Assembly: GCA_963556145.1 (NCBI GenBank)
Contig: OY744468.1
Location: 1,798,001 to 1,862,000 of the forward strand
DNA: 64,000 nt
Source of the DNA: Hygrocybe punicea
Lineage: Eukaryota > Basidiomycota > Agaricomycetes > Agaricales > Hygrophoraceae
Direction of reading: 5' to 3'
Position 1 is the stretch's first letter, and every line of letters starts with the position of its first letter. The translations under genes and the position numbers were made by a program. Shown piece after piece: positions 1 through 64,000 of the stretch. The notes beneath the pieces are model-generated. The model made no database searches and was not told the origin of the DNA. It saw only the letters and a program-made list of their open reading frames with translations.

Positions 1-1326
1 AGGCATTGAGCAGTCTGTCTTGAAGGCCGTGGCAAAGGTTGAGTAGATCCTGGAAGATAGCTTGCTCACGACACTCCCTAGGTCATTGGCACCAATATTG
101 GCTAATCCAATGGCAGATGAATGGTCATACTTAGTGGACAATAATTCTATGTTGATTTCCTTGTTGTCAGTGACGCATTCCAAGCCATTGGTGAGAAGAA
201 CTTTGATGTTGCAGAAAGAGTATACTACATGTCCCAAATGATGGCCACAATGAACGAGGGGATCAGTGAGTGTCCTGGTGATGGGAAATAAACAGGTAGA
301 CTGCAACGCTGGAAGCTGTTGGAGACATACGACTTTTTTCGAGCTCCTTGCTGTAAGGCATTATCATGGGGTCATCGTCCAGTAACTGGGGTAGATTCCC
401 GAGACATGGATTGTTGTAGTAGTAAAGGAAGGAGTGATGTGAAGGCCGAACTTGAACATGATGCTTTAATGCTTGCTTGGAATGGAGTTTAAAGTTGCGT
501 TGAGAGGTTGAAGACGATTACTAAACATGTCAAACGAATATCTGCGCTACAAGAGCAAGGCTACAATGGCATTTGATGGGTTTAATATGAGCAGAGTATC
601 AAATGTGAGAGACGTGCCTTTGTGTACCAAGCTAGTATGAGAAATGCATGAGTCATGAACCATCCCCATCGAAAACCTGGAGTGACCCAAGCAATGCAAC
701 GGAAGCCCAGTGATACTTGCACCAATTATAACTTGTTTGGCTATGACCCCGAAGGATGCCTTGCACACCTTGCGGCCCACTTTTATGGGCCTGATTGGAA
801 GCTGGAATATCCTGTCAAGCAATTTGTTGGCAAACCTCAGCCTCCCCATTATGGCCCTCCGGCTCCATATCAAGTCCCACATCTTCCTGCCAGATTTTGG
901 CCCCAGATGCCTCCAGAGTACTATGGATGCCCTTGTCCCCCATTTCTCTCACCGCTGATCCGCTTTGATCCAAGCGTCTTTGGGGCATTGTGGTATGCCA
1001 AAAGCGTCCCTTCTTCAGCATGTGAGTACAACAAGTCAAAGATAGATATACAAAATGACACTCTGTTCTCAGAAGATATAAATTGCAGACGTGATTTGAT
1101 TGCAAATGAGTTGGCTACCAAGGATGGGTTTGAATGGGAGACAGATTCTGATATGACCAGTAACTAAAAAAATTGGTGTATGGTTGACTTTTTTGCGAGT
1201 CAAGAAAGGGATGCAGGGACTGTCGTACAATAGTTGCATATGGCATAATGCATAAGGAGTATGCTGTGACACAAGATTAAGATGAGGTTAGCAGTACCAA
1301 ACCTAATGCTTTGTCAATAAAATGAG
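1..1326. other. Unrecognised decayed sequence at window start
   Basis: No known family could be recognised here. The longest open frame is 655-1167 (+), 170 codons, rich in Pro, Tyr and Phe in its middle and acidic at its end. Upstream, the same strand shows short open stretches broken by stops, such as an acidic-helical stretch around 430-540. It could be the 3' part of a decayed gene that starts left of the window. The small frames on the minus strand look like chance. No promoter or RNA gene was seen. Confidence 0.3.
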
Positions 1327-1480
1327 CACTAGACCTGATGTTGAGAGTCTGGGAACATCAGGAAAAACACTTTGGCTCTCACATTATCCTGGGAATATTC
1401 CATTTTCCCAGGGTGTCAGAGAGTGCCACAGAGTGTCACAGAGTGTCACAGAGTGTCACAGAGCATTGGAAAGAAACCTC
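1327..1480. repeat. CACTA-like terminal region with 10-bp subterminal repeats
   Basis: A CACTA begins at 1327 and is followed by GAACATCAGGAAAAACACTT (1353-1372). Several tandem copies of AGTGTCACAG follow at about 1425-1470. It lies just beyond the 3' end of the Plavaka transposase pseudogene. CACTA/EnSpm-type elements, the broad group of Plavaka, end in CACTA with subterminal direct repeats, so this may be that element's left terminus. The matching right end was not found, so the assignment is an inference. Confidence 0.35.
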
Positions 1481-3532
1481 AGAGTCACAGAAACTTGTAA
1501 CCCATATTATTACTACCAAATAGTTTTGTATGAATACATATTCTGCCAGTTGTTCACCAAGAAAGTCCCACATTCATCTAAAACATTATCAGTGGTCCAT
1601 GTAATATCTGCAGACCTTCTGAACAGAGGCATTAACATGCAACTCTGCCTAGTGCTTGTTAAAGGAATAATAGAACCCGAACATTGACCATCTGCACGGT
1701 AGAGAGGCTTGAGAGTGTACATGTTGTGATATGGTTCTGCTGTTGGTTTCAGTCCAGTGTACCATTCAACATATGTCAAAGGGGTTTTCAGCCAGATTAC
1801 TGGTGATGGTCCCAGGCCGGAGTCTAGCGATGATGGCAATGTGAAAATCACCCTCACACGTCCGATGCGTATTCCTGACATAAAAAATGTCAACATGAGA
1901 CTGCAAGCTTACCAGAAAGCTTACCTTCAAGACTGGTGGATTCTGCAACGTCAGTGTGCAGAACTATGACATTGTCAAAGTGGCCTGCTCTTTTCTTGAA
2001 GGCAGGAGCAGCCTTTATAACATCACATTCCTCTTCACTGTCTTCTAGACTTGGAGGGTGAAGTTTCAAAGTGTGATAGACATCTAACCTTGCAAAAGGT
2101 AGGTTCAAAGATGCAACGCGGAGGGTCGTTGGATTACCCATGATGTGGTTTAAATAGTCCTTGAGGGCAGTTGAAAATCCTGGAGCGTGATGGCTCTCTG
2201 CAATGACTTTGATCAATTGACGTGGTTGAGTAGGATATTTAGGAAGTGATATCAGGTTACCGGCGGCGTTGTGAGATAGTGATTTGGAAGGAGGACTAGT
2301 GGGACGCTGTGAATCCATCCAGGAGACGTAGTGTTGGAATGTGAACATCTTCTCCTAGCGAGTAAGCCAGTTGATCATTTGTGGAAACTCGTCACGTTGG
2401 TTGGAGGCACGCCATCTGTCCTTAGCTAAATCGATGTGAAGTCATTCAAACAATTCAGTGTTGTAATTGTCAGTGGTACCTAGAAACTTGATGGACTGGA
2501 TGTAGTGGTGCAAGGAATGGAACTTAGGGATGTTAAGATCGTCATGTATGCCAGTTTCAATGAAATAAGTCTTGTGTATGTTAAATATGTTCAGGGCATC
2601 CTGCATGTAACCCAGGGTGACGTCATCATGTGTGCTGTACTGGGCAAGATAAATGAAGTCGAGAAGCACATGACATGCCACGGTGGCCTTCTTGGGCAGA
2701 ACACCCACTAGACAACCCAGGAGAATCTTAGCCATATTCTTCCTCTCTGTGCCAGATATTTGAGAGAGAGCAGAGATACCATTCTTAAAGTGACACAGTC
2801 CATATGCAGGTGGAAGGCAGTGAATACAGTGGTCTAGCTCGTCAGGACCGACGGTGTGCTGACACCAGTTTGCTAGATGCTTGAAGTCACCTTGGTAGAT
2901 CTGATGGAGAACATCAGGTGTAACAGCCAGATTGATGTCTGTGTGAGGAAATCCATCCCAGAAAGGCCTGTAAACACTTTCAGATACCTCCCTGTCCATG
3001 CAGTACTTGTGGAACTGTGATGCCGTAGCTGATGTCCTCTTTGCCTCATCTATTACTCCTAATGTCCACTTCTGAGTCCGATTCGGGTGTGCGAACATAT
3101 CCTGTAGCTTGTCTGCTGGACACTGACATTTAGGGCATGTTCTGTACTTGGAACAAGTAACAAGGCATTGTTCTGGGTAGTCTGCGACATACGATGCTAG
3201 GACAGGATGGACTTTATGAACAGAACCATCACCACTGGTCATCTCGATACCTGACTCTCCTAAGTCTTTCAGGGGTGCCATGATCAATTGCATTGACTCG
3301 TGGAATAAATGTTGATTTCTTGCTCAATGTTCTTGTTTAGTCAACTTGTCATGGCAAATTTTGTCCACTGAAAGATAACCCACTAGAATGGCAGCATGCT
3401 GAGAAGGCTTTCTTCATACAGTTTTGGGTAGATTTCCCAAAGTGAGATAGACAGGATATGCAGACTTGCCACCTGTGAACTGAGTGAGTAGTGTTTTGTC
3501 GGTTGCGAGTATCACAGGTGCTAGAGTTGCGC

Positions 3533-3685
3533 TGGAGAGGTACCGAGGTACCTCTCCGGGGGCTCAGGACTCGCGAGGTAGGACTGGATGGATAGGATGA
3601 CGGACTGACTACTACATCGGGAAGGCTACTGACTAGGTCAACCGTGGGAGCCCGGTCACGTGACTGGCCAGGTCCCACTACTCCA
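3533..3685 (-). repeat. 3' LTR of the 2.0-kb non-autonomous element
   Basis: This matches 5385-5541 closely, with a small indel near GGCTCA. It contains an 11-bp-stem hairpin, GGAGAGGTACC / GGTACCTCTCC, and an imperfect palindrome around GGTCACGTGAC. Both structures are present in both copies. Confidence 0.8.
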
Positions 3686-5384
3686 ACTGCCCCTTTTCCT
3701 CATGGCGACGCCCTCGTCGCCAACTGCTACAGAAAAGAACACAAAACAAACAGAAACTGACCAAAAACTTTAAAGCCACAACTCCCAGTCCCTCAGAATG
3801 CCTTGACTCAAGGCCCCGGCCTTATATCGTGAAGCGGGAAGTCGTCCTCGCGCAGGGGGCGGTAGATTACCAGACTCTATAGAACTCCTCTCTCAAACTC
3901 AAACTCTCCGAATGCCTTCCTCGCGAGGGTTAGGGCTTACGATGCAAGATCCAAAATCGCTCGAATTGTCCTGGCAAGTACTCAGCACAGCATGCAAGTT
4001 CTGGTGATCAAAAATGTAATGGTGTTGGTGGAAACTAGGTAAACAGGTGTGTGAACAGAGTGTAGTGATGGCTCGTAGATAGACTCCAATTGGCATCCAG
4101 TGGTGGGGGGAACAGGGGACAAGACTGTGATAAAAGCTATAATAAATGATGGGGCATAGGGTTGTACTAATGGGGGCATATTATCTCGACGCGAAGGGGG
4201 TTGGCGTATCATGCGAAGGGATCGCGGCGGCTCGTCCAGGTCGAGAACGATGCCGTGGGGAGCTGAGCGAGGGTTCGCAGGGCCAGTTGCATTGGCAGGA
4301 CAGGGCCGTGCAGTGGTGATGTAGCACGGTCGTTGGGTTGCCAAGAAGGGCGGGGTGGCTTGTTTAGGGCAATGGAACATAAAGGGGGGCTCTGGCTGGT
4401 GGGACGTGTGTGCCAGGGGTTAGATGGGCGTGGGGTTGGGGTTGAGATCCACGGGAAACGGGGTCGCGGAATGCTGACGCGGCACAGTGCGTGTTGGGCA
4501 TTGGGTGGGTATGAAACGCCAGGGACAGCTCGTTCGGGGCGACGATGGTGAACGGGGGGCCTCTAGGCAGTCAGACGAGGGTCTGGGGCTCAAACGAATG
4601 CCCCTTGGGCTGGGGTACACGAAAGAACGGGTCCAACGGGGAAGACGTGGGGGATCCGTGGTGTGACCAAAAACGGCGGTGGGGGTTCGTTCAGGGCGTT
4701 AACAAGACACAGGGTGCTCTGGGGGGTGGGCCGCGAGTTTGGTGAGTTGGTCTGGGGCCAGTTGCGCTGGCAGAACGGGGCCGCACGATGGTGATGTGGC
4801 GTGTGGCTCAGGTGTCCGAAAATGATGGTGGGGGTTCGTTTGGCACAATGGAGGGAAACGGGGGGTCCTGGCCGGTGGAACGAGTGTGCGGGGAGTCGAA
4901 TGGGTCTGTGTAGGGGTGGGGGTGACGAGAAACGGGGTCCATGCGGCGGCGCTGCGATTTTCATTGGATTGTCCTAAACTCGCAGTAGTGGGCTATGTGG
5001 GATCCTGATGGGGAACGCGGGGCTCCGGAACATCGAACGAAGTTGCGGGGGGTCGTCTGGACATGGCTGGGTATGAGAAAAGTGGAAATTCGGGGGGTCA
5101 AAAAAAGTGATGTGGCCTGCCGCTTGGGTGCTGAGAAGGGTTGCAGGCATGTTTTTTGGGTTAACGGGGGGCGATGCGGGGCCCTATTGGGTTGAACATG
5201 TGCACCGGGGGGTAATTTGAGTGTTGTATGGCCGTGAGTGAAGAGAAAACGCGTGGTTGTGCAGCAGTGGGTGGTGAGGCCATAAAGAGTTGTCTCGCGA
5301 GAAAATCCAGCAAAGAAAGGCAAAAGAGGAGAAAATCCCGAAAAAGAAAGCATCAGTGAGTCGAAAATACTCTCATCACCACGT

Positions 5385-5541
5385 TGGAGAGGTACCGAGG
5401 TACCTCTCCGGGGGCTCACGCAGGACATGAGAGGTAGGACTGGATGGATAGGATGATGGACTGACTACTACATCGGGAAGGCTACTGACTAGGTCAACTG
5501 TGGGAGCCTGGTCACATGACTGGCCAGGTCCCACTACTCCA
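5385..5541 (-). repeat. 5' LTR of the 2.0-kb non-autonomous element
   Basis: This is the second copy of the 155-bp direct repeat, with the same terminal hairpin. Downstream on the minus strand, TGGTGATGAGAG begins 3 nt after the LTR and is a possible primer binding site. The tRNA was not identified. Confidence 0.75.
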
Positions 5542-6261
5542 GTGCCGACTGGGAGACATGTCTGATAGGAAGTGTCAGGCCGATTTCAGAGAGTTGAGAG
5601 TGGAGAATGTATCGTTGCACACCTGGATTACATGCCACCAAGATCCCATCCACCTCTCAGAATAGACTCTGTTTGAGCGACTGACGTCTGAATATACTTT
5701 CTTTGGGACATAGACCATACTCTGCGATAAGGTTGGATCACCCCATTGACAATGTATTGCCTCAATCACGTCTCTGAACCTTACTACATGCTTCTCCAGA
5801 GGACGATCCTTGAAGGACAGATGCTTGGTTTGCCACTTTCCCACTCTGTGGGGAATGTCATCGATGATCTTATGTAGAGCATGTGTATTCTGGAATGAAA
5901 GCCCTAACTTCTGCCTCACCTGAGGGATCCATGTCAGAACATCAGTGTCGACAGAGAATCCAGAAATCTTACCCCAGGAATGGACAGAAATCGGTCAAAT
6001 GCATTGTTTCCTGGACCGTCTTTAATAACCCAATCTGCAACATGCCAGTCAAGCTCTGATGCAAAAGGATAGAACGAGTTCAGCACAGGGGTGTCGTCTC
6101 CCATAGTGATGTCACCCTCCCCATCTTGTCCACTTCCGAACAGGTTTCTCCAGCATTCGTGTAGATTTTCGTTCATCCGTATCACACACCCTGCTGCTTG
6201 GAATTGGTCTTCTACCCCACTATCGTCTACGTCATCTAGAACCCTGTGCAGCAGATTGCGT

Positions 6262-7194
6262 TGTAGATGCGGGTTCTTGGTGGCTTCGGAACTATATAAA
6301 GAAATATATAAAGATCCTAACCTGTGGGTGTCAGCGTAGAAGTGACTGGATAATTCAGTGTCGGGGATAATAAGTGAAGTGAAAGTGAAATAAAAGTAAA
6401 GCCGCCGCATAAACTCGACTAGTAACGACAAATCCGGCGATGAACGGACTAATAACGATGAACCCGATGGTGAACGGACTGAAAATGAATGAACCCGACG
6501 ATGCCGACGATGTCGGGTACGGCGGGTCGGGTCGGGTCGGGTCGGGTCGGAAACCATGAACAAATATACGGGAACAATGATAAAGTCGACGAAGTGAACT
6601 ATAAAAAGCTAGGGAACTACATGGACGAGCATTTGAAGGGATTAAAACAATTCTGACTATGAGGGAAACGGGGACTAATGGTATCTTATTTTTTGTACGG
6701 TCGTCGGGGACCGTTTTTATAGTACAGGAGTGTGTAGCTACTTTCGGACATGTCTATTTCGGCCGATAGATACTACAAAGAAAAGATGGAATGGGGATGT
6801 GGAAAGGGGGGTTGCAAAGCGACGAAGACAGGAATATGGAGGGGAAAACAAATATGCAAGAAAAAGATCTAAAAAGTCCTACATATCTCCGAAAAGACGA
6901 GGGGATGCATAAATAAGGTAAATCCGAAGTCGGGGATTGAGTCTGAAGAGATCCATCTCCTGGAATTGGAACTCCGAGGCGTTTGAGGCTGCCGGATTTA
7001 GTCTGAGAGCGGCTGTGACGAAGCGGCATACGTCAGTTTATGTCGGTCACGTCACATCACGTCACATCACGTCACATCACGTCGGGTTGCGTCGGGTTAC
7101 GTCGGGTTCGAATGCGAGTTGGATAGAGGCATCGGGTTCGTCCGGATTCGTGATATACGAGGATACGGACTCAGAGGGATGTCGACCCTCTACA
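6262..7194 (-). mobile_element. Solo LTR of the Gypsy-related family
   Basis: On the minus strand it reads TGTAGAGGGTCGAC...CATCTACA, 933 bp, with no internal region. Exact 4-bp target duplications GCGT lie at 6258-6261 and 7195-7198. Removing the LTR and one duplication joins the Plavaka frame ..GPSTAR to NLLHRV.. without loss. It is related in sequence to the solo LTR at 14432-15321 and, more distantly, to the LTRs of the Gypsy element further right. GTCGGGT-type tandem motifs occur at 6520-6550 and a GTCACATCAC tandem at 7045-7090. Confidence 0.85.
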
Positions 7195-7295
7195 GCGTGC
7201 AGTGGATGGTCCAGGCCCTGCTTCATCAATCTGGACTTCGGGTAACATAGCAAGTGTGGCTGATGGCATAGGAATGAAGTCGAACAGATCATTGT

Positions 7296-7480
7296 TGTAG
7301 AGACATCTATATCTCTGGGTACGTATTCACTCATTTTACTATATTCCCTATTTGTTCTATTATTTGTATGTAGTGGCTGTTGTAAATAGTCACAAAAAAA
7401 AAGTTGAGTTTTGGGTTTTTACCCCACTGACAACGGACTTGCACATCGAATCCGCGCCTACCCAGGCCGCGTTCACCACA
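7296..7480 (+). repeat. 5' LTR of the 2.2-kb non-autonomous element
   Basis: 185 bp, near-identical to 9302-9483. The two copies differ by a few substitutions and an A-run length change around 7393. Confidence 0.85.
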
Positions 7481-8029
7481 TCTGGAGCCCACCACGAGGA
7501 CTGTCAACCTCTTCTTCAATTTTCCATCCTTTGACTTTGCCACTTTGGCACCTTTCCCTCTTTCTGGCAGCAACAGCGCCCCATAGTCAACAGCGCCCCG
7601 TATTCGGCAGCATTTCACACACCTCCAGTCTCCCACCAGCTCCTACACCCATTTCCGATGTTTTCAACCCCTTCGTATTGTTTCTTCGTACCAGTTGCAC
7701 CCCCTGGGCTGCAGAATTCGGCCCTTTGGCCTTTTTGTCACGCTGTCACAGCCACATCACACGGTCCCCAATACGGCCCCCCCTTCGCATTCCCCTTTTC
7801 TTTCACTAATCCCGCCACCCACATTTGTTTTAGCACATCCAACGGACTCGGATGACGACCCCCCACAGATCCCGCTCGAAAAACCGCCCCCAGAAAGCTC
7901 CAAAACGGCCGCAACGAGCCCGTCCAACATGGAGCGCGTCTCACGCAGGAAACGAGTAATGGAGACCCTGTAGCCAAAGGAAAACACCCACCATGCAACG
8001 GCTGTTGCATGTGCACCTTTAGGTACGCC

Positions 8030-8610
8030 CCCCGTCGTTCCTGTGGTTGCCGTGCAGGAAAACGCGTCCGCACGCGCCAACACGAGGGTAGGACACGTAT
8101 TGACGCGTCCACCTCCGTTTCCGTCTCGTTTTGCCCGCCGTTTGTGCCTACGCCCTCGCCGTCGTCCCCAGCAGTGATCCGTGACGCGCCCCCGCCGTTT
8201 GACCCCAAGCCATCGCCAGGAAAACGCGTCTGCACCCTCCAACGCGAGGATGACACGCGTATCGACGCCTCCGCCCCCGTTTCCGTCTTGACTCACCCGC
8301 CGACCCCCTCTGCGCCCTCTCCGTCGTCCCTGGCAGCAAGTATCGGCACGCCACTACCGTTTGAGCCCACGCCATCTCCAGAAAACCGTGCCAACACTCA
8401 ACGGACGCCATTTTCGACCTGTCCCAGCGTATCCGCCCTCGTTTCACCCTTGTGTCGCCAGCCGTCCACGTCTCTGCCCTCGCCGTCGTCCCCAGAGGCC
8501 ATCCGTGACACGCCCCCGCTGTCTGAGCCCCCGCCGTCCCCAGAAACCCACGCCAGCCCCAAACATACACTGTTTTCGACGTATTCCACCGTTTCCGCCC
8601 CTGTTCCACT
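8030..8610 (+). repeat. Degenerate tandem repeats of about 130-150 bp
   Basis: Successive units share blocks such as CCGTCGTCCC..GCA, CGCC(A/C)TC(G/T)CC(A/G)GAAAA, and CACGCGTATCGACGC or variants. About four decayed copies make a Pro/Ser-rich frame on the plus strand (8009-8620). They lie inside the 2.2-kb non-autonomous LTR element and probably explain its long GC-rich frames on both strands. Confidence 0.6.
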
Positions 8611-8731
8611 CTCGTTTTGACCCCTGGCAGCCGCGTACCACTGCCAGGACCCCCATATCGCCCTCCGTGACGCCGTACAAGCCGCCCCCGCCGCGTTCAA
8701 GCCCCCAACGCCGTCCCACATCGCCCCACCA

Positions 8732-9154
8732 TTGGCCCCTGCGTTCCATCATCCAGGACCAACACCGGACCCACGGACCAGCCCCTACGCCCACGTTCAC
8801 GCCCCCGCGCCTCTGTACGGCCCCCTCCCATCCCAAACAAGTCCGCCCCTGTCCTTCTTCGATGCCCCCAACACACCATGTCACCCGCTACCCCAGTCAA
8901 CCCCGCATGCCCACGATCCACCCCACGGAGCCTCGCAGGCCCATTCGGTAGCCCATACCATGACCCCACGCTCAACCCCGTCCTGCTATGCCCATGCAAT
9001 GCCGCTCCATGACGACATACCCACTGCAACCCTGTGTGCTCTCGAGTCAGCATTGCTATCCCTTAAGGCCGTCAAAGTTTTGGAGCAAAAGATGGGAAAG
9101 TTGGCTGATCGGTTAGAGAAGTTGGAAGATTATGTGTTGGAAGATTATTGTTGA
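8732..9154 (+). CDS. Pro-rich ORF with C-terminal leucine-zipper-like helix
   Basis: A 140-codon frame inside the 2.2-kb LTR element. The first 95 residues are rich in Pro, His, Ser and Thr. The last 40 form a plausible coiled coil, with heptad Leu and hydrophobics and charged Lys/Glu between them. It ends just before a T-rich stretch. It is in the position of a gag-like product, and a coiled coil would fit self-assembly, but there is no zinc knuckle or recognised gag domain. It may be only a relic of a parental gag or an open frame by composition. Confidence 0.25.
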   Translation: MAPAFHHPGPTPDPRTSPYAHVHAPAPLYGPLPSQTSPPLSFFDAPNTPCHPLPQSTPHAHDPPHGASQAHSVAHTMTPRSTPSCYAHAMPLHDDIPTATLCALESALLSLKAVKVLEQKMGKLADRLEKLEDYVLEDYC

Positions 9155-9301
9155 TTTGTTTGGATTTTTTTTTTCTTTTCTTTTCTTTCTTTTCAGTGTT
9201 GTCCTTTCCCTCCCTCCTCATTTTTCTTTTTCTTTTTCCTATTTCTTTCTCCCTTGCCTTGTGTGAGACTGGGGACAGTCTCTATTTGTGTCCCTACTGG
9301 A

Positions 9302-9483
9302 TGTAGAGACATCTATATCTCTGGGTATGTATTCACTCATTTTACTATATTCCCTATTTGTTCTATTATTTGTATGTAGTGGCTGTTGTAAATAGTCACA
9401 AAAAAGAAGAGTTTTGGGTTTCTATCCCATTGACAATGAACTCGCACATCGAATCCGCGCCTACCCAGGCCGCATTCACCACA
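9302..9483 (+). repeat. 3' LTR of the 2.2-kb non-autonomous element
   Basis: 182-bp copy of 7296-7480 ending in TTCACCACA and followed directly by Plavaka coding sequence on the minus strand. Confidence 0.85.
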
Positions 9484-9984
9484 TCGTCATCTGCCATATC
9501 ATCCATTGCGTCCGTGATGTATTCATCCATGTGGCTCCTCTGACCTTCAATTTGGTCTGATTGTCCATCACCAATGCAAAGATCTGAAATCAAGGCTTCT
9601 CCACCCTCTCCATCCAAATCTAAGGGGGAGAGCTGCGCCAACTTGTCACGTCGATACCAGCAGCATGAGCACACCATTGTGAGGTGGGTGGTGCAGCCCT
9701 TCTTAGTCTTGAAGCTTTTCATGCAGACAGGGCAAGAGAGCTCATCTTGGAGATCCATGGTAGCGTTGTTGCAGCGTTCAGTCAAAAGCACAATATGAAG
9801 ATAACCAGGATAAGATTGCTATAAATGAATGATACTGTGTCACATGGTTCTCTGAGATAAGCCCAAGGAGGAACGGATTTGTGAGAGATCACTGCATGCG
9901 TTACGGAACTAGAACCAGAACCAGAACCAGAATAAGTTTCACAAGTTGAGTCACTAGTCTCAGTATTGTCCTAGCCAGTGTTTA

Positions 9985-10750
9985 CAGCCGTTTTCTTAAT
10001 TCTTGACACTTTTTGAATTTTTTAACTGTTTAAGAAAATGATGACTTAGAAAAATTTACCATGTGAAGTTATGTATCTTGTGAAATACTGAATGGATTTG
10101 AATGGTTATATAGGCAAAATTTATCTATTTCATAAGGGCTTTTCAGCTGTACCATCATATCCAAGAAATACTAAGTGTGTGCAGAGATATAGATGACATA
10201 AGATGGAATAGCTACTGAACCTTATGTGAAGTGTAACTTGACGAATACAGCACCAATTTAAGAGATTGTAAGGAATGAAATGTTCCATTTTTCAAGGAGA
10301 ATACACTCCAATACCGGGATTTTTGATATTTTGTGTTATTCAAATTTAAATTAGCAATATTCCCATAAAACTAGAATATTACAATTATCAAGTAAAAATC
10401 TGAGTTTATCAAAAATCCCGGTATTGGAGTGTATTCTCCTTGAAAAATGGAACATTTCATTCCTTACAATCTCTTAAATTGGTGCTGTATTCGTCAAGTT
10501 ACACTTCACATAAGGTTCAGTAGCTATTCCATCTTATGTCATCTATATCTCTGCACACACTTAGTATTTCTTGGATATGATGGTACAGCTGAAAAGCCCT
10601 TATGAAATAGATAAATTTTGCCTATATAACCATTCAAATCCATTCAGTATTTCACAAGATACATAACTTCACATGGTAAATTTTTCTAAGTCATCATTTT
10701 CTTAAACAGTTAAAAAATTCAAAAAGTGTCAAGAATTAAGAAAACAGCTG
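9985..10750. mobile_element. Full-length palindromic MITE, Tc1/mariner-like (TA target)
   Basis: The element starts CAGCCGTTTTCTTAATTC and ends with its inverted copy GAATTAAGAAAACAGCTG. It is flanked by TA at 9983-9984 and 10751-10752. The arms (about 9985-10332 and 10409-10750) are almost perfect reverse complements over some 340 bp, separated by an AT-rich loop of about 75 bp. There is no transposase frame. The TA duplication and CAG terminus suggest Tc1/mariner mobilisation. Confidence 0.8.
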
Positions 10751-10752
10751 TA

Positions 10753-10974
10753 AAAGTAAGCTCTGTGAGAGTAAGGCAGTTTGTAGCACCGAACCTGAGT
10801 TTAACACTGACTTCCCAAAAAGGACCACATTTTATTGTCTTAAAAAGTACACCTTTTCAGGAAGTCAGCACTGGTCAAGCTGATCTCTCAAAAAGTTATC
10901 TTTCGCAACATGCCTTATCATTCATGTCATACGAAACCAAAAGAAATATTGACTCCACCGCCGTTGTCTTGCAT
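10753..10974. other. Intergenic stretch, no supported gene
   Basis: The 84-codon plus frame (10726-10980) begins inside the MITE and has no recognisable content. TCCCAAAAAGGACCACATTTT (10816 onward) resembles one arm of the hairpin at 12942-12997, so a decayed copy of that small repeat may be here. Confidence 0.4.
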
Positions 10975-12428
10975 TCATGAGATCTGCAACGTCTGCCTCA
11001 TATCCTGAAGCTCAGGACATTCACTAACACCAGGGCACCCATGGAGGGTGGCATGAGAGAAATCGGGAACTTGGACTACACCAGTTTGAGATAAAACTAT
11101 GTTGTCTGGACATAAGTCTAGGTGACTTACTCCAGCCTGATGGAGGGATAGTATAGCTGCCCACAGATCGAACCTAGGAACATAGCATAAATGAAATGGC
11201 TTGCAGAGGATGTGAACGACATACTGCTGGGCATGTGAAAGCATAGAGAATGAGCTCAACGATTTACCTGCATCACGCATCAGGAGCACTTGAAAACCCC
11301 TCCCCACGTACAGACTGTAGAAAGCCGGTATCACAGTGCCCTGAAGCGCTGTGAGCACCGCATAGATTTTGGCTTCGTGATACAGCCATGCTTGGGATTG
11401 GGTGTCAATGGCAACTTTTCCGACAACGTTGTCAGTGCAGTGGTGATCGAACTACCCTCGAAATACATTCCCCACCGATCCTCTGTCCAGAAATGTAGTC
11501 AGAAGAAGTTCACGGTATGACGGGGGTGAAATCGTGTCAGTTGGAGATTTGGAGCGTTTCAGGTGTGTTTGAATGGACTTGTGGAAGATCGCTAGTTGCA
11601 TCAGCCCCTGAATCGCAACTGATGACAGGAGTGCTATTAAGGAGTGGAAAGTAAAGGACTGGCATTCTGGATCAACCACTTCCAGGCGCCTCAACTCGTA
11701 CGTGATGACTTCGCAGTGATAGAGATTGAAAGTCAGACATAAAGTGTCCGCCTATAAACTGGAGTCTCTCATCTGAAAACTCAGAGACGCAACTGCAACT
11801 CACCTGCAAGGGTAAAGTCAGACCAGAAAAAAAGGTTGAAAGGGTGTCACCACTGGGAGCTGGGGTGACATTGGAACGTTGCGTTGCCTGATGAGTATGG
11901 CCTAATGGCTTAACTAATTTAACCATGGGAAGATGAATATCTGGGGGGGTGTCCATGATAGTACTGCCCATCTGTAAAAGGCAGAAATCAATTAATGGCA
12001 TAAAGGGCGTCGTTGAGTCAAGGAGGTGAAGAATGTCTGAGCATAGGAGGCCATGCAGTGGCAAGCCAGGGACAGGGCAAAGTGAGAAGAGCAAGTAGCT
12101 ATCTCCTCCAAAGAGGAGTGCATAAGGGATGGTAGTGAGACCTGACAGCATCGCTATTCCCATCTATCAGAGGTGATGATGAGTGGGGAGATTACCGCTA
12201 AGATTCAGTGCCCACCTTAAAGATTATCGATCTGTGCCCTGTCTCACTAGGGCTCAGCTCCAAAACCACTCTATTTTTGCCCAGACATAAGATACCCTCC
12301 ACGTGATGTGTGAATGCTGTCCAGCTCTTGAACTCCACATGTAGCTGTGGATCAGCATCACGGTGTGGCCACCTGATTGAAAGTGGCAATTCTAGTAGTA
12401 GGCTCGGGCTGGGTGGGATTTGCATCAA
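10975..12428 (-). pseudogene. Protein-kinase-like gene, probably broken
   Basis: Read on the minus strand, the C-terminal part (11358-10975) carries HLDLCPDNIVL, a catalytic-loop pattern, followed by VPDFSHA in the Mg-binding-loop position and a CPEL..M end typical of atypical kinase-like proteins expanded in Agaricomycetes. Upstream, RGSVGNVFRG (11494-11455) resembles a glycine-rich loop, and KVAIDTQSQAWLYHEAKIY follows in the same frame. A single TAG at 11452-11454 separates them. More N-terminal frames lie at 12163-11672 and 12428-12198. GT-AG introns look plausible near 12197-12164 and near 11815-11725, but their exact borders are unclear. The single stop suggests recent loss, or it could be an unrecognised intron. 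Substrate unknown. Confidence 0.55.
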
Positions 12429-12936
12429 CCTCCTCTACTGCACAACATATGGGGTTGAAGGCATGCTGGAAAAGGAGGCTAGACGATTATTTGTGGTCTA
12501 GGAGGTAATTCCGGAGGGACCTCTCCAGGCCAGCAATGGCTTGAACCAGTACGGTGGAGGGGGCTAGATGTCGGCCTGGGGCACTTTGAAGGTAGGCACG
12601 CAATGAAGCCAGCATATGATTCAGTAAAGAATGATCATGGACCATGAAAGCTGGTCATCCTTCCTGATCTGGGGGTGGTATGCTGATGTTGTATGGGGCA
12701 GTGGAAGTCAACGTCGTGATCTTGGTGAATTGATGCTCTGAGGGTAGGGGAAAGATCATGCTATGGACGTATGTCTCCAATGTAGCCATCCCTCTTGCTA
12801 TGGAGATACGTACATAAGTTTGCAATGCACCCAATCTTTTTGCTTTGGTTCTTACCTACTGGCATTCCCCTCCTTATACTTGCTTTGATGAAGGGACATT
12901 CAGTTAAGTATACCAGTAGCGTGGCTGAAGATTCAC
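12429..12936. other. Intergenic, no supported gene
   Basis: Short frames only, with nothing recognised. It may hold the 5' exons of the kinase-like gene (minus) and the promoter region of the plus-strand gene to the right. Confidence 0.3.
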
Positions 12937-12939
12937 GTG

Positions 12940-12997
12940 GTGTCCCAAAAAGGTGCACATTTTTTCGCCGTAAAATGTGCACCTTTTTGGGACACCT
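12940..12997. repeat. Perfect small hairpin, 24-bp arms
   Basis: GTGTCCCAAAAAGGTGCACA and following TTTT are matched by the exact reverse complement ending GTGCACCTTTTTGGGACAC, with a loop of about 8 bases (TTCGCCGT). It could be a tiny foldback repeat or a regulatory hairpin. A decayed relative occurs near 10816-10858. Confidence 0.7.
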
Positions 12998-13524
12998 TGC
13001 TGCAGCACGTACTTACTATGGACATTTCTCTGATGGAGCTCATGGACCTGCTTCATTTCTTCTGTGAACGCACTGACAGTCTTCCACCAGGAATATTTGC
13101 AATATACCAGAAACTGGAATCATTATATTCACCAACGTTTCCGACGTACGCTACTCCTTTAGTCGCCCTTCAACCTGAAACCCTGCCGCACTTTTCTGTT
13201 GCTGCAATGGCAGATAGGCCCTGTCTCAATATTAACCAGCAGGGATTTGGCCATGGCACTGCTCACATCATTGCAGATAAGGTGAGAGTTTCCATCCCTG
13301 GGACATCTGACTGTTCACATGTTCAGCTCCACTCCTTCTCACAGACTGCTAACCTTGATATGGATGCGGCTTATTCCGTTGTTGTGAGTGCTTTTGGGTG
13401 GAAGTCATTCCTTCAGTGTCTGATGCTTCCCACATCCAGATCACCGGAGATGCTAATGCCGAAGCCATATACGACGCACTGGAAGACTCACCTGCACGGC
13501 TACCTGGCTGCTATATCAATGTAA
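12943..13524 (+). CDS. Unrecognised ORF upstream of the oxygenase-like gene
   Basis: An open frame of nearly 195 codons. From about 13018 it gives a protein-like composition (MDISLMELMDLLHFFCE.., ..LHSFSQTANLDMDAAYS..) and then runs out of register near 13400. There the next frame (ITGDANAEAIYDALED..) takes over and leads into the oxygenase-like gene. It may be that gene's N-terminal exon, joined by an intron or broken by a frameshift at about 13395-13440. The first residues overlap the hairpin repeat, so a true start there is unlikely. Function unknown. Confidence 0.3.
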   Translation, partial: SQKGAHFFAVKCAPFWDTLLQHVLTMDISLMELMDLLHFFCERTDSLPPGIFAIYQKLESLYSPTFPTYATPLVALQPETLPHFSVAAMADRPCLNINQQGFGHGTAHIIADKVRVSIPGTSDCSHVQLHSFSQTANLDMDAAYSVVVSAFGWKSFLQCLMLPTSRSPEMLMPKPYTTHWKTHLHGYLAAISM

Positions 13525-16500
13525 ACAGTTCGGAGCTACACCATTTGAACCGTATCGATAGGTGGAAAGACTCAAATCCTTATGGTGCCACCGCAGCATC
13601 CGCAGTTAACCGGAATGGTGAGTGCAACCGAGGGGGTACGAAGCACCAGAAAAAGACCAAGAGCAAAGGGAAGCAGCAAAAGGGTTGGGAGGTCACAGAT
13701 CAGCCGGTTCACATTTTGGGAGCTCGTGCCTCCAAGACCATCTCCAATCTATCACAAGGTGCGATCAGCAACTTGTCAAATGCATCCACATGGTCCTGGA
13801 TCCAGTCCATGCGAGCTTTGGTGGCAGGTGGTGTTTGGGAGGGTGAGAACGTGGCTTTCGTCACAGATTCTCTGCAGTCGCTCATCCTTTGATGCAAATG
13901 TAGCCTGGAAATGGCTGTGGGGCTTGAGTTTATTATGATGATTAATATGGTACAGTTAGCTGTGAAAACAGACTAGTGAGTCGCCCTTACTGTAGGTGCT
14001 TGCATATACTCATGAGCTTCCCCCAGCGTCATGCGGATGAAAGGGCTTAAGTCTACGGGTAACGTCTTCCATCATTACATCTCAGGAATGGACGGAGGGC
14101 CATCTTTATCAACATTTCGCATGTGGGTAGGCATCGGCACAAAGTTTGCTTCAATTGCAGGCGCGCAGGTGAGTAGTCCCTCTGCCTATCATCAGACTTT
14201 GAAGCCGCCACATAGCTGACATCACCTCGCAGGATCTATCTATTGTCTAATGATTATAGCTGCCAAAAACCAAAGGGCTGCAATTTCCCAGATGAAGTTC
14301 AATGAAATTTACGCCATATCAAATGCGCTTCGCTGGCCTGACCCAGGTAAGTAGCGGTGGATCTGCTCCTCTTTCGACTCTTTTCAGGTCTTTCATCAGA
14401 TAGTGATGCGGGGAAGGATATTTGCCTATGCTGTAGAGGGTCGATGTCCCTCTGAGACCGTATCGTCGATATATCACAAATCTGGACGAACCCGCTGCCT
14501 CCATTCAACTCGCATTCGAACCTGACGTAACCCGACGTGACGTGACCCGACGTGACCGACGTAACCCGACGTATGCTGCTTCATCACAGCCGCTTTCGGA
14601 CCAAATCCGGCAGCCCCAAATGCCTCGGAGTTCCAATTCTAGAAGATGGATCTCATTGGACTCAATCCCTGACTTCGGACTTACCATATTTATGCATCCT
14701 GTCATCCTTTCGGAGATATGTAGGACATTTTCCATCTTTTTCATGGATATTCATTTTCCCCTCCATGTTCCTGTCATTGTCGCTTTGCAACCCCCCTTTC
14801 CACATCCCCTTTCCATCTTTTCTTTGTAGTTTCTATCGGCCGAAATAGACATGTCCGAAAGTAGCTACACACTCCTGTACTATAAAAACGGTCCCCGACG
14901 ACCGTACAAAAAGAGATACCATTAGTCCCCGTTTCCCTTTAGTCAGAATCACCTTTTAATCCCTTCAAATGCTCATCCACATAGACCCTTAAGCTTTTTA
15001 TAGTCCACTTCTTCGTCTTTATCGTTGTTTCCGTATATTCGTTCATTGTTTCCGACCCAACCTGACCTGACCCGCCGTACCCGACATCATTGGCATCGTC
15101 GGGTTCTTCATTATTCATCCATTTTCACTCCGTTCATCGCCGGATTCATCGTTATTTGTTTAGTTTTACACGGCGGCTTGATATTTTACTTACATTTCCA
15201 CTTCCTTTACTATTATTTCCGACACTGACTTATCCACCGTCACTTCTACGCTGACACCCCTCTGGTTAGGATCACTTATTTCTTTATATAGTTCCAAAGC
15301 CACGAAGAACCCACATCTACAACGCCTTATTCCACTCATCGACTACCTGCGCCGTAACATCCCCTTAAGACTTTCCACAATGTTCCCTCATAGTCTGCTA
15401 AATGATACCAACGTGATGGGAGATGTTGATTGTTCTGACTTGGATATGTCAGCTAAATTTTTCGACAGCATCCAAAAGAAGTAAGTGATCAGTTTAACCC
15501 CTTGATCAAATAGTGACCTGAACGCGATAGCTCTTTCATGTCGCTCACACAGAACCGTGAAATCTGGGCGCAATGCCTAGAGCCTCAGGTGGGGCCATCG
15601 ACCCAGCACCTCTCCATGTAATGAATCAGAATCTACTCTTGTCATACGTATCGTGGGGATCGGTTCCTTCCGAACGTCCACTGTCACCCTTCTCTGATTC
15701 TGACAGTGACAACCCTAACCCTCAAAATCCACTCAACAGTGACTCTGACAACTTGCAGGCACCTCTGCTGATAAATGAGTTTCATTTTCCTGACAACCAG
15801 GCACCCAACTACACGGTCCTGAACACACGCTTCAATCAACATGCTAGACAGAACTTGGTGGTTCCATACCCCAGGGAAAAGGGTGCTAGAAAACTTTATA
15901 TGGATGAGCAAAGAAGCTATGCTGCTGCAGCCCAGGTTCCCCAGGATAGTGCTGATTTTGCATGAATGGTAAGGCTTTGAAGTCATCACAAAGTACTGGA
16001 ATTGATCGTACTGTTAGATGTCTGAGCTATATGATGACAACGGGGTGAAGGGAGCCAATAACTACGTTTTGATAGATGAAAAGATATTTGAGGGGTCAGC
16101 TTAGCCTTTCTTTCCATGTTATCACCTGCTGATGTCTACCTGCTGACAGTAAGGAAGTTCGTATCAACGGCTCAGACAGTTCACTTGGTGTGTTTGTCTG
16201 GGGTGATATGCCCCAGGACATGCATAAGTCTTTGGAATGTAACATTTGGAATGCCTTGCTTGTCGAGAGTGGCCCTTCCCTGGTTCATGTGGATAGTTCT
16301 GCTGCTTCACTTGGGTTTAAATTTCCCTCCATTCATCTAGGCATGTACATTCGCAACGGCCCACGCATAGGTGAACCATGTGTGGACAATTACTAATCTT
16401 ACTGATGCCTTTGAATAGGGCGATAGTGCACCATCTGATGTGCACCCTTACCTGCTACACCGCAAAAGGGCCTCTAAGATGAATTACTATCAACTCATTC

Positions 16501-17007
16501 CTAGAGTCTCTAAGGAGCTCATGGAACATACTAGAGAATATACCAACCTTTGCAATTCCTTCAAAGAGTTTTTTTGATGGGTAGAAGAGAAGGTTAATTT
16601 CATTGTCACTTTATTTTCCGGCTCTGGGAGTACTCATGTGATCCTATTAGCTGACTGAACGACTTCCTGAAATTTATGAAGATCTTTCCATGTTTGTGGA
16701 TGTGCTTCCTGGCAAGGAAGCTTCTCCCTCTCATCCATTCAGCGGTTTTGTCCTTAACATCAATGCTATCACATGCTGTCACAGGGAAGTGAAGGATCGC
16801 CGTGTCTGTCTGGTTTTGGTTATAGGAGATTATGTCAGTGGTGAGCTTTGTTTACAGGAACTGGGTTTGGTGGTGCAGTTGCGCAATGGCGATGTTGTGG
16901 TCTTTCCCTCTGGTAAAATCACTCACTTCAATCTCCACTATCAGGGTGTCAGGGCATCTGTAGTTCTACATTCAGACAATGCAGGGCAGAGTTACGAGTC
17001 CCTATAA
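13398..17007 (+). pseudogene. TET/JBP-like 2OG-Fe(II) oxygenase-fold protein, split by a solo LTR
   Basis: Exon pieces on the plus strand follow an order I associate with large Agaricomycete proteins. They are STWSWIQSMRAL (13780), LEFIMMINMVQLAVKTD (13930), GPSLSTFRMWVGIGTKFAS (14090), YCLMIIAAKNQ (14245), LIPLIDYLRRNIP (15327), an acidic Ser/Asp stretch (15690), SDVHPYLLHRKR..NYYQLIPR (16435) and the C-terminal domain (16690-17007). That domain has HPFSGFVLNIN, His 16780, Glu 16786 (H-R-E, where an H-x-D is usual), ELGLVVQLRNGDVVVFPS, distal His 16924 and Arg 16951. This is the double-stranded beta-helix signature. A GT-AG intron lies at 15481-15552. Breaks are TGA at about 13891, a register problem at 14166-14233, TGA at about 16577 and the LTR at 14432-15321. 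TET/JBP enzymes oxidise 5-methylpyrimidines, but the substrate here is inferred only. Confidence 0.55.
14432..15321 (+). mobile_element. Solo LTR of the Gypsy-related family
   Basis: TGTAGAGGGTCGATG...CCCACATCTACA, 890 bp, with 4-bp target flanks ATGC (14428-14431) and ACGC (15322-15325) that differ by a CpG transition. Removing it joins ..RIFAYA to LIPLIDYL.. in frame. It is the opposite-strand relative of 6262-7194. It contains a TATA-like CTATAAAAA (14879) and tandem GACGTGACCCGACGT motifs near its start. Confidence 0.85.
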
Positions 17008-17269
17008 GGGAATCGTTCTATACGGCAGATTTTTCAACTCAGGGTCACACTCTAATTTGCCAAGCCATGGGAACAAAATTTCCAAACTGTGGGAACAATT
17101 TTGAAGCCCTGGGAATAACTATGAAACCGTGTGACTTGGTGGAGTTGAGTGTGAGAATTTGTTGTCCCAATCAGCAAGAACAATAAGGCAGCCGGATCAC
17201 AGCAGCCAATGTGGAAATGGGTAGTGTTATATCATTTTTGTATTGCAATTGCAATTGGTTTCTTATAAT

Positions 17270-18030
17270 AATCACATGCATTGGTAATGCAATGAACCAT
17301 GTATGAATGAACAATATGTCAAAGGTATCTGTCATGTAGCTATATCTACTGTGTGTATTAGAATTGTTGATAATGAAAAGAGGTCGAACAGTGTTCATTG
17401 TACACCTGTCACACAGGTCCAGAGGTGTTTGGTGAGTGTTCAGTAGGGTTCCCAGCCTTGCACAAACATCTGTACAGTATTTTTGGTGGACATGTTTGGT
17501 GCATGTCAGTAAACCAGGGTGACTAGATATACTGCACCAAACACATCGAACATGTTCAGTAAGTGTTCGGTAAGTGTTCGGTAGGTGTCCCAGCCTTAAT
17601 CTTGGGCAGTTCCCTTGCACAAACATCAGTACGAACAACATATTGGATGTATCTGTAATGTAGATGCATGTACAATGTGCATTAGAATTATTGACAATGC
17701 AAGCAGTGACTATTTGTCACACAGGTCCAAAGGTGTTCGGTAAGTGTTCGGTAGGTGTTCCAGTTTTCATCTGAGACATTCCCAATGCACAAACCACTGT
17801 ATGAACAGCACATTGGATGTGTCTGTGATGTAGCAATATTTAATATGCACTTTGAAATCATTAACAATGCAAGCAGTGCTTACTCATTTAACAGGTAGAA
17901 CAATGTATCAGAAAGCATTCAGCAAGCTTCCCAGGTATAATATGGTCTTCTAGCTTCAATGCTAGGCAATGCCATTGTACAAACAGTAGTATGACCTGTA
18001 TATTGGATGGGTCTGTACTATTGCTATATA
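17270..18030. repeat. Degenerate tandem repeat, period about 170-190 bp
   Basis: Units are recognised by ATTGGATG(T/G)(A/G)TCTGT (17643, 17812, 18002), then a TGTAGnnnTAT.. stretch, GCATTAGAATTATTGACAATGCAAGCAGTG, and a GTGTTCGGTAAGTGTTCGGTAGGTG block. The last block is itself an internal 14-bp duplication (17555-17590, 17735-17760). About four decaying units are present. No coding content. Confidence 0.55.
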
Positions 18031-18286
18031 ACCTTGCAATGCACATCATACTTAATACATTCTCAATACTGGTACAATAGGTTGAATGGTTTTCAACAAA
18101 TCATTGGGCCAGTGACTCAGGCACAGTATGCAGCATTGCAGTGCAACAGACACTGTCTGTTCCATAAATTCCATGCATGCATGCCACACCTATCTTGATC
18201 ATGTGTGCTGGAAATAGTTCAGGTGTCCAATACTCATCAAACTGTTTGACAAGAACATTGCCTCACCAATTTCCCAGCTTCATTTA

Positions 18287-18681
18287 TTGTTGTTGTCATG
18301 TGACTTGGCGCTTGCCGCTTTTGAATATATTATTGAGAGGGTACTTCAAAGAGCTGTAGCTCACTCAATTGTGAATGGTTTGCTCAGAAAATTTAAACGT
18401 GAAGTATTTAGTAGTATAGCTAGGTGCAGCTGACAGGTGGGGCCATAATTTAAAGTATATAAAAAGTCAACTTTATTCACTGCTAACTCTGGAAATTTTG
18501 ATTTTTTATATACTTTAAATTATGACTCCACCTGTCAGCTGCACCTAGCTATACTACTAAATACCTCACATTTAAAATTTCAGAGCAAACCATTCACAAT
18601 TGAGTGAGCTACAGCTCTTTGAAGTACCCTCTCAATAACATGTTCAAAAGCGGCAACCGCCAAGTCACGTGACAACAACAA
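18287..18681. mobile_element. Palindromic MITE with TA flanks
   Basis: Arms of about 185 bp (18287-18470 and 18505-18681) are near-perfect reverse complements. They start TTGTTGTTGTCATGTGACTT and end AAGTCACGTGACAACAACAA, with TA on both sides (18285-18286, 18682-18683) and a loop of about 35 bp. It has no coding capacity. Its sequence is unrelated to the MITE at 9985-10750, so it is a second family. Confidence 0.7.
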
Positions 18682-18689
18682 TAATCTGC

Positions 18690-19353
18690 AGTATTGCCAG
18701 TTTACACAAGCTGAACCAGTCATATTGTTGATTCCGGTACTCATCAAAACCAGCAATCTTATCAAAGTGATTCCAATAGCAGTGCAATTGGTATCATTGT
18801 GCATGGGATTATTTCTACAGTACTCACAGGAGGCTGTTCCTGACCTGACGAATAATTCAGATACTTAGCATTTCTGGATATACTTACTACACATTCTGTA
18901 AAATCTTCAGAGTAACTATGACTAATAATAAAGTAGTAAGGTAGTTAGTTATATATCTGCCAACTCGAACACTGCAAACTTTATATGAAATATTTGGGAT
19001 CTGATATTGGGTCATGACAAATTGGAAGGAACAGGATATAATCAATTAATATCATTGTAGTATGGTATCAGAATGGTATCTGACCAGCATCAGTATGTAA
19101 TAATAATGGAAATATCAATAACTTCGCAAATATTTATTATCATAGAAGGGTAATTATTTGTATACTCTCATTACTAAAAAGGGACGAGTAACTGCCATGC
19201 AAAGCAATGGCCCACACCCCACTAGTTGGGTAGATAATCGTAATCATTGGATGGGACACGATTACATGTATTGATAAATTTATTTATGCCAATTGACCTT
19301 TTATTTGTTTGTCCTTGGTGTGTTTCGGTTGACTTTGCAACTTTCATTACCTC
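18690..19353. other. Intergenic AT-rich stretch, no supported gene
   Basis: Only short frames. The last 100 bp precede the DUF6532-like gene and may hold its promoter, but no clear TATA element was fixed. Confidence 0.4.
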
Positions 19354-21280
19354 ATGACAAGGTCGACGTCCAAACACAGGAAGCTTTCAGCTTCTTCACA
19401 TGGTGTGAAGGCAACGGAGCCTGTTTCGAAGCCCAAGCCCAAGCCTAAACCAAAACCCAAACCCAAACCAACATCAAAGCCTCGTGCCAACAATGAATCT
19501 CAGGATGACTCTGCAATTGATTCTTCAAGTATCTCAATTGATAACCTGTCTACTGCTGACTTGAAGCTCTGGAAGCAGTTTCAGGCTAAGATGAAGTCAC
19601 AATCAGCTGCTCAGTTGCAGGAGGAAGAAGATGCACGTACATTCACATTTATCATGTTTTTACTTATATTTATTCACAACTATATGGAGTGGTACGCAAG
19701 CACAATGCGGAGATGATGGCTGAGGAGGATGATAGTGAGGATGAGGAAGGGGATAGAGTTCCTATGGGCAAGAAGCAGAAGTTAAACATAGTCCTGGACA
19801 CTGACAAGGAAGAGGAGAGAGTTCCTACAGGCAAGAAGCATAAGTTAAATCTAGTCCTGGACACTGATGAGGAAGACCTGCATGCTGTTCCGGGTGACGA
19901 GCCACTGGGTGATGATGATGACTTCCACCATCGGTCTACTCCTTTTCAAATTACTGCATGTTAACCCTTCTTCCAGATGATGAGGATGTGAATGAGCAGA
20001 ATGGATGCCTGGATGAGACCTTGACAGGAAATGGTGTAGGTAATCTCATCATGATAGGGAGCATAGTACTGCTAATGGTCAATTATAGATCGCCGTTACC
20101 CTTGAAGATGAAGACCAGGGCCAGACATCCAGGAGGGGTACACGCTCCCAGCGGCACCTGGCATCTTGTACCACTACATCTCAGCTGGGGCACTCTGAAA
20201 AGCTACCCAAGAACAATTTCACACCGCGAGGAATGCATCTAGCAAATGTAGGCAAATCTATGGCAAGAGAGAAGATTGCTTTGACCCATGCATTCCCAAA
20301 GGACAAGGATGCCTTCATTTGGGAATCCATTCAACAAGCTGTGAAGGATAGTCAGGCGCTTTGTGAAGCTTTGGAAAAGACGTGTGATGATCCAGATTAT
20401 CAGGATAATTTGATGGAATACGTAGGTTTTCAGGTTAGGTTCTAGGCTGTTGAGCTAACAACATGATCAGGTTGGTTACGCTATAACTGGTTTAAGGGGC
20501 AACCTCAAGGCAAAGGCCAAAGCCGGCATTGCTGGCCACTGTGGCATTCCAGGTAACATGTCAAAGAGTGAAATAGAGAATGCGATACATTGGGTTTTGG
20601 ATGGGTCGTAGTTCACACGTACTGAAGTCAACATGGAGGCAAGTTTTAATACATTTTCAATGAGAGAAGACTGATGGGCCATTCTCACAAAACAGAAATG
20701 AGAAGTGGTAAATCCAGAGCCATTTGGTCATCCTATAATCGGTGACATCATCAGAACTCAGTGGTGTGGAAAGGGTAAGGCTGATATCCAAGCATATATG
20801 GCCATGGTCACTCAGAAGAAGATACCGTAGGCTATAATCCTGGCAGTTGTTACTGCGGTATGTGTTTTTGTCACTTCACATGATGTGTACAACTGGGTAA
20901 CCTTTACCCTAGGTTGAGAATGCATTGATGGAGTGGGCGAGCGGGGAGTATATCCACTTACAATTCAGCCATGAAGTGGCTAGTTCAAGGTAAAGTGATG
21001 AAACTACTGATATGCTAAGTTATCTTAAAGTATGATCTGAGTAGATATGCTCATCATCAAGCTATGTGGGGAACTTTGAAGAAGAAGTCTCCTACATGGA
21101 TGGAGAAGAAGATGAAGACCTTGTTTCAGACTGCCATGTAGGAAGGGTTTAACCAGGAGGATGTTTCTGACACACATTTCCACAGGAAAAACTCCAAATA
21201 TGCCACAATTCATGCTCAAGACATAGAAAACAGGGATCTCGACAATGTTGATTTCGCTCTGCTGGAACAATCAGCATTGG
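19354..21280 (+). CDS. DUF6532-like protein gene with several introns
   Basis: Starts at ATG 19354. A basic Lys-Pro dipeptide tract (residues about 24-42) leads to an acidic Ser/Asp region and a short helix (TADLKLWKQFQAKM). An intron in phase 1 (GTACAT..GGAG, about 19638-19689) joins ..EEEDA to LVRKHNAEMM. Then come two tandem copies of a 21-residue unit (RVP.GKK.KLN.VLDTD, about 19750-19877). Later exons carry FTPRGMHLANVGKSMAREKI, HAFPKDKDAFIWESI (20230-20420), GLRGNLKAKAKAGIAGHCGIPG (20490-20560), EPFGHPIIGDIIRTQWCGKGK (20715-20780), ENALMEWASGEY (20915) and HHQAMWGTLKKKSP..WMEKKMKTLF (21050-21130). This order resembles basidiomycete DUF6532 proteins of unknown role. Stops at about 20611 and 20828 may be intron boundaries or decay, so integrity is uncertain. 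Confidence 0.5.
19749..19877 (+). repeat. Tandem 63-66-bp coding duplication
   Basis: Two in-frame copies of GAG/GATAGAGTTCCTA..GGCAAGAAGCA.AAGTTAAA..T.GTCCTGGACACTGA sit in the acidic region of the DUF6532-like gene. They differ at a few positions. Confidence 0.75.
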
Positions 21281-21419
21281 TATAGAAGTGCAGTGGCTGC
21301 TCAGAAGAGTTCTCCCTCCTTTGCTCTTTATTTAGAAGTCTCTTTCCACCGTCCTTGCGTTTAATATATTCAAATTTAGATGACTTATATCTGGGTGAAT
21401 CAGAGTAAATCAGAGTAAA

Positions 21420-21625
21420 TAAAAGCAGAAAAACTAGGCTTTCAGAGCACTCTGTACTGCTAAAACGCTGCTCTAAAGTGCTCTCAGAGCAGAGAGCCTC
21501 AAGCAGGTTGCTCTCAGAGTCACTCAGAGTGCTCTGGCAGCTTTGGTGCTTTCCTCACTCTGAGCAGCTCTGAGACACTCTCAGAGTGCCTCAGAGCATA
21601 AGTGTTTTTCCTGATGTTCACTAGA
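21420..21625. repeat. CTCAGAG-rich transposon-terminus-like repeat
   Basis: A dense cluster of CTCAGAG/CTCTGAG heptamers (at least eight) is followed by AAGTGTTTTTCCTGATGTTC (21600-21619). That is the exact reverse complement of 1353-1372, next to the Plavaka pseudogene end. CACTAG follows at 21619-21624. It is probably a relic of a terminus of a related CACTA/Plavaka element, with its own subterminal repeat. Confidence 0.45.
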
Positions 21626-21728
21626 TTCAAAAACAGGTGAACCATTATCAAATTTCAGACTTGTGTCACTGAGTATATAGCCCTCTAGTTGCTGACACCA
21701 TGCTGAAAGCGATAGAGTTAGAGATGGG

Positions 21729-21920
21729 TCAGGCTTTGTGTTCAAGTTGAAGCACAGTATTACTCACAACATTACATCCATCAACTAGCATTTGAGTCTC
21801 CTGAATTGTCCATTTCTTCCTTCGCTTCTTTTCTTCACATGGTGCGGGATTGTCATGGTCACCGTTGTTATTGGCAATTTTTTGTATCTTGCCCCTCATT
21901 TCAGGCACCAGACTGGACAT
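21729..21920 (-). CDS. Myb/SANT-like DNA-binding fragment
   Basis: The minus-strand frame gives a charged linker (EEKKRRKK) running into WTIQETQMLVDGCN. This is the first helix of a Myb/SANT repeat as found in basidiomycete proteins with a KKWT.EETQ.LV.GCN pattern. A 5' splice-like GTGAGT follows at once, so the rest of the repeat should lie in the next exon, below about 21700. I could not place it with confidence. It may be a 3'-truncated copy. Confidence 0.4.
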   Translation of the reverse strand: MSSLVPEMRGKIQKIANNNGDHDNPAPCEEKKRRKKWTIQETQMLVDGCNVVSNTVLQLEHKA

Positions 21921-21924
21921 CTTT

Positions 21925-22630
21925 GCAACTTGAATGTGGGACTAGATCCCAGTATCATCTCGGAAACTCCAAGCTGGAACCAATCGTGAGGAAGAAGGGA
22001 TACACATCTCGGTTAAACGGCTGATGGAGTAGGTGTAGTTCCCAAGGACGATGATGAGGGCAGTGAATAACAAGGTTGATGAGGACAGAGGACACATTGA
22101 GTCCTTTGGTCTGTACATGGGGGTGCTACAATGCAGATATTGTGGTTAGGAAGATGATCACAAGCAAGGAAAAGGGATTGGGCATAAGGAATATTATTAG
22201 CAGTCAACCTCAACATGTTCACAAAAAGGCTGCAACTGCCAACTTTTCCAAGCAGTGAGAACAACAGGGTAGCTCAGAATTGAAGGCCGGTGTCTTGCAA
22301 GCTGCACCTCACCACAGCTCAAGACAAAAGAACATGAGACTGCCAGAGGGACAATACTCAGGGAGAAGCCAAAATGATTTCAAGAACAATTAAAATTTCC
22401 CAAGAACGAGAAACTTACCGGTGATGAATGGAATGCATCTTGCTGCAAAACATGAGTTTTACACATTGCAGAGTTGATAAAACTCACCCACAGGGCATAG
22501 ATACAAGATCAAGGAGCACTGCCGGCATTGTTGAAGCAATTGAAGCAGAGCGTGTCCAGCTTTCTTAAATCTTGCCTAGAACTTCACTGAGGTGGGATTC
22601 TTTGCACTTGCGCCTCTTGATCATGGAGAT
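21925..22630. other. No supported gene
   Basis: Short frames on both strands (for example 22013-22264 minus, 22076-22258 plus) show no recognisable domain. Possible splice-like signals are present, but no exon chain could be built. Confidence 0.3.
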
Positions 22631-22639
22631 GAGCAGTAG

Positions 22640-24656
22640 CAAATGTGTGAGAAAATTAGCAAAGCTCTTGACTTACAATTGCCTTTGTTTGCAATGCTGA
22701 ACGGACAAGGTAACAGGAGGTCAGTGAGTACTAGTGTCACACTTTTCAATGCACAATTCTCTGTTGTACAGGTATATTGGACCCCTACCATACATATTGT
22801 GAAAATGTTAACTATACAAGGCTAGACAAACATATTAGCGAGCATGAGCAATCCAGCTATTTTTGAGTTGGAGATAAAGGGCCCATAAGGCCGGATCAGA
22901 CTGCTGCATGTTTAGCAAGATCTTCATCACCCTCTCATATATGCCTTGGTAGTTGCATGCTTCAAATGTTTCGGTGCTGCCGAATTTCCATCGTTGAACA
23001 CAATAAACTGCCTGTCAAGAAGGGAATAGAGGTTAGTATTTTATAGATAATCTCACCATGACTCACATAAGCTGCTGCCAAGGCAACAGTCGGGAATGGC
23101 ATGATGGGTTGCAGTAACGAGAGTCCTTGCCAATGGTTTGTGATAGAGAATCTTTTCTAGTGTTGCCGAAGTTCAGTTTGGTCCGGTTCTGACCCTTTTT
23201 GGCACGAAAAGATTCTTTTCGTGCCGAGAAGGACTCAAGTCAGTATATCAAATATGATGCAGCTCCTGAACGGTACACAGGAATCTGAAGGCTAGTGGTA
23301 TAAAAAAAATCAGAGAACGTAATACAATGAAAGCAGTGACAACGTACAAATGCAAGGGGGAAATTGAATATTTGGTCCTGGTTGAGAATGTTGTATATAA
23401 CATCCAGTACACCATACGTTCCACTTTCTACACATGCGTAGACATGCTGAACGATGACCTGCATATACCACATATGGCTTTTATTGTACTGGCTCCTTAT
23501 CTAGGACAAAATGGGGTTAACAGGGGAAACACGGCAGGGGGTACTTACATATTGTATGATTACCAATGGAGGGTTTTCGATTGAGCCGAGGTCCAGGAGC
23601 GCCCCATTTAAGGGGTCTTGCGCATCTACAAAATATTGAACAGCGAAGAAAATCAAACTCAAGTCACTTACAGCAAGGCAGCTGCCATTACGGACCCATT
23701 TCGCAATGTTTGAATAGGCCACCAACGAATATCTCCTGGCAGGCATCAGATTCCTGTGCAGCTTCATCCACCCACCATGTTTTACGCAGAGCCCTGTACC
23801 AGTAGTAATATTCACTGACGGTGCCGAGAGACCCCCATTCAGGGGAAACCTTGACAAGACGAGCCATCGTCAAGACAGGAATCGCAGTAACTGTGGATGG
23901 TGGGTTAGGGATGGCCAGGTTGCTGTATCACGGCTATCAGTACCAATCGTCAACTTGTATATTTCATAAAAGGAGGCCACTTACTACTGTAAGCCGATAA
24001 CCTAACAGAAGAAAATCGGGCATGGAATTATTACATATAAGACCAAACTTACCTTTATACAAGATATCTTGGTAGACCGGTGCTGGCAGGCCAATCGCGA
24101 TGGTTGGTGGCCATGGAGGCATTGCGATCACTTGGGGCATGGGGCTTACGGACTTTGTGTGGTGGGTAAAGGAATTGTCTTTGGAAGTGAACGCTTCAGT
24201 CCGAAACAGTTGGTCGACAACTAGGAAAGAATCCGTTGGGGTGTTGTCACTTATTGGGGAACCACACTTACATACTAATAGATCTGCCTCCGAGAGCAGT
24301 TCATCGTTTGCTTCAGGCCCAGAAAGCTACAAACAAGTTTTTCAGTGATTCAATTCATCAATCATATAACTTACCAGCGAAGTTGGATTTTGGGTCGCTA
24401 AGTTCTTGTAAACATTGTACATCAGCCAGGTTCAGGTCTCCGGCCTCTTGAAGAGCCTAATCCAGAATGATTAGCCTATAACCTTGTACTGGTATGGAGT
24501 TCTCACATCGAGCCACTCAGAATATCTGAACGGTATATTGGGATATATCTATGTGAAGGTGAGTCAGTAACCGAGAAAAGATGGCCATCTCCATGTACTT
24601 ACTGCGGCTATGTCTGAGGACTGAATTGACCTAGAGGGGGTACTGGAAGATGCCAT
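22640..24656 (-). CDS. Unrecognised intron-rich protein gene
   Basis: A chain of short exons fits together on the minus strand. Exon 1 is 24656-24603 (MASSSTPSRSIQSSDIAA, ends GCA before GTAAGT). Exon 2 is 24548-24507 (IYPNIPFRYSEWLD, before GTGAGA). Exon 3 is 24456-24375 (ALQEAGDLNLADVQCLQEL.., before GTAAGT). Then come exons near 24335-24280 (GPEANDELLSEADLLV) and 24230-24050 (QLFRTEAFTSKDNSFTH.., PVYQDILYK). After them are 23870-23690 (YYYWYRALRKTWWVDEAAQ) and 23640-23560 (FVDAQDPLNGALLDLGSIE). A region to about 22860 includes an ERVMKILL stretch. Introns are 50-90 bp. I do not know the family. The lack of obvious stops inside the exons suggests a real host gene rather than a repeat. Confidence 0.5.
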
Positions 24657-24689
24657 TGTTGGGTTCATGTGGGCATGAAGAGTTTTTAA

Positions 24690-25360
24690 GACTGATTTTG
24701 AAAAAAACTTATCAGTCACAGTGGCCTCTTGTCTCCAGGGTCCATGCCATGTAGAAGTTCATCCGTGGGAGCCAATAGTGATGAGAGAACAGTACATCAA
24801 CGATAAGGTGCAACCTCCCAGGTTATTGTCTAGCCTGGGAGAGTTGACTGTTCATTGTGAAAACTAGTCAGTAGCCATTTCCGCCTGATAATGCTAGTGA
24901 TTAACGTACCAGAACTGTTTTTGCTCGTGTGTAAAGGCTTCGTTGGTACTGAACAGATTTGTTTCCTAACAGAATATCTCGTGCTCCCTCAACCTCACAT
25001 GCAAGTTTGGTGACCTCCTCTTCCATAGTGAATGGACATGCAATACTGTGGGCACAAACCACTGAAATGAGGTGAGCATGATCCAGAGTGGCCATAAAAT
25101 GAAATACCCTTACAATGTAGTCAATGGCTGTATGCTTCATCCACCGTTCCCTAACAGAACCGCTTGTGCTCCCTCAGGCTTGGGTTCGCTTGCAAGTTTA
25201 GTGACCTCCTCTTCCACAGTGAATGGATACCATGATGACCATTGGCCTGTTGGTGCGAACAATGAGCTGCCAGGGTCATCTACTACTAGTTTTACGCACT
25301 GTCTTGGATTTGGAAGAACCTCATGTTATGTTTTTTCAATGAAGTCTTTTAAGTAACATT
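24690..25360 (-). other. Region with a local duplication of about 180 bp, possible coding remnant
   Basis: On the minus strand two related segments occur. One has FTMEEEVTKLACEVEGARDILLGN (about 25045-24965). The other has FTVEEEVTKLASEPKPEGAQAVLLGN (about 25235-25150). They are a decayed tandem duplication. A 79-codon frame covers the left copy (25140-24901). No family recognised. Confidence 0.35.
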
Positions 25361-25499
25361 TAAGTTATGAACAAAGGCTCCAGTGAGGAACATTATACTA
25401 TGAACAAAGGCTTCATTAAGTAGGAACATTGCAAACAATTATATAGCTATATCTAATAATCTATGGGGGATCAACAATGATAAGGAAAGTGGGAAAAAA

Positions 25500-26522
25500 A
25501 TGACTACATCAGTGCCTCAGGCTATATATACCGTGTGTCTGGAGGGCAGGTTCTTGAGACACGTGATACGGGTGACTCCGAAGTTTCAGCCGGTGTTGGC
25601 CATGTCAAGCATTAAACCTGATAGTGATGAATATTCCAGCACTGGACACCATATTGCCTTACTTCTCCCTCCCTCAATGACACTATACCAGTTTTCAAGT
25701 TGTACATATTTCAAATTTTCCATTGTAATGAGTATCATCACAACTCGTCATGAAACACTGAGCCTCGACAGCCGCTCTGTAAGCCCTATTCACCATGTAA
25801 ATCCCTCCTGGAGTCCTCAACACATTGATATTCCCACAGTAAGTCAGTGCTGCCAGAGATGGTTATGACTTATGACTGGCTAATCGTTTCTCTGACTGAC
25901 AGTACTTCCTCAAAACGGTTCCGGAGCCTCGATCTCTCAAGTTCATGCAAGACCTGCTCAGATATATGGAGCTAGCCAAAGATCTGCATGCCACCAAGGG
26001 GTCCATAATAAACACAAGGGCTGCTATGATTGGCCTGGAACAAAGGCTGCTTGCAGAGGGTAGCATACCGCTTTGTGGCCAGATGGGATCCTGGCCATAC
26101 AGGTGCCTTCCAGCACCCAACTCCTTTCCTTCTGGTACCCTCTTACAATTGCTAATCGCGTCACCTTCCAACTGACCATATTCCTCAAAATAGATCCAGG
26201 GCCTCGATCCCTCGAGTTCATACACCTGCTCCGATACTCAGAGCTAGCCCAAGATCTGCATGTCGCCGAGGAGTCCATAATACACACAAGGGTGGCTATG
26301 CTTAACCTGGAAACAAAGCTGCTTGCAGAGGAGCTGCAGGCTGCTAGCACACGAAGTCAGGTGGCAGAACAGGAGACCAAGATGGTTCATAGCCAGATGG
26401 GACCCAGGCTGTTTAGGTTCCTTCCAGAACCCAACCCAAAAGCCCTTCCTCCCAGTATCTTCTACACACCTGCTTCTGACTCAAAGGCAGTCCCGCAGAG
26501 GATGGTTAAAGGGGTCAGGTGA
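25500..26522 (+). CDS. Unrecognised gene with a duplicated coiled-coil exon
   Basis: Plus-strand frames suggest an exon around 25560-25660 (KFQPVLAMSSIKPDSDEY). Two homologous helical exons follow: 25905-26060 (FLKTVPEPRSLKFMQDLLRY.ELAKDLHATKGSI) and 26190-26340 (FLKIDPGPRSLEFIHLLRYSELAQDLHVAEESI). The second continues LLAEELQAASTRSQVAEQETKMVHSQM to a stop at 26520. Both exons are preceded by similar GACTGAC..TACTTCCTCAAA or AACTGACCATATTCCTCAAA motifs, consistent with branch point and 3' splice sites, so the unit was duplicated with its intron. Function unknown; a coiled-coil scaffold is likely. Confidence 0.4.
25880..26345 (+). repeat. Tandem duplication of about 265 bp
   Basis: 25890-26100 and 26165-26400 align over most of their length (CTGAC.G/ATA.TTCCTCAAAA..G, ATCT.C.AG.TTCAT, GAGCTAGCC.AAGATCTGCATG). 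Internal differences show it is not recent. Confidence 0.6.
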
Positions 26523-26769
26523 AGTACAAAGTTGCAGGGTGGCCAGAACTGAGATGCTTCCAAGTCCAGGCCAGAGTTTTCTCAGGTTTTGTGGTTAAAT
26601 TCACTCTATGATTGTCAGAGACACTCCTTTTCCTTTGCTGTACTTTGTCATACTGTTGTAGATTATGAATGAATTGTCTCTTTTCTGTCATAGTCAGGGT
26701 TGAGGTTTTCACATTGTGGACACACCTTTCGACATGTATAATGGCACAAATTGAACTAAAATATGTATC

Positions 26770-29402
26770 CTAAGACTGTGAGGGTTCAACTCGAAGCTTC
26801 CCACAAACTGCAAGATGCTTCTGGTGTGCTGTATACAATTTCTTAGTGTTGGCATCAGTACGCGACATGGCACAGAGACACCAAAATACGCCATGGGTAT
26901 CCATAATGATACCCTCTGATCCAAGATCATCGCCAATGATTATAATAGCATTTTCCTTGATGCCGTCAGGGTGCACAGGGACAAGATACCATAAGGGAAT
27001 TGATATCTCTTGTGCCACACTGCTCATCAGCTTGACACAAATTGCAGGCGCATCACCAGTGACAGGTGTGCCAAAGGTGCATGCAATCTTGCCTTCATAT
27101 AGGCCATCCTCCCAGGAATGAGCTCTCCTGATCAACTGTAACCCCAAAATGCATACTTTGATTGATTTTCCACACAACTGTTCTGCGGCAAGCCAATTCT
27201 TAGGAATGCCTTTCAAACTATAAGCAAGTGCAGATTGTAGCAACTTAATTGACGCACCAGGTGATAGAGAAGTTCCAGTATCTTCGACATTCCCAGAAGC
27301 TGGCTCTGGTGTTCAAGAATGTAGGTCCCAGGCTGGACTGGTGCTACTCATCATCTCTGCGACACTCGGAAGAGGTGTGGATGGGACAGGGTGAGGAGCA
27401 GTAGTACTAATAGTTTCAGGGATATCTGCCAATGTTCCACTCGGCGATACAGGGCTGGGTAAAATATCAGCAATTGCAAGGTATAAGTGAAATCTCACTA
27501 ACTGTAGGCCACTCAAAAGGTCCCTACCTATTATGACAACCTTGCCAGTGGCCTCCAGACGTATGCTGCACTGGTTGAGATGCTCATGATTATATTGTAC
27601 AATCCCACGATAACCACAATAGTGATGCTGTCTGATAACTTGTACATGCTTCCCCATCATTGCATCTGTTTTGGAAGCAGCCTCGGATAATTCCATTGTT
27701 ATTAATTCGTGAATCCAGTCAGGTTTATTGGCCTTGCATAACATAAGATCTGGCATGGCAAAAGCCACATTGAAGGATTGCATGGTGATGAGGTTTAAAT
27801 CGGGAGAACGAGCAGAGATATGCTGTGCCCAAATGATTTAAGTGGAATTATTTATTTAGTGGAAAGATATCTACTTACCATAACATCAGAAGCCGTATTT
27901 AACCTATGAAATGTGATTGTCGAGTTTGGTGCTGATATGGACAGTATATAGCCTTGGACACCGGTATCTGTGCCATGCCGCACTTGTATAAAATCTCCAG
28001 GCTGGAATGCTTTGCAAATATGGTGAGCCAGTACATCGAGGATTTGGGTTTCTTGTATGAGAGGATTATCCTTTTGTGGCACCTTGACCTGAGCATGTTG
28101 ATCATTTACATCAATAATTACACCCAAACAACCCTTCAGCTCACCATCCAAGAATTCAACATGATCATCAGCCTGCAGGGCAGCTATACCATCTGCAATC
28201 TCCCATGCCCAAATTGCCAATTTACTGAATCTGGAGCTGGTGCCAAACAGTTGGATTTCATGGTAAACAGGGAAAACATGTATCATCATCAAATCCTGGA
28301 AGGAATGCTCCCGCACCAAGAGACCATCTTTGAATTTCATCGTCCAGAACTTGAGATAACCATCTGTCTCTTGGACAGCTTGATTTCCTCGTGTGGCACG
28401 AGCATGGTCACAGTTGAACAGAGCTAGGGATGGTTGTGTGGGCTTTCCAGCGTGCTTCCTGACTTTAACAGTATTGGTCTTATAATTGATGCAGGGTACC
28501 AACACCAACTGGACCCTAGATGTAAAATTATTCATGTGCAGTATATAGGCAAGATCCCCTCTGTATGTGCCCTGTTTGATGTGGACCCAATCACCTGCAT
28601 CAACACCCAGTTTGTTGGCCCCTAGCTCAAGGAGCTGGGCACGCTCAGAAAGTGGCACCAGGAGGATACCTTCATGCCAACATACAATAGTGGTTATAGT
28701 TTGGAGACAGCAATGCACATCTGCAGGGGAATGTGCTTCCAGATAAATTCTTCCTGGCAAAGATTCTCATGTGAAGGCAGCAATGACATTAACTGAATGA
28801 TTGCTATCATTCAGGAGCAATCAAGAGAGTATAGAAAATTCATAGCCATGCTAGAAGTAATAATAATCCAGACAGTGACAGCGAAAGGTGAATAATTAAC
28901 AGCTTACCTTAACAATGATATGCCAAAGGGCTAAGTCGTTGACAGACGGTTGACAAATTGCTGAAGATGCCACATCCTCAAGCCCCGTGAATTTGTCCAA
29001 GTCCAAATTGTAAATAGATAGAGGCTCGGAGTGCCCACTTGACCTGCGCAGTTGTTGTATCACATAACTAATAGGGTCCTCGTGCCACTTTGAGTTATGG
29101 TTCAGTGATAGATCCTCATTGGTGTGGTGCAAGTGTTTCCTTGAATAGCTACCCTGACTCAAAGCCAGAGCACGGTGACTCAGCAGCTCTATTGGTCATG
29201 ACACAGGCCCAAGCTTGGAGAAGCCTGACTCAGACTCACAATTGCCTTCTGAGCTGTCGCTTGCGAGGAAATCTGGTTATGATGATGATGATGATGATGA
29301 TGATGATTGAATCCAACAGTTTCAACTGTTAACTCACCTATGATGCTTCCATCAGCTGAGTCTGAGTCCTCACTTTCGCGATCTCTGCTCCGGGTAGCTT
29401 CT
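26770..29402 (-). CDS. Spt5-like NGN/KOW protein gene
   Basis: The minus-strand exon chain starts with an acidic Ser/Asp/Glu stretch (about 29402-29340), then 29162-28910 (DPISYVIQQLRRSSGH.., ALWHIIVK). The main exon (28760-27852) begins GRIYLEAHSPADVHCCLQ, an NGN-like start followed by LLVPLSERAQLLE. KOW-like motifs follow: GDWVHIKQGTYRGDLAYIL, DDHVEFLDGELKGCLGVIID and GDFIQVRHGTDTGVQGYIL. Later exons (27783-27313, 27243-26770) add GKHVQVIRQHHYCGYRGIV and a final ENAIIIIGDDLGSEGIIMD. Spt5 binds RNA polymerase II as part of the Spt4/5 elongation factor. Agaricomycetes carry expanded, divergent Spt5-like paralogues, and this is probably one of them rather than the essential gene. Exon 1-2 phase and the intron at 28761-28905 are not fully resolved. 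Confidence 0.6.
29281..29307 (+). repeat. (GAT)9 microsatellite
   Basis: Nine perfect GAT units in the 5' intron or exon region of the Spt5-like gene. Confidence 0.9.
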
Positions 29403-29524
29403 AAATTGAGGAAGATATTAGGTTGACCACCCTGGTCATCAGCGGGTCACCAGGCAAAACAAGGTTGGCTCAATTTATCACCTGGGAGTCCTGCTAGAAC
29501 CTTTGGAGCCTAAGGAAATCACTC

Positions 29525-29593
29525 ACCTGGTAGTAGTGTTGCCTCAACTCAGCTGGTCAGGAAAAGCTGAGTTGAGGTAACACTACCTGGTAG
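29525..29593. repeat. Small hairpin repeat, about 28-bp arms
   Basis: ACCTGGTAGTAGTGTTGCCTC.. pairs with ..GAGGTAACACTACCTGGTAG around a short loop (GGTCAGGAAA). It is a small foldback, probably a miniature repeat, upstream of the Spt5-like gene. Confidence 0.6.
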
Positions 29594-29599
29594 TGTACC

Positions 29600-30347
29600 T
29601 TACAAGTTTTTCTACTTGAAGTCATAGTTCAAGTTGAAGTCCGACTAGTCATTAGTAGTGAGTCACGAGGAATCGTGTGAACTTGAAACCCGCCCTCCAG
29701 ACTCAGAGTTTACATTTGTAATCATGTTCAAGTTCACTCTTTTTCCCATTAAATGTGACTTTCCAGTTCCGAAAGAATTTCACAAGTGTTTTCTAAAGTT
29801 ATCTACTTGTAGAGAGTTGTCCAGATACTCTGACAACTTGAACTTGACTAAATATTCTTGAATCTTCAAATCTGCTTCACAAATATGAATAGTCAATGGC
29901 AGTCACAGTCGCAGAGTGACCTTCACGAAGCTCCCAAGTCCCTTGTATCATAAGCTTGGTGCACAAAAACAAGCCTTTGAAGAAGAGATATCAGACTTGG
30001 ACAAGCCACCACTGAATGTGAGACATCCAGTGGTATTCGCATGCATGTTGACATATATTCTTCAAGGGATTACTATTTCACAAGTTGAGATCAGGATTTG
30101 ACAAAGATAACGATATCGTATCAATAGTCACAGTGATTGCATAGCAGGATAATCCAAGCCTTCCGACTGAGAGTCACGCCTCTCATGAACATCTCCCTAG
30201 TGGCGAATTTGCTGGCCCACAACTGAGTGATGGGTTGAGACTCACTGAGGCCAATATCCCAGGTATACCTCCAAGCCATTCGGTATGGTGATGGAAGTCT
30301 AATATGGATGCTTCTCATTTTTATAAACTTGAGGCCTTATCAGCTTC
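29600..30347. other. Intergenic or decayed sequence, no supported gene
   Basis: Several short frames, none recognised. The plus-strand stretch AFEEEISDLDKPPLNVRHP (about 29970-30030) has protein-like composition, but its context is broken. Confidence 0.3.
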
Positions 30348-30710
30348 GTGGACTCATCGACAACATATCCTCAAAGGCCACTGCCCAATGGTTTGGAACA
30401 CCAGATGAATCTGGAACACGCCAATCTGTTGGTGACCAAATGGTTGAACTCGAAGAATCTAGCCAAGCTGGCTCAGACAAAGGCCCTGCTCTATAAGAAA
30501 GGCAAGTTTTCCACAGAAGAACAACAATTGGTCCGGACTGCACTTGAAACCTACAAAAATGTGCATCGATCAACTGTCAATGCCATCATTTACATTCTAA
30601 TGGCCCATTTCACACAGTGGAAAGTGATTACATCTGACCAGTTGGAACAAATGATCTTCCAAAAGTATGGCAAAAATTGTGATGTTGCTTTTTGGTCTGA
30701 GATAGGTTAA
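30348..30710 (+). CDS. Myb/Reb1-like DNA-binding protein fragment
   Basis: A 120-codon frame. Residues 50-65 read KKGKFSTEEQQLVRTALETY, and the end reads LEQMIFQKYGKN..VAFWSEIG. This matches the first homeodomain-like helices of the fungal Reb1/DMTF1-like Myb family, where G.F...E...I..A...Y leads to a short linker and an FW motif. The second and third Myb repeats are missing after the stop at 30708, and the next 300 bp show no continuation. It is therefore a truncated gene or the first exon of a decayed one. Confidence 0.45.
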   Translation: MDSSTTYPQRPLPNGLEHQMNLEHANLLVTKWLNSKNLAKLAQTKALLYKKGKFSTEEQQLVRTALETYKNVHRSTVNAIIYILMAHFTQWKVITSDQLEQMIFQKYGKNCDVAFWSEIG

Positions 30711-30787
30711 TCTCTATCCAGTTTATTTTTTTTGGGCCCATGTTGTTGAATTGAGTTGTGCTAGAAACTGAATGAATGTTAATCTCA

Positions 30788-31453
30788 GTAAGGTAGATGT
30801 CGTCCATCCAGAGTAAGGTCACATGCTGTGATGATTTTTGTGACATGTCCAATCAAATCAGGAAAGAAAAGCTGTAGAAGACACTTTTTGCGAGATTGAG
30901 GATGAAAATAAGAAATCGGCTCCCTATCAAATGTTCTAAATACAGTCAAAAATGAGATCCCAAAATTCTGTGAGGATCGGGTTAGTCTGAGCCAACTTAT
31001 TCAACGAATGAGATTCCTGCAGGAAAGGTTTCTTTTTGCAATGATTAGAGTTATTGGAAATCAGAAGCATACGTTCTCTGTATCCCCAGTAGTGGAATTC
31101 ATGGCCCTATCCCTTTTTTGCCTCTTTGGGATATATTTCGTGTGTAGATTTGCGATTGAAGTCATTGCCTTCCTCTTTCTGCGCGTCATATTGTTGACAC
31201 CTAAGCGTCTTGAGAACGGTTATGCCCATTTGAAAAATAAGTCACGCAAATCAATAAAAAATTTTGATCCAAACTTGTATTCACGCATTATTTGTATATA
31301 TCTAGAATTGATAGGGACGTTTTTTGCAATATTTATTCTCAGTCTTGGAAAAAGCGTGTTTATTGACGCGTTGGACCGCGTTGTTGCCGCATTTAGACAC
31401 TGTCACGCTTGATCATGTGACCTTACGCTGGATGGACGACATCTACCTTATAA
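30788..31453. mobile_element. Segment bounded by 38-bp inverted repeats
   Basis: TAAGGTAGATGTCGTCCATC..GTAAGGTCACATG at about 30788-30826 has its reverse complement at 31415-31453, with one mismatch. The 666-bp segment between holds an AT-rich stretch and the ORF at 31008. No target duplication was found. It may be a small DNA transposon, or two fragments of another repeat placed head to head. Confidence 0.4.
31008..31412 (+). CDS. Hypothetical small membrane protein
   Basis: A 134-codon frame with a hydrophobic segment at residues about 28-60 (FMALSLFCLFGIYFVCRF, then IEVIAFLFLRVILL). After a basic loop (KRLENGYAHLKNKSRKSIK) comes a second hydrophobic segment at about 98-116. The frame ends inside the right inverted repeat. 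No family recognised. It could be real or a chance frame in AT-rich DNA. Confidence 0.3.
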   Translation: MRFLQERFLFAMIRVIGNQKHTFSVSPVVEFMALSLFCLFGIYFVCRFAIEVIAFLFLRVILLTPKRLENGYAHLKNKSRKSIKNFDPNLYSRIICIYLELIGTFFAIFILSLGKSVFIDALDRVVAAFRHCHA

Positions 31454-32310
31454 TAGAATAATACTAATTCCTTCTACCTAAATGAATGTTACTACGATCT
31501 AGTTAGTAAGGTAATATCTGCTAATGAATGAAGGCTTACATCTCAGTATAATAGAATAATACTGAGATGTCTGCTCCGAATCCGGAATCCTACACTAATA
31601 TTTTGGGCTCCACTTGAAATCTCAACACTCCCCCTCAAGTTGCCCGAAGTCCCAGCATTTTCGCTAGATATTCGAATTTTGGTCGGGGTAAAGCTTTGGT
31701 GAAGATGTCGGCGAGATTTTCTTCTGTCGGGACATATTCCAGAATAACTTTTGCTTCTTCAATTGCTTGATGAATGAAGTGATGACGAATATCGATACGC
31801 TTGGTACATGCGTGGAATTTGTTGTCCTTTGCGAGAGAGATTGTCGATTGGTTGTCGCAATTAAGTTTAATTGAACAAGGTGTGGACATATTGATTTCAG
31901 CAAGAAAGGTTCGGAGCCAGAGAATCTTTTGAGTCGCCAGAGTCACAGCGATGTATTCGGATTCAGTACTTGATAATGCAACAATTTGTTGTTTCTTTGA
32001 ACACCATGTCACGATTCCATTTCCTAGTCGGAATACATAGCCCGAGATCAAGTGTTGATCATTTTGCGATCCCCAATCTACATCTGTGAATCCATCCGCC
32101 ACTAGATCACCTCTGCCAAGTGTTAACCAGATCCTTTTGATCTGTTAGTTCAGCAGGCATTGTGTTGTGGATTATTTTTGATTTTTCCCCTTCAGACTGG
32201 CCAATGTCTGCGATCTCGACGTGGTCCGAGGTGCTGTTGTTGAACACAACCTCTCGTTCAATCGCGATGCGATGTTGATCTGGTACTGTATGTTGCACTC
32301 TCCCACACAT
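31430..32310 (-). pseudogene. Ty1/Copia remnant: RNase H end plus 3' LTR, RT deleted
   Basis: On the minus strand 32102-31635 encodes a Copia RNase H domain: ADGFTDVDWGSQ, HLISGYVFRLGNGIVTWCSK, ALSSTESEYIA, CDNQSTISLAKD, RIDIRHHFI and ADIFTKALP, then a stop. A polypurine tract CTTGAGGGGGAG precedes TGTTGAGATTTC (from 31627), the start of the 3' LTR. Upstream, 32310-32107 encodes RIAIEREVVFN.., a sequence that normally lies between integrase and RT. The whole RT is therefore deleted between about 32107 and 32103. A small palindrome (31543-31571) is in the LTR. The LTR end is not certain. Confidence 0.8.
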
Positions 32311-32317
32311 TCCTTAG

Positions 32318-32720
32318 GACTCCTCAAAAATCAAGGACTCCTCAAGGAGTTTTCATGGACATAGTCAGTATACCTTTATATAATAGGGAACTCAAGGACT
32401 CCTCAAGGACTCCTCAATTCTGAGTAAATTTCACTTTGAATGGTCATTTTTATGAGTTTTCATGCAGTATGCTTATTTACAACAAGGAATCCACTCAGAA
32501 TTCTGCTGAGTTTTTGCAAAGTGCTGGCTTTTTTCGACTTTTTTGCATTTTTCTCACTCAATTTTGTGAATAAAACAAATCTGACACTATATATGGGATT
32601 GGGTATACAATGGGCATGCTAACCAAATTAGGCAATATTTTCCCACACTCCATATTTGGTAGGAATTCTGAGTGAAGTCTGAGTTGAGTCCAAGTGGAGT
32701 CCAAGTGGATTCCTTGCAAA
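32318..32720. repeat. AAGGACTCCTC tandem motifs and imperfect inverted repeat
   Basis: Four or more copies of (A)AGGACTCCTCA occur at 32318-32425. Further right, CAAGGAATCCACTCAGAATTC (from 32480) is mirrored by GAATTCTGAGTG..GGATTCCTTG (32655-32720). Probably a decayed foldback or MITE. No coding content. Confidence 0.4.
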
Positions 32721-32729
32721 ACATTGTAA

Positions 32730-33400
32730 ATTTGTTCACTTTATTGCCACATTTCTAGTATACTCAAATATACAACAAGATAATAAATAGCTGTTAAGGT
32801 ATTTCTTCACTCCTGTCTTTTTTTTTTCCTTTTCCTGCTTTACTTTGTCATCATTGTAACACACACATGTTTCCACTCCACTAAGTTATTAGGCTTACAT
32901 CTGATGAACAGCCGCAGCATTGCTTTCCATATATGTTTTCTTCACCATTCCAAGACACATACCCTTTTCATTTCCCCATACCTTCCTTTCAATCTATATT
33001 CATTTCCTTGTCCATGGTACACAGCCTTCATCTATATAGCACATTGTTTACTGCATGAACTTCAGACTCTAAAATTTGTATCACTTGTATGCAAAAACCA
33101 GTTGAAATTATTATTAACAATCATTCTGTTGAGAATTGACTCAAAGCTACACAACTGAGTATTTCACTGCTCATATGCTTTCAGAGTCATACATTAGAGT
33201 TGGAGATGGATACAAGAAGATCACTTCTTTCAAGTGCTAAAAGCACACTCACAATGCTCCTTAAGTTCCATTTCTTTTTCTTCAAGAGGTGCTGGATTAT
33301 GCCATTTTGGCACCAGAGTCTTTAACTTGGGGGTTCAGGGCATTCAGCAAGATATTACCAACTGAGATGGGATGCCTGAAAATGAGATCACCCAACTGAC
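32730..33400. other. AT-rich intergenic stretch, no supported gene
   Basis: The open frames are short and hydrophobic, as expected of T-rich DNA, and none is recognised. Confidence 0.4.
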
Positions 33401-33422
33401 TTGGGGATAGCTGAATCAGGCT

Positions 33423-33725
33423 GAGATATATCCTGGCCCAACTGACATGGTCTAGGCTGAGGTTCTCAGGATATATCCTGGTCCAACTGACATGGTTCAG
33501 GCTGATTTTCTCAGGATATATCCTGACCCAACTGGGATGGTCTAGGCTGATTTTCTCAGGATATATCCTTGCCCAACTGGGATGGTTCAGGTTGATGTTT
33601 CCAGGATATATCCTGGGCCAACTGACATGGTTCAGGCTGAATTTCTCAGGATATATCCTGGCTCAACTGAGATGGTCTAGGCTTATTGAGTCAGAATATA
33701 TCCTGGGCCAACCATTACGACTCAG
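33423..33725 (+). repeat. 45-bp minisatellite with palindromic core AGGATATATCCT
   Basis: AGGATATATCCT recurs at about 33469, 33513, 33558, 33603, 33648 and 33694, a period of 45 bp, with an earlier decayed copy at 33423. The spacer is GGCCCAACTGACATGGTTCA, then GGCTGATTTTCTC. The core is its own reverse complement. The period is a multiple of three, so it keeps a frame with 15-residue repeats (GYILAQLTW.RL). The layout resembles the subterminal arms of the inverted-repeat elements to the right, so it may be the arm of another family member. Confidence 0.8.
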
Positions 33726-33789
33726 ACTGGTTGCACATTCAAACATGACTGTCAAGTTCAGACCAATACTATCCATCCTGATTGTACTC

Positions 33790-34715
33790 CTGCTATAGAT
33801 CATCCCCCACAATTGACTAAAATAGAATATGTGCAAGCGGATAGCTTCTTTTCAAAGCTAATCATATGAGCTTGGAGTTTCTTGAGAGGTTCTTTTTGTC
33901 AGCCAATGATGGTTAGTGCAGTGTTCATATGCACTTCAGGCTACCCCTAAGCCTAGGCAACTAGTTTCAACTCACTCCTAGTACTGAACCATCTACATGT
34001 TGGTACAAGTACTGGGCAGCCCTGGGACAAAACCATCATCCCTGGGATCATACATTGGGACATCTTGTTGTCCCTGGTCCAGTATATGGGATGGCCCATG
34101 GGACGACATTTGGTGTTGTGGCCCCATGGGACATACCTACCAGAGGAGGTGTCTGGGGGAATTTGAGATGCCCCTTCCATAGGTATTTAATAGAAAACTC
34201 AGAATGATGATAGCATCTAGTTGTAAATTTCAAGGCCTTGTCATGGCCACTATAGGTACCATGGGTGCGATAGCATAGTATAAGATTGTACATGCTTATT
34301 CTTTTGAGAGTCACAGAGCTGATTCTCCTTCAGTTGTTTCCAAATATAAAGACAGAAGGAGTAGGAGAGGAAAAGGGCTGGAGATGTTGGGTAATGAGAT
34401 GGGAAAGAGGAGGGTGTGCTTCTAGTAAACCAATCCCTTATGCATGTGGCAATCTGAAGCTTGTAGGGGAGTGAGTGAGCAGAGCATGCATAATAAACAA
34501 AGAGAAGTGGGGCTACATATGCAGAGGAGGCTGAGCTGAAAATTGAACAAGTGTATTATGAAGAGGATTTGATCAGGATATCAGTGGTTATTACATTATT
34601 GGCTGTGCATACAATGGCTGACTGGGATGCAGATGCAGAGGAGAGATCTAATTTTCAATCTATGTTAAGGTTAGAGTGCTTCTTGAGGAAAGTGGACTTG
34701 GGCTTAAAGTAAGGG
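33790..34715. other. Intergenic, GGGACA/CCCATGGGAC-rich short repeats at 34015-34140
   Basis: No gene is supported. CCTGGGA, TTGGGACATC and CCCATGGGAC motifs in both orientations around 34015-34140 resemble the GGGACATCCC minisatellite at 34740. They may be a decayed outer part of that arm. Confidence 0.3.
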
Positions 34716-34739
34716 GACATCTCACAGAGGCTCGGTTGG

Positions 34740-34970
34740 GACATCCCTCTCAGCTTCTGGGATATCCTGTGAGCTTGTAGGATGTCCCACAGCCTTCTCT
34801 TGGACATTGCTGTTGGATTGTGGGACATCCCACAGTCGGGATGGGATGTCCCACAGCCTTGTCTGGGACATCCCTCTCAGCCCCCAGCCAGCCTGTGGGA
34901 CATCCCACAGCTTATCTGGGACATCCCTGTCAGCTTGTGGGACATCCCACAGCCTTTTCTGGGATGTCTC
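34740..34970. repeat. Minisatellite with core GGGACATCCC
   Basis: GGGACATCCC and its reverse complement GGGATGTCCC alternate, with TGTGGGACATCCCACAG at about 34819, 34894 and 34936, separated by CTTNTCT or CTCTCAGC spacers. The apparent WDIPQ-type peptide repeats are a by-product. Confidence 0.75.
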
Positions 34971-36431
34971 ACCCTGCTCAGCATCTGCTAAGTAATCATA
35001 CCAATAAATCATTATATCATATGTTATAACATAATTTTAAATAATTTACATTTAGCAACTTACTTAAAATAGACATTGCAAATCACATAATTATTTTGCT
35101 TAATTATATACATATCCACATTATATTATCAGGGGATGAGTGGGAGGTGGTGGTGGTGGTGGTGGAGAGAAGAGGAGAGGGGAAATGACCAGGGGGAATG
35201 GAGGGGGTGGGCAAGGGGAGAAGGGCAGGAGGTGGATGGGAGGGGGTGGCAGGGGGCAGGAGATAGGCAGGGGGAGAAGGGGCAGAGGAGAGGGAACCGG
35301 GGGAAGGGGAGGGAAAGGGGAGGGAAACGGGGGGGACCTAAAAAATTACATACCAGGGTTACCTACATGTCCACGCCCCTCCGCGTCGCCCTTGTTGCCC
35401 CTGTCATCGTCGTCGTTCCCATCTGGCCCCGTTCCCATTCATGTTGCCGTAGCCATCCTGTTTGCTGTCCCTCGCCATGTCCGTCCTCGCCGTCCCCATT
35501 GTTGTCATCCTTGTTGTCGTGGTCTCCGTTGTTGTCATCCCAGTTCCGTTGCCTGTTGTCCCCATCCCCGTTCCCGTCCTCACTGTCCTTGTCATCGTCC
35601 TTGTCATCCCCATCCTCGTCATTGTCATTGTCATTGTCGTCCCCATTCCTGTGTGGTGGCCCACAGCCGTCGGCCCCATGCCATTCGTGTTGTCATTGCC
35701 GTCCCGTTTGCCATCCCGTCCTCGCCGTTTCCGTCCTCGTCGTCCCTGTTGCCGTCGTCCTCGTTGTCCCGGTCTCGTTGTCCTCATCATCCCGTTCCCT
35801 CGTCGTTTCCGTCCCCCGTCGCCCGTTGTCCGTTGCCCCCATCCCCATCCCCGTGCTCGCTGTCCTTGTCGTCATCCTCATTGTCGTCCCCATCATCCTC
35901 GTCGTCCCCATTGCCATCGTCCCCGTTGCCGTCGTCCCCGTTGCCGTCGTCCTTGTTGTCTCGGGCTCTGTGGTCCTCGTGGTCCTGTTCCCCCGTCCCC
36001 ATCATCCTCGTTTCCGTTGTCCGTTGTCCCCGTCCCCATCCCCATGCCTGCTGCCCATGCCCGCTGTCTTCATCTTCGTTGTCGTCTTCCCGTTGTCGTG
36101 GTTCCTGGTTACCATTGTCATATTCCCCTTTTGCGCCGTTGTCGCGTTTGTTCGTTCACCCCATCGTCGTCATTCCTGTCATCCTCGGTCTTGCTGTCGT
36201 GGTCGTCCTGGGTTGCTCCCATTCACGGCTGCATCCTCCGTCTCCTTGTCGCCCGTACTACGTCTACTTGTTGTTGCTGTTTCGTTCGCGTTCGTTTGGT
36301 GCGGCAAAGAAAACCTAAAACGGTTTATTAATAATTAGTTAGTAGAATAAATGAAAAGGATAAATGGAAGACTTACCTGGGGTGCTCTGGCATCTGCACC
36401 CATTGTCGTGTCGTTGTTGAAAATGACAAGT

Positions 36432-37290
36432 GTTGTTGAACTCGCATGCGAGAATTTCAACTGGAATTTGCCGATATCCAAAACGGGGTCGAGTTGCCAT
36501 ATTGGGAAGGGTGGCTGGATTTTCTTATTATGATTATATATACTACAACACCTCAATGGCCAGGGCAAGACCCTGAAGAGATGTAGGTATGATATACCTA
36601 CCCCGAGAGGAGTTTTTGTAATTTATTTCATTTTATATTGGGAGATATTCACAATGCATTTTATGCCTCTGCCAAAATTGGACCCTTAAACAGCTAACTT
36701 TGTGAGTACACGTCTGAAAAATTCAAAATTAATTCTAGGAGTACTAAGGAAGGTGTACATTGTGTTTCAGACAAGTGCCTGGTAGTTGGTGTGGCAGGGA
36801 ATGTGTTGGAGCCAAAATGTGATGAACTTGTCACTCACTTTCCATTCATGATTGTGTCTGCTTATACGGACTTTTGATTGTCCGCAAAGCTCCAAATTAA
36901 TTTTGGCTACAAAACATTCCTTGCCACACCAACTACCAGGCACTTGTCTGGAACACAATGTACACCTTCCTGAGTACTCCTAGAATTAATTTTGAATTTT
37001 TCAGACGTGTACTCACAAAGTTAGCTGTTTAAGGGTCCCATTTTGGCAGAGGCATAAAATGCATTGTGAATATCTCCCAATATAAAATGAAATAAATTAC
37101 AAAAACTCCTCTCGGGGTAGGTATATCATACCTACATCTCTTTAGGGTCTTGTCCTGGCTATTGAGGTGTTGTAGTATATATAATAATAATAAGAAAATC
37201 CAGCCACTCTTCCCTATATGGCAACTCGACCCCGTTTTGGATATCGGCAAATTCCAGTTGAAATTCTCATGCACGAGTTCAACAACATCA
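36432..37290. repeat. Central palindrome of the partial element
   Basis: Two arms of about 390 bp, near-perfect reverse complements, meet at about 36855. They include the conserved block, part of exon 1, a shared GGGTCCAATTTTGGCAGAGG-like motif, and TACATTGTGTTCCAGACAAG. Confidence 0.8.
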
Positions 37291-37399
37291 GCAAAAAGGC
37301 CCAGAAATGTAAGCCCATTTAAGGCTTTGCCATGACTGACAAATCTGCAAGTCACACCACGATGTTGAACTGTCTTACATGACAAGGTAACTGAACCAT

Positions 37400-37985
37400 G
37401 ATGGTTGACAGATACAACTGCTTTTGACAGAAGGTTCAGATATCATCACCACTACTTTCTCTTACAAGTTTCCTTCTTCCTGTTGGTTCTGATATGGCCC
37501 ACCCCACTGATCACGTCGCCCCATTTACACCACCTTGCTAACAACCAACAAGAGGATGGCAACTGTTCATATGCAACAGTCTGGTGCATGTTGTATGACA
37601 GTGTTCAGGTTGTTTTTGATTATGAGTGAGGTGCATATGGTATTCATCAGCATCCTGGCTTCTTCCCGCAATTCTACATCTTAATTATGAGATTTATACA
37701 TATCCTGGCTTTCTTAGCATCTTGTAACATTGACCACCTTAATGACTTATCTTGCCCCTGACTTAACAGATCCCACAGCGTCATTGTAAAAATATAAGTC
37801 TGGTAAGGAAATCACAAGCCGCTACGTAGAATAGACACAAACCCTTCGTGATGCAGCCTGTACCTCCTTTGATTCTCACACTGCTGAATTCATGGATGAA
37901 ACTGGGCTCTGAATTGTCACAAGCATCAAGAGGGTTCAGTGGGAACGGTGTGTTGATGGTGATGCTGGTTCCTTTCTGCGGTATA
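37400..37985. other. Flank of the Gypsy element, no supported gene
   Basis: A 74-codon frame (37405-37629) has no recognised domain. Sequence just before 37986 (TGCGGTATA) is the left flank of the 5' LTR. Confidence 0.35.
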
Positions 37986-38553
37986 TGTAGAGTTAGCGTT
38001 GTAGAGGCCGTAACATCGATATCTCACGAATCCGCTCAAACCCGACGTCTCTAGCAATCTATGCTCGATCCTGATGCAACCCGATGCAACCCGATGCATA
38101 CTGACTAGCACGGCTGCTCACGTACCTGGTCGGTCCATCTCCTAAACTCACGGAACTTCAAATATCAAAGATAGATCTCATCGGACTGGAATCCCGACAT
38201 CGGACTTGCCTTATTCGCGCCTAGCGTCTCCCTTATGGAGATACAGTAAAGTATATTACATCTTTTACGGTTTTTATATCTTCCACCCATTTTTCCTGTC
38301 ATGGTCGCCTCGCAACCCTCTTCCTACGTGTCCATTTTTATTCTCCTTTGTTTTCTCTCATCGGCCGAGGACTCTCGTCTGAAGCTAGGTACAGACATTT
38401 GTAGTATAAAAATGGTGCCCAAGTGCCGTCTCTGAATAAGAAACCAGTTCCCCCGTTTCCTCTCTCTGAGAATTAGTCTCTCAGTAAAATCCATCACACA
38501 CATTACTCGTCGGATTCCTCGACGCTCTCCCCATCGTTCTACCGCCTTTATCT
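37986..38553 (+). repeat. 5' LTR of the Gypsy element, left part
   Basis: This matches 57497-58080 of the 3' LTR at high identity, apart from a rearranged start (TGTAGAGTTAGCGTTGTAGAGGCC against TGTAGAGGGTCCTCGACCCTCTGAGGCC). The LTR continues at 49057 after the inserted element. TAGTATAAAAATGG (38400) is a possible promoter element. Confidence 0.85.
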
Positions 38554-38566
38554 CAATAGTCCAGGG

Positions 38567-38905
38567 GGTTTTAGTTAAACTCAACCCAAGTTAAGGTATG
38601 AAAGTTAGGTGTACTATCTGCACTAGTAGCTGGGGCTTAAGTTAAACTCCCAGACAGTACCTGCTGCAATACAGTTAAACTTGGCCTAGCAATTACTGGT
38701 AGGTTCAGTTAAACTTTAGACAGCAGTGCTAAGGCCTTCAGTTCACTGTAAAGCTCAGTTAAACCCAGCCCAGTTGTTACTGTGAGCTTAGTTAAACTGT
38801 GTGCACTATTTACTGCATTGGCAGTTTAACTTTGAGCAGTAGCTACTGGATGGTCAGTTTAACCATCTGCAGCAGTTGCTGTACCCTCAGTTTAACCAGG
38901 TGCAG
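38567..38905. repeat. Left-arm minisatellite, AGTTAAACT core
   Basis: AGTTAAACT or its complement recurs every 30-45 bp with CAGYNNYTGCTGNA-type spacers. The outer part is the reverse complement of 48760-49035 with high identity. Confidence 0.8.
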
Positions 38906-39439
38906 CATTTGCTGAAACACATACCCTACACCACCAATAACCAGGCACTGATGTTCAACATCATATAGCATCTACTTAGTACTCCCAGAATTAAATTTGG
39001 ATTTTTGAGATGTGTACTCGCAAAGTTGGGTGATTAAGGGTCCAATTTTGGCAGAGGAATACAACACATTGTGAATATCTCTGTATGTAGGATCAAATAA
39101 AATACACAAATTAATCTAGGAGTAGGTATTCTACACTTGTATCTCTGGAGAGTCTTACTTTGTTGATACATGCATTATTGTGCATGCCAGAATATTCAAA
39201 ATGTTCCAGCCATAGTTCCATATTTAGCAACTCGACTCCATTTAGGAATTCAGCAACTGCCAGCTGGCTTTCCCGCACGACTTGAAGTTTTCAACAACGC
39301 AAAATGGGTGCAGAAGAGCACCCAAGGTTTTATTTTTATTTTTGAATCTTTTTATTTTTGCTAACTAAGGTAGGTGTTTGTGCAGTTACCCTGCGCCAAA
39401 CGCAGGCGAACCCGAACACCCACCAACCTACCCAGCCCA

Positions 39440-41040
39440 CAGTAGACCCAGTCATTTTGGTTAACCCAATCGCAGATATAGTTGCAAAAGGTAGGTACAC
39501 ATAGCGCAGTTGATTGCTGGGGGGGTAGGTTAACCCAAAAGACAGCACTTGCTGGGGAAATGTGGTGTGGTAGGTTGACCCAGGTCGGTTAACCCAGGGC
39601 AGCTATTCCAGGATGGTTGGGTTGACCCAGGCCCAGCTGTTCAAGCCATGTGGGTTGACCTGGCTGCAGTTATTGTTGCAGCACTGGGTTGACCCCAGTC
39701 CAGCTCTTGCTGCAGGCTGGGGTTGACCTAGATGCAGCTGTTGTTGCAGAACTGGGTTGACTAGGGCCCAGCACTTGCTGGAGGGTGGGGTGACTGGGGT
39801 CCAGCGATTGCTGCAGCACCGGGTCAACCAAGGGCCAGTTATTACTGCAGCATGGGGTTGACCTGGCCCCAGCTCTTGCTGCAGCACTGGGTCAACCAAG
39901 GGCCAGTTATTGCTGCAGCATGGGGTTGACCTGGTCCCAGCTCTTGCTGCAGCACAGGGTCAACCTGGGCCCAGCGATTGCTGCAGCATTGGGTTGACCT
40001 GGGCCCAGCTATTGTTGCAGCACTGGGTTGACCCGGGTCCAGCACCTGCTGCAGGGCTTGGGTTGACCAGGATCAGCTATTGCTGCAGCACCAGGTCGAC
40101 CTGGGCCCAGTTATTGCTGCCGCATTGGGTTGACCTGGGCCAGATATTGCTGCAGCATTGGGTCGACCTGGTCCCAGCTCTTGCTGCAGCATTGGGTTGA
40201 CCTGGCCCCAGCTCTGGCTGCAGAACCGGGTCAACCCAGGGCCAGCTATTGCTGCAGCATTGGGTTGACCTGGTCCCAGCTCTTGCCGCAGCACTGGGTC
40301 GACCTGGGCCCAGCTCTTGCTGCAGCATTGGGTCAACCCAGGTCCAGCTCTTGTTGCAGCATTGGGTCAACCCAGGTCCAGCACCTGCTGCAGGGCTTGG
40401 GTTGACCAGGGTCCAGCTATTGCTGCAGCACTGGGTTGACCCAGGTCCAGCACCTGCTGCAGGGCTTGGGTTGACCGGGAGCCAGCGATTGCTGCAGCAC
40501 TGGGTTGACCTGGCCCCAGCTCTTGCTGCAGCACCGGGTCAACCCAGGGCCAGTTATTGCTGCAGCATTAGGTGGACCCAGGTCCAGCACCTGCTGCAGG
40601 GCTTGGGTTGACCAGGATCCAGCTATTGCTGCAGCACCAGGTCGACCTGGGCCCAGCTATTGCTGCAACATTGGGTCGACCTGGGCCAGCTATTGCTGCA
40701 GGATTGGGTTGACCTGGCCCCAGCTCTTGCTGCAGCCCCAGGTCGACCTGGGCCCAGCTATTGCCACAGCATTGGGTTGACCTCAGCCTAGCTATTGCTG
40801 CAGCACTGGGTTGACCCAGGTCCAGCACTTGCTGCAGGATAGGTTGCCAGGGGCACAGCTCGTTCTGCACCATTGGGTTGATCCTGGACCCACTGATGGG
40901 GCAGGCTTGGGTTCACCAGGGTCTGGCTATTGCTCCAGCACTGCGTTGCCATGCCCAGCTTTTGCTGCAGAAATGGGTTGACCCTGGCCCAGCTCTCCCT
41001 GCAGCATTGGGTTGACCAGCGTCCAGCTCTTGCTGCAATG
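39440..41040. repeat. Left-arm minisatellite, GGGTTGACCC core
   Basis: About 40 units of 30-45 bp: GGGTTGACCY or its complement GGGTCAACCC, then a spacer resembling GGYCCAGCTATTGCTGCAGCA. The reading frames across it (WVDLGPALAAALG-like) are by-products of the repeat. Confidence 0.9.
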
Positions 41041-41761
41041 TGGGCTCATGTCGGTTGACAGGCTTGCATCACATCCCACTTTGCCTGCATGTATTTCATG
41101 TTCCAAACATTGCCAGAGCCCACACCAGCTCAAGCCAATATTTATTCAGAAACTGCCATATAAAGTAATCAAAATGTTTCAACCTGTACATGACATAAAT
41201 GTACCACATAATATAATTTGAATGCACTTATTAAAAACACAGGGAATAGCAAAATTAAAATTTTATTATTTTGACAATGCACAATCTCTTACTTTTACTA
41301 TCAGTCAGCCATTACAGGAGCTACTTATCCCCAATGACAATCTATGACAAAATCAGAACTTACCCCACTTGGAATATTGTGCTTTTCTATTCAATATTGC
41401 TCAATTCTCCATTGGAATCAATATATATAACCTCACTATTACTTAAAATAGACACATAAATTTAATGATTATTTTATCCAAATACCTAATTAAATAGTGA
41501 AGGGCAGAAGGCAGGTGAGAGGAAGATAGGTGGGTGTGGAGTGGGAAGACGGTGGGAGTGGGAGTGGGAAGAAGGTGGGAGTGGGAGTGGAGAAAGGTGG
41601 GAATGGGAGAAGGGGATGGGTGTGGGAGAAGGGGGTGGGAGTGGGAGAAGAGGGAAGGTGGAGGCAGGAGGGAAGGGCAGCAGGGAGAGGGAGAGGGAGA
41701 TGGAGATGGAGGAGGACTGGGATAGGGAGAGGGAGAGGGAGCAGGGGTGGGATGTACATAC

Positions 41762-42401
41762 CTCTCGCGTTTCCGTCGTCCTCGTCGTCTTCGTCTGCGT
41801 CTCCACCGTCCTCGTTCCCGTCGTCCCCGTCGCTGTCGTACCTGTTCCCGTCGTTCCCGTCCTCGTCGTCATCGTCCTCGTTGTCATTGTCATCCGCGTC
41901 TCCGTCCCCGTCCTCGTCCTCATCGTCACCTGGATGGTTGTCGTCGTCCCCCGGATGGTTGTCGTCGTCTCCGTCGTCCTGTCGTCCCGTCGCTATCCTT
42001 CTCCGCCCCGTCGTCCCCTCGCCGGCCGTCTGTGACCTCGTCGACTGTCCTCGTCGTTGCCGTCGTGGTTGTCTCGGCCGTCCGTCCTGGTCGTTGGCGC
42101 ATCCTCGTACCCGGCCTTGCGGCATCCTCACGGTGGCTGTTTTCGTCGGCTTCCGTTCTGTTTGCTGGCGCGTTGTGTTCTGCTGTTGGGTGTTCGGAAT
42201 CGCCTGTTTGGCGTGGGGTACCTCCAAAAGGTCAACAATTAGCAAAGAATACCAAAAAGTTAAAATCAGAAATTACCTTGGGTGCTCCTCTGCACCCGTC
42301 TCCTGTCGTTGACGCGTTCTTGTTGAAAACGAGTCGATGTTTGAACTCGTGCGGGAAAGCCAACCGGCAGTTGCCGATTTCCCAAACGGGTTCGAGTTGC
42401 C
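41762..42401 (-). CDS. Element-borne spliced acidic ORF, unit P (copy 1)
   Basis: On the minus strand, the conserved block GGCAACTCGAACCCGTTTGG.. (42401-42371) opens an exon-like stretch ending GCACCCAAG. A GTAATTT...TTTTGGAG/GTACC boundary follows, then a 160-residue frame. That frame begins VPHAKQAIPNTQQQN, has a basic middle (RRQRRG) and a Gly/Asp-rich acidic tail (GDDDNHPGDDEDEDGDG..), and ends at NARG just before GTATGTACATC. Two exon-1 frames are open, so the translated frame is not settled. A disordered nuclear-type protein is possible; function unknown. Confidence 0.35.
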
Positions 42402-43043
42402 AAACATGGAAGTGTCACTGAAGCTTTTGAATCTTCTAGCATGCACAACAATGCATGCATACCCGAAGTGAGATCCTCAAAAGGTGTAAATATGGTATAT
42501 CTACCCTCATACCAAAATTTGTATTTTATTCGGCCCTGCATCAAGAGCTATTCACAATTTATTCCATTCCTCTGCCAGAATTGGACCCTTAATGATCTAA
42601 CTTTGTCTTAAAAATCTGAAATTAATCTAAGGAGTACTTGAATGAGTACTCATTGTGGTACACATAAGTGCCTGATTGTTGGTGGACCAGGACCTTTGTT
42701 TCAGCCAAGCAAATGCACAGAATTGTGCATTGTGGCTGACCCATCAACCAAGTCCGAACTTCAAGTTCAGCTTTACTTTGAACCTTTCATTTCTTGGCTA
42801 CAACAGATTCTGGGACCACCAAGTGCCAGGCACTGATCATCAATACAATAGATACTTTACATAGTAGTTTCACAATTATTCTCATATTTTTCAAAGCAAT
42901 ATTGGTAAAGTAGCATTTGAAGGGTCCGAAATTGGCAGGGAGGTATCAATGAATCATGGATATCTCTCTATGTATGCCATAATAAAATACAAAATTTGGG
43001 AAGGATGTAGTTAGAGGCTAATTCTATCCCTACATGGTCTTAA

Positions 43044-43796
43044 ATGTGCTACACAGTTGTTGTGCTCCATGCAATTACACTGAGAAAAGTAAGATCTTGG
43101 TTACATATAAGGCAACTCGCGCCCGTTTGGGCAATCGGCAACCTCCGGTGTGGGTTCGCGTACTCCACGATGCGTCCACGAGAACAGCAACAGCAGCAAA
43201 ATCAAGTAGAAGGTATGTATATTTCTCAAAATTTATTACTATTACTATGCTAGCTAATATTATTGTTTTTATGAAGGACTTTCTCACTGCCACGCCTGGA
43301 ATTGATCGCAACACGCATGCCCACGCCATGTCACCTCAACGCCCAACTGAAGGGCTGAAACGGCGGATGGCAGGCAACGACGAGGACAGAGGTGACGAGG
43401 GCACAGACGGCCAGCCGGGGAAGACAACGGGGACGGAGACGGCCAGCGAAGAGACGACAGGACGACCATCCAGGGATCGACGAGGACGATGACGGGGACG
43501 GAGATGGGGACGACGACAACGAGGACGACGTTGGGAACGGGGACAACGGGGACGGGAACGACGGGGACGGCCAGCTAGGGGACGACAGGACGACGCAGAC
43601 GACGACGACCATCCATCGGACAACGAGGACTACGGCAGATGACGACGACAACGACAACGATGACGACGACGAGAGGAATGACGGGAACAGGAACGACAGG
43701 GACCGGAACGGCGTGGACGGGGACGGGGACGGGGACGGGAACGAGGGGGATGAGGACGGTGGAGACATAGACGAAGACGACGAGGACAACGGGAAC
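43044..43796 (+). CDS. Element-borne spliced acidic ORF, unit Q (copy 1)
   Basis: Exon 1 (from ATG 43044 or 43034 to 43212) contains the conserved block 43111-43141 and ends in a Gln-rich or Ser/Arg stretch, depending on frame. The intron is 43213-43276 (GTATGT..GAAG, 64 bp). Exon 2 gives HAMSPQRPTEGLKRRMAG and then a long Gly/Asp/Asn-rich acidic tract (DDDGDGDGDDDNEDDVGNG..) up to 43796, where GTATGTACAG follows. Joining the exons does not keep the acidic frame without a one-base change, so this copy may be broken. Related to unit P in order but not in exon-2 start. Confidence 0.3.
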
Positions 43797-44449
43797 GTAT
43801 GTACAGTCCACTCTCCTCCCTCTCTCCCTGTCCCTCTCCGTCTCCGTCTCCGTCTCCGTCTCTGTCTCCCTCCCTTCCCTGCTGCCTTCCCACCTTCCCT
43901 CTTCTCCCACTCCCACTCCCTTCTCCCACTCCCACCGTCTTCCCACTCCACACCCACCTATCTTCCTCTCACCTGCCTTCTGCCCTTCACTATTTAATTA
44001 GGTATTTGGATAAAATAATCATTAAATTTATGTGTCTATTTTAAGTAATAGTGAGGTTATATATATTGATTCCAATGGAGAATTGAGCAATATTGAATAG
44101 AAAAGCACAATATTCCAAGTGGGGTAAGTTCTGATTTTGTCATAGATTGTCATTGGGGATAAGTAGCTCCTGTAATGGCTGACTGATAGTAAAAGTAAGA
44201 GATTGTGCATTGTCAAAATAATAAAATTTTAATTTTGCTATTCCCTGTGTTTTTAATAAGTGCATTCAAATTATATTACGTGGTACATTTATGTCATGTA
44301 CAGGTTGAAACATTTTGATTACTTTATATGACAGTTTCTGAATAAATATTGGCTTGAGCTGGTGTGGGCTCTGGCAATGTTTGGAACATGAAATACATGC
44401 AGGCAAAGTGGGATGTGATGCAAGCCTGTCAACCGACATGAGCCCACAT

Positions 44450-46108
44450 TGCAGCAAGAGCTGGACGCTGGTCAACCCAATGCTGCAGGGAGAGCTGGGC
44501 CAGGGTCAACCCATTTCTGCAGCAAAAGCTGGGCATGGCAACGCAGTGCTGGAGCAATAGCCAGACCCTGGTGAACCCAAGCCTGCCCCATCAGTGGGTC
44601 CAGGATCAACCCAATGGTGCAGAACGAGCTGTGCCCCTGGCAACCTATCCTGCAGCAAGTGCTGGACCTGGGTCAACCCAGTGCTGCAGCAATAGCTAGG
44701 CTGAGGTCAACCCAATGCTGTGGCAATAGCTGGGCCCAGGTCGACCTGGGGCTGCAGCAAGAGCTGGGGCCAGGTCAACCCAATCCTGCAGCAATAGCTG
44801 GCCCAGGTCGACCCAATGTTGCAGCAATAGCTGGGCCCAGGTCGACCTGGTGCTGCAGCAATAGCTGGATCCTGGTCAACCCAAGCCCTGCAGCAGGTGC
44901 TGGACCTGGGTCCACCTAATGCTGCAGCAATAACTGGCCCTGGGTTGACCCGGTGCTGCAGCAAGAGCTGGGGCCAGGTCAACCCAGTGCTGCAGCAATC
45001 GCTGGCTCCCGGTCAACCCAAGCCCTGCAGCAGGTGCTGGACCTGGGTCAACCCAGTGCTGCAGCAATAGCTGGACCCTGGTCAACCTACCCTGCAGCAT
45101 GTGCCGGGCCAGGGTCAACCAAGTGCTGCAGCAATAGCTGGATCCTGGTCAACCCAAGCCCTGCAGCAGGTGCTGGACCTGGGTTGACCCAATGCTGCAA
45201 CAAGAGCTGGACCTGGGGTGACCCAATGCTGCAGCAAGAGCTGGGCCCAGGTCGACCTGGGGCTGCAGCCAGAGCTGGGGCCAGGTCAACCCAATGCTGC
45301 AGCAAGAGCTGGGACCAGGTCGACCCAATGCTGCAGCAATATCTGGCCCAGGTCAACCCAATGCGGCAGCAATAACTGGGCCCAGGTCGACCTGGTGCTG
45401 CAGCAATAGCTGATCCTGGTCAACCCAAGCCCTGCAGCAGGTGCTGGACCCGGGTCAACCCAGTGCTGCAACAATAGCTGGGCCCAGGTCAACCCAATGC
45501 TGCAGCAATCGCTGGGCCCAGGTTGACCCTGTGCTGCAGCAAGAGCTGGGACCAGGTCAACCCCATGCTGCAGCAATAACTGGCCCTTGGTTGACCCAGT
45601 GCTGCAGCAAGAGCTGGGGCCAGGTCAACCCCATGCTGCAGTAATAACTGGCCCTTGGTTGACCCGGTGCTGCAGCAATCGCTGGACCCCAGTCACCCCA
45701 CCCTCCAGCAAGTGCTGGGCCCTAGTCAACCCAGTTCTGCAGCAACAGCTGCATCTAGGTCAACCCCAGCCTGCAGCAAGAGCTGGACTGGGGTCAACCC
45801 AATGCTGCAACAATAACTGCAGCCAGGTCAACCCACATGGCTTGAACAGCTGGGCCTGGGTCAACCCAACCATCCTGGAATAGCTGCCCTGGGTTAACCG
45901 ACTCCATGGCAGAGCTGACACCAGGTTGACCCAACCAGCCAGCCTTGACCAGCAAGAGCTGTACCTGGGTCAACCTACCACACCACATTTCCCCAGCAAG
46001 TGCTGTCTTTTGGGTTAACCTACCCCCCCAGCAAGCAACTGCGCTATGTGTACCTACCTTTTGCAACTATATCTGTGATTGGGTTAACAAAAACGACTGG
46101 GTCTACTG
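44450..46108. repeat. Right-arm minisatellite, GGGTCAACCC core
   Basis: Reverse complement of the left arm (39440-41040) over most of its length. It has some units added or lost, including a segment of about 70 bp near 45905-45975 that is missing from the left arm. Confidence 0.9.
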
Positions 46109-46454
46109 CAGCCCAGACAAGAACACCATGGCCACCTCAGTAAACCCAACGGGCGCGGACCACAACGGTCCTGGTGAGGATAGCGGAAACGGCACGCGAC
46201 GCTGGGGAAAAAGATGCGCCAGATGGCAATGACAAGGACACAGACAGCCTGCCGACGAGGACGGAGACGGCCAGCCACGGGACGACAGGACGATGGAGAC
46301 GACGACGACCAACCAGGGGACGACGGCGAAGGAAACGACAAGCCCAGAGATGGGGACGACGGGGACAGGGACAGGGATGACGACGACAGGACGACGACGA
46401 GAACGGGGGATGACAACAGGGCGGGGACGACGACGACGGGACGAAGATGACGAC

Positions 46455-47597
46455 TAGTGTTGGGGAAGTTCGGTCTCAGACCGACCCAAACCCGGTTTAG
46501 ACCAAACCGAAACTGCCAATTTCGGTTTCGGTTTGGGAAATTTCGGCTGAGACCGAAGCGTTCAGTCTCCGGTTTGGAGCTTTGGCCGCGGGCCAAAACG
46601 GTTTCAAACTCAGTTTGAATCGCAAACCGACAGTACTTGGCTGACTTCGAAAGTCACCCAAATTCACCAACCCCCACCAACAACACCCCCGATGTACGCC
46701 AAACGAGGATGATGGAGCACCCGAGGTTGACAAAACGGGTGGAGGGGTACTCCCTGCCGCCCTCGTATGTTTTTTATTTATATTTATTCAAACTTAACTA
46801 ACACATTAACACATTACAGGTTGACGCACACCACCATCACCACCATCACCACCACCACGACGGCAACGACAGCGACTGCCACCATGACGGCCACAACCAC
46901 GACAGCAGCGATCAACGCCGCACCGGACACGCCAACGCCTCCAACGCGCGCGCACGCAAACGAACGTGAACGGGGTGGAGTGGCACTTGTCGAGCAGCGG
47001 GGGGTGGTGCATCCACCCCCGCTCCTTCGTGGTACGTATTTTTATTGATTTTTTCACTGATTTTATTTGTATATCACAGAATACCATCACCACCATGCAA
47101 CACTACCACCATCACCACCACGCAACACCAACACCACCGAGGAAGGCCAACGTGGGGTCAACCCGGCCGTCGTCGCGTGCACAACGCATATGACGCATGG
47201 GGCACCACCACCACCATCACGCGTCCATCGAAAATGGTCAACCCGCCACCGCGTGTACAACGCGTGTGATGCGTCAGGACACCCATGGAGAGGCCCGCGT
47301 GTGGCTCAATGCCGGCGCAGGGTGTGCCAGCACCCCAGCACCCCAATCCCACCTTGCAAGCAGGCTGGCCACGTCAATTGACGTGCGCAGCACTGTTGCA
47401 AGGTCAGAATGGTGCAGGGGGACTGGCCACTAGCCAAACGCGGTTCAGACCGCGTTTGGACCGAAACCGAACTGATGCAAACCATTTGCATCGGTTTCAG
47501 TCCGGTTTGGACATTTTGGGGTGGAAACCGGACCATTCGGTTTCCAGTTTGGGCAAAAAGGCCCCAAACCAGACCAAACCGAACTTCCCCAACACTA
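46455..47597. mobile_element. 1.1-kb hAT-like non-autonomous element
   Basis: Perfect 20-bp terminal inverted repeats TAGTGTTGGGGAAGTTCGGT / ACCGAACTTCCCCAACACTA, with CGGTTT-rich subterminal repeats on both sides. The flanks share only ACGAC (46450-46454, 47598-47602) in a GAC-repeat context, so the target duplication is ambiguous; hAT elements usually make 8 bp. The interior has exon-like blocks: GATGGAGCACCCGAGG, a T-rich GT..ACAG intron (about 46763-46819), a CACCAC-rich stretch, and a second T-rich intron (about 47030-47087). There is no hAT transposase. It sits in the GAC-rich exon of the 10.5-kb element. Confidence 0.65.
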
Positions 47598-47660
47598 ACG
47601 ACAACAAAGACAAAGATGAAGACGAGGACGGAGACGGGGACAGGGACGAGGACGACAGAG

Positions 47661-47930
47661 GTATGTACATGCCACCCCCCCTCCCCTCTCTCCTCCTCCC
47701 TCTCCCTCTCCCTCTCCCTGCTGCCCGTCCCTCCTCTTCCTTCTCCCACTCCCTTCTCCCACTCCTTCTTCCACTCCCACTCCCACTCCCACTCCCTTCT
47801 CCCTTCTCTCACCCCCCTTCCCTTCTCTCACCCCCCCTCCCTCCTCCCACCCCCTTGTCCCACCCCCACCCCCACCCTCTTCCTCCTCCCACCACCTCCC
47901 ACCTCTCACCACCAGACCACCACCACCAGC
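47661..47930 (+). repeat. Polypyrimidine tract after GTATGTACAT
   Basis: Begins at a splice-donor-like AGAG/GTATGTACAT and continues as CCCTCTCCC/CCCACTCCC repeats for 260 bp. Equivalent tracts lie at 41510-41755, 43800-43995, 59690-59880 and 62075-62340, and a purine version at 35135-35340. Confidence 0.8.
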
Positions 47931-48289
47931 CATATTTAATTATTTAATTATGTATTTAGATAAAATAATCATTTAATGTATATTTTCACTTAAGTAATAT
48001 TGAGGTATTGCTATTCGTATGAGGTATGTATTTATTTGGAATTGAGTAATATTAAATAAAAAAAGCACCATATTCCAAGTTGGGTAATTTCTGATTTTGG
48101 CATATAAGTAGCTCCTGTAATGGCTGATGATAAAACTGAGATATTGTGCATTTCCAAAATAATAATTTTGTAATTTTGCTATTCTCTGTGCTTTTAATAA
48201 TTCTATTTCATTATATTACAAGAAAATGGTTAACTGCCCACTGGCAACTGCCAGAAGAAAGTGAACTGCACCCCCTAGAAGAAACTGAC

Positions 48290-49035
48290 CATTCAGTAGC
48301 TACTGCTCTGAGTTAAACTGGGGGTCCAGCAACTGCTACACCTGGTTAAACTGGAGGTACAGTAGCTGCTGCTCCAAGTTAAACTGGAGGTGCAGCGGGT
48401 GCTGCACCTAGTTAAACTGAGGGTGCAGCAAATGCTGCACCTGGTTAAACTGACCATCCAGTAGCTACTGCTCCAAGTTAAACAGGGGGTCCAGCAACTG
48501 CAGCACCTGGTTAAACTGGAGGTACAGCAGCTGCTGCTCTGAGTTAAACTGGAGGTGCAGCAAGTGCTGCACCTGGTTAAACTGACCATCCAGCAGCTAC
48601 TGCTATGAGTTAAACTGGATGTCCAGCAAGTGCTGTATCTGGTTAAACTGAGCAATCAGTAGCAACTGCTCCGAGATAAACTAGACATCCAGCAAATGCT
48701 GCACCTGGTTAAACTGAGGGTACAGCAACTGCTGCAGATGGTTAAACTGACCATCCAGTAGCTACTGCTCAAAGTTAAACTGCCAATGCAGTAAATAGTG
48801 CACACAGTTTAACTAAGCTCACAGTAACAACTGGGCTGGGTTTAACTGAGCTTTACAGTGAACTGAAGGCCTTAGCACTGCTGTCTAAAGTTTAACTGAA
48901 CCTACCAGTAATTGCTAGGCCGAGTTTAACTGTATTGCAGCAGGCACTGTCTGGGAGTTTAACTTAAGCCCCAGCTACTAGTGCAGATAGTACACCTAAC
49001 TTTCGTACCTTAACTGGGGTTCAGTTAACTAAAAC
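48290..49035. repeat. Right-arm minisatellite, AGTTAAACTG core
   Basis: Units of 30-45 bp: GAGTTAAACTGG, AGGTNCAGCARCTGCTGC, then ACCTGGTTAAACTG. This arm is about twice as long as the left arm (38567-38905), so repeats have expanded or contracted. Confidence 0.85.
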
Positions 49036-49280
49036 CACAGGGACCACTGTTTATCTCTATGTCCCTCGTCACCCGACACCCGACCCGCCGTACCCGACAT
49101 TGTCGGCTTCGTCGGCTTTGACTGGTCTCGATAGATTTCAGTAGTTTACATGGCAGCTTCTTACCATTTATATCCTATCATCTTACTGAAGCTCGCTAGA
49201 CTATTCCTAGTCACTTTCACGCTGACCCCCACAGGCTTAGGATTACTATTCCGCAGCCACCCCGACCTCGCCTTTACATC

Positions 49281-49297
49281 TGGAGCTCACCGCGAGG
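49281..49297 (+). promoter_or_regulatory. Primer binding site of the Gypsy element
   Basis: TGGAGCTCACCGCGAGG two bases after the 5' LTR end (49278). It is complementary to a tRNA 3' end ending in CCA; the tRNA is not identified. A near-copy occurs in the 2.2-kb non-autonomous element at 7483-7499. Confidence 0.65.
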
Positions 49298-49824
49298 AAT
49301 AGTCTAGCACCACCATAGCTTGCTCTTCCCGTATCCCTCCCTCTGACCGTCGTCTTCGAGATCTTCCTGGAAGAACTCTTCAACAAGAACTCTCTTTAGC
49401 TGCCTTCGACCCGACAATTGACGACGACTTCTTCCAGCTAGTACCCGACCACCTCGCTCAACATAACAATCTCCCGCTCATCTCAGGGTCAAATACCCCC
49501 CTATATCTATCATCCGACAGTCTCGAATCGGTTGATATACTGATAATTACCATAACACCCGACTCATCCGATCTCAGTTTGACACCCGCATCGCCTACAT
49601 CCCCGACTTTGACCTCGTTAGAACCCCCGTCCACGTCTTCACTCTCGACATCAAAAACTCCATCATCGTCATCGTCTCCGTCTTCACTCTCGACATTGAA
49701 AACTCCGTCATCGTCATCGTCCCCATCTTCGTCTTCGTCCACGCCGTCATCATCCACGTTACCCGACCCGCTCATCGTACACCCAACAACCGCTTCATTG
49801 ACATCTCAGCGCCTTTCACCCACA

Positions 49825-52074
49825 ATGACTTCGACCACCGGATCCTCGACTGCTACCGTTCCCCATGTTACTCCTCGACAGATGCCTGCTCGCAGTCACT
49901 CCACAGCCCTGACCTTCGACAGGAACCCGCTCAATTTAAACCGCTTCTTCGAAGAAGTCGAGATACTTGCTGCCAATGCTGCTCTCGACGACGCAGGACG
50001 CATTAAGCATAGTCTGCGCTACGCGTCGCTTAGCGACTACGAGCTTTGGGCGAGTTTACCTAGCGCGACCGGCGTTGATTATACCACATTCAAAAGGAGC
50101 GTACTCGTGCTATACCTGGGCACGGAAGACGATCACCGGTACACTAAGGCGGATCTCGACCGTCTTACGCACACCCAAACCGCTTACGGTATACGTACCC
50201 ACGCCAAACTTGGCGAATATTACCATGAGTTCATTCGGATCTCAGGATTCCTCTTAGACAAGGGTCGAATCTCTCCTCGAGAACGCAACATCGTGTATGA
50301 GAACGGCTTCCATCTCGAGCTTAAAAAGGACATCAAAACCCGTCTGCAGTACCAAAAACCAAACCATTTCCATAGCGACCCTTACGACTTCCAGGACTTC
50401 CACAATTGCGCCCACTTCCTGCTGGCCGGAACCACGGCCGAACCGTCCACCGTCTCTCATCTATCGTCAACATCGCCTGCCGCCATCCGGTACTCGACTC
50501 CAATGGAATCCGCCACCCACTACCTGCCACCCGCTTGCTATGACCCGGTCGTTCCTAAAGTGGAACCGGTCAAACCTAACGTATCCGACCTATTTCGTCT
50601 CATTTCGCAACAACTCGCCGTCCTCACGCAAGCCCTCACTGAACGTAACAACCCCCCAAAGCCTTGTGCAAATCGGGCTGAGCCAACCACCACGGGACAG
50701 GGTTTCACCAATTTCAATTGCCTCTTTTGCGACGACCCGTTCCATCGTATACGCGATTGTCCCATCTGCGAGCAGTACACGCGAGACGGGATATGCCGCA
50801 AGAATGAGCATGGCCACATCGTATTGCCTAATAGAATGTATCTTCCAAAGGCTATCGTCAGCAAAAACATGAAGGATCACTTCGACGCGTGGCACGCACA
50901 GAACCCCGGCAACCGCGCTCCCCCTGCTTGCAACCACACAGAACCATTCCAACGCGACCTGCCACCTCATGTCAAAACTAACTTTGTCTCTGCCGTCGAA
51001 GTACCGACTTACGAACCTGAAGTCACCACCGAGTACGCCGACATCTTTCAGTCTACGATGTCCAACATCGACAACGACAACGAACAAATTAAGGTTCTGG
51101 AAGCCGAAGTACAGCAGCTTCGTAAACGGGTTAGATTCGAGGGTGTAGAAATCCCCTCAAAAGCGAAAGGCAAGTCTAGAGAGACGTATCCCAATCCGCC
51201 TGCCGCTTCCATGTCCGTACCCGTCACGAAACCGGCCGAGAAAACGTCTACCAGACCTGTCAACGAGCAGCCGATCACCATAGTCCCCCCTTCGAACACG
51301 CGGCTGACCGAGCCGACCGCCTTCGTGCCGCGCACTCCCCAGAACCTTCCCGCATCGCACCCCCAGTACCGCTACCAGGCCCCCATTGAAGATCCCAGTA
51401 TCGCCAAATCCATCATCGACCGCGCGCTCGATTCTCAAGTCTGCATTTCGCAACGAGAACTTTTAGCCATGTCGTCCGACGCCCGCCGTCATATGAAGGA
51501 CCTCACTACTTCGAAAAAGGTCACCGCCGAGAGTAACAACGTCGAGGTCTTCCATTTTCACGCACCTGAAATCCCTACCCACGCCTGCCAACATTGTCAG
51601 GAAAATGTCCCGCTCATTGTCGGCAGGGACTCAGTCCCTCTTCGTGCGGTCTACCCGCTCATCAACGGCAAGTTCGTATTCGAGTGCGTCCTCAACAACG
51701 GTTCCATGATCATCGGCATGCGACGCGATATTTGGGAGAAACTCGGTTACGGCCTCCAAAACATGAAGATGCGGATGCAGTCAGCAAACAAGAGCGACAA
51801 CGATACCCTCGGCCGGATCGCCAATCTCAAATTTACTTTCGGCGACGTCGATCTTTTCCTCCAAGTCCAAGTCGTCGACGACGCCCCCTACGAGATCCTC
51901 ATCGGCCGCCCATTCTTCACGCTTTCCGAAGCCCTTACAAAGGATTATAAAAATGGAGAACAACAAGTCACGATCACGGATCCAAACACCGGCGCCGTCG
52001 TCACCTTGCCCACCATCGAGCACAACCAAAAGAACCGACGAGAGCGGTCCGACACCGGAAAGCCGGATTTTTAG
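49825..52074 (+). pseudogene. Gypsy gag-protease polyprotein (protease inactivated)
   Basis: The frame is open from at least 49579; the first ATG is 49825. A Ser/Thr-rich start leads to a gag-like region (FDRNPLNLNRFFEEVE, DYELWASLP). A zinc knuckle CLFCDDPFHRIRDC (C-x2-C-x4-H-x4-C) is at 50719-50760, near residue 299. A retropepsin-like domain from 51640 to 51960 has VYPLINGKFVFECVLNNGSM and ILIGRPFF. The catalytic D-S/T-G triad reads N-N-G (51694-51702), so the catalytic Asp is lost by a G-to-A type change. The frame stops at 52072-52074. Pol lies in the -1 frame and its open frame overlaps this end, which fits a frameshift-fusion design. Confidence 0.8.
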
Positions 52075-52157
52075 AAGTCGAGGACCTGGAGATACCTCTC
52101 GGGAAGGACGCACCGGGAGATGAGAAGCCGCCACTTGAAAGTGACCACACCTATACC

Positions 52158-55100
52158 ATGAACTATGCTTCCCTTTTGCCGTTTCCCCTAGAAGAGGACT
52201 TATGTTTTTCTATCGATTTAGATTTCTCTTTGTCTCAGCCTCAGACTGCCGCCCAGTACATTTCATTGTTGACCGATGTACAAAATCAGCTATGTACTAC
52301 CGATACCCTTCCTTCGTCTTGTTCCGTCTCCGCTCCCGCGTCACCTATTTCGTCTTCACATATTTGTAACAAAGCCTCTACTGAACACGCTACTTATATC
52401 TCGTATACCACCCCCCCTACCAGGGACCTAAAAGGAGTCGTTACCAAGAAAAAGTATAAGAAGGTAGCCGATCGTATCCGCCCAATTTCTACCACTCTCC
52501 CCAACGAATACCGTATCATACGTGAGATCACTGGCGACCCGCTAGCCAATTTACCCACGCTCCCGACTCACCCGCCCAACTTTACACCCGGCACCCGCTA
52601 TACCCAGGAACGACATGACGTGATGCTGATGAACCCGGATGGATTCCTTTGGCCTGAGGAAGAAAAACTTGGCCACCATATCATCAAAATGCAAGAAGCC
52701 GCTTTCACCTGGAACGAATCTGAGAAAGGGCAGTTCAATACGGACTACTTCCCGCCAATCCACATTCCCACCGTACCGCACGACCCATGGGTCCATCACA
52801 ATATCCCAATCCCACCCGGTATCCTTAACGAAGTCATCGGCATTATCAAAGACAAAATTAACGCCAGTACCTATGAACCCTCAAATTCGTCATACCGCTC
52901 CTGCTGGTTCTGCGTTTTGAAAAAGGATGGGAAGTCCCTTCGACTCGTCCACGATCTACAGTCGCTTAACACCGTCACTATCCGCGATCCTGCTGTACCG
53001 CCCATGACCGAGCACTTGGCCGAGGCCTTTGGCGGCCACTCTTGATACGCTTCCTTCGACCTCTTCGTCTCTTTCGACCAACGCCTCGTCCACCCCTCGT
53101 CTCGGGACTATATGACCTTTCAGTCTCCACTCGGAACGCTTCGACTTACGTGGATCGCCATGGGATACACAAATTCCCCGCAGATCCTACACGGTGACTC
53201 CACATACATCCTCCGTGACGAAATCCCTCATCTTGCCGTTCCGTATATGGACGATATTCCCGTCAAAGGGCCTCCAACCCACTACGAGCAACCCGACGGT
53301 ACATACAAGACCATACCCGAGAACCCGGCAATCCGACGTTTCATTTGGGAGCACTTCCAAGGCGTCAACCGCGTCATCCAGCGTTTCTGCTATGTCGGCG
53401 GTACCTTCAATGGCAAGAAACTCGAGTTGTGTCGACCCTCAGTCATTGTTGTCGGCCACCGATGCACATACGAAGGAAGAGTAGCCGACGACTCCAAAGT
53501 ACAGAAGATTCGCGATTGGCCACTGCCGACCAACCCTACTGAAGTTCGCGCCTTTCTCGGTATCTGCGGCGTCTTGCGTATTTTTATCAAGGACTTCTCA
53601 CTCCACTCCCGACCCCTCGTCTGTCTTACCCACAAAGGTATACCCTTCGAATTCGGTGAAGAAGAAGAGACCGCCGTCGACTACCTCAAAAATGCCGTCA
53701 TTTCATCGCCAGCGCTGCGCGCTATCGATTACATGTGTGAATGGGAAGTGATTCTTGCCATTGATTCATCTGTCCTTGGAGTCGGCTTCGTTCTCATGCA
53801 AATCCACGCTGACGGAAAACGTTATCCGAATCGCTTTGGTTCAATATCGTGGAACGAACGTGAAGCCCGATACTCCCAGTCCAAGCTCGAACTCTACGGC
53901 CTCTTCAGGGCCCTCCGCGCCTACCGGATTTTCATTATCGGCGTCCGCAACCTCACTGTTGAAGTCAATGCGAAGTACATAAAAGGGATGCTCAACAACC
54001 CTGACATTCAGCCCAATGCAACGATCAACCGATGGATAGCTGGTGTGCTCTTATTTGATTTTAGACTCGTTCACGTACCCGCTTCCGCACACGGTGCACC
54101 CGATGGACTCTCCCGACGCCCCTGCGCTGCAGAAGACCCCGAGGAGATCAACGACTCCGACGATTGGCTCGACCACTCCTACGGTTTCTTTATGGAAGTC
54201 GTCAACTACCGACCCGTCCCCATACCGTCTATACCGATTGCCGTATGCGGCCGATGCCGTGCCACAGCCGACCGACTCCACGAGTTACCCGCCGTCCTCA
54301 TCTACACAAATCAGGAAGCCGTTTCTGACATACCGCGATCCGATAAAGCCCGCACGGCCGACGTTCATCTTGCCCTCGTCGAGACTTGGTTACGAGATCT
54401 AACCCGACCCGTGAACCTCACGGACGAAGAATACTGTCTGTTCTTACGATACGCCCTTGAATTCTTCGTCACCGATAACAAGCTTTGGCGCAAAGACCGT
54501 CACGGAAAACACAAACTTGTCATACCGCCCGACTGCCGGCTTCAGTTACTCAAAGACGCTCACGACTCTCTCGGCCATAAAGGCATATTCTCCGTCCGCG
54601 CACGGCTACTCAACCGTTTCTGGTGGCCGCACCTCGACCACGACGTTAAGTGGTACGTCCAGTCTTGCCATCAGTGCCAAGTACGGCAAATGCGTTATCA
54701 TCACATTCCGCCCACCGTCGCTACACCGGCCTCACTATTTTGTAAAGCGTATGTCGACACAATGTTTATGCCACGATCCGGCGGCTATCGATACATCGTC
54801 CAAGCCCGTTGCTCCCTGTCCGCCTACCCTGAGTTCCGCATGTTACGCCACGAGACTGGCTCCACCATTGTCACGTTCTTGTTCGAAGACATCTTATGCT
54901 GTTGGGGCGCTCTCGAAAAAATCGTCACCGACAACGGCAAGCCGTTCGTAGAAGCGCTCAACTATCTCGCCTCCCGCTACGGTATCCGGCACATCCGCAT
55001 TTCGCCCTATAACTCACAAGCAAACGGACCTGTTGAGCGTCGCCACCTAGATGTCCGGGAGGCCATTATGAAAAGTTGTGACGGAGATGAAAAGAAATGG

Positions 55101-55722
55101 CACACTGTAACCCACTCTGTATTTTGGGCCGAACAGGTCACGACACAAAAGCCTCGGATACTCGTCCTACTACATCGCACACGGAGTAGAACCGCTTTTT
55201 CCATTCAATTTTGCCGAAGCTACGTACATGGTTCCGACGCAAGATACGATGTCTACGACCGACCTCATAGTCATCCGCGCCCGACAACTTCGTAAACAAG
55301 AAGCCGACCTCAATCGGGTCAAAGAAAAGCTTACCAAATCTCGGCTCGCGTCCACCCGGCAATTCGAGCAGAAATACGCCAACACGATCAAAGTTTACGA
55401 CTTCAAACCCGGTAACCTCGTTCTCGTCCGAAATTCACGTATCGAAATGTCTCTCGATCGTAAAGCAAAACTGCGGTATTTTGGACCCATGGTTGTCATC
55501 AGGAAAACAGAAGGCGGATCCTACATACTCGCCGAACTCGACGGTGCGGTTTCTAAATCTCGATTTGCCGCTTTCCGAGTCTAACCCTACCACGCCCGCT
55601 CAAAAATATCGATACCGTTGGACGACTTCTTACAATACCCCGATGCCGACGATACCGATTCAAACGATCTTGATGATCCAACGTACCCGCCCTCTATAGA
55701 CTCCTCACCCAACGACGATTAA
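52158..55722 (+). pseudogene. Gypsy pol: RT, RNase H, integrase
   Basis: Order: linker; RT (WFCVLKKDGKSLRLVHDLQ.LN at 52905; a TGA at 53043-53045 where relatives have Cys; FQSPLGTLRLTWIAMGYTNSP; YMDD at 53244-53255); RNase H (LAIDSSVLGVGFVLM, QSKLELYGL, then VEVNAKYIKGM with Asn at 53967-53969 where Asp is expected). Integrase follows, with HHCC (GHKGIFSVRARL, CHQCQVRQ) and a D,D35E core: Asp 54756, Asp 54930, Glu 55035, spacing 58 and 35. A frameshift occurs near 55145. The frame resumes as LGYSSYYIAHGVEPLFPFNF and a GPMVVIRKTEGGSYILAELDG tail. A TAA at 55582-55584 precedes the final PYHARSKISIPLDDF.., ending at 55720-55722. Integrase core residues are intact, but the protein is not. Confidence 0.87.
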
Positions 55723-55927
55723 GCATTTCATTTATATTCTGTCCACGTTATACCCCCATTTTATTTAGTTCCTCTTAGTTTTCTAACGATATGACGAATG
55801 ATGCGAATAGTCCTATGTCTTCGGGAGCCGATCGGCTTTCCTTAGCTGAGTGAACAAGCTGACACGTCTTTTATGTACACGATATTTTATATATATATAC
55901 ACAACGGGCTCGTTATTTTTGTCTATC

Positions 55928-57325
55928 TTAGAGGCGGCCGGTCTCGTAGTCCTGCCTCAACATCACCAACCTTGAGGTCGACCGTTCGAGATCGACACAG
56001 AGCCGCTGGAACTCTTGACTGAAGTGGACGAGGTGACGGTTGACGTTGGTGCCCAGGGCTCCCAGCTCCTCCGTAAGGACCGCTAGCTGCACCGACACTT
56101 GCTCGTAATTCTCCATCGTCAAAACGAACGGGTTTGCTGCCGAGGCCGCCCTAAGCCTTTTCGTCGGCCGCTCTTCCTCCGACTCCTCCTCGTCATCGTC
56201 ATCGTCCTCGACCGACTCCACGTCCTTGACCCGCGGTTTGCTTGTTGAGGCCCGGGCAGGCCTACTGCGGATGGGCTTTGTTGTGAACGACAACGGCTTC
56301 CTTGTGCCGACCGCGACCTCTTTGCCCTTTCCGGTATCCACCTTGCGCCGACCCCCGCCCGTCCGGTGTGTAGCGTTAGTACATCTTTTCTTCAGCCTCC
56401 GGCATCGTTCGCACACGTAGCCCGTGACGCCTCGACACGCCTCTTGCGCCTTGACGCAGTTGGTGCAGGGTTGTAGGGGAAACGGCCCGGTGAACTGTTA
56501 CCAGGATCAGTGGCTAAAGAACAAATGAACCGACACAAGAACTCACCGTCGTACCAGCCAGGTCTCCGGTCTCTACGCCCGGCGTATCTACGTCTTCTAC
56601 ATCGGCCGGTGTCTCTGGTGCCGGGTCGACGGGGCCTTCCTCTGGCTCAACTGTGGCTTCGCCTTCCGGAATCGACTCAGTCCTTGGTTCACCCGCGACC
56701 GATGCGTTTGCTTCAGCTCGCCGTTCTTCGCTGAGCCGCCGCCGATACGCGGCTCCATCCCTTTCAACCCGGTCCACTTCTTGATTCCAGTGCTGCTCGT
56801 GTTGTTCTATTCTAAGCCGCTCCCGCCTTTCCTCTGCCGCCTTTCGCCTTTTCTCCGCCTCCGCTTGTGCATTTGCCTCTGCCATCCGTCTGGCCTCCTC
56901 TTCCCGCGTAGCCGCTTCTTCATCCGCCCGCCGTCTGGCTTCTTCCTTTTCCTGCCACTCTCAGTCCGCCGCTTCTTTCAGCCACTCTTCGACATCGTTG
57001 GCGTACGATTGGCGGTCGGCCCATAACGGTGGCGTTACTGGCCTTGTACCACCAGCTCGGAGTTCCGCGACGATTCCATTATAAGCACGCTGGCGGGACG
57101 ACATGAGCTATCTTAGGACACGCGTAGTCAATCGAGAAAACTCACCAGCGCTTTCTTGCGGCCGCTCAACCATTGTTGGGCCATCCCCTCATTGCCGTCC
57201 ACCATCGTTACAAGATCGTCGCTATGAAACACGGTGACCGCGTTGACGGCCTCTTCGTAGTCCGCCCGGACATCGGGTTCGATGCTTTCGACGAAGGCGA
57301 GGAAATTGTCGTAGACTTGGGACAT
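55928..57325 (-). CDS. Antisense zinc-cluster/coiled-coil gene inside the Gypsy element
   Basis: Three exons on the minus strand. Exon 1 is 57325 to about 57147 (MSQVYDNFLAFVESIEPDV.., SGRKKAL), followed by GTGAGT...GATAG. Exon 2 is about 57099-56547 (RQRAYNGIVAELRAG, WLKEAA, then a long charged coiled coil rich in Glu/Ala/Arg, then a Pro/Glu/Val stretch). An intron at 56495-56546 follows. Exon 3 is 56494-55928, with a Cys cluster CTNCVKAQEAC..CERCRRLKKRC resembling a fungal zinc cluster, an acidic EDDDDEEESEEE patch, RPTKRLR, and a helical C-terminus. An in-frame TGA at 56961-56963 (EAAD*EWQ) breaks exon 2 unless it is edited or spliced. It lies between pol and the 3' LTR, on the opposite strand. 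A DNA-binding role is inferred from the Cys cluster only. Confidence 0.6.
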
Positions 57326-57496
57326 TGTGAACGTGTGATGGTGTAGAGGAAAGGTCGGATCAACAACGAGATTTATTTTTATTTTTTTTACTTTGCCGTT
57401 GTTTGGCCGCTCACATGATTGGCCACATTCGCGACCCGCATTTGGAGACCCCAAATTCTCGACCATGGATGGTCTCTATTAGAAGACCCAAGGAGA

Positions 57497-58208
57497 TGTA
57501 GAGGGTCCTCGACCCTCTGAGGCCGTAACATCGATATCTAGCGAATCCGCTCGAACCCAACGTCTCTAGCAATCTACGCTCGAACCCGACGCAACCCGAC
57601 GCAACTCGATGCATACCGACTAGCATGGCCGCTCACATACCTGGTCGGTCCATCTCCTAAACTTACGGAACTTCAAATATCAAAGATAGATCTCATCGGA
57701 CTGGGATCCCGACATCGGACTTGCCTTATTCACGCCTAGCGTCTCCCTTATGGGGATATAGTAAAGTATATTGCATCTTTTACGGTTTTTATATCTTCCA
57801 CCCATTTTCCCTGTCATCGTCGCCTCGCAACGCTCTTCCTACTTCCCCATTTTTATTCTCCTTTGTTTCCTCTCATCGGCCGAGGACTCTCGTCCGAATC
57901 TAGGTACAGAAATTTGTAGTATAAAAACGGTGCCCAAGCGCCGTCTCAAAATAAGAAACCAGTTCCCCCATTTCCTCTCTCTGAGAATTAGTCTCTCAGT
58001 AAAATCCATCGCACACATTACTCGTCGGATTCCTCGACGCTCTCCCCGTTGTTCTACCGCCTTTATCTCTACGTCCATCGTCACCTGACACCCGACCCGC
58101 CGGACCCGACATCGTCGGCTTCGTCAGCTTCGACCGGTCTCGATAGATTTCAGTAGTTTACTCGGTGGCTTCTTACCTTTTATATCCTATTATCTTACTG
58201 AAGCTTGT
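57497..58208 (+). repeat. 3' LTR of the Gypsy element, left part
   Basis: Starts TGTAGAGGGTCCTCGACCCTCTGAGG, which contains a GAGGGTC/GACCCTC hairpin, after a purine-rich AGAAGACCCAAGGAGA. The LTR continues at 63817-63897 after the 5.6-kb insertion. CTATAAAAAC-like TAGTATAAAAACGG is at 57917. Confidence 0.87.
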
Positions 58209-59225
58209 CAGTAGACCCAGTCGTTTTGGTTAACCCAATCACAGATATAGTTGCAAAAGGTAGGTACACATAGCGCAGTTGCTTGCTGGGGGGGTAGGTT
58301 AACCCAAAAGACAGCACTTGCTGGGGAAATGTGGTGTGGTAGGTTGACCCAGGTACAGCTCTTGCTGGTCAAGGCTGGCTGGTTGGGTCAACCTGGTGTC
58401 AGCTCTGCCATGGAGTCGGTTAACCCAGGGCAGCTATTCCAGGATGGTTGGGTTGACCCAGGCCCAGCTGTTCAAGCCATGTGGGTTGACCTGGCTGCAG
58501 TTATTGTTGCAGCACTGGGTTGACCCCAGTCCAGCTCTTGCTGCAGGCTGGGGTTGACCTAGATGCAGCTGTTGCTGCAGAACTGGGTTGACTAGGGCCC
58601 AGCACTTGCTGGAGGGTGGGGTGACTGGGGTCCAGCGATTGCTGCAGCACCGGGTCAACCAAGGGCCAGTTATTGCTGCAGCATGGGGTTGACCTGGCCC
58701 CAGCTCTTGCTGCAGCATTGGGTCAACCCAGGTCCACCTCTTGTTGCAGCATTGGGTCAACCCAGGTCCAGCACCTGCTGCAGGGCTTGGGTTGACCAGG
58801 ATCCAGCTATTGCTGCAGCACCAGGTCGACCTGGGCCCAGCTATTGCTGCAACATTGGGTCGACCTGGGCCAGCTATTGCTGCAGGATTGGGTTGACCTG
58901 GCCCCAGCTCTTGCTGCAGCCCCAGGTCGACCTGGGCCCAGCTATTGCCACAGCATTGGGTTGACCTCAGCCTAGCTATTGCTGCAGCACTGGGTTGACC
59001 CAGGTCCAGCACTTGCTGCAGGATAGGTTGCCAGGGGCACAGCTCGTTCTGCACCATTGGGTTGATCCTGGACCCACTGATGGGGCAGGCTTGGGTTCAC
59101 CAGGGTCTGGCTATTGCTCCAGCACTGCGTTGCCATGCCCAGCTTTTGCTGCAGAAATGGGTTGACCCTGGCCCAGCTCTCCCTGCAGCATTGGGTTGAC
59201 CAGCGTCCAGCTCTTGCTGCAATGT
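58209..59225. repeat. Left-arm minisatellite of copy 2
   Basis: The same GGGTTGACCC/CAGCTATTGCTGCAGCA units as copy 1, with a block of about 600 bp of units absent. The reverse complement is at 62790-63809. Confidence 0.9.
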
Positions 59226-59885
59226 GGGCTCATGTCGGTCGACAGGCTTGCATCACATCCCACTTTGCCTGCATGTATTTCATGTTCCAAACATTGCCAG
59301 AGCCCACACCAGCTCAAGCCAATATTTATTCAGAAACTGCCATATGAAGTAATCAAAATGTTTCAACCTGTACATGACATAAATGTACCACGTAATATAA
59401 TTTTAATGCACTTATTAAAAACACAGGGAATAGCAAAATTAAAATTTTATTATTTTGACAATGCACAATCTCTTACTTTTACTATCCGTCAGCCATTACA
59501 GGAGCTACTTATCCCCAATGACAATCTATGACAAAATCAGAACTTACCCCACTTGGAATATTGTGCTTTTCTATTCAATATTGCTCAATTCTCCATTGGA
59601 ATCAATATATATAACCTCACTATTACTTAAAATAGACACATAAATTTAATGATTATTTTATCCAAATACCTAATTAAATAGTGCAGGGCAGAAGGCAGGT
59701 GAGAGGAAGATAGGTGGGTGTGGAGTGGGAAGACGGTGGGAGTGGGAGAAGGGAGTGGGAGTGGAGTGGGAGTGGGAGAAGAGGGAAGGTGGGAAGGCAG
59801 CAGGGAAGGGAGGGAGACAGAGACGGAGACGGAGACAGAGACGGAGAGGGACAGGGAGAGAGGGAGGAGAGTGGACTGTACATAC

Positions 59886-60660
59886 GTTCCCATTGTCCTT
59901 GTCGTCTTCGTCTATGTCTCCGCCATCCTCGTCCCCCTCGTTCCCGTCCCCGTCCCCATCCCCGTCCATGCTGTTCCAGTCCCTGTCGTTCCCGTTCCCG
60001 TCATTCCTCTCGTCGTCGTCATCGTTGTCGTTGTCGTTGTCATCTGCCGTAGTCCTCGTCGTCCGATGGATGGTCGTCGTCGTCTGCGTCATCCTGTCGT
60101 CCCCTAGCTGGCCGTCCCCGTCATTCCCGTCCCCGTTGTCCCCGTTCCCAACGTCGTCCTCGTTGTCATCGTCCCCGTCTCCATCCCCGTCGTCGTCCTC
60201 GTCGATCCCTGGATGGTCGTCGACTCCGTCGTCCTGTCGTCTCTTCGCTGGCCGTCTCCGTCCCCGTTGTCTTCCCCGGCTGGCCGTCTGTGCCCTCGTC
60301 ACCTCTGTCCTCGTCGTTGCCTGCCATCCGCCGTTTCAGCCCTTCAGTTGGGCGTTGAGGTGACATGGCGTGGGCATGCGTGTTGCGATCAATTCCAGGC
60401 GTGGCAGTGAGAAAGTCCTTCATAAAAACAATAATATTAGCTAGCATAGTAATAGTAATAAATTTTGAGAAATATACATACCTTCTACTTGATTTTGCTG
60501 CTGTTGCTGTTCTCGTGGACGCATCGTGGAGTACGCGAACCCACACCGGAGGTTGCCGATTGCCCAAACGGGCGCGAGTTGCCTTATATGTAACCAAGAT
60601 CTTACTTTTCTCAGTGTAATTGCATGGAGCACAACAACTGTGTAGCACATTTAAGACCAT
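59886..60660 (-). CDS. Element-borne spliced acidic ORF, unit Q (copy 2)
   Basis: Minus-strand counterpart of 43034-43796: exon 1 with the conserved block (60583-60553), an intron of 64 bp (about 60481-60418), then exon 2 starting ATPGIDRNTHAHAMSPQ and an acidic Gly/Asp/Asn tract ending before GTATGTACAG (59885). Small indels change the acidic frame relative to copy 1. Expression and function unknown. Confidence 0.3.
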
Positions 60661-61149
60661 GTAGGGATAGAATTAGCCTCTAACTACATCCTTCCCAAAT
60701 TTTGTATTTTATTATGGCATACATAGAGAGATATCCATGATTCATTGATACCTCCCTGCCAATTTCGGACCCTTCAAATGCTACTTTACCAATATTGCTT
60801 TGAAAAATATGAGAATAATTGTGAAACTACTATGTAAAGTATCTATTGTATTGATGATCAGTGCCTGGCACTTGGTGGTCCCAGAATCTGTTGTAGCCAA
60901 GAAATGAAAGGTTCAAAGTAAAGCTGAACTTGAAGTTCGGACTTGGTTGATGGGTCAGCCACAATGCACAATTCTGTGCATTTGCTTGGCTGAAACAAAG
61001 GTCCTGGTCCACCAACAATCAGGCACTTATGTGTACCACAATGAGTACTCATTCAAGTACTCCTTAGATTAATTTCAGATTTTTAAGACAAAGTTAGATC
61101 ATTAAGGGTCCAATTCTGGCAGAGGAATGGAATAAATTGTGAATAGCTC

Positions 61150-62072
61150 TTGATGCAGGGCCGAATAAAATACAAATTTTGGTATGAGGGTAGATATACC
61201 ATATTTACACCTTTTGAGGATCTCACTTCGGGTATGCATGCATTGTTGTGCATGCTAGAAGATTCAAAAGCTTCAGTGACACTTCCATGTTTGGCAACTC
61301 GAACCCGTTTGGGAAATCGGCAACTGCCGGTTGGTTTTCCCGCGCGAGTTCAAACATCGACTGGTTTTCAACAAGAACGCGTCAACAACAGGAGACGGGT
61401 GCAGAGGAGCACCCAAGGTAATTTCTGATTTTAACTTTTTGGTATTCTTTGCTAATTGTTGACCTTTTGCAGGTACCCCATGCCAAACAGGCGATTCCGA
61501 ACACCCAACAGCAGAACACAACGCGCCAGCAAACAGAACGGAAGCCAACGAAAATGGCCACCGTGAGGATGCTGCAAGGCCGGGTACGAGGATGCGCCAA
61601 TGACCAGGACGGATGGCCGAGACAACCACGGCGGCAACGACGAGGAAAGTCGACGAGGTCACAGACGGCCGGCGAGGGGACGACGGGGCGGAGAAGGATA
61701 GCGACGGGACGACAGGACGACGGAGACGACGACGACCATCCGGGGGACGACGACAACCATCCAGGTGACGACGAGGACGACGACGGGGACGGAGACGCGG
61801 ATGACAACGACAACGAGGACGATGACGACGAGGACGGGAATGACGGGAACAGGTACGACAGCGACGGGGACGACGGGGACGAGGACGGCGGAGACGCAGA
61901 CGAGGACGGCGGAGACGCAGACGAGGACGACGGGACGAGGACGACGGGATGAGGATGACGGGACGAGGATGACGGGACAAGGATGACGGGACGAGGACGA
62001 TGGGATGAGGATGACGGGACGAGGACGGCGGAGATGCAGACGAAGACGACGAGGACGACGGAAACGCGAGAG
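61150..62072 (+). CDS. Element-borne spliced acidic ORF, unit P (copy 2)
   Basis: Exon 1 has an open frame from ATG 61150 through the conserved block (61293-61323) to 61417. The intron is 61418-61472 (GTAATTT..CTAAT..TTTTGCAG, 55 bp). Exon 2 starts VPHAKQAIPNTQQQN and gives a basic stretch then a Gly/Asp-rich acidic tail. A local expansion of GACGGGACGAGGAT-type repeats (61915-62035), absent from copy 1, disrupts the tail frame. The donor-like GAGAG/GTATGTACAT follows at 62073. The exon-1 frame that joins exon 2 in register carries upstream stops, whereas the long open exon-1 frame joins out of register. Coding status is uncertain. Confidence 0.35.
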
Positions 62073-62789
62073 GTATGTACATCCCACCCCTGCTCCCTCT
62101 CCCTCTCCCTATCCCAGTCCTCCTCCATCTCCATCTCCCTCTCCCTCTCCCTGCTGCCCTTCCCTCCTGCCTCCACCTTCCCTCTTCTCCCACTCCCACC
62201 CCCTTCTCCCACACCCATCCCCTTCTCCCATTCCCACCTTTCTCCACTCCCACTCCCACCTTCTTCCCACTCCCACTCCCACCGTCTTCCCACTCCACAC
62301 CCACCTATCTTCCTCTCACCTGCCTTCTGCCCTTCACTATTTAATTAGGTATTTGGATAAAATAATCATTAAATTTATGTGTCTATTTTAAGTAATAGTG
62401 AGGTTATATATATTGATTCCAATGGAGAATTGAGCAATATTGAATAGAAAAGCACAATATTCCAAGTGGGGTAAGTTCTGATTTTGTCATAGATTGTCAT
62501 TGGGGATAAGTAGCTCCTGTAATGGCTGACGGATAGTAAAAGTAAGAGATTGTGCATTGTCAAAATAATAAAATTTTAATTTTGCTATTCCCTGTGTTTT
62601 TAATAAGTGCATTAAAATTATATTACGTGGTACATTTATGTCATGTACAGGTTGAAACATTTTGATTACTTCATATGGCAGTTTCTGAATAAATATTGGC
62701 TTGAGCTGGTGTGGGCTCTGGCAATGTTTGGAACATGAAATACATGCAGGCAAAGTGGGATGTGATGCAAGCCTGTCGACCGACATGAG

Positions 62790-63809
62790 CCCACATTGCA
62801 GCAAGAGCTGGACGCTGGTCAACCCAATGCTGCAGGGAGAGCTGGGCCAGGGTCAACCCATTTCTGCAGCAAAAGCTGGGCATGGCAACGCAGTGCTGGA
62901 GCAATAGCCAGACCCTGGTGAACCCAAGCCTGCCCCATCAGTGGGTCCAGGATCAACCCAATGGTGCAGAACGAGCTGTGCCCCTGGCAACCTATCCTGC
63001 AGCAAGTGCTGGACCTGGGTCAACCCAGTGCTGCAGCAATAGCTAGGCTGAGGTCAACCCAATGCTGTGGCAATAGCTGGGCCCAGGTCGACCTGGGGCT
63101 GCAGCAAGAGCTGGGGCCAGGTCAACCCAATCCTGCAGCAATAGCTGGCCCAGGTCGACCCAATGTTGCAGCAATAGCTGGGCCCAGGTCGACCTGGTGC
63201 TGCAGCAATAGCTGGATCCTGGTCAACCCAAGCCCTGCAGCAGGTGCTGGACCTGGGTTGACCCAATGCTGCAACAAGAGGTGGACCTGGGTTGACCCAA
63301 TGCTGCAGCAAGAGCTGGGGCCAGGTCAACCCCATGCTGCAGCAATAACTGGCCCTTGGTTGACCCGGTGCTGCAGCAATCGCTGGACCCCAGTCACCCC
63401 ACCCTCCAGCAAGTGCTGGGCCCTAGTCAACCCAGTTCTGCAGCAACAGCTGCATCTAGGTCAACCCCAGCCTGCAGCAAGAGCTGGACTGGGGTCAACC
63501 CAGTGCTGCAACAATAACTGCAGCCAGGTCAACCCACATGGCTTGAACAGCTGGGCCTGGGTCAACCCAACCATCCTGGAATAGCTGCCCTGGGTTAACC
63601 GACTCCATGGCAGAGCTGACACCAGGTTGACCCAACCAGCCAGCCTTGACCAGCAAGAGCTGTACCTGGGTCAACCTACCACACCACATTTCCCCAGCAA
63701 GTGCTGTCTTTTGGGTTAACCTACCCCCCCAGCAAGCAACTGCGCTATGTGTACCTACCTTTTGCAACTATATCTGCGATTGGGTTAACCAAAACGACTG
63801 GGTCTACTG
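62790..63809. repeat. Right-arm minisatellite of copy 2
   Basis: Reverse complement of 58209-59225, differing at only a few positions by eye. Confidence 0.9.
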
Positions 63810-63816
63810 AGCTTGT

Positions 63817-63897
63817 TAGACTATTCCTAGTCACTTCTACGCTGACCCCACAGGCTTAGGATTATTATTCCGCAGCCACCCCGACCTCGCCTTTACA
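63817..63897 (+). repeat. 3' LTR of the Gypsy element, right part
   Basis: TAGACTATTCCTAGTCACTT... to CCTTTACA, matching 49202-49278 of the 5' LTR. Sequence from 63898 (CCGGTCCTGCTGCTGTTG) is outside the element; nothing was recognised in it. Confidence 0.85.
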
Positions 63898-64000
63898 CCG
63901 GTCCTGCTGCTGTTGCTGTTCCTGGTCCCGCTTACATTGCTGCTGCCATTCTCAGCCACTCCCGGTGTAGTGGTTGTGCCTGACAGATCACGTGACCAGT

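Follow-up and report, generated by a model that had tools for sequence, protein, structure and literature searches.

Foldback elements with 7-bp target site duplications in Hygrocybe punicea are probably non-autonomous KDZ transposons

Introduction

A Zn-chelating CxC domain encoded upstream is a typical associate of KDZ transposase, and KDZ transposons have, to our knowledge, been little studied biochemically. The target site duplication (TSD) of Galileo, a Drosophila element of the P superfamily, is 7 bp in length. TSDs of 7 bp with CA..TG ends have been reported for Kyakuja and TSDs of 8 bp for Dileera and Zisupton, and Kyakuja-1_LB and Kyakuja-2_LB of Laccaria bicolor have no terminal inverted repeats (TIRs) and carry TET/JBP (Kojima 2025, PMC12730594). 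In the available excerpts on Cryptococcus neoformans KDZ1-KDZ3 (PMC12810828), KDZ elements of approximately 9-11 kb are described with TIRs of 139-241 bp, a Zn-chelating CxC domain of the CxC1 type, and TSDs of 8 bp (KDZ1) or 4-8 bp (KDZ2 and KDZ3). The excerpts on Galileo (PMC3688188) describe long foldback-like TIRs, internal tandem repeats with multiple transposase binding sites, and a P-type THAP transposase.

Insertions in the window

The DNA analysed here, called the window, is a 64,000-nt stretch of Hygrocybe punicea OY744468.1, and coordinates are window positions unless a contig is named. It contains three insertions with related ends and the exact 7-bp duplications TTTATCT, CAGCCCA and AGCTTGT; the coordinate pairs, ends and duplications given for them in the initial annotation were all confirmed by direct reading. 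That annotation had placed the three in one group. Their ends are indeed related, but they are two families, T1 (39440-46108 and 58209-63809) and T2 (38554-49049). The features are as follows, with the strand given where one applies.

38004..38553, + strand: 5' LTR of a Ty3 retrotransposon, aligned first part, split by T2; resumes at 49057-49278
38547..38553 and 49050-49056: T2 TSD TTTATCT, read directly
38554..49049: T2 element with the nested T1 inside it, 10,496 bp in all; ends and TSD read, empty sites found
38554..49049, tips: T2 left tip CAATAGTCC..., right tip the complement of CAGTGGTCC...; same left and right tips genome-wide
38578..38914: T2 left arm, 99% complementary to 48690-49026
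39433-39439 and 46109-46115: TSD CAGCCCA of the nested T1, read directly
39440..46108: T1 copy inside T2, 6,669 bp; ends read, two further T2 copies being empty at this site
39651..41037: left-arm 34-bp iteron array of the nested T1, approximately 41 units; mirror copy 44450-45835
48312..48749: right-arm 33-bp iteron array of T2, approximately 13 units, GTTAAAC motif
57519..58208, + strand: 3' LTR of the Ty3 retrotransposon, aligned first part, split by T1; resumes at 63817-63897
58202-58208 and 63810-63816: TSD AGCTTGT of the second T1, read directly
58209..63809: second T1 element, 5,601 bp; ends read, empty sites found
58482..59221: left-arm 34-bp iteron array of the second T1, approximately 22 units; mirror copy 62797-63536

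When the window was scanned for CA..TG ends with at least 16 of 24 bases in inverted repeat, a spacing of 0.7-30 kb and an exact 7-bp flanking repeat, 12 matches were obtained: the three insertions themselves, plus nine others ending within the 33/34-bp arrays that these insertions contain. The terminal repeats are made of units, of 34 bp in T1 (GGTTGACC) and 33 bp in T2. Each T1 unit holds a GGTTRACC-like motif and each T2 unit a GTTAAAC-like one, and the motif is found also at the tip. The arms of the second T1 extend for approximately 1,590 nt at 98% complementarity and T1 tips are identical, whereas 5 of the first 24 bases differ between the two T2 tips, which stand before 337-bp arms that are 99% complementary. 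Terminal repeats built of units, and unlike tips on near-identical arms in T2, are unusual features of these elements.

All three insertions are matched by empty sites with one copy of the duplication. Because a single Ty3 retrotransposon hosts T2 in its 5' LTR and the second T1 in its 3' LTR, each LTR is an empty site for the other; the two align at 92.5% over 772 bp, with a sole gap at neither insertion junction, and both sites are also unoccupied in a further LTR copy, L038 on contig C40. Two other T2 copies provided empty sites for the nested T1 (78/80 and 72/75). A copy of the same Ty3 retrotransposon is nested in a 14.8-kb T2 pair on contig C3.

Distribution in the genome

The initial annotation had proposed a genome-wide search for matching termini with scoring of the duplications, and this extended the 7-bp length beyond the window. 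A 20-mer consensus of the ends occurred 146 + 139 times in the 92.2-Mb genome, which is more than chance because the reversed control occurred 0 times. There are 256 exact T1 ends, identical at both ends of an element, and an exact 7-bp duplication was present in 24 of the 25 T1 pairs examined (L027 is the pair without a TSD, and L019 was left unscored). The common T1 copy is 5.2-7.5 kb in length.

T2 has two different fixed ends genome-wide, left (L) and right (R), and the 15 left/right pairs examined comprised 6 with exact 7-bp duplications, 4 with one mismatch and 5 with none. Pairs without a clean TSD are C3:831488, C33:5904649, C35:2984660, C35:3042608 and C3:3890491; the two on C35 are probably one duplicated insertion, since their flanks are reverse complements of each other, and at C3:3890491 the left tip reads CT rather than CA. 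Neither of the two L/L pairs scored had a TSD (C2:5035834 was left out), one of them being 43 kb long and perhaps made of chance neighbours, and no TSD was found at the R/R element L018. No base preference was obvious among 30 exact TSDs. A degenerate end pattern excluding G at position 20 gave 56 matches, which were T2 tips and three T1 variants.

Search for the transposase

As the initial annotation had stated, no transposase was recognised inside the window copies. For 10 of their ORFs Pfam gave nothing above the cut-off, and two weak matches fell below it. KDZ queries used in tblastn detected no KDZ in these copies, the lone window match being to a repeat that also occurs in DNA next to a KDZ gene. 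Inspection by eye revealed no transposase in the reading frames of the longer copies L010, L021 and L025, or in the middle 4 kb of an 8.6-kb T2 element on C35. In L021, a stretch of frames is repeated 2.9 kb apart.

A longer copy of the sort that the initial annotation had advised seeking, with a piece of KDZ transposase, was found at C35:5028002-5038637. This 10.6-kb element has exact T1 ends and the exact 7-bp TSD AGCTTGG, and a 126-aa piece of it matches the Pfam KDZ model with E 2.6e-35 (122.5 bits versus a cut-off of 26.6). It was read at its tips and over the 378-bp domain piece, and is the sole KDZ-bearing copy checked for both ends and TSD. The KDZ piece is accompanied by a CxC2 domain, and no TET/JBP match was found within the element.

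KDZ matches are abundant in this genome (186), and eight genes at least 82% identical to the C35 piece, a cut picked after the ranking was seen, were taken as the close set. On the basis of 200 of the 256 T1 ends, five of these eight are located inside an exact T1 end at a distance of up to 8 kb, versus 1/140 other KDZ matches (Fisher p 6e-7), and with the limit at 14 kb the counts are 5/8 versus 4/140 (p 1.2e-5). In each of the five T1-linked copies, the start of CxC2 (PF18803) precedes KDZ by approximately 1.05 kb. Four copies have a T1 end 2.0-5.3 kb to the 3' side of the close KDZ gene, and two have one on the 5' side, at distances of 6.9 and 7.5 kb. Two spans are odd: 15.8 kb separate the KDZ copy C35:4243620 from the T1 end on its 5' side, and for the C7 copy the next exact upstream T1 end is 37 kb off. 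The close genes C3:1422795 and C8:5982173 have no exact T1 end nearby on contigs for which all ends were listed, and C39:893915 sits where T1 ends were listed in part. When 150 of the 186 KDZ matches were pooled, the number with a T1 end within 12 kb did not significantly exceed expectation (5 seen, 2.8 expected; at least as many in 299/2000 shuffles).

In the first 30 KDZ loci, no terminus-like sequences were found inside when up to 6 substitutions were allowed, and no clean KDZ element ends were recognised in the 1.5-kb flanks. Among the T2 copies examined, none could be shown to encode its own KDZ transposase; a 24-kb T2 pair on C33 encloses a KDZ that is distant (30% identity), along with a T1 end that is probably nested.

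Discussion

The window elements are probably non-autonomous foldback KDZ transposons, most likely of the Kyakuja branch, with T1 moved by a T1-encoded CxC2-KDZ transposase and T2 as a sister family akin to it in ends and iteron type. For T1, a KDZ domain was found, on a 126-aa piece, with a CxC domain upstream of it, and placement in the Kyakuja branch rests on 7-bp TSDs (24/25 T1 pairs) and CA..TG termini, one T2 left tip reading CT. T1 resembles Kyakuja-1_LB and -2_LB in KDZ transposase, TSD length, termini and fungal host, and differs from them in its kilobase iteron TIRs and in that C35:5028002-5038637 has no TET/JBP match (PMC12730594). Compared with KDZ1-KDZ3 as excerpted (PMC12810828), size, TIRs and a Zn-chelating CxC domain are shared, whereas their TIRs are far shorter, their domain is CxC1, and their TSDs are of 8 bp (KDZ1) or 4-8 bp (KDZ2 and KDZ3).

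The initial annotation had offered two readings, non-autonomous partners or an undescribed superfamily. The former was right. No transposase was recognised in the copies examined, and a KDZ piece lies in an element with the same T1 ends. The latter would draw on kilobase iteron TIRs and unlike T2 tips, which are undescribed for KDZ in the literature found, partly in excerpt, and on T2 having no known transposase. We regard it as very improbable: KDZ transposase occurs at T1-ended loci and 7 bp with CA..TG is a reported Kyakuja pattern (PMC12730594), so that T1 is not supported as an undescribed superfamily, both the KDZ superfamily and the 7-bp Kyakuja TSD being known. The same annotation had named 8-bp duplications with a known transposase as counter-evidence; a known transposase superfamily did appear, with duplications of 7 bp, not 8.

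The KDZ genes could instead be passengers, other KDZ elements inserted in T1, which would then owe its movement to another transposase. KDZ genes are abundant, most T1 copies have none, a 21-kb T1 pair on C3 holds a 28%-identical KDZ and a TET/JBP gene as a probable passenger, and the distant KDZ in the C33 T2 pair is a probable passenger too. We nevertheless consider this improbable, because one close KDZ clade recurs at five separate exact-T1-end loci, a T1 end within 5.3 kb is always 3' of the gene (4/4), and the 10.6-kb C35 element would leave just 3-5 kb beyond a copy of common length. Tips beginning CAGTG would suit hAT, and hAT genes are abundant (152 matches). Families with 7-bp TSDs (hAT7) are known in rust fungi (Kojima 2025, PMC12730594), but when 146 of these matches were compared with 200 of the 256 T1 ends, 0/146 lay within 8 kb inside a listed end and 3/146 within 14 kb, and the T1-ended coding element contains KDZ; a hAT7 origin is thus highly unlikely. 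To a Galileo-like member of the P superfamily, which the 7-bp duplications would fit, as would the long repeat-filled TIRs of the excerpted account (PMC3688188), we give next to no credence, since T1-ended elements contain a KDZ gene; the RNase H model PF21787 had no match, in a weak test in which no control genome matched either. The likeness to Galileo is architectural, and kinship with T1 or T2 is not implied.

If T1 and T2 are KDZ transposons, as we favour, T1 copies would be moved by the CxC2-KDZ transposase of rare T1 elements such as the C35 one, which would be recruited to the 33/34-bp unit arrays through the GGTTRACC-like (T1) or GTTAAAC-like (T2) motifs, make a cut staggered by 7 bp, and move the DNA by cut-and-paste. 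The arrays are candidate cooperative docking sites, on the model proposed for Galileo. T2, whose iterons differ and whose two tips are unlike, would presumably be served by a related transposase. It is also possible, although we hold it only tentatively, that the genome harbours one KDZ system in two orthogonal dialects, with T1 and T2 read by diverged CxC2 domains. If so, the arrays may have grown because extra docking sites give non-coding copies an advantage over coding ones in competing for transposase, and the fixed asymmetry of the T2 tips would imply a KDZ synaptic complex that distinguishes left from right despite palindromic arms.

Foldback iteron-filled TIRs are tied here to KDZ and not to the P superfamily, which suggests that docking arrays arose by convergent evolution in both. 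With its defined ends and TSD length, its candidate binding units and a candidate locus for the transposase, the family makes end recognition by KDZ transposase testable.

Palindromic elements and other features of the window

Direct reading of the sequence bore out the three elements of the initial annotation, both in their ends and in their exact 7-bp target-site duplications (TSDs). They are divided here into two families, T1 with identical ends and T2 with two unlike fixed tips.

2442-3323, minus strand: Plavaka transposase fragment (Pfam E 5.5e-50)
6258-7196 / 14430-15325: further inverted arm pair, about 7-9 kb apart
27852-28766, minus strand: SPT5-like KOW-domain protein fragment (KOW1_SPT5, E 5e-10)
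38554-49049: T2, outer element; arm match 337 nt at 99%
39440-46108: T1, nested in T2; arm match 1,172 nt at 100%
47162-47604: repeat within T2, 90% alike DNA adjoining a KDZ gene on contig C41 (L050)
49303-57500: Ty3-type retrotransposon with antisense frames, 94% alike a copy (L059, G000 C3:834000-842000) with an unbroken 1,257-aa frame
55928-56497, minus strand: antisense frame of the retrotransposon that contains a Cys-rich CxxC..CxxC stretch, Zn2Cys6-like by eye, no Pfam match
58209-63809: T1; arms about 1,590 nt, 98% complementary

The T1 arms of the window copies are built of a repeated 34-bp unit, with about 22-41 units in each arm, and the T2 right arm holds about 13 units of 33 bp; GGTTRAC and GTTAAAC-like motifs are repeated mostly at 33/34-bp steps or multiples and are present also at the tip. 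Minisatellites occur in the interiors, where no transposase was recognised. When the window was scanned for CA..TG ends flanked by an exact 7-bp repeat, 12 matches were obtained, namely the three elements and nine others with ends in the 33/34-bp arrays within them. The tips of the T2 copy are different despite arms behind them that are 99% alike. The arms at 6258-7196 / 14430-15325 resemble DNA beside another KDZ gene (L040), with short parts like an LTR-bearing locus (L038).

Distribution, target duplications and mobility

The termini proposed in the initial annotation recur genome-wide (146 + 139 matches to a 20-mer vs 0 for a reversed control), and the exact T1 end CAGTAGACCCAGTCGTTTTG is found 256 times (119 + 137). 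Among 200 of these 256 positions, 72 adjacent inward pairs were found, 62 spanning 5.2-10.6 kb and ten 14-55 kb, although a few of the widest pairs may join ends that are adjacent only by chance. The T2 right tip CAGTGGTCCCTGTGGTTTTAGTTAA has 29 matches at up to three mismatches (26 exact) and the left tip CAATAGTCCAGGGGGTTTTAGTTAA has 30 (25 exact).

The 7-bp duplication held beyond the window, being exact in 24 of 25 T1 pairs examined: 17/18 whole elements (L018, a T2 element, and L019 left out), 4/4 long pairs (18-39 kb), 2/2 in the window and 1/1 bearing KDZ. For T2 left/right pairs, the window copy is exact and 14 others comprise five exact, four with one mismatch and five with none; no TSD was found in two left/left pairs or in the right/right element L018. 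No base preference stands out among 30 exact TSDs. L018 (C2:4732913-4736867) is flanked by near copies of about 45 bp in inverted orientation, so its palindrome extends beyond the element; 78 bp beyond one of its ends there is a T2 left tip. The T2 copies C35:2984660-2990545 and C35:3042608-3047012, with flanks that are the reverse complement of each other, probably go back to a single insertion that lies in an inverted segmental duplication.

A single Ty3 retrotransposon hosts the window T2 copy in one LTR and a T1 copy in the other; the two LTRs serve as empty sites for one another, with no gap at either junction, and a further LTR copy, on C40, lacks both insertions. The nested T1 is missing from the same position in two other T2 copies. 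Because the first 26 bp are identical in 37 T1 ends, which were chosen by an exact 20-bp match, we infer that T1 activity is probably recent.

Source of the transposase

A copy with the same termini and a transposase piece, of the kind that the initial annotation proposed to look for, is present on C35: an exact T1 pair (C35:5028002-5038637) with an exact 7-bp TSD encloses a KDZ match, and the sequence read there comprises the tips and one 378-bp domain piece (126 aa, Pfam KDZ, E 2.6e-35). Public protein data contain close relatives of this piece, with identities of up to 97%, and the sources of some of them use the name KDZ transposase. Ten ORFs of the window elements, which the Pfam scan covered, gave no domain above cut-off. 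Two kinds of query, the piece itself (which recovers 20 of 30 other KDZ loci) and the longest frames from these 30 loci, found no KDZ in the window elements or in 20 genomic stretches searched with these queries, the one match being a shared repeat.

KDZ genes are abundant (at least 186 matches). For 150 matches taken together, five lie within 12 kb inside T1 ends vs 2.8 expected, which is not significant (299/2000 shuffles reach it); four of the five form one close group, and one is the match enclosed by the exact T1 pair on C35. With an identity cut of 82% to the piece, set after the ranking was seen, and two contig-end duplicate rows dropped, 5/8 close genes vs 1/140 others sit no more than 8 kb inward of a listed T1 end (Fisher p 6e-7), and 5/8 vs 4/140 no more than 14 kb (p 1.2e-5). 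In each of the five T1-linked copies a CxC2 domain starts, by coordinates, about 1.05 kb ahead of KDZ. Four copies have a T1 end 2.0-5.3 kb 3' of the gene; the distance to the T1 end on the 5' side is 6.9 and 7.5 kb in two copies, 15.8 kb in one that belongs to an 18.0-kb pair, and 37 kb in the C7 copy. Odd spans in two of the five copies slightly lower our confidence in KDZ. The genome also has 122 TET/JBP dioxygenase matches, several of them no more than a few kb from KDZ matches. Together, its KDZ, CxC2, Plavaka and TET/JBP genes suggest that the host is probably a mushroom-forming fungus.

hAT genes are likewise abundant (at least 152 matches), and hAT7 also gives a 7-bp TSD according to Kojima (2025, PMC12730594), but none of 146 compared hAT matches lies within 8 kb inside the listed T1 ends and only three within 14 kb, making a hAT source very improbable. 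A P superfamily source likewise appears very improbable; a genome search, run without a positive control, gave no P transposase match. Kojima describes two Kyakuja families with 7-bp TSDs, CA..TG ends and no TIRs, and 8-bp TSDs for Zisupton and a Dileera family. Cryptococcus KDZ1-3 have TIRs of 139-241 bp and TSDs of 8 or 4-8 bp (PMC12810828), and the transposase domain of Galileo has several binding sites within the long TIRs of that element (PMC3688188). A literature search covering few subscription papers found no description of KDZ elements with kilobase iteron TIRs. We consider it highly likely that T1 has been moved by a CxC2-KDZ transposase and that the window T1 copies and, presumably, the related T2 element are non-autonomous KDZ elements, most likely of the Kyakuja branch as assigned from TSD length and termini rather than from a tree.
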